DNA from: Boletus sp. NGJ
Lineage: Eukaryota; Basidiomycota; Agaricomycetes; Boletales; Boletaceae
Assembly: GCA_019096195.1 (NCBI GenBank)
Contig: JAGTXK010000229.1
Coordinates: 62,001 to 126,000 of the forward strand
Direction of reading: 5' to 3'
DNA length: 64,000 bases
How positions within the stretch are numbered: position 1 is the stretch's first letter; every line of letters begins with the position of its first letter. The notes below the pieces were generated by a model. That model made no database searches. It was not told the origin of the DNA and was given only the letters and a program-made list of their open reading frames with translations. This document shows positions 1-64,000 of this stretch, piece after piece. Made by a program: the position numbers and the translations under genes.

Positions 1-1461
1 CTTCCATGGTACAGGTGCCAGGAGGGTCGTCGAATTTCGTGAGTCCTCCTGGCACAGCCAGCTCGATATCGCCCCGAACTTGTCTAGCAATTTGGTCGAC
101 GGAGTAAACGATGCCAAAGGCACCACCAATAGGTAGTCGCTTGACGGACGCCGAGCCCGTGAGTCCAACGACGTCCTCATCGGTCACAGAAGGTGGAAGA
201 TTACTGATTTTGACCGCGTTAAGTCGCAAATTGGGTACGAAACGACCACGGGGTTGAGAATTCATCTCAACTTTGATGCGACGACCGCCATAAACAAAAC
301 GGTCGAGTTCTTTGACCTTGGCATTGGCTGCAGCCATATCGATATACTCCGCAATATAGCGCGTGGAGGAGGCACGCCAGGATATGGTGAGGATGTCGGA
401 ACTTTGACCAGTGGCAGCGCTCATACCCTCAAGGGAGTTGGTAGCGGACATTTCGACCGTTAGAGTTTCCTCGTGAAACTCAACACCATCAAGACCCAAG
501 GCAAGTGCGCGTCCAGCAACAATGTCTGTGACGATCTGTGCCTCGGGCCTGCGATCGGACCTTTTCTTGATGAAGAAGTGGATATGATTGATATCTAATC
601 CCTGGCCCCTGAGTAAAGCGTGGATATCATCCTCTTTTACATCGACAGGGAGGTTTCCAACGCGTAACGTGCATGTCTCGAAACCTGTTACTAGATTGGA
701 AACATCTAGCCCCGCACTGTAAGCCACGATGGAACCAAAGACGACTTGGCTGATTGTTTTGGCTGCTTCTTCTCTGATAGTGGCGTTTGCACGCTCACGA
801 GCAGCAGCAGCTCCGGCTTCCTGCGCCACCCGAATAAGGTCAACACGTGGCAAACATGCGGAGGTGCTGGGACCGTCCTCCACTAGGAGCGGTACTGGAC
901 GTGAGGCAGCACAGAATTTCTGCTTGTCTGCTCTGAAGGACTCGAGCACTGGTTTCTGTACCTGTGGTTCAATGACATGTGAGTTCCGTTGTACAAACAA
1001 GAAACATACATCAACATCGTGACGAAACCAACACTTTGACCCTTTGGTACAAGTCCCAGCCTTCCAAGCACGGCAAGGGATATCCCCACGCTTGGGTCTG
1101 GGGCGAGCATCAGAGGCGTCGTGGGAAGGAGGACTAGACGCCGGGTCTGAAAAAGCGGAGTCGTGGCGCTGGCAAGAGCATTCAGTGTCGTCAATATATC
1201 CAAAGAGTTGAATCGAACTACTGGCAGATCCGAATGCGTAGTATCTTTCCCTGTAGTCTGGGGGCGAACAGCGTTGGAGGAGTCAATGGTCGGCGCTTAT
1301 GGACGGCACAGGAGCGGGTCTACCTGCACGGGCTGCACATCCCCCTCATGACTGAACTTGCACTTGTCTCCAAAGCGACAATGTCCTTGACTGTAAAAAC
1401 GGCACGGTGCAGGCTTGCGGTTACGAACCCCAATGGAGCCTGAGTGGCTGGAGGAGTTCAT
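1..1461 (-). CDS. Double CCCH zinc-finger protein with RRM-like modules, 3' part missing
   Basis: Incomplete: about 450 N-terminal residues are visible and the frame is still open at the left edge. Exons are 1310-1461, 1010-1250 and 1-961; all junctions are GT-AG and in phase. Two C-x7-C-x5-C-x3-H fingers are seen: finger 1 at residues 20-38 (C20, C28, C34, H38) and finger 2 at 110-128 (C110, C118, C124, H128). CCCH fingers of this spacing commonly bind RNA. An alanine/glutamate-rich helix follows (about 172-200), then an RNP2-like strand LRVGNLP near residue 230 and a second similar segment (VKISNLPPSV) about 110 residues later, both RRM-like. The start is the ATG just before finger 1; a longer open frame upstream looks non-coding. 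Large agaricomycete proteins with N-terminal CCCH fingers can end in a RING-between-RING ligase, but that part would lie outside the window, so ligase function is only a guess. Confidence 0.8.
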
Positions 1462-2060
1462 GGTGGGGCAGGTTGAAAGAACGTGTTCACTGCTTATACA
1501 ATTTGAATCGCCACCCAGTAACGATACCATGAACACCGATTTGGTTCCACCTGGTGGATCAGCGCATGCCCCATGCAGCCATGTCATAAGACAGCTGTTC
1601 AGGAGTCCTCATGGCAGAGAATAAGCGTTACCCGTGATGATACTTGAAAAACTTTTGGGCCAATGAGTCGAGTTGCCACTGGGAAACAACTTGAAGACAG
1701 TTATCTTGCTGCAACCCTCCAATCCATCTACTCATCAAAGTATAGGATAAAATCAAGTAATTAGGACAATCCGCAATTGATCTCCGCGGTCACCAAATTA
1801 CCGGTGTTTAAAATTTGAATGAAATCTGAAAAATACAGTAAAATGCAATTTCTTTGTTGCAGCCACTGTTCGAGTCGTATATCCTCGTAATAAAGTTATC
1901 GTTAATTCGAAGGCCCTGGCAGCGTGACAATCATTCGAATCAACTCTGAGCAGGAACACCTCCGGGGTCTGGGGTCTCCAAGCAAATGATATAGCAAAGA
2001 AAGAACAAACAAACATGCAGAAAATACAGTGCAAGGATCCCTTCACCAACAACTTCGACC
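1462..2060. other. Intergenic, head of CCCH gene to tail of BRR2
   Basis: About 600 bp between the start of the CCCH gene and the stop codon of BRR2; both genes run leftwards, so it holds the CCCH promoter and the BRR2 3' end. Short open frames occur on both strands, but none has splice signals or recognisable sequence. Confidence 0.5.
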
Positions 2061-5000
2061 TCACTCCTCCATCGCATCATCATCCCCGCTGTCATTCTCG
2101 TCTTCATCGCTATCGCTCTCCTCCCCTTCGGCAACTTCGATCGGATCCAGGCTTAGATCGTGGTCCGCGCCGACGTACGAATCGCAGATCACGTACAACT
2201 TGAGCGAATGCGTGCCCTTGGGTAACGTGAACTCGAGTTTGACGTTGAGACTCTTGCTGATCGTAACACGCTTGATAACATGCAGCTGCCGCGTGCTCGG
2301 CTCACCGACGACGAGCCACCAGTTGGCCATCTTCTTCACAGGGTAGAACGGAGCAACGACAGTCTGGTCGTCAGGATCCTCTTCGTCGGCGTCCCGAGCG
2401 AGTGCGACTTGAATGAAGATGGGCACGCCAGCAGTGTACTCCCCCTTGGCAAGTTTGTGTGAAACATCGAGCGTCGGGTACGAGTTGACAAATTTGGCCA
2501 CGTCTCGCCTGTCACGTTACAAACAAATCCTTAGCATGCGTGATTCAGGACTGATCCCACAACGTACATCTGCCTATTGTCCATCTGTAGCAGCTCGTTT
2601 CGCTTGTCGTCTTCCATTTCCATGATGTCGTATACAGACTCGACGCCTGCGTCCTTGCATCGTTTGATGACCTAGGCGGGTGATCAGTCCCATGTAGTAG
2701 TTCAAAACACACACACGAGGGGACATACCTCGGGTTCAAAATGTGGTATCTGTTTCAACGGCGAATCCGTCTCCCACATAGCTTGTACGCACATCTGCGA
2801 CAGGTCCATAGCTCCAAGTGCGCTCAACCACGCATTCGACGACATGACATCCACGGAAGCCGAAAGCAAGTTCAACACCTTCTCGAGTACCAACACTTGG
2901 TCAGCAGCGAGGTCAGGCGGCAGTTGAATACGTGAAAAGTGTGCTTGCAGTAGGAGGAACGTCTTGAAGTGCGGCGCTTCAAAGTCTGCTCGATCAAGCT
3001 TGACGGGCAGACGGTCATATATCCGACGGAGAACGATGTCCTCGTGCCGGCGAATCGGGATCGCCTCAAACTCTGCAGATGACGAGACGACTTCGAGCAA
3101 GCCTTTTAGTTTTGTACGCTCCTTTAGCGATAGCGTATAGACCTCAACGGTGACATCTATGGGCATAGTCAGCGACATGCAAGATAGCTCGAACTGTGAC
3201 CCACAAGAAATATTGTAGTAGGCTGCTATCATGCCCAGGTTAAGCGCAGAGATATCCATCTCATCCTCTGTAAAGGCATTGAGCAATCAAGTAGATGACC
3301 ACCATATGTATCAACCCACCGATCGCAATACATTTCGAGTTCACGAGATCTTGTAACGTGGTCTCCACCAGTTCCGACAGATGATCAGACAGTGCCTGAT
3401 GACTGACGTTGTGCAGATTGTAGTAATTCGGATTCTGCGTCATCCGGCGATAAAAGTACGACCACGTCAGAATATCCTGTCACGAGTCCCGTTAACCCTT
3501 GAGAACAAATTGCGAAGCCGGCACTCACCATAGCGTCCTGCTTGTTCTCGATCGTTTTCACCGCAATCTCGGCCAAGAAATAGTCGTGGAGAAGGTGCGT
3601 CGGTAGGTGAGACTCGATCGGCAACCCCTCCGACAAGAATTTCTTGTAAAAGTCCTTGCGCGTCTGCTGACACATCAGCACGCACCGACTGCGATCATCT
3701 TCTCTCGGACGACAAGCTTTGCCCATCATCTGTAGCACGTCCATGACAGGGTAATCCACATATCGGTGCTCCTTGCCCTCGAAGAATTGCACGCCCATGA
3801 TGACGACCATGTAACTCGCTACAGGGAGACTCCATGCTGTATCCTAATCAATCGTTCTTCAGTGCGTTCTCTCAAAAAATGACCAAGGAAACAGACATAC
3901 TTTGGAAGCCACCAACACCTGAATCGCTCCGGACTCGAAGAAGCGTTCTACGATAACTTTGTCTTGTTTATCCAGTGCCTCGTGATAATACCCGATACCG
4001 TGCTTCAAACATTCCACGAGACCCTTGTCACTGATGTGGTCAAGGTGCCGTTGCAATTCCGCCTCGTCTATGTTCAGGAACCGGTCGGGGTCGTTGTCAG
4101 CAGTACAATGCAACAGTAGATCGTCTACGGTCAGGCGACACTGACGTCGCGACGAAACGAACACGATGACAGGCTTCGCTGGAGCGTATTCCACGATTGC
4201 AAGATACGCCGGCTTGGACATGGCGATCATCAACGAAGGATAGTGAGGAATCGTGAAACTTTGGAGGTGGATGTCCATGTCAAGAGGTCGCGAGCTAAAC
4301 GGATCATGAGCAATGAGCCGATCACTCCCCATTTATTTTCTTACCTTGGCGAGAAGTTGAAAATAGCATGCGACGGAGCGCCTATCCACTCTCCTAGATC
4401 TCGGGCATTTGCAAGCGATACGCCACAGGCCACGATACGCGTCTTTAGTTCGAGTTTGCGCAGAGACATACCGCGTCCTCGAAATGATCACTTCGTATGT
4501 CGGGCCTACTTCTCCACCGACGAGCTGCATCTCATCGGCAATCAGCAGAGCAATCGTCTGTACGTTCTTTCTCTGACGCCATCTGCGCGACAGAACATCC
4601 CACTATCGAGACAGTCAGTTGTCGAAAAACGATCCTGGTTGTTTCGGACACTCACTTGACTCGGCGTACACACAATAACATCACCCTTCTCCAACAAACG
4701 CAAGTCGGCGCTCGTCTCGCCCGTCAAACTCACGATCTCTTTTCCACCCTGCACACCGCCAAACTTGCGACGCCACTCCGCAACACGCTGATCCACCATC
4801 TCCTGATACGGCTCAACACACACCGCCCTCGAGTTGTCCTTTTTATTCCATAGCTTCAGTAGTGCGAATTCGGCGCAAATGGTCTTTCCACTTCCCGTGG
4901 GAGCACCAACAAACACGTTTTCGTCAGAGGTGTACAGCGCTTGGAACACTTGCGTTTGGATTTTGTTGAACGTCTGGATTGTGTTCGAGTAGATCGCCTC

Positions 5001-8000
5001 GTACTCTTTGTTGTGCAACGCGGAGAGAGGCAGAGGTTGGAGGTCGAGTAGGGGTGTCGGAGGTGGAAACTTCTCGGGGAGGATGAGGTGCTTGAACGAG
5101 ATTGGGAGTCTCGTCTCTGCGTGCAACCACCTATCCGACACGACTGAGATGTAGTAATTCGGAGGGACGGGCTCGAACATCGGAACGGTGATGGTGACAT
5201 TGTGCTCATCTTCTGCGTACCGCTGGCGAAGGACGAATGTATCATGGAAAAGGATGATCTCGCCATCGACGTCCTCAACAAGAATGAAGAACGTCTCGGC
5301 ACCACCATGAATCTTTTCCTCCCAGCGGAAATCGGGGACAATGGACAGGTCAATGCGCAGGAGGGAACGGGTGATAGGTTGTACTTGTGCCTGCAGTCTG
5401 GGAACTTGGTTCAAAATCGATCTCGATGCAAAGAAAATAAACACCGACTGTAGTTTAGGGAAATTATGGACAAGGCGGTGGACGAGGCGGCCGGCATTAG
5501 GAATACCAATGAGCTCTCCAAGCTCAGGAGGGTTCAGATCGAAATACCGGTACCACGGCTATGAAAAGCAAGCGATTCGATCAGCATCGCACTCAGCGAC
5601 GTCCTGCACAGGTAGACGCACGAATTGTTTGCCCTCAGCCTTCCTGATCACTTCCTGAGGCACACCCTTAAACTGGCGAAGTGGCGTCATTGAGCCCCAC
5701 CTAGTTCCATCAGTCAGGCATAAAAGGAGGGGATGAGCAGAGACACCAGGGCTTACATTCGTCGTTCCACCATCTTGCACAACGCAAGACATGCTCGGGC
5801 CGGTATAGCCCATCCTCGTTTGAGACAAATTTCGAACATGGCACGTAGTATACGTCCGGCTGACTGTTGCACGAACACCATGTCCGCAACCAACGCAAAG
5901 CCTAGCCGCGGTCGTGAATGAATCCATGACAATGAATGAACTCGAAAAAGGACACACCTTCGAGTTTGAGCTGGGATATATACGCTTGCAGAAGCACGTT
6001 GATTTTGGCGGCAGGTTCATCGACGCTCTCCTTGACGGGTATAGGCACGCGTTCCAAAAGTTTCGCGAGTTCGAGTTTCTCTTCTTGTCGTACCTTGAGA
6101 CACCGTTGTAAAAAGCCAATCCAACATCAAGATTTTATGGATCACTTACAGGCAACAACTTGAACTCGTTCGAGAGTGCAAACACCCGGAACAGCTCCAA
6201 TGTGGACATTGTCGGCCGCAAGTGCTGGTTGTACGTCGCCATCGAGTTATGGGTCACATAATAATGCGACGCAATACGACCCAGCTCGGTACTCTGGAAT
6301 CGACCGGAAGAGCGCTCGTACTTGACGAGGTGACATTTCTCAAGGAGGGCTGCGGCAGAATGAACGATATCGGCACGTTTCTGAATCAGGCCGCCGTCGT
6401 CCTCCTGGTAGTCGACTCCCACTCCGTACAACCCAGGGGACTTGAGCATACGCACGTATCTGATGACGTAGGTCAGAGATGGGAAAAGTCCACGAGTGCG
6501 ACGAAAACACCCACAGATATGTGTATCCCAACCATTGTACTGCTTCGTCGCGATTCCTGACTGTCCCAAGCACGATCTCTGCATTCAGATTATCCGCCAA
6601 TTTGGACACGAACTGCGATTCGATAGGTAACTGTTGGTTCATCAACGATAGATAATACTGAAGCTCCGAGTGATTTGTGATGATGATGCCTTCACCGTAA
6701 GTGTCGTATTGCGGCCGTCCGGCACGTCCAAGCATCTGGAGGACGTCTTGGGAAGATAATTCGACCCACCGTCCCTTCTCGGGGTTGTATATCTGCGTTC
6801 CTTTGATGATAACAGTATGTGCGGGTAGGTTGACACCCCACGCGAGCGTCGCTGTGCACACCAATACCTGTACGGAACCATCCGCGAAAAGCTCCTCCAC
6901 AAGGGTCCTATCCTCCCTGGACATACCCGCGTGATGGATTGCGAATCCAAAGGGAAGCAGGTCCCTCAGATTGCCATCCTTGACGTTCCCCGCTTCCTCG
7001 GTCAAAATTTCTCGCGTAGCAGAGTCGGGTCGGACGAACTGAGTGATTGTCTCCTTGTCGATGGCCATGTCGCGTATGAACCGGGCAGTCTTGGCAGTTT
7101 CCTTGCGAGAATGAACAAAGACGAGGGTTTGGTTCTTGCCAGCTTGGTCAAGGAGTTTCTCGTAGCAGACTTCATTCATGACCTGGAATCGCTTGATAGC
7201 TTTCTTTTCAGTGACACCGATGAATTGTTGTTGTAGTCCACATGGACGGTGGGAAGCGTCAAAGTAGAAGAGCCCTTTCGATTCGTCCACACGGAGGAAG
7301 GTAGCGACGTCTTGGTAATTAGGCAGCGTTGCAGACAGCCCAACAAGTCGAACGTAGTCTCCAGTTTGCTCCATCCTCCGGATAGTACGTGCGACAACGC
7401 TCTCCAGAACAGGACCACGCTCGTCGTGCAATAAATGGATCTCGTCGATGATCATAAGGCGAACGAGATTCGTATAGCTGGTATCCGTGCTCTTGCGAGT
7501 AATGACGTCCCACTTTTCGGGTGTCGTCACGATGATTTGGGTCTCGGAGATTTGCTGCTTCGTCATTTGAGAATCACCGGTCAGCTCGCCGATTTTAACA
7601 CCAAAAGCGGAGGTAAGACGAGAGGTGAAGTTGCCAACCATCTCTTGTACGAGGGCTTTCATAGGAGCGATATAGACTATCTTGAACTGGTCGAGCGCAA
7701 ACTCGCCAGTCTCTTCATCTCTGTATTTTTCCAGCTCGTTGAGAATGGTCAACATTGCAACGTTGGTCTGAGTGCACCCCATGAGACACGGCTTCGAGGT
7801 ACGATGGATCGGCTCACCTTCCCAGCGCCGGTCGGTGCACAAAGGAGTAGCGGTTCATCAGTGCCAAACGCGACAGGGAACAACTTGCTTTGCACCCGAT
7901 TGAGCCTCGGAACCGTGAACGCAGCGCGTGCCCATGCGGGCAACTTGGTTACAGGAATAAGCTCATCCTCACTGCCAGCGTGCTTCTTCGGCGCTGGGAC

Positions 8001-9416
8001 GTGGATTTCCTCGAAGCCCTTCCGAGAGCGCTTGAAAGACCCGTCAGGGAGTTTGCACTTTTTGTTCGACATCAAATGTCCTCCCTGACTGAACGACATA
8101 CTCTCGAGGTCGATGGTCTTCTTCGGTTGGACGGTAGAACCAGGCGCAATAACTGCTGTCTTGGGGACCGCTGCATTGGTTTCTTTGACGTCGACATCCA
8201 TCGCATCGTCGTGAGTCTTCTTAGCTTGTCGGTCTCCTGCCAGTGCCCTCAGAATCCACCCAACACCCTTCTCCCGCATCGCCACCTCTACGTTTACCCG
8301 TTCATCTGCATCGCTCCGCATCAACTTGGTACACCAGACTATGACGTCCCTGTTCTTGAGGAACTTGGTGATGACGTGGAAGCTCTGGTATTCAAACAAT
8401 TCCATGAGCTGGTTTTCGCAGTCTCGTAAACCCGATTCTGAGCCAAGGATGGAAAGGACCGCGGCAGCCTTGTCTGCAGCTGTGACCGGGTCCGAATAGA
8501 CTTCGGATATCTGTCGCTGCACCCAGAAGCCATCAATGATGTGTGGAGAAACGACGTCCTTGTCTGCTTTGGCTTTCCCTGCTCGAGAGGCAGCGGAAGA
8601 CCCACCGATAACTAGCTCGTCGGGGCCGGCATCATCCTGTCCCTCGCCCTCTTCCTTTGCCTCCTCATCGCCCTCTTCCTCTTCTTCATCGTCAGTCTCT
8701 TCCCGAATTTCGTAATCTTCCTCGTCTTCTTCCTCTTGTTCCTCCTCATCGAAGACGACCGCAACTCCAATGTCCTCGTCGATCTCCGCGTCCTTCCGCT
8801 CCATGTCCGGGTCCACCATTTGCTCGTCCTCGGCACCGTAATCAGTGATCTTCTTCGAAAGAGCGACAAGTTGGGAGAACGTGTCGTTGGAAATACCACC
8901 CAAGATATCCTCGATCTCCTTTTTCTTGTCAAAGTCCTTCAAGTTCTCGTTTTTGAGGGTCTCCAGGACCATATCCGTAGCGCTACGAATGACATCCTGA
9001 GCTTGGTCGCCGAGAGTCTGGTGCACGGCGGATAGCATGAGCTCGTACACCTCCCGCGTCTCTGCGGTACGCGGTCGGTATGTCAATCCCTCGGTGTCTT
9101 GAGTTGCCTCGATAACGTCGGCATACCCAAAACCAGCCTCGGTGCGACGCTTCATGGATGCTGCCTTTTCGAGGGCGTCATGTCTGCCGGCGTCTCCTGC
9201 TTTTTTCTTCTTCTTTTCAACGTCTTTTGGGGCGGCTCGTTGGACGCGCGAGCCCATCTCCTTGGGGTCAATTCGACCTGCGAGGGTGGTTGGCGCACCA
9301 TCCGGTTCCTTGTCTCGTCGTGGAAGTGCAGAGCGGTCGGCTGTGAGGACAAGGGAGGAGATGGCGCCATAGTTGTACCCAGAAAGATCTGGTTTTCCAG
9401 CGGGTCGACCCGACAT
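2061..9416 (-). CDS. BRR2: Pre-mRNA-splicing helicase BRR2 (U5 snRNP 200 kDa protein)
   Basis: BRR2 unwinds U4/U6 snRNA to activate the spliceosome and sits in the U5 snRNP in the nucleus. Sixteen exons: 7818-9416, 6515-7767, 6150-6459, 5958-6093, 5757-5901, 5622-5700, 5449-5558, 4656-5397, 4345-4602, 3901-4294, 3529-3843, 3320-3476, 3205-3267, 2729-3156, 2568-2671, 2061-2508. They give about 2179 residues, the usual size. An acidic N-terminal region precedes cassette 1, which has Walker A APTGAGKT (527-534), DEIH (641-644) and SAT (678-680). Cassette 2 keeps APTGSGKT (about 1376-1383) but has DEMQ in place of a DExH box, as expected for the non-catalytic second cassette. Sec63 domains follow each cassette and the C-terminus is acidic. 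Oddity: exon 9 needs one base fewer in the TTT run at 4444-4446 to stay in frame, across a conserved stretch where no intron fits; in an essential gene this suggests a sequencing error. The start is the first ATG before a conserved N-terminus. Confidence 0.97.
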
Positions 9417-10275
9417 TTTGGTGAGATAATGCTACAAAGAGGAAAGAATAAGAATTAAAGCAGAGAGAAAGAGGTCAGTTGAAGTAAAATCAAGAGTTTG
9501 GTTGTTCGACGCTGTGGTCGTCGTTGTGGAAGACGAGGACTCAAGCCCAACTCTTTCTTTGGACGAGCTTACTCAGCGCCTTCTGTTTCAAACATGAACA
9601 AACAAACCATTTGTTGAAATGACCAGGTGGCAGCGGCAATTCCCAGCATTCACGATACCAAGTGTCAGAGAGGTTCAAAACCTCCCGACTGTTGGATCTT
9701 AGTGGTATGGAGTGTAGAACCGACTCCCGAAGTGACTCTCCTTGATTGTTTTTCATATGCTCACTGTGTCTCTAGCGCTAAGATCCCGAACTCTTCCTGG
9801 ATCTCGTGACCAGGGGGAAGAAAGCAGCACCGAGGATGCAAACGAATGACTCGGAGGGGTAGCGGACTCCGCACCGTTACATCCATCATCTGTCTAAGGC
9901 TTTGACAATCCACCCCTGAAGCCTGAAACTAAAGAGTCAAGACCAACTGACGCATGCAGAGTGCTCGCCATAATATCGTGGCCCATTGTCATTTGTATGC
10001 CGTCAAATTATCGTGTTTCATCACACGGGGAGCCCTCTCAAACTGGCTCACTTGAGCACGGCTTTAGTTCATCTTTCGCGCCGCACTTGACTCCACCCAG
10101 AGATTTACTTCACGTGGTGAGTACGGGCAACGAACACAAATCAATTTTGGTACACATGTCGTCGAGAATTTAACCTAGCCATGAAATCTCTCTTCATTTC
10201 CGAGCGAACACAACCCTCCATGAAACCTCCATGCGCTCCTGGGTACCAAAAAAAAAGTAAGCAACCACCAAAACA
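9417..10275. other. Intergenic between GST 3' end and BRR2 start
   Basis: About 860 bp holding the BRR2 promoter side and the 3' flank of the glutathione S-transferase gene. No RNA gene, repeat or supported open frame was seen. Confidence 0.5.
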
Positions 10276-11164
10276 TCAAAAAAGAGGCACCCTCACGAAA
10301 TCGTTCACTTTCTTCACGCTCTCCCTCTCCAACAACGCCTTCTTATACCTCCTCAGCCTATCGAACTTTTGCCCTGCCAGTGTCTCCCCGAGTTTCGTCC
10401 CCGTCCCAGGCTCGAATCTTCCGAGGTCCGTCTTGGCGACAACATCTATGGATGCTAGCAGAGGCACGATCGCACAGTCCGCGTTTGTAAAGTCCTTTCC
10501 GATAGCGTACTCTCCTCCTTCATCTGCGTCTGGATCCGGAAGCAACGTCTGGATTTTCTCCAGTCCCTCGATCAGCTTCTCGAGAGCCCCTGGGACCCCG
10601 CTGCCTACTAATTCGAACGCGGGTGCCGCTACGTCGCGCGCGACGACGTCGATGAAGTACCGCACGCGGGCACGCGCGGTCGGGTTGGAAACAGGCGGGA
10701 GGAGGCTAGAGTTTGGGAATAAATCGGCGAGGAACTCGAGGATGACGAGCGATTCTGTGAGCTTGAAAGAAAGTGCGGATGGCTCTTCGGGCGGCACATC
10801 GGGCCCTCCATACGTGATCGCAGGAACCTACCCAGCGCAGGGACACTTGAGCCGTGCGCACTAGGATGCGGACGACGAGTTTTATCACTGACCTTTCCAG
10901 TTTGCGGATTGACCTGCGCGAACCATGCTGGTTTGTTGCGAATGTCGAAGCCGCGTGACGTATATGACGCTCCGGCTTCTATTAGCGCGATTTCGACCTT
11001 CAAGGTACGTGATCAGTAACCTGCCTAGCACAACAAATCGGCTGACATACCCTATGGCAGAAAGGAGACATCTTGTATCATGTGAGATCAACGCTCGTGC
11101 TCTCACAGATGTTGCAACACCTCACCCTGTGTTCATCGTGATAGAGAGTGATTTGCTCCGCCAT
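10276..11164 (-). CDS. Glutathione S-transferase
   Basis: Four exons: 11126-11164, 11051-11071, 10893-10997 and 10276-10827, joining in frame to 238 residues, the normal length of a soluble GST. The thioredoxin-fold half starts MAEQITLY, then carries SPFCHR at the active-site loop and NPQTGKVPAI before the cis-proline. ESLVILEFL is the glutathione-binding ES motif. The C-terminal half is helical and contains the conserved FTNADCAIVPLL helix. The active-site loop SPFCHR lies on its own 21-nt exon. Serine stands where omega-class enzymes have cysteine, so a fungal serine-type GST is possible, but the class is not settled. It should conjugate or deglutathionylate small molecules in the cytosol. 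The very short first two exons are inferred from splice sites and frame, so the start is a little less certain than the rest. Confidence 0.88.
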
Positions 11165-12466
11165 ATTATTTGGGACTTGGAGGTTTCAAGTTTGAACGTG
11201 TTCAGTTAGAGATGGTTAGTTATCGGTGAGGACTTGAAGGGCTAGCAGAAGGGCTTTATAAGCTCGATTTCAGGGACGTTGCTGAATCAGTCAGCATAGC
11301 GGTGCTTGTCTATAAGCACAATGGAAACTGAAGCCGTACGTCTACGTAGCCTGCCGATAATTATTATCTGACTCATCGTGCCTTGATATCCGAGCAGAAT
11401 GGGGTAAGGAATCGTTCAGTTTGTCAGCATCCGTAGTCTCGGTTACTATGAAAACGAGCGCAAACGGTACCCAAGACATACAGTACGTGTACGCTGGACC
11501 GAATCTCCAACGACAAAAACTAAGATTATTTGCCACCTTCGCTCAGTCGCGCGGCTCTGGGCGCGTTCTGTCCTTCTGTCCAACGACGATACTGAGCAAA
11601 CCGTTCCATATGGACTTTGGGGGTTCGCCAATGGGCAGACACGCGATGCTTCCGTTGATGGTTCCATGCCAAGAAAGGTACACACCTACAAAACCTCACC
11701 CGTGCAGACCCATGGCGTGACGTACGTGGGGAAGTTACACAGTGCTCTCCAAGAGCCACCTAATCAACTAATCCCGGCATTTCAACCCTCTTCCATCCTC
11801 CCTCTCCTTCTCAGTCTTTGCATCACCTTCAAGCCCATTGTGATGCTCCCGCGCTGAAACGAAGCGGACCGACGGGAAGCGTAGACCGACAAATGATGGA
11901 TGTAGCAGCACCCATCACTGCTGATGATAATCAACGCGATCGCCTGCACACAAGTACAACAGCTACTCGATTCGCGATCACCTACTAGCTCTCGTAACCA
12001 GACGTATCCCACAAAAGACGGTCCAGATTTGACGACCTGTCAAGAGTGCACAAATCGGGGAACCCCCGCAAAATTTATATAATATTGTCGTATTCAAGTT
12101 CGATTCGAAACAAGCCCGATATTGCGACTGTCTCGGTGCCTCGCCCCTGGGGACACTGTCGGACCGCATTCACATGGCCCTACACAAAGTGCTGTTGAGC
12201 TACATCAGAGTGCAGTTTGACAAAAGACTGTTGTTTTAGAATATAGGTGTTGGCTGATCATCAGGACCTAAGTCACACAGACATCTGTGTGTTTCCGAAA
12301 CTCGGAGAACGAATGGATAAATATTGTGTGTGACCAATGACAATATCTAATCTACACGCATCTAGGTCCTAGATTACCGCAAACATGCCCAATAACATTC
12401 ACCCTATTGCGTTGAGGTGTACAGTAGAGGGACGACTGATGGTAGTCGAGGATTGGGGGAAAGTGA
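11165..12466. other. Intergenic between GST start and GCV3 3' end
   Basis: About 1.3 kb with no supported gene. It contains the near-perfect inverted repeat CACACAGA-CA-TCTGTGTG at 12274-12291. Open frames here are short and not recognisable. Confidence 0.45.
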
Positions 12467-13233
12467 TTACGGTTCGTAGGTCTTGACGTAGTCTTCCAGC
12501 GTAAGCAGCTCGTCGATCTTTGCAAGCCTTATCAACTATAATGTATTGATCAAACACTCAGAGTCATACCTGCTTTGGCTCGGACAGTTTAATTCTGCAG
12601 AGCCAACCTAGTTCTCGCAGTTCAGAGTATACACTATCCTCGAGTTTTGGCTGCTCACCTTCGTCGTCCGGGGACCGGTTGACCAGGCCTGGTTCGCTGT
12701 CGAGTCTTTGGTTTACCTCCACAATCTCACCCGAGACGGGAGCATACTACACACACAGACCTCAGTATTCTGACATGGGGTTTAAAAAAATCCACTTAGA
12801 CGATATCCGAAGCAGCTTTGACACTTTCCACGGCACCAATCGTTTCTACAAGCGAGTTTGTTTCAGTTCCAACAGGCGACAACCCTGAACGTGAGTGTTC
12901 AAAGGAGGGCTCACCTCCTTTGGATATTTTTGATCCTACGGTGGGAAGGTCGACGAAAACGACGTCTCCGAGACTTTGTTGGGCGTGGTCTGTGATGGCG
13001 ATGGTACCCAAACCCGTAGCGTCGTCGAAGGCGACAGACTCGTGTTCTTCCGTGTACTTTTTCGCTAGTTGAAATAGTAGGTTACTTGAAGGCTAAGTGG
13101 AGTATGAGGCTGGCTACGCACTGACGATTGTCCGATAGACGGAGAGACGGAAGGCCGGGGGTGCACTGGGTCTTGTAGCTCGCAGAGAGTGCGAAAGTTG
13201 AGCACGAGCGACTTGGCGAACGGCAGTGAACAT
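12467..13233 (-). CDS. GCV3: Glycine cleavage system H protein, mitochondrial
   Basis: The H protein carries the lipoyl arm that shuttles the aminomethyl group between the P, T and L proteins of the mitochondrial glycine decarboxylase complex. Six exons: 13122-13233, 12915-13064, 12802-12845, 12659-12746, 12570-12607 and 12467-12535, giving 166 residues. The first 37 residues are rich in Arg, Ser and Ala with no acidic residue, as in a mitochondrial presequence. The lipoyl domain follows, with [20 protein letters not shown] and [12 protein letters not shown]; the lipoylated lysine is K97. [12 protein letters not shown] and GWLCRIKL complete the fold. The last intron (12536-12569) is only 34 nt, yet its removal is needed for the usual C-terminus, since retention gives an immediate stop. 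It is transcribed divergently from ATG18. Confidence 0.95.
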
Positions 13234-13699
13234 GGCTGGGATGTTGTGAATCCAGAAGAAAAGGAAGAACAAGACAAGTTGTGGTAACGGTCGGAATTCT
13301 CGGATTCATCAGTCGTTATACGTATTTGGTCACCCGCACTGAGCCGATCCCTTGAAGGATTGGCTGTAAGACTGCCATTGCTCACGAAACTCTTGACTCG
13401 ACGAAAACAATGTGCATTGGTATCTACCCTATCATTTGTGAAGCTGGCGAACTGAGAATCTCCTCGTTGGTCCCGGCCTTTTGGAACTGTCGATCGTATC
13501 TTTGGCCGAGTAGCCATCACCGTAGGTAGCGATTGTAACAATGTTGGCGTCCCCCGCGTCCCATCTGCATTCGGTGCGGGGAAAGGCAATGAGCAACGGG
13601 AACACGGAGAAGGTGCTTGTCTGTGTTTGTCCACCTTCCAAAGAAGGGACCGCACGGGTTAACCAGCTTTGCTGGCTTTCATTGCCGACAGCGACTACC
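13234..13699. promoter_or_regulatory. Divergent promoter region GCV3 / ATG18
   Basis: 466 bp separate the start codons of the divergently transcribed H-protein and ATG18 genes, so both promoters must lie here or reach into the genes. No specific binding site was identified by eye. Several open frames cross it without splice support. Confidence 0.6.
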
Positions 13700-15247
13700 A
13701 TGGCGGAGAGAACGAATCCCAACATGCTCTTTGCAAACTTCAACCAGGATTACTCGTATGTTTTCAATCTCATCCAGCTCCTTTTCTTGCTCATGTCTCA
13801 TCGTAGATGCATATCGGTCGGCACGCGCAAAGGTTATAGCATCACCAATTGCGATCCGTTCGGAAGAGTCTATACCATGAGTGCGTTCGCAGTATCCTGG
13901 CGTGTAGCGCATCCCTCAATATGTTCCTAGACGATGGCGCGCGCGGAATCGTGGAGATGCTCTTCTGCACCTCGCTCATCGCTCTCGTCGGCGCCGCGGA
14001 TCAGCATCAATCCAGTCCGCGGAAACTGCAGATCGTAAACACAAAGGTATGCTCACATCCTTGCTCTCAGTTCGTTTCCTGATTCACCGCCTCGCAGCGT
14101 CAGTCAATGATTTGCGAGCTTCTCTTCCCTTCATCCATCCTTGCCGTCAAGCTGAACCGTAAAACCCTTGTCATCGTTCTCGAGACCGAAATTTACATTT
14201 ATGATATATCCAATATGCGTCTTTTACACGTTATCGAAACTGCAGCCAATCCCGACGGTGAATACCCCATTTTATCTCGGTTGACTATATATCCCTTACT
14301 TGTTTGCACAGCAATATGTGCGCTCTCCCCAAACGCGGAGAACTCGTACCTCGCATACCCTTCGCCCATTCCATCACCCTCGACGCCCGCCTCTGCGTCG
14401 ATGTCTCTTCCGAGTGCACCACAGCAACCAGCAACTGGCGATGTCCTCCTGTTTTCGACGACGACCCTAACGCTCACGAACATCATCCGCGCACATAAGT
14501 CGCCACTCTCTGCGTTGGCCATCTCGCCATCGGGCACACTCCTCGCAACAGCATCCGACAAAGGGACCGTCATTCGCGTATGGAGTATCCCCGGTGCGGA
14601 GCGGCTGTGGCAGTTCCGAAGGGGTACACGAGAGGCCCGGATTTATAGCATGTCGTTCAACGCAGTGGGGAGTCTACTGGCCGTCAGCTCTGCCCACGAT
14701 ACCGTACACATATTCAAACTCGGCCCTCGACAAGGACCGGGGAGCAGTACAGGCACCAAAAAAGACCGGGCATCGAGTCCGATGGAGTCCGTGGACAGCA
14801 GAGACCCCGAAGATGGACGGACGGGCGACTACGATTCATTCGTCGACGAACGAAAAAAGGGTAGCAGCGTGTCGTCGGCGATTCGACGGCGGTCATTGCA
14901 TTTGACAAAGTCGATTTCGTCGTCCGTCGGAGGGTATCTGCCGAACACGCTCACGGAGCTCTGGGAGCCAACGCGTGATTTTGCGTTTTTGAGGCTACCG
15001 ACGAGTGGCGCACGGTGTGTGGTCGGGTTGAGCGGGTGAGTGTCATTCTATATATCTGGTCCGATTTCTTTAAATGTCGTTGGTTTACGTGCCCTTTTTG
15101 TCGGTATGCAGCACGCTCCCGCAGGTGATGGTGATCTCCTCCGAAGGTTATTTCTACGCGTATAACATCGACCTGGAGAACGGCGGGGAATGTACGCTGA
15201 TGAGACAGTACAGTCTCGTCGACACGGATCCGAGCGGAATGGACTGA
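13700..15247 (+). CDS. ATG18: Autophagy-related PROPPIN protein Atg18
   Basis: PROPPINs are seven-bladed beta-propellers that bind PI3P and PI(3,5)P2 on the phagophore and vacuole; Atg18 works with Atg2 in autophagosome growth. Six exons: 13700-13755, 13807-13880, 13931-14046, 14098-14257, 14312-15035 and 15112-15247, all in phase, 421 residues. Family landmarks in order: [40 protein letters not shown], then the lipid-binding FRRG motif at residues 237-240. A long Ser/Asp/Arg-rich insertion follows in the blade after FRRG, where the membrane-inserting loop of the family lies. The C-terminus ends with a YFYAYNID strand. The related PROPPIN Hsv2 is an alternative assignment, but the sequence and length fit Atg18 better. 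Confidence 0.95.
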
Positions 15248-16244
15248 GGGCTGGCACGGCTTTAAATTCTCTCGTGTGGTTTCTGGAGCTGCTTCAGGGC
15301 CGTCGGCATGGGTGTTGTCCGTTGCGCTCCTCGTTTTCTTTGTTTTCTTCACCTTTTTCCTGCTTTCGGATTTCTTTCTTACGACGTACACGTAGTTCAA
15401 CGACACACAGAAGAAATAAACACGTTGGGTGGCCACGCGATGGCTGCATTACAGTAATATAGGAATGTCGCCCAGAATATAAAAAAAGGCGGTATAACAC
15501 GTGATCTCTAACAGCTACTATTAACAAAGATAAAGGAAAGGAAGGGGGGGGGGTCATCAGTAATATTAATGCTGAACCGCCCACCAATCAAACCTTCTTC
15601 TCGCTGGCCCAGTGTTGCGCCTTCGACCGCTTCAACCGATGGCGACGCGACTTTGAGGGAGAATACAATACACGAACTACGGTTTGCTGACGGGATTAAT
15701 TCGGACCTTGCTTGATCCCTACTAGATACGGTAGATACGTTGAGTCAATCCACGTTCAACTTCCGGCAGCAGCGCATAGAGAGCACTCACTCGCAACCTG
15801 GGGTATGGGCTTTTCGCACGACAGAGAATGGTTGTTACCGGGTATTAGGGGGGTGGTCGTCATGGCGTTGAAGAGGATATCGAGTCGAAACACATCCGAG
15901 TAAGTGGGGTGGGTATCGTCATTTGGTTTACAAGGGCCTGTGGACCAAATGGACTCTCTATAGAGGAGGGCATGAACCCGCTCGAGGTCAGGCACCACCG
16001 TGAGGGTAGCAAATCCACCGCCGGTATACAGCGCAAAGAACCTGCGAGTGCTCGTCAGATCTCCGCTGCAGCACTCAGTTCACGACAAGGGTACAATTCA
16101 CATTCACATTCAACCAACCCGCGACATATCCCGTACAAAATTCGACACGTTCTCGTGAACGGCGCGGTCAAACTACAGTCGAACGTACGTCTGCGCAGGT
16201 TGGCCTTTCCTACACGGCTCTCCGGAGTTCCTGTGGTGCGCTCG
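15248..16244. other. Intergenic between ATG18 and kinase, convergent
   Basis: About 1 kb between the 3' ends of two convergent genes. It contains a G10 run near 15542-15552 and otherwise nothing recognisable. Open frames are short or cross the kinase gene in antisense. Confidence 0.45.
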
Positions 16245-18717
16245 CTAGCAATGCCCTCGGGCGATCAATGTCAAGTTTCCTGCTTCACCAGGGTTCTGTG
16301 GTGGCCTTGCTCTAGGATTAACGCTCAGGAGCTGTTGGGCGAGTGCCAGTAGACGTTCCTTGTTCACACGAGTGGGAATGTACTTTGCAAAGTATTGGAT
16401 CATCCGCCCGCAAGCCCACCGATCAGCCAGGATTGGACTGTACCGCTTGATCTGACCGTGTCTTGATCCAATCTCTGGCGCCGTCCACGATGGCGTCCCA
16501 CACCAACCTTGTATCATTGTTTCCTCGCTCTCGAAAAACTGGGCGATGTCAAAGTCGATGATGTACAATCGCGCCGACGTTTTCGACTCCAATTCGGTAT
16601 CGACGACTGCGTTCCCGGGCTTGATGTCACAGTGCGCAACCTTGTGCTGATGCAAAAAGGCCACGCCTTCAATGAATCGAGTGCACAAGAACTCAACGTC
16701 GTCAGGACGGCCACGGAATCGCAGGACCTCATCAAGGGGTGTTTTCCAGGGCAACACGATGTACGTTTTGCCAATACTGAGGTCGATGACTTCAAGCAAT
16801 GGGATGGTATGATTCAATGGCGCCTTGATGTCGTTAAGGTACTCCAACAATCGACGCTCGTTGGAGCCACGAATTATCTTCAGGACGACAGAAACGCCAC
16901 TTCGTGAAGTCGCTCGATCCATCGTGGGTGGGAGCTTTTGAGAACCGCTTATCAGACCGACTATCTAGCAAAGCAGCGTGAATTATGACTTACAGGTGTC
17001 AGTGGCGTGAGTTCGTCTGAGATTATCACACTGAACGTATACCCTGGTGTCACAAGATCTTCCTGGACTGATGGATCTCCGAAACTGTCTTGTGCCGCCC
17101 CAGAAGAGGATCGATGACCAGAGGAATTAGAGGAATCTTCGGTGGGACCACGTCTTCGCTTTCGACCGTCAGGAACAGTCCTATATCCTTTTGTCCACTG
17201 ATTGCTTCGCACTTGCCAGCCGCGCTCTGGGGGATTCAAATTTGTCATTGTCAGCTTTGGCTGCAGAGACGAAGTTGTACAATTGAAAGATGAAGTCGAA
17301 CATAGATAGGGGAGCCGTCAAATCGAATTCTCTGGTGAAAAGTTCAACCTTGAAAAATATTGTGTCAGAGCTAGTTGAACACGATACCTCGCGGGACGTT
17401 TTTACAGGCTGATACACAAGATGCTGAGAAGCCCTAAAGAAATCGTCGATGTAGATTGCCATGATGACAACCGGTTCTTTGAACTTCGAGGCCCGTAGCG
17501 TGTTGCCTAACCGAGCAAGGCAGGATGCCTGCAAAAGCATACGGTATCGATCACTTTCAGTTTTTTGGGAGGTAACTTCAAGTAAGATGTGTGGAAAGTC
17601 CCGGATACGCATGTGAAAGCCAGGTCGGGGAGTGTACTTGAAAATTTCTCCGGATCGTTTGACTACAAGGTGAAAAGGAATCTTGGTTCCGCTGTAACAC
17701 GGGATTAAGCAACCTAAACATCACGCGAAATATCGATTCACTGACAAATCCCAGTCAGATCCCACCGATTCCACTATTCCCAAGAAATTCAGCAAGAGGG
17801 CATATACGTGAGGTTCTTTTCCTCGTTCAAATGTGGCTCTTTTTGACAACTGCGAACTGCCAAAGATATTGAGATAGTGGGTGGGTTCAATTTTCGTCAC
17901 GCGGTCCAATGGGTCAGTATCCACTGGGACGGAGCTCTCGAAATATCGGTTTAAAGGATCTCGGACTGATTGTGGAAGAAGGTGAATGGACAAATCCTGG
18001 AACGAACAAATCAGGTGGTCTACAACAGACAGGCACGGTACGTACGTCCTTTTCAATATAGCGCTTACGCCGTAAATGTTCCTCAAGCTTTTGGAGGAAT
18101 GGTAATGATTCAACACGGCTGACACTATTGGCGTGCAAATCATCTGCACTGAGATCATTCAAGCTCGTAAAAATCGGAAGCTTGATTATGAGCTCAGGTC
18201 GATCCACGGCAGTGTTGAGCTTTCTTAAGGGTGGCTGGTTGTCACCTGTAAAACGACGTGACCACCGCACGACGAAGACAAGAAGCGGTGGAATTAATAC
18301 GATCGGACACCGCGATGGCACAACATGGGGAATGCTTGAGACAACTAACATTGTAGAACGGCACAGGACAGCGCACGCACCAGGCAGCTGAACAATAGTA
18401 TGAAGTTTCTCCTTTGGCCAGTCTCCAAGTTCTGAAATCGTATCTGCATGCCAGAGCCACCTCGCCTGCGTGTCGTTCTCGATCATGGAGGCAGACAGGT
18501 GCTGGCTGATTTTGGTGACGAACGCCTTCAAATTGTTTTCGAATTCGAGATGCTCGAGGTCTGGTGAATCAAGTAACTTCCACGCATGGAACATGTTGGC
18601 ATCAATGTCGGCAAGCGCATGGTCTTCTTTAATGTTCTCCATCAAGTCCTGGACTTCGGCCGTCCAATAACGTTTGTTCGGTGATCGATAAGAAGATACC
18701 ACACTCGAGTGGTAGAC
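16245..18717 (-). CDS. Fungal protein kinase related to the FunK1 group
   Basis: Supported exons: 18046 to about 18717 (start unresolved), 17746-17996, 17388-17691, an exon starting at 17348, an exon ending at 16994, and 16245-16934. Between about 17270 and 17170 the frame must change and I could not choose the junction. The N-terminal two thirds are helical with no known domain, as in FunK1 proteins. The C-terminal third is a kinase: VVLKII supplies the lysine, HCDIKPGN the catalytic loop (HxDxxxxN), and IIDFDIA replaces the usual DFG by DFD, as FunK1-type kinases do. GTPSWTAPEI resembles a normal activation segment. The 17349-17387 intron is 39 nt. No in-frame ATG precedes the first exon in its own frame: the ATG at about 18717 is in another frame, so an extra exon, a base error or an internal start is needed. 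Substrate unknown. Confidence 0.7.
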
Positions 18718-21340
18718 ATGGCGGTGGTGAAATACTTAGGGGGGCAAGAAGAAAGGAGCGGAGTTTCATCCGAGTGTGGAATTAAAATACGTCACGTGGG
18801 ACCGAAATCCAGCCGAGTGGCGATGACCCCCTTCGACCATCTCCAGATCCAATAGAGCCCACATATCGTTCTTTCAGAACTCTCGTGCAGACAGGTGGGG
18901 CATCCGGGCTGCGGAGAAGAGGAGCATTGAGGCTTGACCACAACCTATTGCTGAAGGCGGTCGGGTGACTCCGTTGTCGTTGCCAGAACACCCTCATGGA
19001 TCGAGCCGACGCAAGCTTGGGAGCAGCGTTATGGTCCATTCTCGCCCCATCCACAGGGTCTATCCGTCATGCCTGGGCCAGAGACATACGCATATACGCT
19101 CCAGTGCGGTGGAGAGGGACTCCTTCGTCATTCCTGCAACCAACGTCGCTCTACACGCGGCCACCACTACCGTCTTATCCCCGGTGCAATCAGATAGCAG
19201 TCTTTGTCGGTATGATGATCCTTCGCGGAAGGCGAATGGGTGTGGGGCTGTGATCCACTTACGGGCTTCACGTCGGGATGGCTCTAGTGTGTGGGTTGGC
19301 AAGGATGAGACTAGCATCTGCTATTGATCGACGGGTCATACTTTGAGCGCCTTACTGTCGTCAGGATGATCTGCAGTACGTACGGATGTGTTCGAGAAGG
19401 CGTGGGTTGCGCGATATGGTAAGTAACGTATTTACTTTTCTACCCAGTGCTTACATTCTCGCACTGAGAACATACTGGGTACCCGATATAAATCTTGCCA
19501 AACTGCCGCGGACGGGCTGTTTTCCCTTCACCGTGCCTGGCAAGTTTCGATATGCCCCCAAGACCGAGGTACTGGTACGACCAAACTTCAGCCTTCTCGA
19601 CCGACTCGCATTCGCGTCACCGCTCCCTATGACTGACGAAGACCGCAGTATGCTTGAACAAAGCTCGCGTCCTCAAGTGGATCTTGAGTTTGGCCCCGAC
19701 GCGGGCTCCCCTCCCATCGGATCCGGGCTCACCGGACAAGAAAAGTGCAGAGCTAATGTTACTCCACGAGCGCTAAAATTTGACATCGATATTGGTTCGG
19801 GTTTCAGGTTTCCTTGGTGACCTTGCCTTGGTTTATCTTGCAGCAATAATCCCCAATCCTCCCCAAGTCCGCCACGTCATCTCATGTGGATCTGTACTGC
19901 CCATCTATTCACGATTTTTGATTGTCATGATAGTTTCATAAATCTAATTTTTTGTAGTCCTTCAGCCGACCACACGATCTCAGATGCAAGGAGGCCTGCC
20001 GCCGTCAAGTTTTAGTTTGTGCTTTTTCAGATACTCTTTGAATGAACCCCCGTGCTGGTGCACGGACATGGTGCCCCCTCGGAATGAATCTGAGGTGATT
20101 CCAAATGTTATCATTCGCGAGTGGTCTCCTCATTTACAGCGAATAGTAGGATGGCGCTTGGACTTGTAGCAAGTAAGAATTGGGAATTCAAATTTGCTTG
20201 TCGAAACATCATCGTGTCAGTACTTAACACGACTCTTCCATTGATAACAAGGTCATCCCCCGGACAACACGACGGCAGACGACCATCCTCTCAGACCTCC
20301 CCGCAAAACATAGTGCCCAGCCCCCCTCTCCGTTATTCTGCGCATAATGCTGACTCTCCACGAAATTCACAAGCGTATACAACCCGTCCTCGCCGCACTG
20401 CAAAACGCGAGCAGTTGTACCGCATCGTTGACCAACGCCCGCACGTACTCACCCGCTTCCGAATCTCCCTCCCGTGACATGCCAGTTTCTCCGTGATCAT
20501 CCTCCCTGAGAATGGTACCATTTGTGAAATCTTTCAAAGTGTGCCTCTTTTGCAGCGTTGCCGGGTCAAGGTCGTGAGGCTACGCGAGGGCCCGAGGCTC
20601 CACCACCTCAACTGCGATTTGGTCCGAATTAACCTCCATGAAGGGCTCTGTAGTTCAATCATCTCAGGCTGGCTGTCGTGAGAAAAATCGGCGTAGAAGG
20701 TGCGACCAAGGGAGAAGGTGATAAGAGATTTGTCGACTTTGATGTCGCTCTGTCGAGGTTAGGTACCCGACCGAGTGCTGCCTAGCCTTGTGTTCATTGC
20801 GATCATCGCCCTGAGGCGGCAATGTGACCCAAATAACAAGCGATTCGCAGGGTCTATCAGTTAGAGCACCAGACTGAGTATGGAACTCAAGGAGCAGGTA
20901 CTATCCAGTGACTCTGGCAGAAATGATGTTTGACGTGGTCGTCGCCATTGTTTGAGTCTTGGGGATAATACTAGTACTGTAAGGTCACGATCCCGTCCCA
21001 CGCCTGCATGCCTCTCCACAATGGACCACCCGCACACGCCCGTACCTAAGCTAATAGAACAAGTGAAGCCAGGGTTTAACATGAAGAGCTTGGACGAGCG
21101 AAAGTACGGGACCTCATTCCCGCATCACCAAAGTTCCTAGAGCGACTCGGCTGGGAGACGAGCAAGCGCGATGATGCACGATCGTCGAGCGGCGAGCGTG
21201 TTAGATGCACTGTATATGATCCAGTTTGTACGTAGTGGGACAAGGCCAAGTATCTGGACATTCGTGCTGCCTTTTCGGGGACGACATTCAAGGAATTAGC
21301 ATACATACATAGTAGCCGACCTATAGAAAAACCTCGTCCC
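18718..21340. other. Gene-poor interval
   Basis: About 2.6 kb between the kinase and the tandem family. Apart from one doubtful open frame (19386-19820) I see no gene, RNA gene or recognisable mobile element. Confidence 0.4.
19386..19820 (+). CDS. Doubtful open reading frame, 144 residues
   Basis: An ATG-started frame without introns, in an otherwise empty interval. The product has a hydrophobic stretch near residues 13-28 and a Pro/Asp-rich middle. It matches no family I recognise and has no splice or promoter support. It may be a chance frame or a piece of a decayed gene. Confidence 0.2.
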   Translation: MCSRRRGLRDMVSNVFTFLPSAYILALRTYWVPDINLAKLPRTGCFPFTVPGKFRYAPKTEVLVRPNFSLLDRLAFASPLPMTDEDRSMLEQSSRPQVDLEFGPDAGSPPIGSGLTGQEKCRANVTPRALKFDIDIGSGFRFPW

Positions 21341-23688
21341 TCACATAATGCGGCATGAACTCATCTGAGGCTGCATCTTTGGTAGTTCCCACTTCGCCCC
21401 CTCTGGCAACCATCCTAACCGCTCCTGTGCGCACTTCTCGAGCAGCTGGTCGGCCGCCGCCGCGTACTTGCGTACCGTGTATTCGCCTTCAGCGTACCCT
21501 CCCGCGCGTAGCGCAGCCCATGAGACGTTCCTCGCCAACACCGACTGGTCCCGGTTTGGAACAGTATCCAAGATGACAAAGTATGTCACCGGGAAAGTCT
21601 TGAAGGCGAAGAACCAAGGGTGGCCTTTGACGGCACGCTCCAGAAGCCTAAGGTGCTCCTCCCTCTCGATCACTCCGTACAGCGCGTCTACTGCGGAGTA
21701 TGTTACTTTCCATTCATCACTCGTCGATGTGGGCGCAAAAAACCAAGAAGGGGGGGCCTCAAAGTCACGACAACGGATTGCAGGCAGTGCCTCGTTGTTC
21801 AAGGGACCCGATCCAAACACTTCGACTTCGCGGCCGGGGGCAGTTTCGGAACGGAGGACGACCTGGAATAAATCTGGCCGCGCACGAAGCTCGCGCAGAA
21901 ACGCCTCGACGAACGGGTCTGGCCCATTCCGCATGGCACCAAACATGTACGCCCGCGCCTCGATCTCGGCCCACACGATACAGTCCTGCTTTCTTGCTCT
22001 GTAGACTGTTGGTATGGGCCCATACATGTTTGGGGGCAGAGGTAACGCCAGCATATCCGCAACGATGATACCGGACAAGGAGAGGTGATTTCGCGACAGG
22101 GCAGGATCATCAACGTCGAAGTGAGATGGACTTTTGCAGAAACTCGGGCTTGGAACGAGGCCGAAGGCTTCAAAAGAAAGAAACCCAATGAGATCATCGA
22201 AATTGTTGCACAGCCGAACGAAGCAATTCTCTACATTGGCTGGTGGTGCGAGAGTTTGGAGGAGGACCTATTTGGGAACAGGAGGTCAGAATTGTCGGAA
22301 GTAAGAACTGACTAGGAATGGACACATACACACCAAGCTTCGTTGGACATACTCACTGTGTGCGGGCGATTAAAAACCCAGCCTCCAAGCAACGGAAACC
22401 GGCTCTCTGAGAAAGACTCAGTCGTCTATTTCGACTAAAATAACTCGTTCTCGCTCACCTACACCACCGACGTTAGCAACTGTACCGTAACGTGTACGGA
22501 TTGCGTCCAAAACTGCATCTTTAAACCATATTAGAGAAAACCCCAAAGGATCCGAGAACAGATGAAGAAACAGAACGAAATCCTCCACCGAGAAGTCGTC
22601 ACTGAGAATGAGGTCTTTGAAAGAAACTCTTTCCAGAGATCTCATAAACAGACTGGGTTCATGAAAAATGATTCGTCGAGCAAACTGCTGATAGATGAAG
22701 AAATGGTTTCCCAACATAGCCCTGCTAAGCCCTGTCATTAGGCGAGGATCGTGTCGTCCAAAAGCCGAGAATGATTCAAAGTCGAAGAACGGCTTTAAGA
22801 TCTCGATCATTTGTTCCTTTCCGCTGTATCAGGAAATCCGCATTGGTTGTGAGTTGGACGATGATATTCAACGTGAAGCTTACGTCCGTAGTGACATGTC
22901 GATCAAGTCATCATCTCCCATTGCAGGGGTAGGTGGGAGCGCGAGAGGTTTCTTCCTTGGAATCGAAAGAGTCGAATCACGGAAAGCCTCTGGATCATGG
23001 ACAGATTGCAGTACTTCCTCGGTGGTTTGCTTGGAATGTTTATCCAAATCTACTTCAGCTGTCGATCGTGCTTGATCGTTCATCGTTCAGTTCGTAGGCT
23101 CTTCTTTGAAGTGCATCCAGCACTTCGACTGCCCTTATCATTTCTCTCTCAAGCACCTCTAGGCGGCGCTTGTGGCTGTCCTCCCCTGAAAATAGATACA
23201 GCACAACCATCGTCCGATGTCAGCACAAGTCACCGCACTGACTATCCGAACTCACCTTTCAGGAAAAACCGCGTCTGGTGAATATCCCGTCCTATTCTCT
23301 CAACCCGAATTGACTCGAGGTATGTGCCCACCCAGCGCGATTTCTCGAGAGCCGCGTGCCAATCTGTGTACCCGCCGATTTGCTCCTTCGTTGGTAGCTC
23401 TGCGCTGTCCTTAACATCATCGACGACCTTCGATGCGTCCTTGTATCTCTTGTACAGGACGTGGTACTGTCTGTGATGCACCTTGCAACGCACTGGTTTT
23501 GGATGTCCTTCGGTTGCCAGTTGACCACACTGGGTGACTCCGTCTTCCTGTAGAGTGAAACACCGAAGCGGGTAGGTGTCCGCGTTCACGGATGTAGCCT
23601 GAACATCACTTGCGGTTACCTTTGCACCTCCCCTGGTTTTTGCATTCGTGCTTGCTTTGGGTTTGCGCTTATGTCGTGGGCGGGGCAT
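21341..23688 (-). pseudogene. Array family copy A, frameshifted
   Basis: Exons matching the family: 23256-23688, 22884-23185, 22459-22823, 22330-22406 and 21341-22267. Exons 1, 3, 4 and 5 are open and in phase. Exon 2 carries a deletion of 23 bases relative to copy C near 23080-23095, so the first half of exon 2 runs into a stop before the second half. The zinc-finger-like cysteines and histidines of exon 1 are kept. It is also the most divergent full-length copy (start MPRPRHKRKPK against MPGPGNKRK). Either a young pseudogene, or a gene using a start inside exon 2. Coding potential is otherwise well kept, so the break looks recent. Confidence 0.8.
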
Positions 23689-23829
23689 GGATTAAAGATG
23701 GGGTGGTCTGAAGACTGTGAAGACAAGCGTTAAATAGTGCAGCCTCAAGGTGAGGTTACTATGGTTACTACGTTGGCGTGCGCCCTTTCTATCAGGAAAT
23801 AGGCCAACGCATTGAAACATCCACGAAGA

Positions 23830-23960
23830 GTCCCAGCCCTCCGAAAGAATCGACCCTGTGAATCCTGAGGATCTCGAGGTCCTGTGAAGCCTGACGTGTA
23901 GTAATGTCTGCATGATAGCGAGGAACGTACTTCGACTTTCCAGAGGAGTAGCACCGTAAG
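23830..23960. repeat. Duplicated upstream segment of copy A
   Basis: About 130 bp upstream of copy A closely resembles 30836-30960 upstream of copy C (shared GAAAGAATCGACC, TCCTGAGGA and CTCGACTTT-like blocks in the same order). It is part of the duplication that also brought the pseudogene tail at 24480-24970. Confidence 0.65.
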
Positions 23961-24479
23961 TGTGGGATGAGCATCTCTTCCGCCATGATCTTTATGAACT
24001 TGAATCAAGTTGTTGTTGGTACGCGAATTGAAGTGGAAGCGAGTCGACAGCCCTCAATCATCCAAAATCACATGACTCCGACTCTACTTCCGTCCAGTGG
24101 CAGGTCAACCGGTCACGGTACTGTACCGAAGATACCACTGAACAAGTATCTACTAGACGCCAGGACACTGTATCATCTTGACGAATTTCGATGGAGGAGT
24201 TTTCGCTCTGGCAGTCGCAGGCGCTTTGAGTCTTCAAAGGATGAACCGCACAAGAAGCTTGCCGAATGGCAGCGCGTTCGGAACTGGCGTAGCAGCTCAG
24301 TAGCCTTGTGGCCGCCTGCGACCCCACGCACCCCCAGTAAGTAACTTACTATGAATTAAACATTTACACCTCAGGAACTGTGCTCGTCGCCAGGAAGAAT
24401 AATACTGGTGACGTAGCTCCGTGCCTCTGAGGTTAGTTTGCTGATGAAGTAACCCATGTCGTGCCCTCTGTGAACTGAA

Positions 24480-24970
24480 CATGGTGGGACTCCTTTGGGA
24501 CACGGGATCAAGGATATAACTAACACACATTCGCTCATATTGGTCGATATGTGTCGTGGTACTATACTTGATGCGCCGGAAACGAGGCTCTGGGATCTAG
24601 CGACTTGGGGCTCTGTTTGCCAGAGAGCCCCAATATGGATAAATCAGCATGTCTCCCGTCATGGATATACCGTTCTTGCGGAACAGGGAATGCAGCCACC
24701 ACAGGAGCGAGCTCTGCGATGCTCTCCACAGGTGTGTATCACGCTGTTGACTCTCACTTCGATGCATGATACGATTTCTTCACCTTCACCGGTGCAGAAT
24801 TGTGCATCTCTGTATGTGGCTGTTATGGATCAGGCAATTCTGGATGTGCGAGGCGGAGAACAATGCAGAGCTAGAGGTACAGGAAGCGTAAATCTGAGCT
24901 CGATTGCGCTTCATGCTCCGCGCACACGGCTTTCCATCTAGATCTGCATCGTCGGCGTCGCGCGATTAGC
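24480..24970 (-). pseudogene. Duplicated 3' end of the 31446-32675 gene
   Basis: This stretch is a diverged copy of 31390 to about 31910: the 3' flank with ATATAACTAACACACATT, the stop region TTGATGCGCC, and then about 400 bp matching the C-terminal codons of the 409-residue gene (shared CTCTGGGATCTAGCGACTTGGGGCT beginning and GATCTGCATCGTCGGCGTCG end). It has lost a continuous frame through scattered small insertions and deletions and has no upstream two thirds. It sits upstream of array copy A, as the intact gene sits upstream of copy C, so both were duplicated as one segment. Confidence 0.85.
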
Positions 24971-25384
24971 CTGTGGGAGGTAGGATTTGTCGAAGGGGTA
25001 TCTGGCAGTCGGCTCTCCAACGACGGTATGCCACATATCGCCACTCGCATCGACCCTCATTTCACGAACCGGGAGTAGACTAAAGAGACGACAATCAAGA
25101 ATCCTCCGACATGGCCTCAGAAATGTCGATACAGACGAAGTTCTTCAACTTGATATCTGCGATGCCAGTGAAGAGTGTCTTTATGTGCGAATCGAAACGA
25201 ACAAGACGTCACGAGAAGGAGAGGGTAACGCGAGTCCCTCCTGGTCTGGAAGACCTTGAACTTGGTGGGCTCAGTCGTGGATCGATTGATGGAATCACTG
25301 GCACAGATACTAACAAATACACTGCTCTTTCTTCGCCACGACTAATTCATGGGTAAATGATACTCGGCGAGGAAGCCTCGTCTC

Positions 25385-27806
25385 TCACACAACGCCCCTT
25401 GCATTCATCCGATCCTCCATCTTAGCTATTCCCCACTCCATATCCTTTGGCATCCACCCAAACCGCTCGTGCGCACACTCCTCGAACAACTTGTCCGACG
25501 CCACCGCGTACTTGCGTAGCGTGTACTCGCCTTCAGCGTACCCCCGTGCGCGTAGCGCAGCCCATGAGACGTTCCTCGCCAACACCGACCGGTCCCGGTA
25601 TGGGACAGTATCCAAGATGGCAAAATACGTCACCGGGAATGTCTTGAAGCTGAAGAACCAACCTTTGATGTCGCGCGCCAGCATCGTAAGGTACCCCAGC
25701 AGATCCTTTTGCCCTCCAAACACCATGTGCTTCTTCTCCCCGAATGGCATCTGTATCCCTGTTCCGTACAGCACGTCCATTGCGGACTGAAATACGTCCC
25801 ACTTGCTGCTCTTTGATACAGGCGTAAACGGAGAAGAGGGAGAAGGGGGAGCTTCAAATGTACGCCAACGCATCGCAGGCAGCGCCTCGTTGTTCAAGGG
25901 ACCCGATCCAAACACTTCGACTTCGCGGCCAGGGGCAGTTTCGGAACGAATGATGACCTGGAATAGATCTGGCCGCGCACGAAGCTCGCGCAAGAACGCC
26001 TCGACGAACGCATCTGGCTCGTTTCGCATGGCACCAAACATGTATGCTCGTGTCTCAAACTCGGCCCATACCATACAGCCCTGCTTGGTCGCTCTGCGGT
26101 TTGTTGGTATGGGCCCATGTACGTTAGGTGACGATATCATGTCCGCAACAATGATGCCGGAGAGTGAGAGGTGATTGCGCGACAAGCTGGGATCATCAAA
26201 GCCGTAGGGGAGGTCACCTTGGCAGAAATTTGGGCTTGGAACGAGGCCGAGCGCTTCAAAAGACAGGAACCCAATGAGATCATCGAAATTGTTGCACAGC
26301 CGAACAAAACAATTTTCTACATTGCCTGGTGGCTGAAGCATTTGGAGGAGGAGCTATTCGTGAACAGGCGTTCAGAAGTGTCCGAAACAACGAGCAAGAA
26401 TGAATACATACCCACCAAGCTTCATTGGGCATACTAACTGTGTGTGAGCGATTAAAAACCCAGCCTCCAAGCAATGGAAATCGGCTCTCTGAAAAGACTC
26501 AGTCCTCATTGTTGCTATATATAAAAACTCGGTTTCGCTTACCCACACTACCTACGTTGGCAGCTGTACCGTGACGCGATATAGCGAGTGCATCCAAAAC
26601 TGCATCTTTGAACCACTTTAGAGTAAACCCCAAAGGATCCGAGAACAGCTTAAGAAATCTTGCGAGATCCTCCATCGAGAAGTCGTCGCTGAGAATGAGA
26701 TCTTTGAAAGAAACCCTTTCCAATGATTTCATAAACAGACTTGGTTCATGAAAAATGATTCGTCGAGAAAACTGTTGAAAGATGAAGAAACGCTTTTCCT
26801 TGAGAGCCCTGCTAGATTCTGTCTCTGGGTGAGCATCGTCGAGTTCTCCAAAAGCTTCAATATGCGATTCGAAGTCGACGAACGGTTTCAAGATCTGGAT
26901 CATTCGTTCTTTTTGGCTGTATCAGAGAATTTAATTGGCTGTGAGTTGGAGGATGAGTTTCTATATTTCTACGTGAAGCTTACACTCGGAGTGACATATC
27001 GATCAAGTCTTCATCTCCCACTGCCGGCCCGGGGGTAGTAGGTGGTACCGGCGCGAGTGCTTTCTTCCTTGGAGTCGGAAGGGTCGAATCACGGAAAGCA
27101 TCTATATTATGGACAGACTCCAGTACTTCCTCGGTGGTCTGCTTGGACTGCTTTTCCAGATCTACTTCAGCTGTCGATAATGCTTCAAAGTTATTCATAG
27201 CTGGTAAGCTGCCATTTTGTTGATATAGTTCATAGGCTCTTTTTTGAAGAGCATCTAGCGCATCGACTGCCTTTATCATTTCTCTTTCAAGCAGCTTCAG
27301 GCGGCGCCTGTGGCCATCGTCCACTGAAAATGGATACAGTCCAGTGTCAGCAGTCACCGCACTGACTATCCGAACTCACCTTTTAGGAAAAACCGCCTCT
27401 GGTGGATATGTCGTCCTGCTTTCTCGACCCGAATCGCCTCGAGATATTTGCGCACCCACCGCGATTTCTTGAGCGCCACGTGCCAGTCTGTGTACCGGCT
27501 GATTTGCTCCTTCGCTGGTAACTCTGAGCCGGCCTTGACATCGTCGACAACCTTCGATGCGTCCTTGTATTTCTTGTACATGACGCGGTACTGTCCGTGA
27601 TGCACCTTGCAACGCTCCGGTTTGGGATGTCCTTCAGTTGCCAGTTGGCCACACCGAGTGATTTCGTCTTCCTCCAGGGTGAGACACTGAAGCGAGTCCG
27701 CGTGCGTGGAGGTAGCCTGAATGTCACTCTCGGTTTGCTTTGTATCTCCTCTGGCTCTTGCATTCGTGCTTGCTTTGGATTTGCGCTTATTTCCTGGTCC
27801 AGGCAT
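25385..27806 (-). CDS. Array family copy B, intact, unknown function
   Basis: Exons 27380-27806, 26984-27323, 26543-26916, 26412-26488 and 25385-26353 join without a stop to 728 residues. Exon 1 encodes a basic start (MPGPGNKRKSK) and a possible zinc site C-x10-C-x13-C-x2-H-H (from QCLTLEEDE to CKVHH), then helices rich in Lys and Tyr. Exon 2 encodes a likely coiled coil (LKLLEREMIKAVDALDALQK) and a Pro-rich linker. Exon 3 has the most conserved core, RRIIFHEPSLFMKSLERVSF and LILSDDFSMED. Exon 4 is 77 nt. Exon 5 is the large C-terminal domain with SGIIVADM, GREVEVFGSGPLNNEALPAM and ARNVSWAALRARGYAEGEYT. No signal peptide or membrane segment is evident. A longer frame upstream begins without an ATG; the start chosen matches copies C and D. 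I do not recognise the family and propose no function. Confidence 0.88.
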
Positions 27807-28059
27807 CTCTAGAGGGTGGGGTGGAGTTTGGACGGGAGGCTCAGGCTGTGAAGACAAGCCTCACGTAGCGCCGCCGCATGGTGATCATGAGGTTACTGCG
27901 TTGGTGTTCGCCCACTCTATCAGGAAATGGGCCAATGCATCAAAAACATCGGGTTGCAGGATGGAATCATAGATCACAGGGTAAAAATTACACTACTCTT
28001 TTTTCGCCATCGATGATTCATGGGTAGATGATGATACTCGGGCGAGGAAGCCTCGTCCC

Positions 28060-30465
28060 TCACACAGAACCCCTTGCATACAACTGATCCTCCATCAACG
28101 TCATTTCCCACTTCATCTCCTCTGGCATCCACCCAAGCCGCTCGTGTGCACACTCCTCGAACAACCTGTCCGACGCCGCCGCGTACTTGCGTAACGTGTA
28201 CTCACCTTCTGCGTACCCCCGTGCGCGTAACGCAGCCCACGAGACGTTCCTCGCCAACGTCGATTGAGCTCGGTTTGGGACGGTGTCCAAGATGACAAAG
28301 TACGTCACCGGGAATGTCTTGTAGCGGAAGAACCACCCTTTGAGGTCGCGCGATAGGATGGTAAGGTACCCAAGCAGATCATTTCTCCCTCCGTCCTGCG
28401 TCTGTTTCTTCCCTCCGGACGGTATCTGCATCCCCGTTCCGTACAGCACGTCCACTGCGGACCGGAATACCTCCCACTTGCCACTCGTCGATACGGGCGC
28501 CGGAAACGGAGAAGTCGGAGAAGGGGGGGCCTCAAAGGAACGCCCACGCATCGCAGGCAGCGCCTCGTTGTTCAAGGGACCCGATCCAAACACTTCGACT
28601 TCGCGGCCAGGGGCAGTTTCGGAACGAATGACGACTTGGAATAGATCTGGTCGTGCACGAAGCTCGCGAAAAAACGCCTCGACGAATCCGTCTTTTTCGT
28701 TTCGCACCGCACCGAACATGTATGCTCGTGTCTCGATCTCGGCCCATGCGATACAGCCCCGCTTCGTCGCTCTGCGCGTTGTCGGCATTGGCCGACACAT
28801 TTCTGGGGGTTTAGGTGACGCCACCATGTCCGCAATGATGACGCCGGAGAGAGAGAGGTGGTTGCGCGACAGGCTGGGATCATCAAAGTCGAACTGAGGT
28901 GGACTTTCGCAGAAGCTCGGGCTTGGAACGAGGCCGAGCGCTTCAAAAGAAAGGAATCCGATGACATCATCAAAATTGTTGCACAGACGAACGAAGCGAT
29001 TTTCTATATTGGCTGGTGGTGCGAGAATTTTGAGGAGGATCTATTCATGGACAGGAGGTCAGAATTGTCGGAAGCAAGAACTGACCAGGAATGGATACAT
29101 ACCCACCAAGCTTCATTGGACATAGTAGCTTTGTGTGAGCGGTTAAAGACCCAGCCTCCAAGCAACGGAGAACGGTTCTCTGAAAAGACTCAGTCATTAT
29201 TTTTGTTATTAGAATAACTCGTTCTAACTCACCTACGCTACCTACGTTGGCAGCTGTACCATGACGTGACATAGCGAGTGCGTCCAGCACTGCATCTTTG
29301 AACCACTTTAGAGGAAACGCCAAAGGGTCCATGAACAGATGAAGAAATCTTGCGATATCCTCCATCGAGAAGTCGTCACTGAGAATGAGGTCTTTGAAAG
29401 AAACCTTTTCCAATGATTTCATAAACAGACTTGGTTCATGAAAAATGATTCGTCGAGAAAACTGTTGAAAGATGAAGAAATGCCTTTCCAACACAGCCTT
29501 ACTGTGTCCTGTCTTTGGCTGAGGATAGACTTCTTCAAAAACCTCAACGAATGACTCATAGTCGAGGAACGGCTTCAAGATCTCGATCATTTGTTCCTTT
29601 CCGCTGTATCAGGAAATCCGCATCGGTTGTGAGTTGGACGATGAGATTCTACGTAAAACTTACGCCCGTAGTGACATGTCAATCAAGTCTTCGTCTCCCA
29701 CTGCTGGGGTACGTGGTAACGCGAGAGGTTTCTTCCTTGGAATCGGAAGGGTCGAATCGCGGAAAGCATCTGGATTATAGACAGACTGCAGTACTTCCTC
29801 GGTGGTCTGCTTGGACTGGTTTTCTAAATCTACTTCAGCCGTCGATCGTGCTTGATCGTTCATAGCATGTAAGGTGTCGTTGTGCTGATGTAGTTCAAAG
29901 GCTCTCTTTTGAAGTGCATCTAGCACATCAACTGCCTTTATCATTTCTCTTTCAAGCAGCTTCAGGCGGCGCCTGTGGCCATCGTCCACTGAAAATGGAT
30001 ACAGTCCAGTGTCAGCAGTCACCGCACTGACTATCCGAACTCACCTTTTAGGAAAAACCGCCTCTGGTGGATATGTCGTCCTGCTTTCTCGACCCGAATT
30101 GCCTCGAGATATTTGCGCACCCACCGCGATTTCTCGAGCGCCGCGTGCCAGTCTGTGTATCGGCCGATTTGCTCCTTCGTCGGCAGGTTTGCGCTACCCT
30201 TGACATCATCGACGACCTTCGACGCCTCCTTGTATTTCTTGTACATGACGCGGTACTGTCCATGATGCACCTTGCAACGCTCCGGTTTGGGATAACCTTG
30301 GGTTGCTACTTGGCCACACCGTGTGATTTCGTCTTCCTCAAGGGTGAGACATGGGAGCGAATAAGTGTCCGCGGAGGTAGCCTGAATATCACGTAGGGTT
30401 TCCTTTGTACCTCCTCTGGCTTTTGCATCTCCTTTGGCTTTGCGCTTATTTCCTGGTCCAGGCAT
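28060..30465 (-). CDS. Array family copy C, intact, unknown function
   Basis: Exons 30045-30465, 29664-29988, 29233-29603, 29103-29179 and 28060-29040 join in frame to 724 residues. The C-x10-C-x13-C-x2-H-H set, the exon 2 coiled coil, the exon 3 core and the GREVEVFGSGPLNNEALPAM block are all present. Exon 5 is close to copy D, with many differences at third codon positions, which suggests selection on the protein; this was judged by eye only. Only 253 bp separate its stop from the start of copy B, so B's promoter must be short. Its own upstream region resembles that of copy D. Confidence 0.88.
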
Positions 30466-30600
30466 GTTGAGGGTGAGGTAGGGGGTCTGAAGGCACTGTC
30501 CAGACGAGCGTTGGCGCCACTCCGTATCGAGAATCTATGATTGGGCGATTTGGTCATCCTGTATGGAAACGAGGAAGTCGTGCGGCCAGCTGCGGATCGT
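30466..30600 (-). promoter_or_regulatory. Conserved upstream block of copy C
   Basis: Read on the minus strand, the 130 bp before the start codon match the 130 bp before copy D (43395-43526): CCATACAGGATGACCAAATC in C against CCATATAGGATAACCAAATC in D, then a GCGCCAACGCT / CTACGCCAACGCT block and a CAGTGCCTTC / CAGTGTCTTC block before the ATG. Conservation this close to the start suggests a shared promoter or 5' leader, or simply recent duplication. Confidence 0.55.
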
Positions 30601-30652
30601 GGTTTAGGCATTGGTTCTGCATCACGGCCACTCACCACAACATCACATCACC

Positions 30653-30672
30653 CGACCTGTGGCCACAGGTCG
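30653..30672. other. 20-bp perfect palindrome
   Basis: CGACCTGTGGCCACAGGTCG reads the same on both strands. It lies about 190 bp upstream of copy C. It could be a binding site for a dimeric regulator or a chance palindrome. Confidence 0.6.
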
Positions 30673-31445
30673 TGCGATGGGTCACCCCTCGATCTCACTC
30701 CCACTGCTGCAGCATCTAGCTGGCAGTTCCATGAACAGTCCCCAGCTGGCGAGAGCTTGCGCCTCTTAAAACCGCAGCCAGACTCCCAATTGGCGAACGC
30801 ATCAAAACTGTATTCAAAAAGTGTCCCGGTACCCGGAAAGAATCGACCAAGTGAGTCCTGAGGACCTCGAGGACCCATGAATTGTGAGACGTCTTTGTGA
30901 AAACGTGGAATGTACCTCGACTTTGTAGGGACGAACATCAGTAGTGAGCCAGGAGTTCTTCGCTCGGTCGCGCGTCCCGAGTCTTCAGAGCGATGCTGAG
31001 TGCTGAAAGTGTATCAGATAAAAAGACATAGTGAGGTCGTAGTCAAGGTTCACCTGATTTCGACAGTTCACGGAATTAAGTAAAGTCCCAAGTCCAGCTG
31101 CATGCAAATTGACTCTCGTGATCTAGCACTCCTGGGTTCGGACTTCCCAAAACTATAGTACTAGTGGTTTGAAGCCTACTGTATACATAGTGACATCAGG
31201 GCTACATAAGAGAACGATTACCCGCCCACTTCTCATTCTACTAATACCTATGTAAACGTTTCAGGCAATGACTTGGAACAACAAGCTCGCAGGAGAGAAA
31301 ATAGTCGTAGAGTGTGCCATAAATGGTCGTAAATCCGCGTCCAAGTAATCCACGCCATACCCTCAATAAACTGAACACGCTATCCTTTGGAATACAGAAT
31401 CATAGATATATAACCAACACACATTGGCCGATATGTGCCGAAGGA

Positions 31446-32675
31446 CTATCCTTGATGCGCCATAAACGCTCTGGGATCTAGCGACTTGGGGCTCCGTTTG
31501 CCAGAGAGCCCCACGCTAGGGAAATCAGCGTGTTTCCCGTCATGGATATACCGTTCCTGCGGAACAGGGAACGCAGCCACCGCAGGGGTTTCCGTAATGC
31601 TCTCCACAGGCGTGTACGGCGCTGTCGACGTTGACTGTGACGTTGCCGACGAGACGACCGACGTTCGCTTTGATGCGCGATGAGACTTCTTCTTCGCCGG
31701 TGTGGGAACGTGCATCTCCGCATGAGGGTACGGGATAGACTGATGCGTGCCGTGGACCGGGAAATTCTGGATGTGCGAGGCATCCCCAGCAGAGAAAGAT
31801 GCAGATGTACGGGAGCGTGAATCCGAGCCCGATGCGCTTAGTACTGCAGATAGCTTCTTCTTGTTCCGCGTGTACAGCTCCCCGCCTAGATCTGCATCGT
31901 CGGCGTCGCCAGAATAAGAGGTGATGGAACCATCGAAGTCGCCATCCCGACTGAGACCCTCCGGACGTGGATGGTCTGGGACGACTTCGACTGGATGGAA
32001 ACGGAACGACGTGGGGACCGTCTCACTCCCGCTCCCCTGGAATCCCTCGAACGTATCGACGTCCGGACGATGTGACGCCCCGTTGAGCGACCCGAGGGCC
32101 TCGGCCCTCGCGCGTGCTTTCCGTTCTTGTCTACGTGCCCTCCGCTCTGCTTTTCGACGAGCTTCCTCTGCTTCCAGCTGCTGTCGCTCACTCTCGCGCT
32201 GTGCTGCTAGTGCTGCAATGTGGTCCGGCGACGTCAGTCGCTCGATGGTGCTCGCATCGAGCGTGGCTGGGTCGGAGTCGAGCGTGGACGACGAGGCGGT
32301 GACCAACGCCCTTGCCGTCCTACCCGACGAATCATCCCCGTCGTCGTCATCAGAGAGGTATATTGGTGGACGACCAAAAAGGGTGTAACCAAACAGGGTG
32401 ATGGAAAACTTGGCCCGTCGACGGTGTCTCGCTCTGCGTTGCGCGGCGGCGCCCAAGTTGGAGTGGAGCGAAAGGGCATCCGAGTCTGAGTCACGAAGGA
32501 GATGTTCGAGGTCGTTGGATGACGAGGATCTGGTCGAGGCGGAACGTGGTTCCGCATTCGAGGTTGGATTCGGAGTAGAACTCGGAGCAGACTCGGAGCG
32601 CGGTGATGAGGTGAAACATGGGAGACATGAAGCGAATGCAGCACGGATGTTATCGATGTAGGAAAAACTGTCCAT
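31446..32675 (-). CDS. Conserved fungal protein of unknown function, 409 residues
   Basis: A single-exon frame. The N-terminus MDSFSYIDNIRAAF is followed by a cysteine pair (C17, C20), which could be lipidated. Then come a Ser-rich linker, an acidic/Ser stretch (residues 55-75), a basic stretch (77-89) and the block FGYTLFGRPPIYLSDD (95-110), which looks like the conserved core. A charged helix (about 157-195) could form a coiled coil, and a long disordered Ser/Pro-rich tail follows. I recall similar proteins in agaricomycetes without a known role; this was not checked. Its 3' end has been duplicated to 24480-24970. The next gene rightwards is an MFS transporter on the same strand. Confidence 0.82.
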   Translation of the reverse strand: MDSFSYIDNIRAAFASCLPCFTSSPRSESAPSSTPNPTSNAEPRSASTRSSSSNDLEHLLRDSDSDALSLHSNLGAAAQRRARHRRRAKFSITLFGYTLFGRPPIYLSDDDDGDDSSGRTARALVTASSSTLDSDPATLDASTIERLTSPDHIAALAAQRESERQQLEAEEARRKAERRARRQERKARARAEALGSLNGASHRPDVDTFEGFQGSGSETVPTSFRFHPVEVVPDHPRPEGLSRDGDFDGSITSYSGDADDADLGGELYTRNKKKLSAVLSASGSDSRSRTSASFSAGDASHIQNFPVHGTHQSIPYPHAEMHVPTPAKKKSHRASKRTSVVSSATSQSTSTAPYTPVESITETPAVAAFPVPQERYIHDGKHADFPSVGLSGKRSPKSLDPRAFMAHQG

Positions 32676-33265
32676 TGCCGCCTTCTGAAGTTTCAGGTGT
32701 TACTGTGAACGACAACGGTGGGTCTCGATTGGGAAAAAAATGTAGAGGTGAGTCGTGGGATGTGTCCGGAGCGAGCAGAGATGTGCGGATGGTTGTTGAC
32801 TCAAGAAAATGGGTGCGCGAGTCAAACTTGCGCTGCAGGCGGGCACGAGGCAACGAGGGCGTTTTATGAAACCTCGAAACTGTTTCTGGCTTTCCTCTTG
32901 GACCATACCACTACGGTCACGGGTGGCAGTGCAGCGCATACCGGCTAAATCTCATGATTTCTCTTTTTTTTTCTTAGTGTGCTAACGCGACATCTACTGA
33001 CGAGCAGAAACGATCCATTTCATCCTCGATTCGCTGTGGAGAGTTGGAGGGCAAGAATGTCGCCTCCATCGAGACTCGGAAGGCGATCCCAATATGTATT
33101 CCTGCAGCCTATGGCAATACACCGACAAAGGCGCGACTTGCTCGCCTTGGTGATCTATAATACATACACGCGACGAGAACACTAATACTAACCTTGTCTA
33201 CCGTCGATTTTTCGTCAAAGATACCCTTCGGGAGGGAAAAGAGGGGTACAACCTTTTGGCATCAC
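32676..33265. other. Intergenic, promoter of the 409-residue gene and 3' flank of the MFS gene
   Basis: 590 bp with a T10 run near 32964-32973 and no supported gene. Both neighbours are on the minus strand. Confidence 0.45.
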
Positions 33266-35417
33266 TCACACTTTGACAACTGCGACTCCTTTCTTTTCAC
33301 TACCCCCTTCAGTCCCAACTACCTCGCCACTAGGACATCTCCTCTCCGCTTCAGCGGCGCCAGCATGGGCGAACGAGACACGTACGCCGATGAACAAAGC
33401 TCCACCTGCCAATGCGAGGGCCTGTACCAAAGAGTAAGTGAAACGCCAAACTTAACCATCTGAAACAGACATACCCCAGAAAAGATTGCAGGCGCCCACC
33501 AGAGATAATGGTGCGTTAGGAGGGCACCACAGATCGGGGAGCCTGCAGCAAAAAAACAAACACATGATCATCGTGCTCGTAACACTCGTGCCTGCACCTC
33601 GACTGACCTATCAAGGCACCGATGCCTTGGTTGTGTCGAACGAATCAAATGTCAGCGACGCAGAAAACAGGGAAGGGCAACACAAGCGACGCACCTGTAA
33701 TCGCAAAACCCACACCCAATCTCACACTGTGTCATGGAGGTAAAAAATGGCATGTCAGACCCTGTAATACTGATACGATGAAAGATAAAAACGACAAACC
33801 CAAGCTCTGCAGGCTCAGCCGTCAGCCCCAACATGGGTGCCATCATTGCGATATCTATGACGGTCAAGAGCTAAGCGTCGCTCGCGTCGGCGCACATAAG
33901 CGTAACACGCACTCATTCCCGAAAAAAGCCCGTACAACACCCCGAGCACTACCACACTCGCTACCGAGCCGAGCCAAATCATACCAACGATCAAGATAGC
34001 GCATACGACGGTCGTGAAGATCGTGAGGTTGATGGCCCCGACGAATGGGACCATGGTACCAGCCACGAACCGACCAATGAAACTGCCCGCGTTGATAATG
34101 ACCAGCTACATGATCTACCGTCAGTCCAATGGATTCGCAATGCATGAACTGGCGACGCACCGAGTAGAAAGCAAAGGAGTCACCGAGCCCGTGTCTAAGA
34201 GAGTCTACTTGAAAATAAAAGAAGGGATACAGGTACGCGACTTGGAAGAGCGTGAACCTAGGACAGGACATGGGCATCATGACGCCAAGGAAAAGGTCGA
34301 GGATACGCCATACCCGATGATCGTCAAAAGTGACGGAATCTCCGTAAAACACTTTTTCGTCGCCTTCCAGAAATTAATCGAAGTTGCCGCTGGACGCACG
34401 GCGTTATACCGTGTACGCATGAGGGTGCATGACAGGAACAACAACACGGTAATAAACGTTGCACTGATGCGTACCCCCATCCTGAATCCGATGGGGCCAT
34501 TAAACAGCTTGTTCAACATGATGGTATTTGCGATGCCACCAAGTGCAACGCCCGAGCTGACGATGGACATCATGGTCGTTCGCCGACGCTTGAAGTGATG
34601 TGAGAGGATGGCAAAGCTCGGGACATACATTAGCCCCTGGCCGATGCCAGATGCGAAACCTTGAGCAAGCAGAACCTGGGCAACGTTCGAGCGTTATTCA
34701 GAGCAAAATCCGTCTTCAGCATACCTGGTAGTACTGTCCTGGCTGTACCAGAGACAACATGAAGATCGAGAGAGATTGAAGAACGGCACCGGTGATGTAC
34801 ACTAGATGGCTAGCGATAATGATAAGCATCCATGATGGCAATAGGTTGGCGCCAGCCTCACAAATGTCCATTGTCGAATAGTGGGCCACACATTGCGCCC
34901 ACTGCAGTCACGAGAAATGTAGACAAGCTTCCAATCCATCTGTTTTCTATTGTACTCAAACATGTGATGAGGAAAGTCAAATTTGCTCACGAGACAGCCG
35001 ACGAGCTCTCGTTTTGAAGGTACTGTTGCGAATAGAGAGCTGGTCGTATTGCCAGCGATCAAGCTGCTGCAAAGTGCTCTGCTGGAAGGTAAGCTCACCT
35101 TGATATACACCAAAAGCACTCATGTACCTGCTTGAGTGTGAGTAACAGCCTGAGATATGGACGTCAATTTTGCATCACGCACCCGAACCCACAGAATTGG
35201 GCAAGAAAGCTGTGAGAATGTTGATAGGTATACGTCGATCCGAGCGACTGATAAGATCTTACGCTCCGGCTACCGTACACCAGGCCTCTATACCACCCTC
35301 GGGTAAATCCGGGTCTACTGCGGTATGGGGAGAAGATAGCAATGTATTTTCCGCAGAACCTTTCGGCGGCGGGGTCGCATCCCCGGAGGAGTTAGAATTA
35401 CGCGGAGAAGAAAACAT
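33266..35417 (-). CDS. MFS monocarboxylate-transporter-like permease
   Basis: Fourteen exons: 35263-35417, 35183-35209, 35099-35127, 34991-35039, 34862-34939, 34725-34809, 34314-34675, 34161-34257, 33913-34105, 33800-33854, 33695-33726, 33608-33625, 33475-33542 and 33266-33421. They join in phase to 467 residues, the size of fungal MCT-type (SLC16-like) permeases of the plasma membrane. A polar cytosolic N-terminus leads to PEGGIEAWCTV, matching the DGG-x-W motif of the family before helix 1. FGVYQALY, SWIGSL and GPLFDNGH follow in helices 1-2. QGLMYVPSFAILSHHFKRRR spans helices 4-5. FYFQVDSLRHG lies after helix 7, and APISGALL-like GSPICGALL precedes the last helices. Exons of 18, 27, 29 and 32 nt are unusually small but each restores family sequence. 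The substrate is unknown; such permeases carry small carboxylates or related metabolites. Confidence 0.92.
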
Positions 35418-36206
35418 ATTTCTGCAAGCGAGGGAAAGAACGCAAACGAGAGTGTTTGCTTACGCTGTATATGAACCTAGTGTGCGTCCGAATAGCAGCA
35501 CCTTGCAGTCATCTGTTTTGAGGACCGCAACAAGTCATACGTCAACGCGTTAACCTTGATCGGACGAGAAACCGAACATGTTGGCTCTGCGGTGCACCCC
35601 CACTCATTCGTACGATTGCAAATGAGAACCGTCACAGCATCAAATAACGTTTGATGACGGGCGAGATAGTCGTGGTGAGGGTCCGAGCACCATTATGAGG
35701 TACGAGACATGGATCAGGTGCGTCGTGCGGATGGGTTGAGGTACGAATTTATGCAGCCTGTCGAGGAAGTTTACATACGCTTACCTCTCTCGCCGTAAAA
35801 TCGCATCCATCGGTCATGGTCTCGTACATCTACGATGGGGTGGGGGCCGAAAGCCGTCGGTCGATCAATCCGTCAATATTAATGAGCGCGGAAACGAGGG
35901 GCCATAGTCATAACAGCCCCGCCCCCTAAAATGTGGCTGGGAATTGACGAAGATCCCTCCACGTTTCAAAAGCAAGCGGCGATGGGTCCAGATTCCGTAT
36001 TCGAAGAAAACGTTGTCCACGACCGCATAAGTTCTGGCTGTGTCGTCAGCCTTCAGGTGTTGAAGAAACGCACCAATGCAAGACCTAAGTAGTGCTGGTG
36101 AACAAGAAGCAAAGAACCCACGTCACAGCCACCCGTGCTAATTCAGTCAACCAGCCAATCAAATTTCATTGCGGCCGGCCATCGCCTCCTCTTTCTTCGA
36201 CTCACC
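35418..36206. other. Divergent interval MFS gene / DPH3
   Basis: About 790 bp between two divergent start codons; promoters of both genes are expected here. No motif was singled out and no RNA gene was seen. Confidence 0.5.
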
Positions 36207-36624
36207 ATGGGCGCGTACTACGACGAGATTGAGATTGAGGACATGAGCTGGGACGAAGTAAAAGGTGTTTACCACTACCCTTGCCCGTGCGGTGATCGTT
36301 TCGAGATCTCTCGAAAGCAACTTGCAAATTACGAGGACGTCGCGATCTGCCCCAGCTGTAGCCTGATTATCCGCGTTATATATGATCCCGTACGCATGCT
36401 TTCTGTCATTGCGATCGCATCTTGTGTTGACTGATCCATCCACCCTGTCTTCTCTTCGACAGCTCGATTTCGAAGACGAACCTCCTGACGATGAGTCACA
36501 GCCGGAGGAAAATGAGGAGGATGAGTCAGAGTCCAACTCGGACGACGACCACTTCCAGGATGCCCTCGACCAGCTCACGCTCCACGAGGAATCCAAGCCT
36601 GCTATGATCGCCGTCTCAGCGTAA
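36207..36624 (+). CDS. DPH3: Diphthamide biosynthesis protein 3 (CSL zinc finger)
   Basis: Dph3 is the electron donor for Dph1-Dph2, which start diphthamide formation on elongation factor 2; it also serves Elongator tRNA modification. Two exons, 36207-36389 and 36463-36624, give 114 residues. The CSL fold is complete: [10 protein letters not shown] at the start, then C26-x-C28 ([11 protein letters not shown]) and C48-x2-C51 ([14 protein letters not shown]) holding one iron or zinc. Exon 2 codes for an acidic tail of about 50 residues, which makes the protein longer than the roughly 80-residue yeast form. The start fits the conserved N-terminus exactly. Confidence 0.96.
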
Positions 36625-39082
36625 AAGACGCCTTCTTCGCTTCTTTTACTCCAACTTCCATGCAACGCGGTCGAGTACGTCCGCCTTCTTCTGTCACACT
36701 TGTTCACTGACATATGTCTTGACAACTCACCAGGTGGTACCAGGCTGTCTTCTGATCTAATTGACATGTTGACCTCGCGGCACGCTTACAATGAATGCTG
36801 GAAGCTAAACATGTATACAAAGTGATTGATTTGTCTTACTCATCGCTTTTCTCCCCCCTGAATCAATATTGATATTTTCGTCCAGCGTTGTTGAATACAG
36901 GTAAGAGAGTTCAGAGGCCAAATTTGCTATTCTCATCCTTGGCAGCGAGCTGGACAGGCATTTCGCTCTGGATGGACATCGTTCTGTTAGTTTTTGTTAG
37001 AGGTTCAGACCAACGAACCCAGTCGCGAGATTAAGAAACGGTGGACCAACGCTTCCATCGAGGAGGTAACCGACACCCCGGTCGATGCACCATCAGTCTC
37101 GACTCGGTCACTCGTCGAGGGTTACTAGTGCATATGTATGCTAAATCCTTAGACCTCATGTGCCACTCAAACTGTTTAATTAGACTAACATCCAACGCGA
37201 GAATCCTCATAGCGTAGACCCAAGTGTTGGAGATGAAGATAGATGTTCAAACGTTCACCCTTGACCGCCGGCGATATGACACAATGAGTGAGATGATCAG
37301 TTCCAATGACGAAAATCTGCATCTTTTGAGCGCTGGTTGATAACCTCCTACCTCCTACCAGCATTCAATATTCCACGACGTTCTTTGGCCATGGCCAGCA
37401 TGGAGGTGTCTCAGCCTCACCAGAACATGATGAGACTTTTGTACAACCCATTTGGCGGTGTGTTTTTGCGTTCTATATATGCGACTACGGTAAGGCCGCA
37501 TGAAATATCCATTCAAGTTTTTATCTTCAGCGTACCACACCACACACCTGTTCGCGATCATCGAGCACTCCGAATGTACACGACCGAAAGCCTAATGGAC
37601 AAGTCAGGCTAGCGCGTTGTTCCAGTTCTTCATGGCACGACGGTGCATCTTCGTTCTTGTGTAAACCGGGAACGGTCTGAGATCATCGACTATCCTGGAG
37701 ACCGTCCCGTCCGAGTTGGTGTCGGACTGAATGAAGTCTCATGATGTTCATCCTCGGGATCACAAACATCCCATGTGACGGTGCACTTGTAACCTGTAAC
37801 GTCCGACCTTGCTTCATCGCTGGTGACATTTGCATAAAAATGCAGTCTACGGGTCCGGCGGAAGAAATTATAAAGGAATGTTGGGAATGCCTGTCATTCG
37901 TATCCTGAAACCTACGTACTCAATCGTGTTGCAGATGGATTTGTTTCGTTGAGTCGCGATGCATACGGACGATGCAAAGAGGTGGTAGGTCCACCAAAAA
38001 AGTTAGATGAATGAGAACACGCCTCAAGACCTCATGCATGAATCGAGGGATGTACTCATTGAATCTCCCGGGAGGACGAGGCTCTCCACTAATGTTATTA
38101 CACGGATATGGGTTACACACATTGCACCCGTATGCGCAGAGTCTGGACCGACCTGGTATTACGGGTCAGGAAAATTAGTTGACTGCATCGCTGAGGGGGG
38201 TAGACGGAGGTCGCGATCAGAGGCTGCACGTACTGTGATCGTAATCTTAGACTCTGCCACAGTCACCAAGACAACTTCTGGACCAGCTTTCGTGGTAGTC
38301 GCGAGAATGGCAGGGGGCCATCATAGCACAAGCTCAGAGGGAGTGAGCGTGTCGGAAATCAGGCTGCGTCATAATAATCTGTGAATTATTCAGCCACGAA
38401 CGAGAACATTCGTATCTTGATTGCTGGCTGAGGTTGCCAGTGGAGGAGTGGCACGACAGAGCGTTAAAAGGTCGGCCAAGTTGCAATGTGATTGTGTGCA
38501 ACATAGATGCTCCTAATGTTGGCGCTGTGCGGTATCCAACTACCTGCTCAACGTGAAAGCATGAACGCGGTAGCCATCAGTTAAGAAATCAAACCGCACG
38601 CTCGGTGTTGTTCAATCTTGGAGGAGGGCTGTTGCTATGCGGCTATAGAAGTGTCGTACTCCTCAGCGGGACGAAATATGAATCTGTATGATCGTCGACG
38701 TTGAGGTTAAGCTGGGATAAAAGTGTTTGGTTGAATGAACCGCGCCGCAATCCATTCAGCCATGAACGTGCATTGTGGACATTTCCACAGATTCCACTAG
38801 CTTTTTGCGTAACAAGGCACTTGGTAAATCACGAATTCGTCGTCCTATAATACCCACTCGCCAGTCGGTCGTTCTACATATCATAGCAAGTGAAGAGCTA
38901 AATACGACAAGCAAGCACGACCACAGAACAACTGACTTACTGGCATAACTTGTCGTCGACTCTCACAACAAGCCTACACACCAAAGTCGTCTGCCTTTCA
39001 CCGTCGTCACCGTCGCGTTCCCCGCCACTTAACCCACGCATATCTAGGCTAGACTAATGCTTTGCATTCTAATACCGTCCAC
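36625..39082. other. Gene-poor interval
   Basis: About 2.5 kb after DPH3 with no confident gene. A short plus-strand frame at about 37028-37134 (containing REIKKRWTNASIEEV and ending SLVEGY-stop) has a coding look and an AG acceptor just upstream, but I could not attach it to other exons. No transposon ends were seen. Confidence 0.4.
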
Positions 39083-39700
39083 GATGCTTACGCACTGTAT
39101 AACTTCGTGCCCGGACACGAGGACGAAACAGCCTTGGAAGCTGGACAACCTGTCGGGATTATTGAAAGAAACGACCAGCAGAACGACGGATAATGTCAGG
39201 TAAGCATACTTCCAACCATCTTTTCATATCCCAAATACACCGCGCATGTGTCTGGCAGACGCGTAGCCTGTGCTGTGTATCCGTTCTTCCCGCACAATGC
39301 CACGCTAACCACCCCCCTGCTGCGTTCATCCCACCTACCCCACATTGCATTGTCATTGAACGATGTCGCCGTTCATTCTTTGCTAACCACTCTTTCGTTC
39401 AAAGGCTGTGCAAGATTGGATTGTTCCTCAGAGCTATACGGCGCCGCCTGGCATCGCCATCGGAGAGCCAGACGTTTCTGGCGCCAAAGTCATGAAGCGA
39501 CCATGACCGATGTCCAGAAGGCCATCGAACAGCTCGGAGAAGCGACCGAGACGGAGCACAGAGTTTCAACTTTTCGAGCACTCGGGTGGCTCAGAGACGG
39601 GCGGAGAGATCGACAAGCTTGCCGAACTAGCCCGCAGGGTCGTGAAAGCACAGGGTGCAGAAGAAGAATGTCGTGGGGACATTACATCCCTCTTGTCCTA
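39083..39700 (+). pseudogene. Decayed SH3-domain gene fragment
   Basis: At 39083-39193 the frame reads DAYALYNFVPGHEDE, then LEAGQPVGIIERND, the first half of an SH3 domain, and stops where the conserved tryptophan pair is expected. After a plausible intron, 39410-39510 resumes with what would be the GLFPQSYT strand, but out of frame by one base (it now reads DWIVPQSYTAPPG). A charged tail (SETGGEIDKLAELARRV) follows to about 39700. The broken domain and missing 5' part indicate a pseudogene of a host SH3 adaptor. A short functional peptide is unlikely. Confidence 0.6.
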
Positions 39701-40039
39701 CGTCCCGCGGTGATACTGCAATGCAATCAAATGTGATGAATGAAGAAAAGAGGGCGGGGATGTTCCCAACAGAGCGAGCAAGTGGTTCATTCAGAGGGTG
39801 CAGTCGGCCTTGCGAGAGGCAGGTTTCGTGTTCACCAGACAAAGAAGCCTGCGGTAATGGGTGTAGTAGAACCTGTGCATCGTTGCCTTTTTGGACCTGG
39901 CCGCTCACACAATATCTCAAACCACCATGTCAAAACAAACTTGGTCGCCCCAGATGGATTCAAAAGGTACTTGTCTCTTTCTGCCATCGCGGAGAGCTGC
40001 GAAATGATGTACCTGCCGGTCATTCAGTTGCGTCCACAG

Positions 40040-41836
40040 GCGAGGTCCCTTGTCGCCCAGGAGGCGGAATTACATTGATGAGGCGATCGTCCTCCACCGC
40101 GAAGCATTAGAACTTTTCCCGCCCGACCATCCGAAGCGATACGACTCCTTGGAATTGCTTGGACTTCATCTCTGTGATCGTTACGACCATCTCGGGGGGA
40201 CGGACCTCGAGGAGGCCATTCTGGTCGACCGAGATACACTGGCGCTCTGCTCACCGGGGCACCCAAATCTGTCAGCGTCCTTGATCAAGCTTTCGCTTTA
40301 CCTCTCAACTCGGTACAAGCAGCTTGGGGCGATAGAGGACTTCAATGAGGCCAATGTCCTCGCCCAAGACGCAGTAGCGCTTCAACCACTGGGGCACTAT
40401 TTGGGCAACCTTGCAATTTGTTTGTTCGCTCGGTACAACCAACTCGGGGCGATAGAGAACCTCAACGAGACCAATATTGCCCTCGCTCGAGACACACTGG
40501 CGCTTCACCCATCAGGGCACCCAGAGCGGTCAATGTCTCTGGACAACCTCGCAATTTATCTCACCACTCAGTACAACCAGCACGGGGCGATGGAGGACCT
40601 CAATGAGGCCATTGTCCTCAGCCAAGACACAATGGCGTTTCACCCACCGGGGCACCTAGATTAGCCAAAGTCTTTGGACAACCTCGCAATCTGTCTCCAC
40701 TCGGCACAAGCAGCTCGGGGCGATGGAGGACCTTGACGAGTCCATTGTCGTCCTCGGCCAAGACGCACTGGCGCTTCGCCCACCAGGGCACCCAGATCGT
40801 TCATCATTTTTTAACAACCTTGCTGCTCGTCTCTCCTATCGGCACAACCGGTTCGGGGTGGTAGAGGACCTCAATGAGGCCATTGTCCTCGATCGAGATG
40901 CACTGGTGCTTCGTCCACCAGGTGACTGGGAACTGTCGTCCAGGCTCGGTACCTTGACTGCGCGCAAAGTCGATGGACGTGACAAGAGATCTCGCCATCA
41001 TGTTGCGGGAAACTCTGGGACGAAATTGTCTCCCCCATCGCGAACATCCTCCAGGCGATACGTCCATGTCCATCACGCATCTGGTGGTGCCCCACCGCCG
41101 AGTTCTCTCTTCTTCCCCTCACGCCGCCGGTCCATATTGGAAGGGCCAGCATAATCTCGCTAATCTGTACACCTCATCTTATACCTCAACCCTCACTGCA
41201 TCCCTGCTAGACGGCACGATCCCCCGCATTCTGCATCAAAAGGGAAATACTTCGTTGGTCCAAGCTCAAGCCAAGGGCGAAAAAGAACTTGTTTCGGTCG
41301 GCGCCGAACTGGCCAACATTAGTCAGCGCGTCGATGGCCTCGCCACATTCACGCACGTCGGGGATCGGAAGTCCTGCATCCCCCGGGTCACCGAGGAACT
41401 TATGAAGAACGAATGGGTACACCTTGCATGCCGTGGTCTCCCCAACCGGAGACAGCCGTTCGAGTCCGCGTTCGCTCTCCATGACGGACACTTTACGATT
41501 GAACGCATCATTCGGTGTGAACTACAGAACGCCGAGTTTGTGTATCTCTCCGCCTGTCATACGACTGTCGGAGATGAGGAGAGTCCTGAGTCCTGACGAG
41601 GTGATCCATCTCGCGTCAGTGATGCAGTTCACCGGGTTCCGTTCTGTGATCGGAACGATGTGGGCGGTGGACGATGGTGAGACGAACAAGATCACGTCGA
41701 TGTTTTATGACAATATGAAGGACGAATGCGGTCGTCCGGATTATACCCGTACAACGTTGGCACTGAACAAGACGATGGAAAATCCAGTGTCTATACCACT
41801 TGATCAACGACTCTTATATATACATATCGGTGCCTA
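40040..41836 (+). pseudogene. Decayed TPR-CHAT gene
   Basis: The first part carries at least six tetratricopeptide-like units of about 40-50 residues with the repeated pattern EAIVL...DTLALHPPGHPxR...NLAIYLxTRYxQLGAMEDL. The second part, from about 41200, is a CHAT (caspase-like) peptidase domain, recognisable by VYLSACHTTVGDE and FRSVIGTMWAVDDGE and by a typical C-terminal helix. The reading frame is broken in a few places between and within these parts and the 5' end is not clear, so it is treated as a fossil. Intact TPR-CHAT proteins are abundant in agaricomycetes and resemble effector modules of NLR-like proteins. It lies in the same gene-poor zone as the SH3 remnant. Confidence 0.75.
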
Positions 41837-42429
41837 GTTCTCTTCGTACGCGTGCTTTCTTGCTTTTCCCTGCTGTAGTTGCTGTTCATAGTTGCTATTC
41901 GATCTACTGTGGTATATTTCACAGGACTTGTCCGAGGCGAAAATGTATAAAACTTCAGCTCCTCGCGCCTGGATTGAGCCGTGAATATTTGAATACTCGA
42001 CAAGATATAGTGCAGTGACGTGATTCAAACATGTCAAAGGCATTTGTCTCGCCTTGTGAGCGGAGCTGTCGCGGGATTTCATGATCACGGATGCGGAAGG
42101 AAATGACCGCGAGTCTGGTGTTTTGAAAGTGTATTTCAATACACTTGGTTCGCAAGACGGGCTCTCGCTCTTTCTTCGGGACTACTAGTATGACTCGAGG
42201 ATTCTGTACGCGTATGTTTTGTGAGATCGAAGCTTGACCTACCTCCCGACAGTCATTCGAAGACACATCCGAAGAGTGCAATGGACAATGGACAGTATAT
42301 TGGACAGTCATCACACAACCACTGGCATACCAAGAGCCAGAAGTAAGACAAACACAAGAAAGTAGAAAACAGGCTCCACGTACATAAATATGGCCGACAC
42401 AAGCCCTCAATCTCTCATAACTCCACATA

Positions 42430-42790
42430 CCGTATGAACGCATCACTCCATCCATCCTCAGCATTCTCTACCCCGTCTCCTTTGCCGTCCACGCCAACTG
42501 CTCTTGTGTCCACTGTTCTAGCAGCTCGTCTGATGCCATGGCATACGTGCGCGACGTGTACTCGCCCTCTGCATACCCCGTGCACATAACGCCGCCCACC
42601 CCATACTCCTCGCCACCGAGATCCGGGGGCAGTGTCTAAGATGGCGGAGTACGTCACTCAGTGGGAAGGTTTAGTAGCACGAGAACCAAACTTTGGGGTT
42701 CCGCTCGAGGAAAGATACCACTGCATTTCCCCGTCCGGTCCATATAGCACGTCTCAGACAGCGGACCGCACGACTATCCATTTGGATGCG
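42430..42790 (-). pseudogene. Decayed fragment of the array family (exon 5 tail)
   Basis: On the minus strand this stretch aligns with the C-terminal part of exon 5: an AILDTAP segment in place of VILDTVP, then sequence equivalent to ARNVSWAALRARGYAEGEYT in disrupted form. It is much more divergent than copies A-D and has no other exons, so it is an older remnant. It lies about 0.7 kb before copy D and in the opposite orientation. Confidence 0.7.
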
Positions 42791-43394
42791 TGGCCCAAGG
42801 TGATGGCATCATAGAGGAGACAGCAATGGTGGGGGCTTTGTTGTTCGGATTCTGACACAAAGCGTCTCAATTTCCCGGCTCGGTTTCGGAGAGGGTGGTC
42901 ACCTCGGGTTCTTGAGCGCGTACGGGGACGATTTGGGAGTGCCATTACATTGGAGGTAGCCGGGTTGAAGCAAGAAGTTTGACAGAGATTCAGAAGCTCA
43001 GGAGAGCAGGCAGCCGATCCAATATTGAAAACTTGCCTCTCCAGCAGACCACTGTGAATAATGCCTCGAGACTCGAGTGCTTGCATCCTGTGGAATGAGA
43101 GGTATGCTTAGTACAGGAATATGATTTTGGGGGAGCCAGGAGTTTGCAAAGGTTCTTGAGAGTGCACGCGCGACGATGGACACGACGACGGTACTAGACA
43201 GAAAATGGACTAGTGGGACTTTACATAATTTCGTGAACTGTCCAAATCATCATCACTTGAACTGTGACTACACCTTTGTAACTAATCCACTTTCGACACT
43301 AGGCATTGCTCGCAGGGATCATCTTCTGATTTAGAAGGCTTTGGATATCAAACGTTCCCCATCGGAGCGCCCCCGACCAAGTAAAGAACTCTTT

Positions 43395-43526
43395 CACTAC
43401 GTCTTCATTCCCATATAGGATAACCAAATCGCCCCAACATGAATTCCTGATAAGGGGCGGGCGCTACGCCAACGCTTGTCTTCACACTGGCAGTGTCTTC
43501 TTCAGATTCCACCACACCCTCTAGAG
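43395..43526 (+). promoter_or_regulatory. Conserved upstream block of copy D
   Basis: The 130 bp before the start of copy D match the upstream block of copy C in order and spacing (CCATATAGGATAACCAAATC, then a CTACGCCAACGCT block and CAGTGTCTTC). See the copy C entry for the comparison. Confidence 0.55.
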
Positions 43527-45947
43527 ATGCCTGGACCAGGAAATAAGCGCAAATCCAAAGCAAGTACAAATGCAAAAGCCAGAGGAGGTACAAAGGAGTC
43601 CGCAAGTGAGGCTACCTCCACGCATGCGGACACCTACTCGCTTCCGTGTCTTACCCTTGAGGAAGACGAAATCACACGGTGTGGTCAACTGGCCACCGAA
43701 GGTTATCCAAACCGGAGCGTTGCAAGGTGCATCACGGACAGTACCGCATCCTGTACAAGAAATACAAGGAGGCGTCGAAGGTCGTCGATGATGTCAAGGG
43801 GGGCGCAGACTTACCGGTGAAGGAGCAAATCGGCCGATACACAGACTGGCACGCGGCGCTCGAGAAATCGCGGTGGGTGCGCAAATATCTCGAGGCAATT
43901 CGGGTCGAGAAAGCAGGACGACATATCCACCAGAAGCGGTTTTTCCTAAAAGGTGGGTTCGGATAGTTGCGGTGACTGTGCTGACATTAGACGATGGTTG
44001 CGCTGTATCCATTTTCAGTGGATGATGGCCACAGGCGCCGCATGAAGCTGCTTGAAAGAGAAATGATAAGGGCAGTCGATGTGCTGGATGCACTTCAAAG
44101 AAGAGCCTATGAACTATATCAACCGAATGGCAGCTTACCAGCTATGAACAATGAAGCACAATCGACGGCTGAAGTAGATCTAGAAAAGCAGTCCAAGCAG
44201 ACCACCGAGGAAGTACTGCAGTCTGTCTATAATCCAGATGCTTTCCGTGAACCGGCCCTTCCAATTCCAACGAAGAAAGCTCCCGCGCTCTCACCTACCA
44301 CTGCAGTGGGAGATGAAGACTTGATCGACATGTCACTACGAGCGTAAGCTTTACATAGAATCTCATCGTCCAACTCACAACCCATGCGGATCTCCTGATG
44401 CAGCCGGAAGGAACAAATCATGATGGTCTTCAATCTGTTGATCGACTTTGAATCATTCGTCGAGGCTTTTGCCAGTGGAGAAGGCGTTCCTCAGCCAAAG
44501 ACAAAATCTGACATGGCTCTGTTGGAAAAGCATTTCTTCATTTATCAGCAATTTGCTCGACGAATCATTTTTCATGAACCAAGTCTGTTTATGAAATCAC
44601 TGGCAAGAGTTTCCTTCAAAGACCTCATTCTCAGCGATGACTTCTCGATCGAGGATCTCGCAAGGTTTTTGAAGCTGTTCTCGGAACCTTTGGGGTTTCC
44701 TCTGAGGTGGTTCAAAGATGCGGTTTTGGACGCACTCGCTATTTCGCGCCACGGTACAGCTGCCAACGTAGGTAGTGTAGGTAAGTGAGAGCAATTTACT
44801 TTAGTAACGATGACGCCTGAGTCTTTTCAGAGAGCCGGTTTCCGTTGCTTGGAGGCTGGGTTTTTAATCGCTCGCACACAGCGAGTATGTCCAATGAAGC
44901 TTGGTGGGTATGTATCCATTCCCGGTCAGTTCTTGCTTCCGACAATTCTGACCTCCTGTTTACCAACAGCTCCTCCTCAAAATTCTCGCACCACCAGCCA
45001 ATATAGAAAATCGCTTCGTTCGTCTGTGCAACAATTTTGATGATGTCATTGGATTCCTTTCTTTTGAAGCGCTCGGCCTCGTTCCAAGCCCGAGCTTCTG
45101 CGAAAGTCCATCTCACCTCGATTTTGATGATCCCAGCCTGTCACGCAACCACCTCTCCCTCTCCGGCATCATCGTTGCGGACATGGTGGCATCACCGAGA
45201 CCCGCAAGGATGTGTGGGCCCGTGCCAACACCCCGCAGAGCGACGAAGCGGGGCTGTATGGTATGGGCCGAGGTTGAGACACGAGGATACATGTTCGGTG
45301 CGGTGCGAAACGAAAAAGACGGGTTCGTCGAGGCGTTTTTTCGCGAGCTTCGCGCGCGGCCAGATCTATTCCAAGTCGTCATTCGTTCCGAAACTGCCCC
45401 TGGCCGCGAAGTCGAGGTGTTTGGATCGGGTTCCTTGAACAACGAGGCGCTGCCTGCGATGCGTGGGCGCAACTTTGAGGCTCCCCCTTCTCCGACTTCT
45501 CCGTTTGTGCCCGCATCGACGAGTGGCAAGTGGGAGGTACCCCGGTCCGCAGTGGACGTGTTGTATGGAACGGGGATACAGATGCCGTACGGAGCGAAGA
45601 TGCACATGCTGAACGGAGGGAGGAATGATCTGCTTGGGTACCTTACCATCCTATCACGCGATCTCAAAGGTTGGTTCTTCCGCTACAAGACATTCCCGGT
45701 GACGTACTTTGTCATCTTGGACACCGTCCCAAACCGAGCTCAATCGATGTTGGCGAGGAACGTCTCATGGGCTGCGTTACGCGCACGGGGGTACGCTGAG
45801 GGTGAGTACACCCTACGCAAGTACGCGGCGGCGTCGGACAGGTTGTTCGAGGAGTGTGCACACGAGCGGCTTGGGTGGATGCCAGAGGACATGAAGTGGG
45901 AAATGACGATGATGGAGGATCAGGTGAATGCAAGGGGCTTTGTGTGA
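43527..45947 (+). CDS. Array family copy D, inverted, one apparent frameshift
   Basis: Exons 43527-43952, 44019-44343, 44404-44780, 44831-44907 and 44970-45947 match copies B and C exon for exon; the encoded protein would be about 727 residues. One base is missing from the CCC run at about 43708-43709 (TATCCAAACC here, TATCCCAAACC in copy C), which breaks exon 1 just before the last zinc-ligand block CKVHH. All the rest is open. Because the change is a homopolymer contraction, it may be a sequencing error rather than a real lesion. It is on the plus strand, 13 kb from the array, and its flanks carry the same upstream and downstream blocks. Confidence 0.78.
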
Positions 45948-46522
45948 AAGACGAGGCTTCCTTACCGAGTATCACCATGAATCATCTGTGGGGAAGAAAG
46001 AGTAGTGTACTTTTACATCTGTGATCCGAGTCTATGATTCTATCATGCAAGCCACGACTCAACCCACCAAATTCAAGGACTCGGCCCGACCAGCGTCGCT
46101 GCGGAAGAGCTTGCGCTGACACCCTAGCTCACGCTTCTAAGACTTCAAGCTTTCCTTCTCGTGAACGTCTTATTCGTTTCGATCCTCATATAGAGACGCT
46201 CTTTACCGTAGATATCAAGTAGAAGAATTCATCCATATCGATGTCGGAGGACTCTTGATTGTCGTCTCCTCCGACTCCGAGGGGGTAGCAATCCAGACCA
46301 CAGTATGGCTAAGCAGAAACGACAGAGATGGCGGGTATTCCAGCTACATGGCGCCTCTTAGAGATTTCCAGGAGATTTAGACAGATTGAATGTGAAAACA
46401 GAGCACGATACAATTGATGCATGATTCATACAATAAATGCAAATGCCTGTTCTCAGTCGATGTTACCTTTTCATACACATTTTCACCCCTCCATACACCC
46501 TCCACCCCGCTAGAAACGCAAC
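45948..46522. other. Intergenic between copy D and the 46523 gene
   Basis: 575 bp between two convergent stops. The first 80 bp still match the 3' flanks of copies B and C. Nothing else is recognisable. Confidence 0.45.
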
Positions 46523-47156
46523 CTAGGCATCCCCCACATTCCACGCAGCTTCCAAAATCTCCATCTGCTCGACCCATTTACCGTAGTCCATTTGCACCGC
46601 ATACATCTGCGCATGGTTCAACCCCTTCAACGCCTCCACCACCCAAGTCTGGCAGTTCCACTCCGGCCTCCCTTGCTGAATCGGAACCAGCGACAAATGC
46701 GTCTCCAGAGCCTCCAGATAACTCGGCGCCACATACCCGACCAGGTGCGTGCCCTTGTCATCCTTGTCCCACTTGGCGTGACGATTGTGGACGACGTGCT
46801 GGGTAAAGTACCCGTCCTGTAGGCTACCGCCGATCTCGTAATAGTTGCCCACCCCGCGCCTGGTCGACGTGGGGATGAAGATGGCCCAGTGGTAAAGCTT
46901 CTTCTCGCCAGTGGACCGATTACCTCTGTAGAATTGCGCGATCCTAATCGGGAGGTAGCCTTGCGGAACCTGGATCCAAGAGTGGGAGCGGTGTAAAATT
47001 TTGTATTCGGGTTGTGGTGTAGGCCCAAGGCTCGCGGCATAGGCTGTGGGGCGGAGACACAAAGAAAGGGTAAACGCGGAGGAATGGCGACGGAGAGGCG
47101 GGGAACTTACCCCTGAAGGTGGCCATCAACTCGGGCGGGTAACTGCTCATCGACAT
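46523..47156 (-). CDS. Small fungal protein with papain/NlpC-like Cys-His pattern
   Basis: Two exons, 47111-47156 and 46523-47043, give 188 residues. The first residues are MSMSSYPPEL. The core begins near KKLYHWAIFIP, a strand with a conserved His-Trp, and later has EWNCQTWVVEALKGL, a cysteine at the head of a helix. Between them lie GNYYEIGG and HLVGYV strands. This order of His-strand and Cys-helix recalls fungal families such as DUF6914 and the wider NlpC/P60-like or LRAT-like folds, where the cysteine and histidine are circularly permuted. That is inference from pattern only; no activity is claimed. No signal peptide is evident. Confidence 0.8.
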
Positions 47157-49177
47157 CGTGAATATTGAATCTGAGAACGTAGAACTGATGTTTTAGTTTT
47201 CACTGACCTTTGTAGAACATCTTTATATTGAAGGACTGTCCGTATTGCAATCTCCTGGTGTGGACGCACGATGGGGAGGTGGATGCGTTTTCTTTTGTTG
47301 CCCACAGGTGGTACTGTCGTCCGTTGTGGCGAGGGAAGATGGACGATGGACTCTCGAAACTTTGATACCTTCACACGCGACGAGTCGCTTGCCGCGGGCT
47401 CAGATTTTCTGTGACGTGTGTGATATTCATTGAGCTGTGGACATCAACAATAATGTAATGAAATAACGCACTGTTTTAACTTGTCCAATGGTTTTTCCTA
47501 TCTCCAGTGTGGAGGCCATTGTCGAGAGGCACGCAGTGCTTGTAGTGATGATTGCCGGGTTGACCAGTAACGGTAGAAACAAAACGGTGACATACCTACT
47601 CTGCTTCGAATGTTTTCAATCACGACACCGGATGAGAGTCAAATCGAACAAGACTCCATACATTTTCAAAGTCGATAGAAGAACCAGAGGACAGCGTCGT
47701 GATCCATTCGCCGCAAGAGGATGTGACCCGACATTCCCAAGTTCCTGTACAGAGGGATGATAATCGTTGCACCTTTGGCACAGGCGTCGAGACCGCTTTC
47801 GTGCTAGCAGCGATCGAAGCAAACAATAAGCCCTGCGGAGACATGATCAGGAGAGATGCTAGTACACCTGTGTTGTTGAAAAGTATTCTGTCGATGTTTA
47901 GTCGACATGAACATCTGTTGAGATTTTTTTTTTGCGACCCATTAGTAGATCTAAGTTAGTCACGGTCGAGCAAACAAACCAATGGATCACCAAGCCATCA
48001 TGACCCGTACGTGAATATTACGAGTCGCTGAGGATGTAGCGCGAGCCTGCGTGACCGTACTGCTTCGCGAATTCTGAATCGCGATTCGCGAGGTTGCAAA
48101 CCTCAAACGACCGCGCCTCCAGCAGACTCTGGGAAGCGTCTGAAACGAGACTCATTGGCAACGCGCCATGATATCGGGACACCCGCTGCCGCTTGTGCTC
48201 AGCGCTCACCATTGTACTCGAACAACTTGGTTGTAATCCTGTTTGAGAGTCCCCAGTCCGGTGCCCACGCGCACGCCCCATCCCGTTTGAATTTCGTAGA
48301 ATTACATTCAGTACACATGCACATTCCCACGATGGGCGCAGTCCTACCGAGCGAAGCGCTGGCTTTCATGTCAGAGCCCCACCGAAGTGTAGCGAGTAGC
48401 GACGTAGATCATCATGGACTACGTTGGAGTGAGTAAGATCTGGTGAGTCCGCACTGACATGCCAAGACTAATGTATTTCGAACTGTCTTCAAGTTATTGG
48501 TTCAAGCTAGTATCACGTCGGACAGATGTGTAGACGAGTCGACAGCCGGAGGGAGAACGAAATAGCAAGGGACGCGACGACGGGTGGCTTCCAGCGTCAG
48601 GAACGAGCCTGAGCGTGTACAGCGCGAAGGACTCGGAGGAGAAAGCGTGGGCACGCTTACACGCATCCCACGCTGACAAGGACGCGGACCTTTGCCGAGG
48701 ATGAACTGAAACAACATCCACGCCAACGTGGTCGGTAAAAACTACTAGCGATCGCATCTGGGTAAGAAATACAGATCTCGACCATCGCACGTAACATTCA
48801 CGAACACTAGTACCCTCGAATGAAAAACGCTAAGGGATTGGCAGCACCTCATTACGACTCTCCCATCCAAATCACGCAGGTCGTTAAGACTTAAGATATC
48901 ACATTTGACTTGTAAACGATCCAAAAGTTCGAGGTCCTCAGCGTGATCAATCGTTCGCGCGGGCGGAACGAGATGACACCGGTACGACCCACTCCCTCAA
49001 AGGGGGGTCGAATGATGGAGACGGTGATGACGATGTGGCCAGTGGCATTAATCCAACGGATAGTTATACTACCTTCTGTACGAATCCTACGTATCCACAC
49101 GACCGTTCTATTTTGTTTTCCTACAAAAAATGAATGAAAATCGGGTGAGCGGACGACGTGATACACGACAGAAAAAT
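47157..49177. other. Gene-poor interval
   Basis: About 2 kb. Open frames on both strands (for example 48018-48281 minus, 48943-49137 plus) lack splice context and family resemblance. A T11 run lies near 47927-47937. Confidence 0.4.
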
Positions 49178-52106
49178 CTAAACCAACCTAGCATCCTTGA
49201 AGTCTGGGCAATTTGAATATTCTTGTTCAAGTGCCGAGTAAGTTATCAACCACTTGTCTACCATGTTGATAAACCGAGCATGCGAAAGTTCTGTACGTCC
49301 TCCCGGGTTTGCGCCTCCCTTCATGGTCTTCCTGAATGCTTTGAACGTAGACTTTAATAGAGAGCGAATAGGACGGTGTAAACCTTCCGGCCAGTTGTTC
49401 TGTAGGCAACCCTTGATTTCGGCGCTCTGAACCAGATCCGCTGCACCATGAGGATTGCAGATATGATAAAACTTCGAGTGGACTATAACTTGCGGATCTC
49501 CATCTGCCCAATCAGCAAACTTTCTAGGCCAACTTCTGATATGGGACAGGCGCCCAGATCCGATAGGTTGAACAAATCCCCTTCGTGAGCATCCTCCAGC
49601 TGCGATTTGGGAAGGGAACCTGCATAGGAGAAAAAGAACAAGAAAAGCACATAAAGGAACGACTCCACATCATCGAAATGTGTGTGTATCTCGCCCAACA
49701 GGACATTGAAAGAGATGTAAGGAAATATACCCTTGCAATCACATGAATGGAAGATGGTATGACATTGACGAATACACTCACCGTTCGCAGCCCTTTGACG
49801 CGTTTCTTCTCATCCGGTGCGACAGGCTCGGGAGAGCTCTGCTCAGAAGCTTCAGAAGATTCGTCATCGGATTCGGTCGATGAATTCGAAACAGGTGTAG
49901 GGTCCTCGGCATCCTGCAAGATGGCCATGTCGAAGTCGATCAAATATCCTCTCCCTTCCCATGGGTAAACGCCAGGAACGATGTTGTTCTCGCTGACGTC
50001 GCGGTGTAGAATACCGATCCTCGTAAGGAATCCGTGCCCTTTCATGCCATTATGTCAGCATGTAAGCTCAACGTCGACCATCACACGCACGAAACCAACA
50101 CGTACCCAATAGTGCGCCGCGCAACCCTCGCACAAAGTCATGCAAACCCCAGAAGTATTTCACTGGCCGCTTCAACTGGGACATGGAAATCCTGAGCATC
50201 CGGTTTTCGACGTGCATGTAGTCGATCTCTTCGTCAAGAAAACCTCTAATCCCGCCGAGGGTCGTGCATGTCTTTCCCTTCCTATGTGCGTTGAATATCC
50301 TGAGAACATGTCAGTGAACCTTTCCTGACTCAGGCGAGACCACATACTTGAGTGGCGCAATCACAATAAGATGCGGGTCGTGTTCCCCCAATCTTGTCAT
50401 AACTGCATCTTGGTCCACCACTCACTCAAGATCTTGCCAGAACATCTTCAAAGCCAGCCTCGTTTCGGCGTCATCGAGATTAAGCACAGACAACACGATC
50501 GTTCCACGTCCACGAATCGAGCTGGACGTAAACAGGATTCCAAGGCATGTATGACCGTACACACGTACGGGGTAAAACACCATGCGTTCCTCTTTCTCGA
50601 CTGCCGTTTTGACAATCTTCCTTCTCTTTGTTCGTCGCTCTTCTTGATTACCTTCCGCGATCTCGGAGTGGACTCTCTTCGAAGATGTCGAAGATGCGGC
50701 AATTGCTTGCTGGAGGAGAGAAGCCGAACTATCGTGAGTGCGCGAAGAGTTGGGAATCTTGAGTGCAGTCGAAGCGCTGCGGGTGCGGGAAGACACAGGA
50801 AGTGCTTTGGAACTCGGGGTACGAGAGGAAATTGAAGGCACCGGGGATGCAGCCGACGTATTACGGACGCGAGAAGTGATGGAACGTGTCTTGGATGTAG
50901 CCGAGCCGGGAAACGCGTTTGAGGAAGAAACGTCGCAAGACGACATTGCAACTGAATCCACATCAGTTGCCCTTGTCGCACGAGGGGTAGTCAGTACGTT
51001 CGACGGGCTGTTGACCCCACACATGCATGATTCGCCCTTGAGTTCGACGTCTGGATTGTGGCTCAAGTCGACCTCATCCGCTAGCGCGAGACCAAGCAGG
51101 ATCCGGATAAATCCAATGCAGCCACGACCATCCGCGAGTATCAGCTCCAGACGTTCCGTGCCGCTACCCTCTCCACGCAAGAATACCGCCCAGTCCTTTG
51201 TTATCGTCATCGCGAGTACATAATGCACCCACGGTTGTGCGCGCTTCAAGCCCCGCGCGCATCGCTGCACCTTTTCAAGGCCTGCAGCCATGTCCTTATT
51301 CTTCGCCTCGCCCACCAAGCGCGAAGCGGTAAAGTTGATATATCTCGGGTCGACAGTCTTGAAGTTGTCTACGAATGCGTCCCGGGGCAACAAAACGAAG
51401 TCGGGTCGCATGTCTTCTCCATCTGGTTCGTACGATAGCGCCATAGCATGCCTCTTGTCCTTGGGAACCGCGAACCGATGACGCAACTCCGGGTGCGCTT
51501 CAGTGAGCTTGGGCTTTGCGGAAGCGAAAGGATGATCAGTGGTCTCGTTGAGGAACGAGACGAGTCCATCTTCGTTGATGGGCTCCACGGGGAAAGTGCA
51601 CCACTTGAATGAGTGTGTCTTCGCTCTCCACTTTTCGTTCCTCTTCGCTTCGCCTTCCCCTTGGTATCCGTGGACGATGATTCTGGCTCCCCGCCGTTAC
51701 TGTCGGTATCCGGTCGAACGCAGTCACGCTCATCAGCATCTTCAAACGCTTGCTGAATAGCACGTTAAACATCATCGGATTTCGGATCCAGGGCAACCTT
51801 CTCATCGTGATTGTCACGAGGAGCCACCCCTTCAAACACTTGAATGATCCCGTCATCAGTAATTTGGTGCAGGATATCGTTCGCCGACTCGGTCGCAACA
51901 ATGTGGCCAAATACATGGTCCGCGAGATCGTCCATGAGGTACCGTGCCTTTGCCAGCTCATGGTTAATCACTTCGTCCACGGTGGTGCGTGTGTGGGATT
52001 GGCCTGGCTGTCGGTTGAAGGCAGCCTGTTTCATAGGAGAGGGGTGAATCTCGGTACGGACGGGCACGACAACGTTTCCATGATCGCGTAGCTTGAGAAG
52101 ATCCAT
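49178..52106 (-). pseudogene. FunK1-type protein kinase, damaged
   Basis: Exons 50426-52106, 50348-50392, 50106-50299, 49782-50038 and 49178-49731 follow the FunK1 pattern and would encode about 910 residues. The N-terminal half has the family blocks EPINEDGLVSFLNET and RPDFVLLPRDAF, then a long Ser/Arg-rich insertion. The kinase half has HDFVRGLRGALLG, catalytic loop HRDVSENN, LIDFDMA in place of DFG, an acidic insertion, and THFDDVESFLYVLF. The 50393-50425 intron is 33 nt. Three interruptions are seen: an in-frame TAA at 51765-51767, one base short in the T run at 51632-51635, and one base short in the C run at 49553-49555. The last two are homopolymer changes that could be sequencing errors; the stop is harder to explain, so a pseudogene is more likely than not. 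Confidence 0.8.
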
Positions 52107-52607
52107 GTTACGCTGAGGGTACAGTAAAGTAATGGTGGAACGATATAAAACGTACAAGCACGCGAACTATTTTCGCTGTGGCAGCATTGGCGAAATTAGC
52201 AGTCGTCGTCCACGTTTTAGTGACCATCGCGCAAACTGAACGAACACAAGATGAGTGTCGATTCGGAGTGGCGGTTGAAAAAAAGTTGGATCTTACCGTC
52301 AGAAGAACAGGTTCTATACCAAACGAACACGGTGGGGCGTGAGCCTGCTCGTCGGGACTGGTTGTCCTGGATAGACGGACAATAGACAATACAGTGGTAC
52401 AGAACGAGTCCACTGTCCGCGTCCACAACCAAGCTACTTGATTAGGCAATGATCTAGGAGCCCGATTTTCTGATCGATGCTGCGCAGACTCCAGAGCACG
52501 CAGAACAAGGTGATATATTAAATCAATCTATTCAAAAACCCTTTGTACTAATATCTACCATCCACGAATCAAAGGCATAATATGGGAATTAAATTAAAGA
52601 CCGGTTG
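52107..52607. other. Intergenic, FunK1 start to F-box gene 3' end
   Basis: 500 bp with no recognisable feature; both neighbours are on the minus strand. Confidence 0.45.
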
Positions 52608-54319
52608 CTACACCATTTCCAGGATGGTGACACGCGCGCTCGCCTTTCGCCAAGAATAGTCGTGCGGAAACCTGCTTCTCACGTACCGTACACACAGCTT
52701 CCCCGACAACTCATCCCAGTCTTGTGCATCGCACGCTAGACCACCCTTTTCAGGACCCAGCTCGTCATGATCGACGAGCACCCTGTCGATTTTGCGCTCC
52801 AAGTTGCTTGGGGCAGGGACCATTGCGGTTTCGATGAGATGTCTCGAACCCACAGAGGCAGGCAGTGAACGGGGAAAACACAGAGGCCAAAATATTCGCT
52901 GTGAGGTAAAGACTGCCGGGTGTCTGGAGCTATACGGTGTCGGGGACGAGAACTGAGTACGCTGGCGTCAGTAAACACCCCCTTCTAGCGGAAAATCAAA
53001 GGGCAATCACATACTTCGTAGGTAGCTATCGTCTTTGCATTGGGCTCTGGATTGTCTATTTCTGGATAGATGAACCTAATCTTGCCTTCGTACAGCGTCA
53101 CGATAGCGCTTTCGCGGAAAACGCGTAGTATTCTGCCGAAAGAAATATTTTCGGGAGCATACTTCCACACTGCTTGTAGCTTCAGTGGTGAAGACTGGCA
53201 TCCGGATGTCAAAACGTCATCGGGAATGTCGTACGCGGCCATCAGTCGCGTGGTTATGAGCAGTAGCCTGGGTTTGTTCCCAGATAGCCGCAAGTCGTAA
53301 TGCAACTTGAAAAGAAATGGTGAATGATAATCATCATCTTGCGAATGACCAAATTTACCATCAGCCTCCCGACGGGCCCCTGCGGAGGGCAGTCAATCTC
53401 TACAATCACATCCTTGGTTAACTTGGTATAGTCTTCGTTAAGCTTCATTATTCGAAGCATATGCTTGCGGTCGTCTGTAATCCACCCATAGATAAAATAG
53501 TCTCCAGCGGCGATATGGTTCCTCGTCCGTAACGTGGTATGGACCATAAATGTAATCTTGACTGACGGCGTCTTCGTATCAAGGTGGCAAATCGCAAACC
53601 TCCGCCTGAAAATAACCACCTGTCAATGTGCTCATTATAAGACAGGATAGAACATGAGCCCACTCGTTCTTGATAGACGTTCGCAAAAGCATAAGATCGT
53701 CTCCTCGTGATGACTTGTACGGACCGCCTCGCTGACCGATGTATAACCAACACCACTCGCTCTGTAGTGTCACCGCAGCGGGCGCCGTGTCTATCTTACC
53801 CGACTCCATCATCGGTGGTTTGAATAAACATATATTTGAGTGCCGTGCAGGATTGAGTGTGCGACTGTGAAAGAGCAATACGAGCCAGTCGCTGCCGGGT
53901 ACGAACTTCAATCCCTGGAACACACCAGGAAAGTCGAGCGGAAAGGAGTAGCTCCTGATGGGCTTGAGAGTACCTCGGGAGAATGCGGCATCGATGCGGG
54001 CGGTAGTAATGACATGGTGCCGAATAACCCTCGTTGGGGCGTAAAGGAGATGTGGGTAACTCTTGGGTAAGAAACGATGTTTTACGAGCGCACCGTGCCA
54101 GACAGAGCGACACTGAGAGTACTCGAGGAGCGTTTTACACGTCTGATCCAGCTTGTATGTCAACCACTCGCCATAAATCATTACAGTGGAGTCACTCACG
54201 AGGCTCAAACGAACGACGTCGGATGGCGACAACAAGCTCATGATGATGAGCCACAAGTCTGCTACGAGCTCAACAGACGCCTTTCGTCCGCCATCGTTGC
54301 TGACGCTGCCAGTCATCAT
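52608..54319 (-). CDS. F-box protein
   Basis: Five exons, 54200-54319, 53654-54142, 53359-53619, 53015-53305 and 52608-52898, join in frame to 483 residues. The F-box is at residues about 15-60: VELVADLWLIIMSLLSPSDV, RLSL, then CKTLLEYSQCRSVWHGAL. Such domains bind Skp1 and make the protein a substrate adaptor of an SCF ubiquitin ligase. The remainder is beta-rich and has no named domain, but the C-terminal block RIFWPLCFPRSLPASVGSRH resembles what I remember of many agaricomycete F-box proteins. The 53620-53653 intron is 34 nt and uses GTTCTA as donor; its removal restores the frame and the sequence WAHVVIFRRRFAIC. The 52899-53014 intron (116 bp) contains an alternative short frame. Target unknown. 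Confidence 0.88.
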
Positions 54320-54546
54320 GGTACTGACTCAACAGTTGAGAATTTCCTGTGTCTATCAGATGGAATAGTCTCCGAATCAGCAAAGCCATTTTTATCAGCC
54401 TTTGTACTGGTTCCACGGTCGTGTCCGTCTGGTCGTGGACGCATTCGCCACTATAACGCCATTTTTCTGGCCCCTGTCTACGAACGTAAGCGAGCCTGCG
54501 AAAATTTCAGCTTTGGACTTATTGACTCGTCATTCAAATTGCTTCA
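54320..54546. promoter_or_regulatory. Divergent promoter F-box gene / RUS gene
   Basis: 227 bp separate the two divergent start codons. No motif was assigned. Confidence 0.5.
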
Positions 54547-56511
54547 ATGAGTGAACCACAACATTACAAGTCCAGTACGCACAACACGTTCGCATTTCTA
54601 CTCAATCAAGCACTAACTCAGGACGAACGGAATACCATGGCTAAGATGGTCGTCGTGGTCGAGCGAGATGATACCGGTCGTGTATTCAATATACCGGTCG
54701 GACCGTGGGCGACGCACCACACGAGTCCGAATGCTGCTCCCAAGGTGAGGAACTCAGAATTAACGTTATTATTTGTGCGCGAGAAATATAGATATATTTC
54801 CAAGACAAAATGCTGAGCGGTATCACCATAGACCCTCCACAGCGCATCGTCATCGCCCCGGAATGTGCATAACACATACAAAGCATTGGGATCCTTGTGC
54901 CATGTTCTTTCCGACCTCTTCCTTCCGGCTGGCTATCCTGTGAGCGTTTCTCCAGGTAAAGTTTATTTCTTGAATGGCATGGAAAATTGGAATCAATAAA
55001 CCACCGTGGATACCTTAGATTACCTAGAGTGCGTGTGTCTATGCCTAACCCCGCGGACAGTCATTGTATGTACTCAAGCAAGAGTGATTGTTTTGTTTCA
55101 GATATCAACTTTACAATGCTCTACAAGCGTTTTGTAACTCGCTCTCAGGACTTTTGGCCTCTCGGGGTGCCTTGGAAGGTACGTCTTCCTTTCATTACTA
55201 TCTCCGCTGGCGATACTCACTCGCGCGTGCACAAGGCGTTGGCGTCGGTGATGCATCCGCCTCAGCAACCAACGCTCTCTTATTGACAGTCTTGAAAGAT
55301 GCCATCTCCCGGTTCACAAGTAAGGCATCCTTGGCTGAAATATTCCATGCGCAAACCCGAGGAAAGCTAAAGTCCTTGGTTAGCCATTCTTGCGGCGTAT
55401 TACTTCGGAACATCGCTTTACCCAGAGACTAAAACCTTTCGATATCTTGCTGACGTGTTCAATGACGCGTCCACGGTGCTGGACACCATTGTGCCTTTCA
55501 TTGGATCGATTGATTCTTCGAGATATTGGTCCGCTCTCCCGTCGGGGGCTACATTACAAATAATCGCGCTCTGCCTGAGCGGTGGTATGAGGTCGCTTTG
55601 TACACTTGTAGCAGGTGGCTCGAAAGCGGCTCTCACAAACCATTTCGCGTCGCCATTGACTGGGAAGGGAGATGTCGGCGAAGTCAGTGCGAAGGATGCG
55701 AGTCGAGAGACCGTTATTGGCCTTTCAGGGATGTTGGTAAGGGCTAGAATGTCTTCTGCATCTCTCTATTGATGAATCACAGCTCGGCATGCTTCTCGTA
55801 CCCTACGTCGACACACGCAGCTCGACATATATGATGCTCTTCGTTTTGGTGGGAGCGCACCTGTTGTTCAACTACCTCGCCGTTCGCTCCATCGTCCTCC
55901 GCACACTCAACAGGCAACGTGCGTGCATCCTCTGGACCAGCTTCAAAGGGCCGAATGGAGCACCCGACGCGAGGACGCCCAACCCTGCGAGTGTGGCTTC
56001 TGAGGAGGCACTATTCGTGACTCCTAGCAGCCTACGAGACGCTTCCACAGGTCGACAAATAGGTCGATGCCTTCTCGGAACGTCATTCCGAAACATCACA
56101 TGCCATTGTAGTGTGGAACATATTGCGTCCGCGTTAAACGTTTTTGGAGGCGAGCGATATGTGCTATTTATAGCTGGGGACCAGGGTCACCGTTTTAGCC
56201 AAGTGACCACGTTGGTCTGCTTTAAAGACGGATATTACTCGATAGATCAACTTCAAGCTTGGATCCAGGCTGTTGAAGTAGCACGACGGCTATGTGATTT
56301 AGGAGACAGTGCCGATCTGGTCGATGTCCTATGCTCGACCCTGTTAGCGACTCGCCAAGCGCTACCCGGTTTTGTTCAGTCTCTAACCGAGACAGGGTGG
56401 CAGACAGGGAACGATTCCATGATGTTTGGTTCCCCGAGTCATTTAATATTGGAAGCAGACGAGGGTCTAGGGGACACGCGTGGTGATGGTGAGGACAAAA
56501 AGCACCGTTGA
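54547..56511 (+). CDS. RUS/DUF647 family protein
   Basis: RUS proteins (root UV-B sensitive in plants) are conserved, poorly understood eukaryotic proteins linked to vitamin B6 and organelles in plants; the fungal role is unknown. Seven exons: 54547-54744, 54832-54955, 55019-55028, 55102-55178, 55236-55319, 55384-55736 and 55783-56511, giving 524 residues. Family landmarks in order: FLPAGYPVSVSPDYLEYQ, YNALQAFCNSLSG, GVGVGDASASATNALLLTVL, ETKTFRYLADVFNDAS, AKDASRETVIGLSGM and LLFNYLAVRSIVLRTLNRQR. Exon 3 is only 10 nt (55019-55028). It is required to complete the invariant SVSPDYxxYQ block and to keep the frame, and it has proper AG and GT borders. The variable C-terminal 200 residues are typical. 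The start gives a plausible N-terminus but is the least certain point. Confidence 0.95.
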
Positions 56512-56876
56512 TCTTTCCAGATATAGTAGATATTGCCAGAGGTAGGTTTCACGTTGTACCCGCATGCGAACGTGTGTGGGCTTGCTCTGTGTAATCTGAG
56601 GCTTCCACCAGCGCTCTCAGCCCGAAACTCGGCACTCTCATGAGCCATTCCTCTTTGGGTTGCTTCGACTGGTGGCGATGGTATCATGAAATTGGGGCCG
56701 TCGTAACAATACGTGATCGCGTGCGCTCCACACCGCAACCTACCACAAACGGGTGGGTCACGAACCTGACTAAAAAACTGTCGTACTAATTAGAATTCTG
56801 CCCACCTTGCTGCTATGCATAAAAACAGGGTCAGAGATCTGAAGATGTTCGCCAACGCCCCCCGAGTCCTTGCACG
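56512..56876. other. Intergenic between RUS and Frag1-like genes
   Basis: 365 bp between two plus-strand genes, presumably the promoter of the Frag1-like gene. Nothing specific was seen. Confidence 0.45.
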
Positions 56877-57599
56877 ATGCTGCTTCTGAGCAAACACCAT
56901 CGCTACTTTGTAGTGATTCCGATATTCTCCGCGTTCATATGGTTCTCTAGCCTCCTTGCCATGTTATTGACCTGGCTTATAACTGGACGCCCCAAATATG
57001 TGTCCACTCAAATCGCTGTCGCCTACATCTCTGATATCGGTGCATCCTTCCTAAAACCCCTCTTTGTCGTCGCATGCTGCATCACCGGGCCTGGTCTCCT
57101 CCTCTCACTCACAATAGAACGTCTTCTCCGACACAAAGGCAGACTCCCCCCTGAGCTCCACAAGAGCGAGCGTATCCTAGGCATCCTCGCCATAGTCGGT
57201 GCCTTCATCGCTATGTTGGGTCTCGCCTTCCTATCCGGGTTCGATACGGGTCGATACCCCACCGAACACCTTTGCTTTCTCCTCGTCTTCTTAATCGGCG
57301 TAGCCCTCTCTGCCATCTTCACCGTGATCGAGTTTCGTTGGCTCGCAGACGATTTTGCAGAGCTTGAAAAGTTAAAGAGAGCGTATATTGCCAAGGCGGT
57401 TATCGGATTGACGTTGGTGGTACTGGCGATCGTGTTTGGGGTGACCTTGTTTTATGCCCCAGAGGTCGGAGGAGTGGTTGAGTGGTCGATCGCGTTTGGA
57501 TTTACCTTCTATTTATTGACGTTTGTGTATGATTTGCGGATGGCGAGGGTGGTCAGTGGTGGTGATGTAAGCAAGGAGAGGATGGTCGAGATACCTTAA
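56877..57599 (+). CDS. Frag1/DRAM/Sfk1-like membrane protein
   Basis: A single exon coding for 240 residues with about six hydrophobic segments (near 12-36, 58-80, 99-121, 132-152, 174-195 and 203-223). The first loop holds TGRPKYVSTQIAYI-like sequence with the SDIGASFLKPLF block that marks this family. Relatives include yeast Sfk1 of the plasma membrane and animal DRAM of the lysosome, involved in phosphoinositide and autophagy regulation; membrane location is therefore likely, exact role unknown. The C-terminus ends MVEIP, and a decayed copy of that tail lies at 59163-59235. Confidence 0.85.
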   Translation: MLLLSKHHRYFVVIPIFSAFIWFSSLLAMLLTWLITGRPKYVSTQIAVAYISDIGASFLKPLFVVACCITGPGLLLSLTIERLLRHKGRLPPELHKSERILGILAIVGAFIAMLGLAFLSGFDTGRYPTEHLCFLLVFLIGVALSAIFTVIEFRWLADDFAELEKLKRAYIAKAVIGLTLVVLAIVFGVTLFYAPEVGGVVEWSIAFGFTFYLLTFVYDLRMARVVSGGDVSKERMVEIP

Positions 57600-59873
57600 C
57601 TAATGCATCCATACCATTTACTTTATCCTTACGATTCCTCGGTTAAAGATACATGACTCTAGAAAGGCTTAATCTGAATTTATGTGAAGAAATAGAAGTC
57701 CAACCGGTGCTGTGGACCAACCCTGGTAATGAGCCGCCATCGAGTTGTAGTCGAACTGATCGCGGGCAACGGTTTTTGGGGAACACTGTGGACATTAACA
57801 TTATTTCCGTCTGTTTGAAGGAGGCCCCTCGGAGAATCATATTTATCGGACCTGAAGAAAGCCCAATAAAGAACGTCGCAGAACATTGGAGTCATATAAC
57901 CTTTTAATTTCCATCACAAGAGACATGTGTACTCATTGCGTGGTCAGTGGTGGACCCAGCGAAGGATGATGTGACATTCAAGTGCGCGATTTGTTGATTC
58001 ATCGCCGGTCCTCCGACTTGCTGGTTAGGTATATCATGAGGAGGTCGATCCAGCAGCGGAGTCATCCACTGAGGAGATGATGGAGGGTGAGGCGGCGTGA
58101 ACGAGATCGAGATACAGTAGATGTACAAGTGAAATTCATTGCATGTTGTGTTATATTCCTTTTTTTCTTTCTTTCCTTGCTCGTTGTCAGACACCCATCA
58201 CTGAATGGGTTCATTGAGTATGTAATAGGAAAATTATTACTTCATTGATGAATGACATCGGACCAATGAAGATATCAGCAGTGGTCTATTACCAACGGAT
58301 GTCAGATCGCCCATGACATGATGTGTGGCATGCAGAGACAAATGGGTGTCGAACAAGCGGCGAGTATGTCTTGGACCCGCTAGACGACTCAAAGCGCGAC
58401 CCACTGCGGACATGCATGTCGTTGTTTGCACATGGTTCCGATCTTTGGGGTAGTAACTAGTAAAGGATGGAAACAGAGCACATTGTTGAAACTGATCCCA
58501 TGCCGTACCTCTCACGAATTTGCCAGCGGATTATGCGAGAGTGACGATCTGGTCACTTCTACCAATGTCAAAGTTGCCCTGCTCAGGCTTGGTTTCATCC
58601 TATGACGACGTAGCCAATTTAAGTGGTCTTTATGAGGGATAATCACTCACCCATTTTCATACTGTTTCCGGGAGTAAGCTTCCCGAACATGTCCGTGTTC
58701 TCTGATAGGGAGAGGTAAGCTGTGTCCATTAACAGTGATCGCACCAAAGTACAGTTTGCCAGATGCCTTGGCTGCGCTGTTCAATGCAACTGTCGATATC
58801 GCTGTGGCACTGTCGTCTTCTTCCAGACTCGACTTGCGAATGTGGTGTTTTCAAGTTGCAACGACGCAGTAGACGCTGCTATAGACTAAACTAGTTGGAT
58901 AGCACGCGTGAGCAAAGAAGGTGGCGCTGTTGTAGCCCAGAGTAAACTTGTCTTGTTTCAATTCCCTTTCCGGTCGGATCGGGTACTTTTGGCTCACAAG
59001 CCAGCCCTCCGGAATGGGAGGAAGTTGTCCTCGAACATTGAATATGAGCCCAATCGAACTTCCTCTGCCCACCGTAGGGACTCTGGAACATTCGTTGCGG
59101 AGAGCGAACGTTGGCATGGACGACCAGTTGATAACGATCGTCAGATACGGCCACCATGAAAGACACGTACTACTTGTGGATGGCAAGGGCGATCAGCGTG
59201 GGTGAGGTGAACGAGAGGGTTGTCGAGATACCCTAAGTCCCTGACGACGCGTTCGTGGACTGATTATGCACACTGCTAGTTGATCACCATATATTTGTGA
59301 CCACCGACGCGTTCAAGAAACACTGGTCGGTACCAACAGTGAAATGCATTAAAATATAGGAAGCATCAAGCATCCTCGGAAATGTCGACAGTAAGAAAAC
59401 AAGGGGGAACGCATGTGGGAAACTATCACGTGTCCGATGATTCGGAAAAGTCCGACTGAGAATGAATTTCTCAACCTTGTGGCCGCGCGTTGTGAACCAC
59501 CACACTCAAGCTCCAGGCTCGAGGGCGACCGATGTATGTATAATTGATTCGCTGATGTGTGCATCAGTTATTCGTACGTCCGAGTCACTCCGCTTTGGAT
59601 CGTGGAATGGATCTGTACAGAAGTTCCATCAGACAACGGTATGACACGACCCCAGCATCGAGCGACTTACTCCCTTGAGCGAAGTCATGTCGCGTTTCAT
59701 CCAATCTCCATCTTGAGAGTACTGGTGGACACGAATGGGGCCGACGAATCTGAGCGGAGAGTATTGGGTTAGGATAGCACTCGGGATCAGAGATGAAAGG
59801 CAGCGCAGGTGAAGACGGGGGGACTTGATTCATCTCCGTGAGTCTACAGAGTCTCTTTTCACTGCATGTCTAC
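57600..59873. other. Gene-poor interval
   Basis: About 2.3 kb between convergent genes, containing the Frag1-like tail remnant and otherwise short open frames without support. Confidence 0.4.
59163..59235 (+). pseudogene. Remnant of a Frag1-like C-terminus
   Basis: The last codons LWMARAISVGEVNERVVEIP-stop parallel the end of the intact gene at 56877 (LRMARVVSGGDVSKERMVEIP in pattern, also followed by TAA). Upstream sequence no longer encodes the membrane segments, so this is the tail of a decayed tandem copy. Confidence 0.55.
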
Positions 59874-60349
59874 TTAGGCGGTTCTCATCAGATTACATCT
59901 CCACGACACCAAATCGAACACACGTACAACGAGTTGTGTCCTAAGCCTCCTGAGGGACTGACATGCGCCACCGATTGACTTCGAAGTCCCTCTGAAGAAT
60001 TCGAGACAATCTTGACGGAATGTCGTGGCATTATATGCGCGAGATTGTAACCGGTATGTTGATGTTCTCAGCCTGTAGGAAGGGCAAGTATTGGGAGGCC
60101 ACAGTGAATGGAATGGATTTACCTCGTGAGATGACATTCAATCTGACTAACAATCTCAAGTTCTAGGAGGCCATCTTCGAAAGCCTTTTTGAAGCGTGCC
60201 TCTGTTTCATCCATCAGGGACTCCAACTCCTTGATCTTCTCACTTGGAAGCTGTGATCGACATGTAGTGACGACCAATGTGAATAGGGTTATGGCAGCCG
60301 CGACGAAGCCAAAGATGCTGGAGAAGATGGAGAATTCGCTGGTGCTCAT
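59874..60349 (-). CDS. Small single-TM coiled-coil protein of unknown function
   Basis: Two exons, 60123-60349 and 59874-60072, give 141 residues. MSTSEFSIFSS leads to one hydrophobic segment (about residues 12-30, FGFVAAAITLFTLVVTT), then a charged helix with EKIKELESLMDETEARFKKAF typical of a coiled coil. Exon 2 continues with AYNATTFRQDCLEFFRG and a basic C-terminus. I recall similar small proteins as multicopy families in agaricomycetes; this was not checked. A longer open frame upstream of the chosen ATG is not needed. Probable membrane anchor with a cytosolic coil; function unknown. Confidence 0.75.
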
Positions 60350-62075
60350 CGTCTTTGAGGGAAGGGGGCTATGAAAGTGAGCTTTTATTATACGTGTGCT
60401 CAACATCCTGTGATAACCACACCACCCCCATGAGGAAGCCTGCTTGAGCACGCCCACAACAGACCATGTGCTGCCCTCGTGCTGGACTGCATGTTGGTCC
60501 ATCGAGAGTTGTTAAGTAACCCAATATATTGGTGGGAGTCTAGCCGTTGGCTATGAGTCAAACGATTGACTACAGATTAATTTTAACATCGAAACAATCC
60601 TCGAACTGACTTCGGACAGAGTGGCGATGCTTGGCTATGTTGCCCTGGCTGTGTTGTTGCTCTGGCGGGCAAACTAGAGGATCGAAACATTCTGGTGAGA
60701 TAGACGTTGCTTTCTCAAGAGCAGAGGGCACGTACCTCACCCGCTACCACCCCAAGTGGTAACCTTCTACCTAGAGGTTTTGCGTGGATCCTACTATAGT
60801 TGAGGTATCATTCAATGGGTAGGTTGTGCTTCCATCCCCGATTGCTAACTCGTTCACATGTTGTATCGCTAGAATGAAGATCTTCTCGATGCTACAGATT
60901 CAGATTCAGGAAGGGGCGGAATGGACATGTTCGTTAAGCAAATAGATTGTCGAACTCACTTGCATGGCGTCAAGCTTGCTTCGCGGTTTGTCTCATCTCA
61001 GGGTCACGAAGGTAGGAAATTACTGTTGCTATATATGCTATCTTCCGATGGCGGGATCCATGGTATCAATACATCGCCATGCTCGCTCTTCGTCCCTCTG
61101 ACGAGCCGAACATCGTCTTATGCGGTGAAGTCATTGATCTCATGAACCAGACACTATAAGCGAGTTTTCTTGCTCTTCCACAAGTATTTTTTCTGAATAT
61201 CGCGTCCAGGATCTCGTGTATATGTATATGCACCAACAAAATGTGGCCCATCGGTGGGCATATGTTGCATTTCCAGTGGGGTGCTGACTGACATGTGTAG
61301 TGGTGGTGCCGCTGAAACATTTTGATGGATGGATGGCATCTAATGAATACCTGGCTATCCTGCAATGGCAGGGATTATCTTCGTCTTACCCGCAAGCGTT
61401 CCGAAGTTGAGATTCAATATCAGTTTATCAATTTATGTTTATCAATGCAACTCGCTCCAGATCAACGAGAGCGTATTGTCATCGGAGAGCTCGGCCAAAC
61501 ACAGGCCCCTGAGCAGACTTCTGGGTTACCCTGGTTTGACGTGCAGCGTCCACCGTGCGATTCGACCCTCAGAGGTCCTCGAAGACTCAACTCCTTTCTT
61601 CGCATTCGTTTCGGGTTTGTCATCCTTGCATACGTGCTCCCGCACACATACCCACAGAGCCTAACATACAGATTTTCGTGGCATTCATCGTGATTCCTCC
61701 AGGGTCTTCATGCTCTTACTCAGCACATCCCTGGTGGTATTAGCATGTCGTTCACAACCTGTCCCACGATACCATTCCTTTCATCTCCTTCTCTCGCCAA
61801 GCAGCCTTTTCACGAAGACCACTGATTTGATCCTATGGCTGTGTCTTGTCTCCACTTGGGTATTGACCGGCGCCTGCGCCACCATGATTCCCGTAATCTA
61901 GATACTCAAAAGCTTCTGATAACGATAACTACTGAGTCAGCTTGCTGTTTCCTTCAGACGCTCTGGTCATCCCACTGCCCTTGCACTTGTCATTGCTGCT
62001 TGAACAGACTTTGCACAGTATGTGTATTCTTTACAGCTCCCATTCTTTGTTGAAAATGCATATCAGACAGTAACA
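60350..62075. other. Gene-poor interval
   Basis: About 1.7 kb with open frames below 125 residues and no recognised sequence. Confidence 0.4.
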
Positions 62076-62496
62076 ATGGTGAAGGGTTTGAATACATCTT
62101 TCAAAAAGTGGAAAAAGTTTTTTAAGCATGTATGGTCACTCCTCGTATCCATTACTTGTCGTATATATCTTCTCAACGTCAGTACAGGAGGATGGATTGA
62201 CCAAGGTCCTGAGTAAAATCACCACGGCCCAAATCGGCACTCGTGCATGGCCCAATAAGACGAAGGACCATAACGTCTCGTTTCGCCTTGATTATGGACA
62301 ACTTTATACGAGTGATGGACGTCAATTACGAGACGTTGTCGTCCAGGCCAACAAGGGTACCAGAAACGCCGCCGCGGCTGCCGCAGCCAATGCAGATTCT
62401 CATCAAATATTGGCAAGATACACAATCGATATAAACTCCCCCCCGACCGAGGGTGACTTCGCGGCTGCACTAGGTGAAATGTTGGCCCGGGGGTAG
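62076..62496 (+). CDS. Hypothetical small protein, 120 residues
   Basis: Proposed exons 62076-62129 and 62188-62496. The first codes for a basic helix (MVKGLNTSFKKWKKFFKH); the second continues EDGLTKVLSKITTAQ and has a beta-like middle (VSFRLDYGQLYTSDGRQLRD) and an alanine run near residues 75-82. GT-AG borders and frame agree. The product resembles nothing I can name. The second exon alone is a 122-codon frame, so the first exon is the weaker part. Confidence 0.45.
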
Positions 62497-63102
62497 GGTC
62501 TAATATTCTTTCTTATGCTCCTGCTCTGACACGTATAGTTAGCTGAAAAAAAGTTGGTCTGAAGGCCGGTAGCATCCAGTGCTGTGCTCGCCTTGTAAAT
62601 ATAATTGTTACTGTAATAAGACAGTCTGCACAGTGTTGTACAACACGCGAAGCACATCCGTGGCAACCCCGGCTTAGACGCGGACATGCAGTAAATCAAA
62701 GCTAGGGGCCGACTCCTGCCGCCTAGAACCTTTGCTTGCCATTCGAACTCGCCTTAAATCGTCTGGAGGGCTCACTCCATATTTACCTCCGACTGCAACC
62801 AAGCAAGGTGATACCGTTGGGGCGGCTCGGGGAAAACCGAACGGAGAGGGACGGAGACGAGCAGCCTGAGAGACGAGCAGAGGGGAGCGGAGAGGAGAAG
62901 AGCAGGAAGCCAGTATAGAGCCACCTTGGCAGTAGAGTCCAGTCCTGCCTCGCCACTGTAACCGTAGCAGGGATTCGGAATCAGTGAAGTGTGATACGCT
63001 GATCATGAGCAACTTGGCTGAATGCCTGAAAATTTCAAAGGGTTTGCAGGTTGTTTGTTACGCACATAACCCTAACTTTTGCACACACAGATTCCTATAC
63101 CA
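62497..63102. other. Intergenic before the APH-type gene
   Basis: About 600 bp. A purine-rich tract on the plus strand spans roughly 62841-62909. It is the expected promoter region of the next gene, but no site was defined. Confidence 0.4.
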
Positions 63103-64000
63103 ATGAAACTGAGGTTCCGCATTAAACGCAGGGACGCTCACAGTTTGGATGGCGGAACCTTGGCGAAGGGCTCGGACTATGAGCAGTTTTTCCGGTACAC
63201 TTCTGGAAGATGGATTTACAACGAGCGAGAACGTGAGCGATCCTTTCTATTCCAAACGCTTTTAATTCACAAGCTTTGCAGAAATGCACATTAGATATGT
63301 CTCTTTCGACGTAGATGCCCTCAAGCGAGTTGCCGCAACAGCGGCGGATGCGGATCGTTGTGTCCAGATGGTCAAGACTGCCGAAGGTACCGTTTGAGAA
63401 TGTCATCTTTGATTTCATAACCTCGTCGGATAGGTTCATTTAACAAAATTTTCCTCCTGACATTCGACAACGGCAAGAAGTTGATCGCCAAGATCCCTTG
63501 TCCACTCGTAGCGCCACGTCGTCTCTGCACTGCCAGCGAGGTTGCAACCATGGACTATGCAAGGAATATCCTCGGTCTACCTGTTCCGTGCATCCTGAGC
63601 TGGAGCGCAAACGCGGACACATCAGAGGTGGGAGCCGAGTACATTCTCATGGAACACGTTCCAGGCGTAGAGTTGCGCAAGCGGATGAATGACTTTAAGC
63701 GCGAAGCAACACATTTTGTGGACCAGCTCGTTGATGTAGAGTGCAAATTTACTCGGTATCGCTTCTCTCAGATAGGGAGCATTTATTACAAGGAGGACGT
63801 TTCTCTCGAGTTGCAACGGCATCCACTGTATGCCGAAGGGGTGGTGGGTGGTGGCTCCGATCGATTTCGTATCGGTCCTTGTGTCGACTGGGATATTTGG
63901 CGAGGAACCAGAAGCGATTTGGCTATTGGTCACGGCCCTTGTCAGTCCCACTTTCATGTTCGACACACACTTCTCACTGAACTTCCCAGGGCCGAATACG
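63103..64000 (+). CDS. APH-type phosphotransferase (AIM9-like), 3' part missing
   Basis: Visible exons 63103-63232, 63282-63386, 63434-63940 and 63990 to the right edge. The N-terminus has KGSDYEQFFRYTSGRWIYNE, the usual lead-in of fungal aminoglycoside-phosphotransferase-like proteins related to yeast Aim9. The N-lobe follows: GSFNKIFLLTFDNG (glycine-rich turn), LIAKIPCP (nucleotide-binding lysine) and ASEVATMDYAR (helix with the salt-bridge glutamate). VGAEYILMEHVPG is the hinge. The catalytic loop would lie beyond the edge. The substrate of this fungal branch is unknown, and yeast Aim9 is mitochondrial. The first ATG before the conserved N-terminus was taken as start. Confidence 0.87.

Follow-up and report, generated by a model that had tools for sequence, protein, structure and literature searches.

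FunK1-type kinases, CHAT-TPR proteins and F-box proteins are commonly expanded families of mushroom-forming fungi, and the DUF5763 type consists of short C-C-C-H motifs. The gene family analysed here resembles the expanded mushroom families in having local and dispersed copies as well as broken members, and pieces of such genes adjoin its cluster, CHAT and fungal-kinase pieces being numerous in this genome; however, no domain in common with them was found. It resembles the DUF5763 type in carrying three cysteines and a histidine in a short segment ending in C-x2-H, but the Pfam scans, whose listing extended to E 10, did not show DUF5763. Repeats of fungal NLR proteins have been reported (PMC4986451) to be under positive selection. 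With the NLR and HET incompatibility families, as presented in PMC4986451, the locus has in common the exchange between copies and the variable regions, whereas here neither a NACHT, NB-ARC or HET profile nor a pooled dN/dS window above 1 was found. For mushroom-forming fungi in general, PMC8893723 reports that young genes are abundant, under weak constraint and of variable expression. Our best overall explanation of the locus, to which we give about an even chance of being correct, is a birth-and-death family encoding an intracellular regulatory or adaptor protein.

Within the window, i.e. the whole stretch of 64,000 nucleotides that was analysed (C44:62001-126000, in a genome of 32,776,125 bases on 141 contigs), gene models were built on splice sites common to the copies. 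The models confirmed the arrangement given in the preliminary description: three tandem copies (A, B and C) on the minus strand, an inverted copy (D) on the plus strand 13 kb away from C, four intron positions in common and an exon 4 of 77 nt in all four modelled copies. The four introns are GT-AG introns of 50-70 nt. Copy A (21341-23688, minus strand) comprises exons 23688-23256, 23185-22884, 22823-22459, 22406-22330 and 22267-21341 (433/302/365/77/927 nt), and its frame is broken. Copy B (25385-27806, minus strand; exons 27806-27380, 27323-26984, 26916-26543, 26488-26412 and 26353-25385, of 427/340/374/77/969 nt) is intact, as is copy C (28060-30465, minus strand; exons 30465-30045, 29988-29664, 29603-29233, 29179-29103 and 29040-28060, of 421/325/371/77/981 nt). 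Copy D (43527-45947, plus strand) comprises exons 43527-43952, 44019-44343, 44404-44780, 44831-44907 and 44970-45947 (426/325/377/77/978 nt) and has a broken frame. The region as first described runs from the stop codon of A (21341) to that of D (45947). DNA identity among A-D amounted to 77-87% over 2.5-2.9 kb in all six pairs (blastn), far above chance.

A search of the whole genome with the C protein (E up to 10) yielded 26 matched pieces, all of which belong to A-D, to a relic or to a heavily decayed copy E on another contig (C7:35104-37305). Queries with exon 5 of A and exon 1 of B gave 8 and 7 pieces, again only from A-D, E and the relic; this search scores the best candidates only, and remote relatives could escape it. 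The cluster proposed as a local amplification is real, but the presence of E shows that the amplification is not purely local. The flanking blocks previously described as common to copies were recovered as well. Pieces upstream of A (24447-24961, minus strand) match the 3' end of an ORF at 31446-32675 and its flank, and their counterparts lie upstream of C (31343-31909, minus strand), where they overlap the 3' end of this ORF; identity is 77% for 24447-24751 versus 31343-31629 and 81% for 24909-24961 versus 31857-31909 (blastn), and the pieces mark the tandem duplication unit. In addition, the flank of E matches the sequence upstream of A over about 760 nt at 77% identity. A and E have the protein start MPRPRHKRK in common, and their exon 5 sequences agree in the sites of a 6-nt deletion and of a 6-nt insertion, close to which each copy also lacks a long piece (51 and 48 nt). 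The tree of the five copies, (C,D,(B,(A,E))), likewise joins A with E. The simplest history would start with the gene being duplicated in tandem along with a portion of the neighbouring ORF, followed by a second tandem step leading to B and C, and then by the inverted copy D and the dispersed segmental copy E; although the copies themselves are observed, we infer the sequence of these steps. No clear telomere was found within the initial 6 kb of either contig, C44 or C7, and much of the C7 stretch is N. The first 6 kb of C44 contain one run of three CCCTAA units.

The frames were said to have been kept, which holds for B and C, fully open over 728 and 724 residues as described, but not for A, D and E, so that two of the five near-full-length copies are intact. 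A and D are broken once each, A by a 23-nt deletion in exon 2 and D by a 1-nt deletion within a CCC run in exon 1, while every other exon indel that distinguishes them from C has a length divisible by 3. Copy E carries five frame-breaking indels relative to C (5, 10, 10, 133 and 2 nt) and in-frame stops. The decayed fragment noted earlier is a relic of exon 5, from its C-terminal end, at about 42429-42736 (minus strand), corresponding to residues 616-722 of C, approximately, at 36-46% amino acid identity and with a frame change. The single-base break of D is either recent or an assembly or sequencing error, because the polarised ratio of nonsynonymous to synonymous changes (N/S) of D (1.38, 1.32) is as low as that of C (1.45, 1.06). 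Some duplicates are thus open (B and C) while others are decaying (A, D, E and the relic), and we are highly confident that the family undergoes birth-and-death evolution with exchange between copies, a mode that is ordinary for gene families.

Informative sites among A-D back three different groupings (57, 20 and 21 sites), and the site types are clustered along the gene, forming 44 runs where 10,000 shuffles averaged 57.2 (P 0.0008). The longest concordant tract of the B/C pair comprises 25 polymorphic sites and that of A/C 17 sites, each matched in none of 5000 shuffles. Tracts were weak for C/D (P 0.021) and A/D (P 0.025) and did not exceed shuffles in A/B (P 0.45) or B/D (P 0.19); because six pairs were tested, we rely on the B/C and A/C tracts alone. 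A 169-nt run of identity between B and C lies over exon 1, intron 1 and exon 2. The B/C tract takes in intron 1, and several pairs are unusually similar in that intron. Furthermore, introns 1 and 2 show, in several pairs, similarity equal to or above that of the adjacent exons. The B/C and A/C tracts appear gene-conversion-like, and such tracts could also be extended by constraint that varies along the gene.

Selection on the family, suggested in the preliminary description, was substantiated and is purifying. Nei-Gojobori counting with our own script gave dN/dS of 0.371-0.492, not near 1, across all ten (non-independent) copy pairs, with bootstrap upper limits of 0.475-0.648; for the intact copies B and C the ratio was 0.375 (0.29-0.476 in 300 bootstrap resamples). 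Polarised N/S was 1.06-2.14 in 11 overlapping branch counts versus about 3.3 from site numbers, the highest values being those of copy A (1.84 and 2.14, raw ratios). In 46 windows, each 45 codons long, combining the six pairs of A-D and numbered by the codons of C, pooled dN/dS ranged from 0.23 to 0.92 and never exceeded 1. Faster regions lie at codons 241-315 and 571-630, where the pooled ratio peaks at 0.92 and 0.83, respectively, and slow stretches include codons 496-570 and 631-705, the slow blocks having pooled ratios of 0.23-0.27. The gene family is under moderate purifying selection. A cluster of non-functional pseudogenes, in which B and C would be open by chance, agrees with the breakage of three of the five near-full-length copies and with the similarity of introns 1 and 2; yet dN/dS stays well under 1 up to the bootstrap limits of all ten pairs, slow blocks stand out along the gene and the two 2.2-kb frames of B and C are still open at dS 0.31, which makes this explanation unlikely.

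The N-terminus, described earlier as rich in Cys and His, does contain a C-C-C-H motif, but the enrichment is modest, with three cysteines in the first 140 residues of both B and C. This region is basic (pI 9.74 in B and 9.80 in C). Four of the five copies (A, B, C and E) have the motif, C-x10-C-x13-C-x2-H, in a single frame, so the candidate zinc ligand residues are conserved in these four; in D the frame break sits within the motif, and in E the second His of CKVHH is replaced by Q. The motif may bind zinc. We know of no named family with this C-C-C-H motif; the motif string had no match in the literature searched, and no description of the family appeared among the titles and abstract openings listed there. 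The highest 19-residue hydropathy means were 1.26 (B) and 1.43 (C), and because these maxima are low, a membrane segment is unlikely.

That the protein cannot be assigned to a family was upheld, as no clear or convincing match was obtained in Pfam, NCBIfam, PHROGs or PDB. The Pfam scans covered the B and C proteins, five exon 5 pieces and six other exon pieces with an E limit of 10; the family protein and the exon pieces did not reach the cut-off of any Pfam or NCBIfam profile, and no zinc or nucleic-acid domain was among the Pfam matches listed. As a positive control, six of ten neighbouring ORF pieces matched a Pfam family at E up to 0.01, four of them above the cut-off (TPR, CHAT, fungal kinase and DUF6540/DUF6914). 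Best E values in PDB were 0.81 for the whole C protein, 0.37 for an exon 5 profile and 0.62 for an exon 1 profile, and the best in PHROGs was 0.13. These PDB and PHROGs matches were taken as chance, and so were four profile matches: Pfam ZapB to exon 2 of B (15.7 bits versus a cut-off of 31.5, E 0.021), Pfam PSII_Pbs27 (13.4 bits versus 25), Pfam DUF2129 (11.4 bits versus 22) and NCBIfam ribonuclease D (13.8 versus 516, E 0.022). Among all of these, ZapB alone could hint at coiled-coil-like composition, and on this weak match exon 2 may plausibly form a coiled coil. AlphaFold gave no usable structure for exon 1 (three-sequence alignment, pLDDT 46.3) or exon 5 (five-sequence alignment, pLDDT 29.7), a low confidence that is presumably due to few relatives. 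With tblastn, no relative was confirmed in prokaryote genomes (exon 5 of C, exon 1 of B) or in viral contigs (exon 5 of C, exon 3 alignment), searches that reveal little about fungi. The family is unrecognised in the sense that it is missing from the libraries searched here, and the searches covered this one fungal genome; it may be a widespread "hypothetical protein" family of Agaricomycetes.

The role in conflict or self-recognition put forward in the preliminary description would make this a family resembling those of somatic incompatibility, in which copies diversify recognition surfaces and trade segments by conversion. Such a role would be consistent with the conversion-like exchange, with the two faster regions and with single-pair windows above 1 (raw ratios), namely 1.05-2.58 for A/D in six windows at codons 196-315, 1.89 for C/D, 1.35 for both A/B and B/C and 1.28 for A/C. 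The A/D excess coincides with few silent differences in those windows, and conversion could produce it as well. The neighbourhood would fit as well, with CHAT, TPR and fungal-kinase pieces close by and an F-box match below the Pfam cut-off. However, the family of the CHAT gene adjoining the cluster has 42 matched pieces in this genome and the fungal-kinase family 41, both families being scattered genome-wide. A linkage of CHAT to the family was considered and rejected, as the CHAT piece near E (C7:22131-23090) ranks merely 25th of the 49 pieces matching the CHAT near D. As the Pfam scans up to E 10 gave no NACHT, NB-ARC or HET profile and no pooled window exceeded 1, positive support for the proposed role did not emerge, and we consider self-recognition improbable. 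The best PDB match of a laccase ORF was the Coriolopsis gallica laccase (E 6.9e-51); taken with the CHAT and fungal-kinase families and the short introns, this points to an Agaricomycete as the probable source. Less probable again is the combination of an undescribed C-terminal fold and a new C-C-C-H zinc motif, with converting copies that would diversify two surface loops for non-self recognition in an Agaricomycete. Mobile-element cargo or a domesticated mobile-element gene is the least likely origin: the inverted copy D and the dispersed copy E would fit it, but the genome search, scoring best candidates, found five near-full-length copies and a relic in 32.8 Mb, the Pfam scan of B and C gave no transposition profile, and E has an A-like upstream flank as expected of segmental duplication.

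Under the preferred reading of a birth-and-death family, the product would most likely be an intracellular, non-membrane protein. Its basic N-terminal region (pI 9.7-9.8) would carry C-x10-C-x13-C-x2-H as a putative zinc-binding element, and the protein would further have a probably helical stretch and C-terminal blocks under constraint, split by the two faster regions, which might be loops. Such a protein could act as a regulator or adaptor that binds nucleic acid or protein partners, with copies partly redundant in number. This reading is drawn from the motif and the charge, and from the fact that no membrane or catalytic signature appeared, and we propose the adaptor role itself only tentatively, as a possibility that is rather doubtful. 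The ordinary reading of the family fits the reports on young genes in PMC8893723. Young genes to which no domain has been assigned are numerous in fungal genomes. A self-recognition role, if true, would matter more; as it stands, the family is compact, keeps two intact copies beside naturally and recently broken ones, and shows both measurable constraint and conversion between copies, which makes it well suited to the question of whether families of this kind do anything.

Scanning of the neighbouring ORFs with Pfam revealed, beside the cluster of five-exon genes, TPR and CHAT pieces of a single plus-strand gene (window 40053-41790) that is probably decayed; a search of the whole genome yielded 42 CHAT-matching pieces, at least 12 of which lie on another contig, C73. 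On the minus strand, an ORF at 46526-47125 matched both DUF6540 and DUF6914 above the cut-off, and a fungal protein kinase gene (PF17667) is represented at 49527-51696 by pieces, one of which passed the cut-off and one of which fell short of it; across the genome there are 41 matching pieces. Elsewhere, contig C74 carries a laccase-like gene cluster (8 of the 13 Cu-oxidase pieces).

Within the family, intron 1 (tandem copies A 23186-23255, B 27324-27379 and C 29989-30044; inverted copy D 43953-44018) is 100% identical between B and C and 94.6% between A and B, and among A-D the adjoining exons are less similar than the intron. This high likeness of intron 1 may mark either a tract of gene conversion or an element under constraint.
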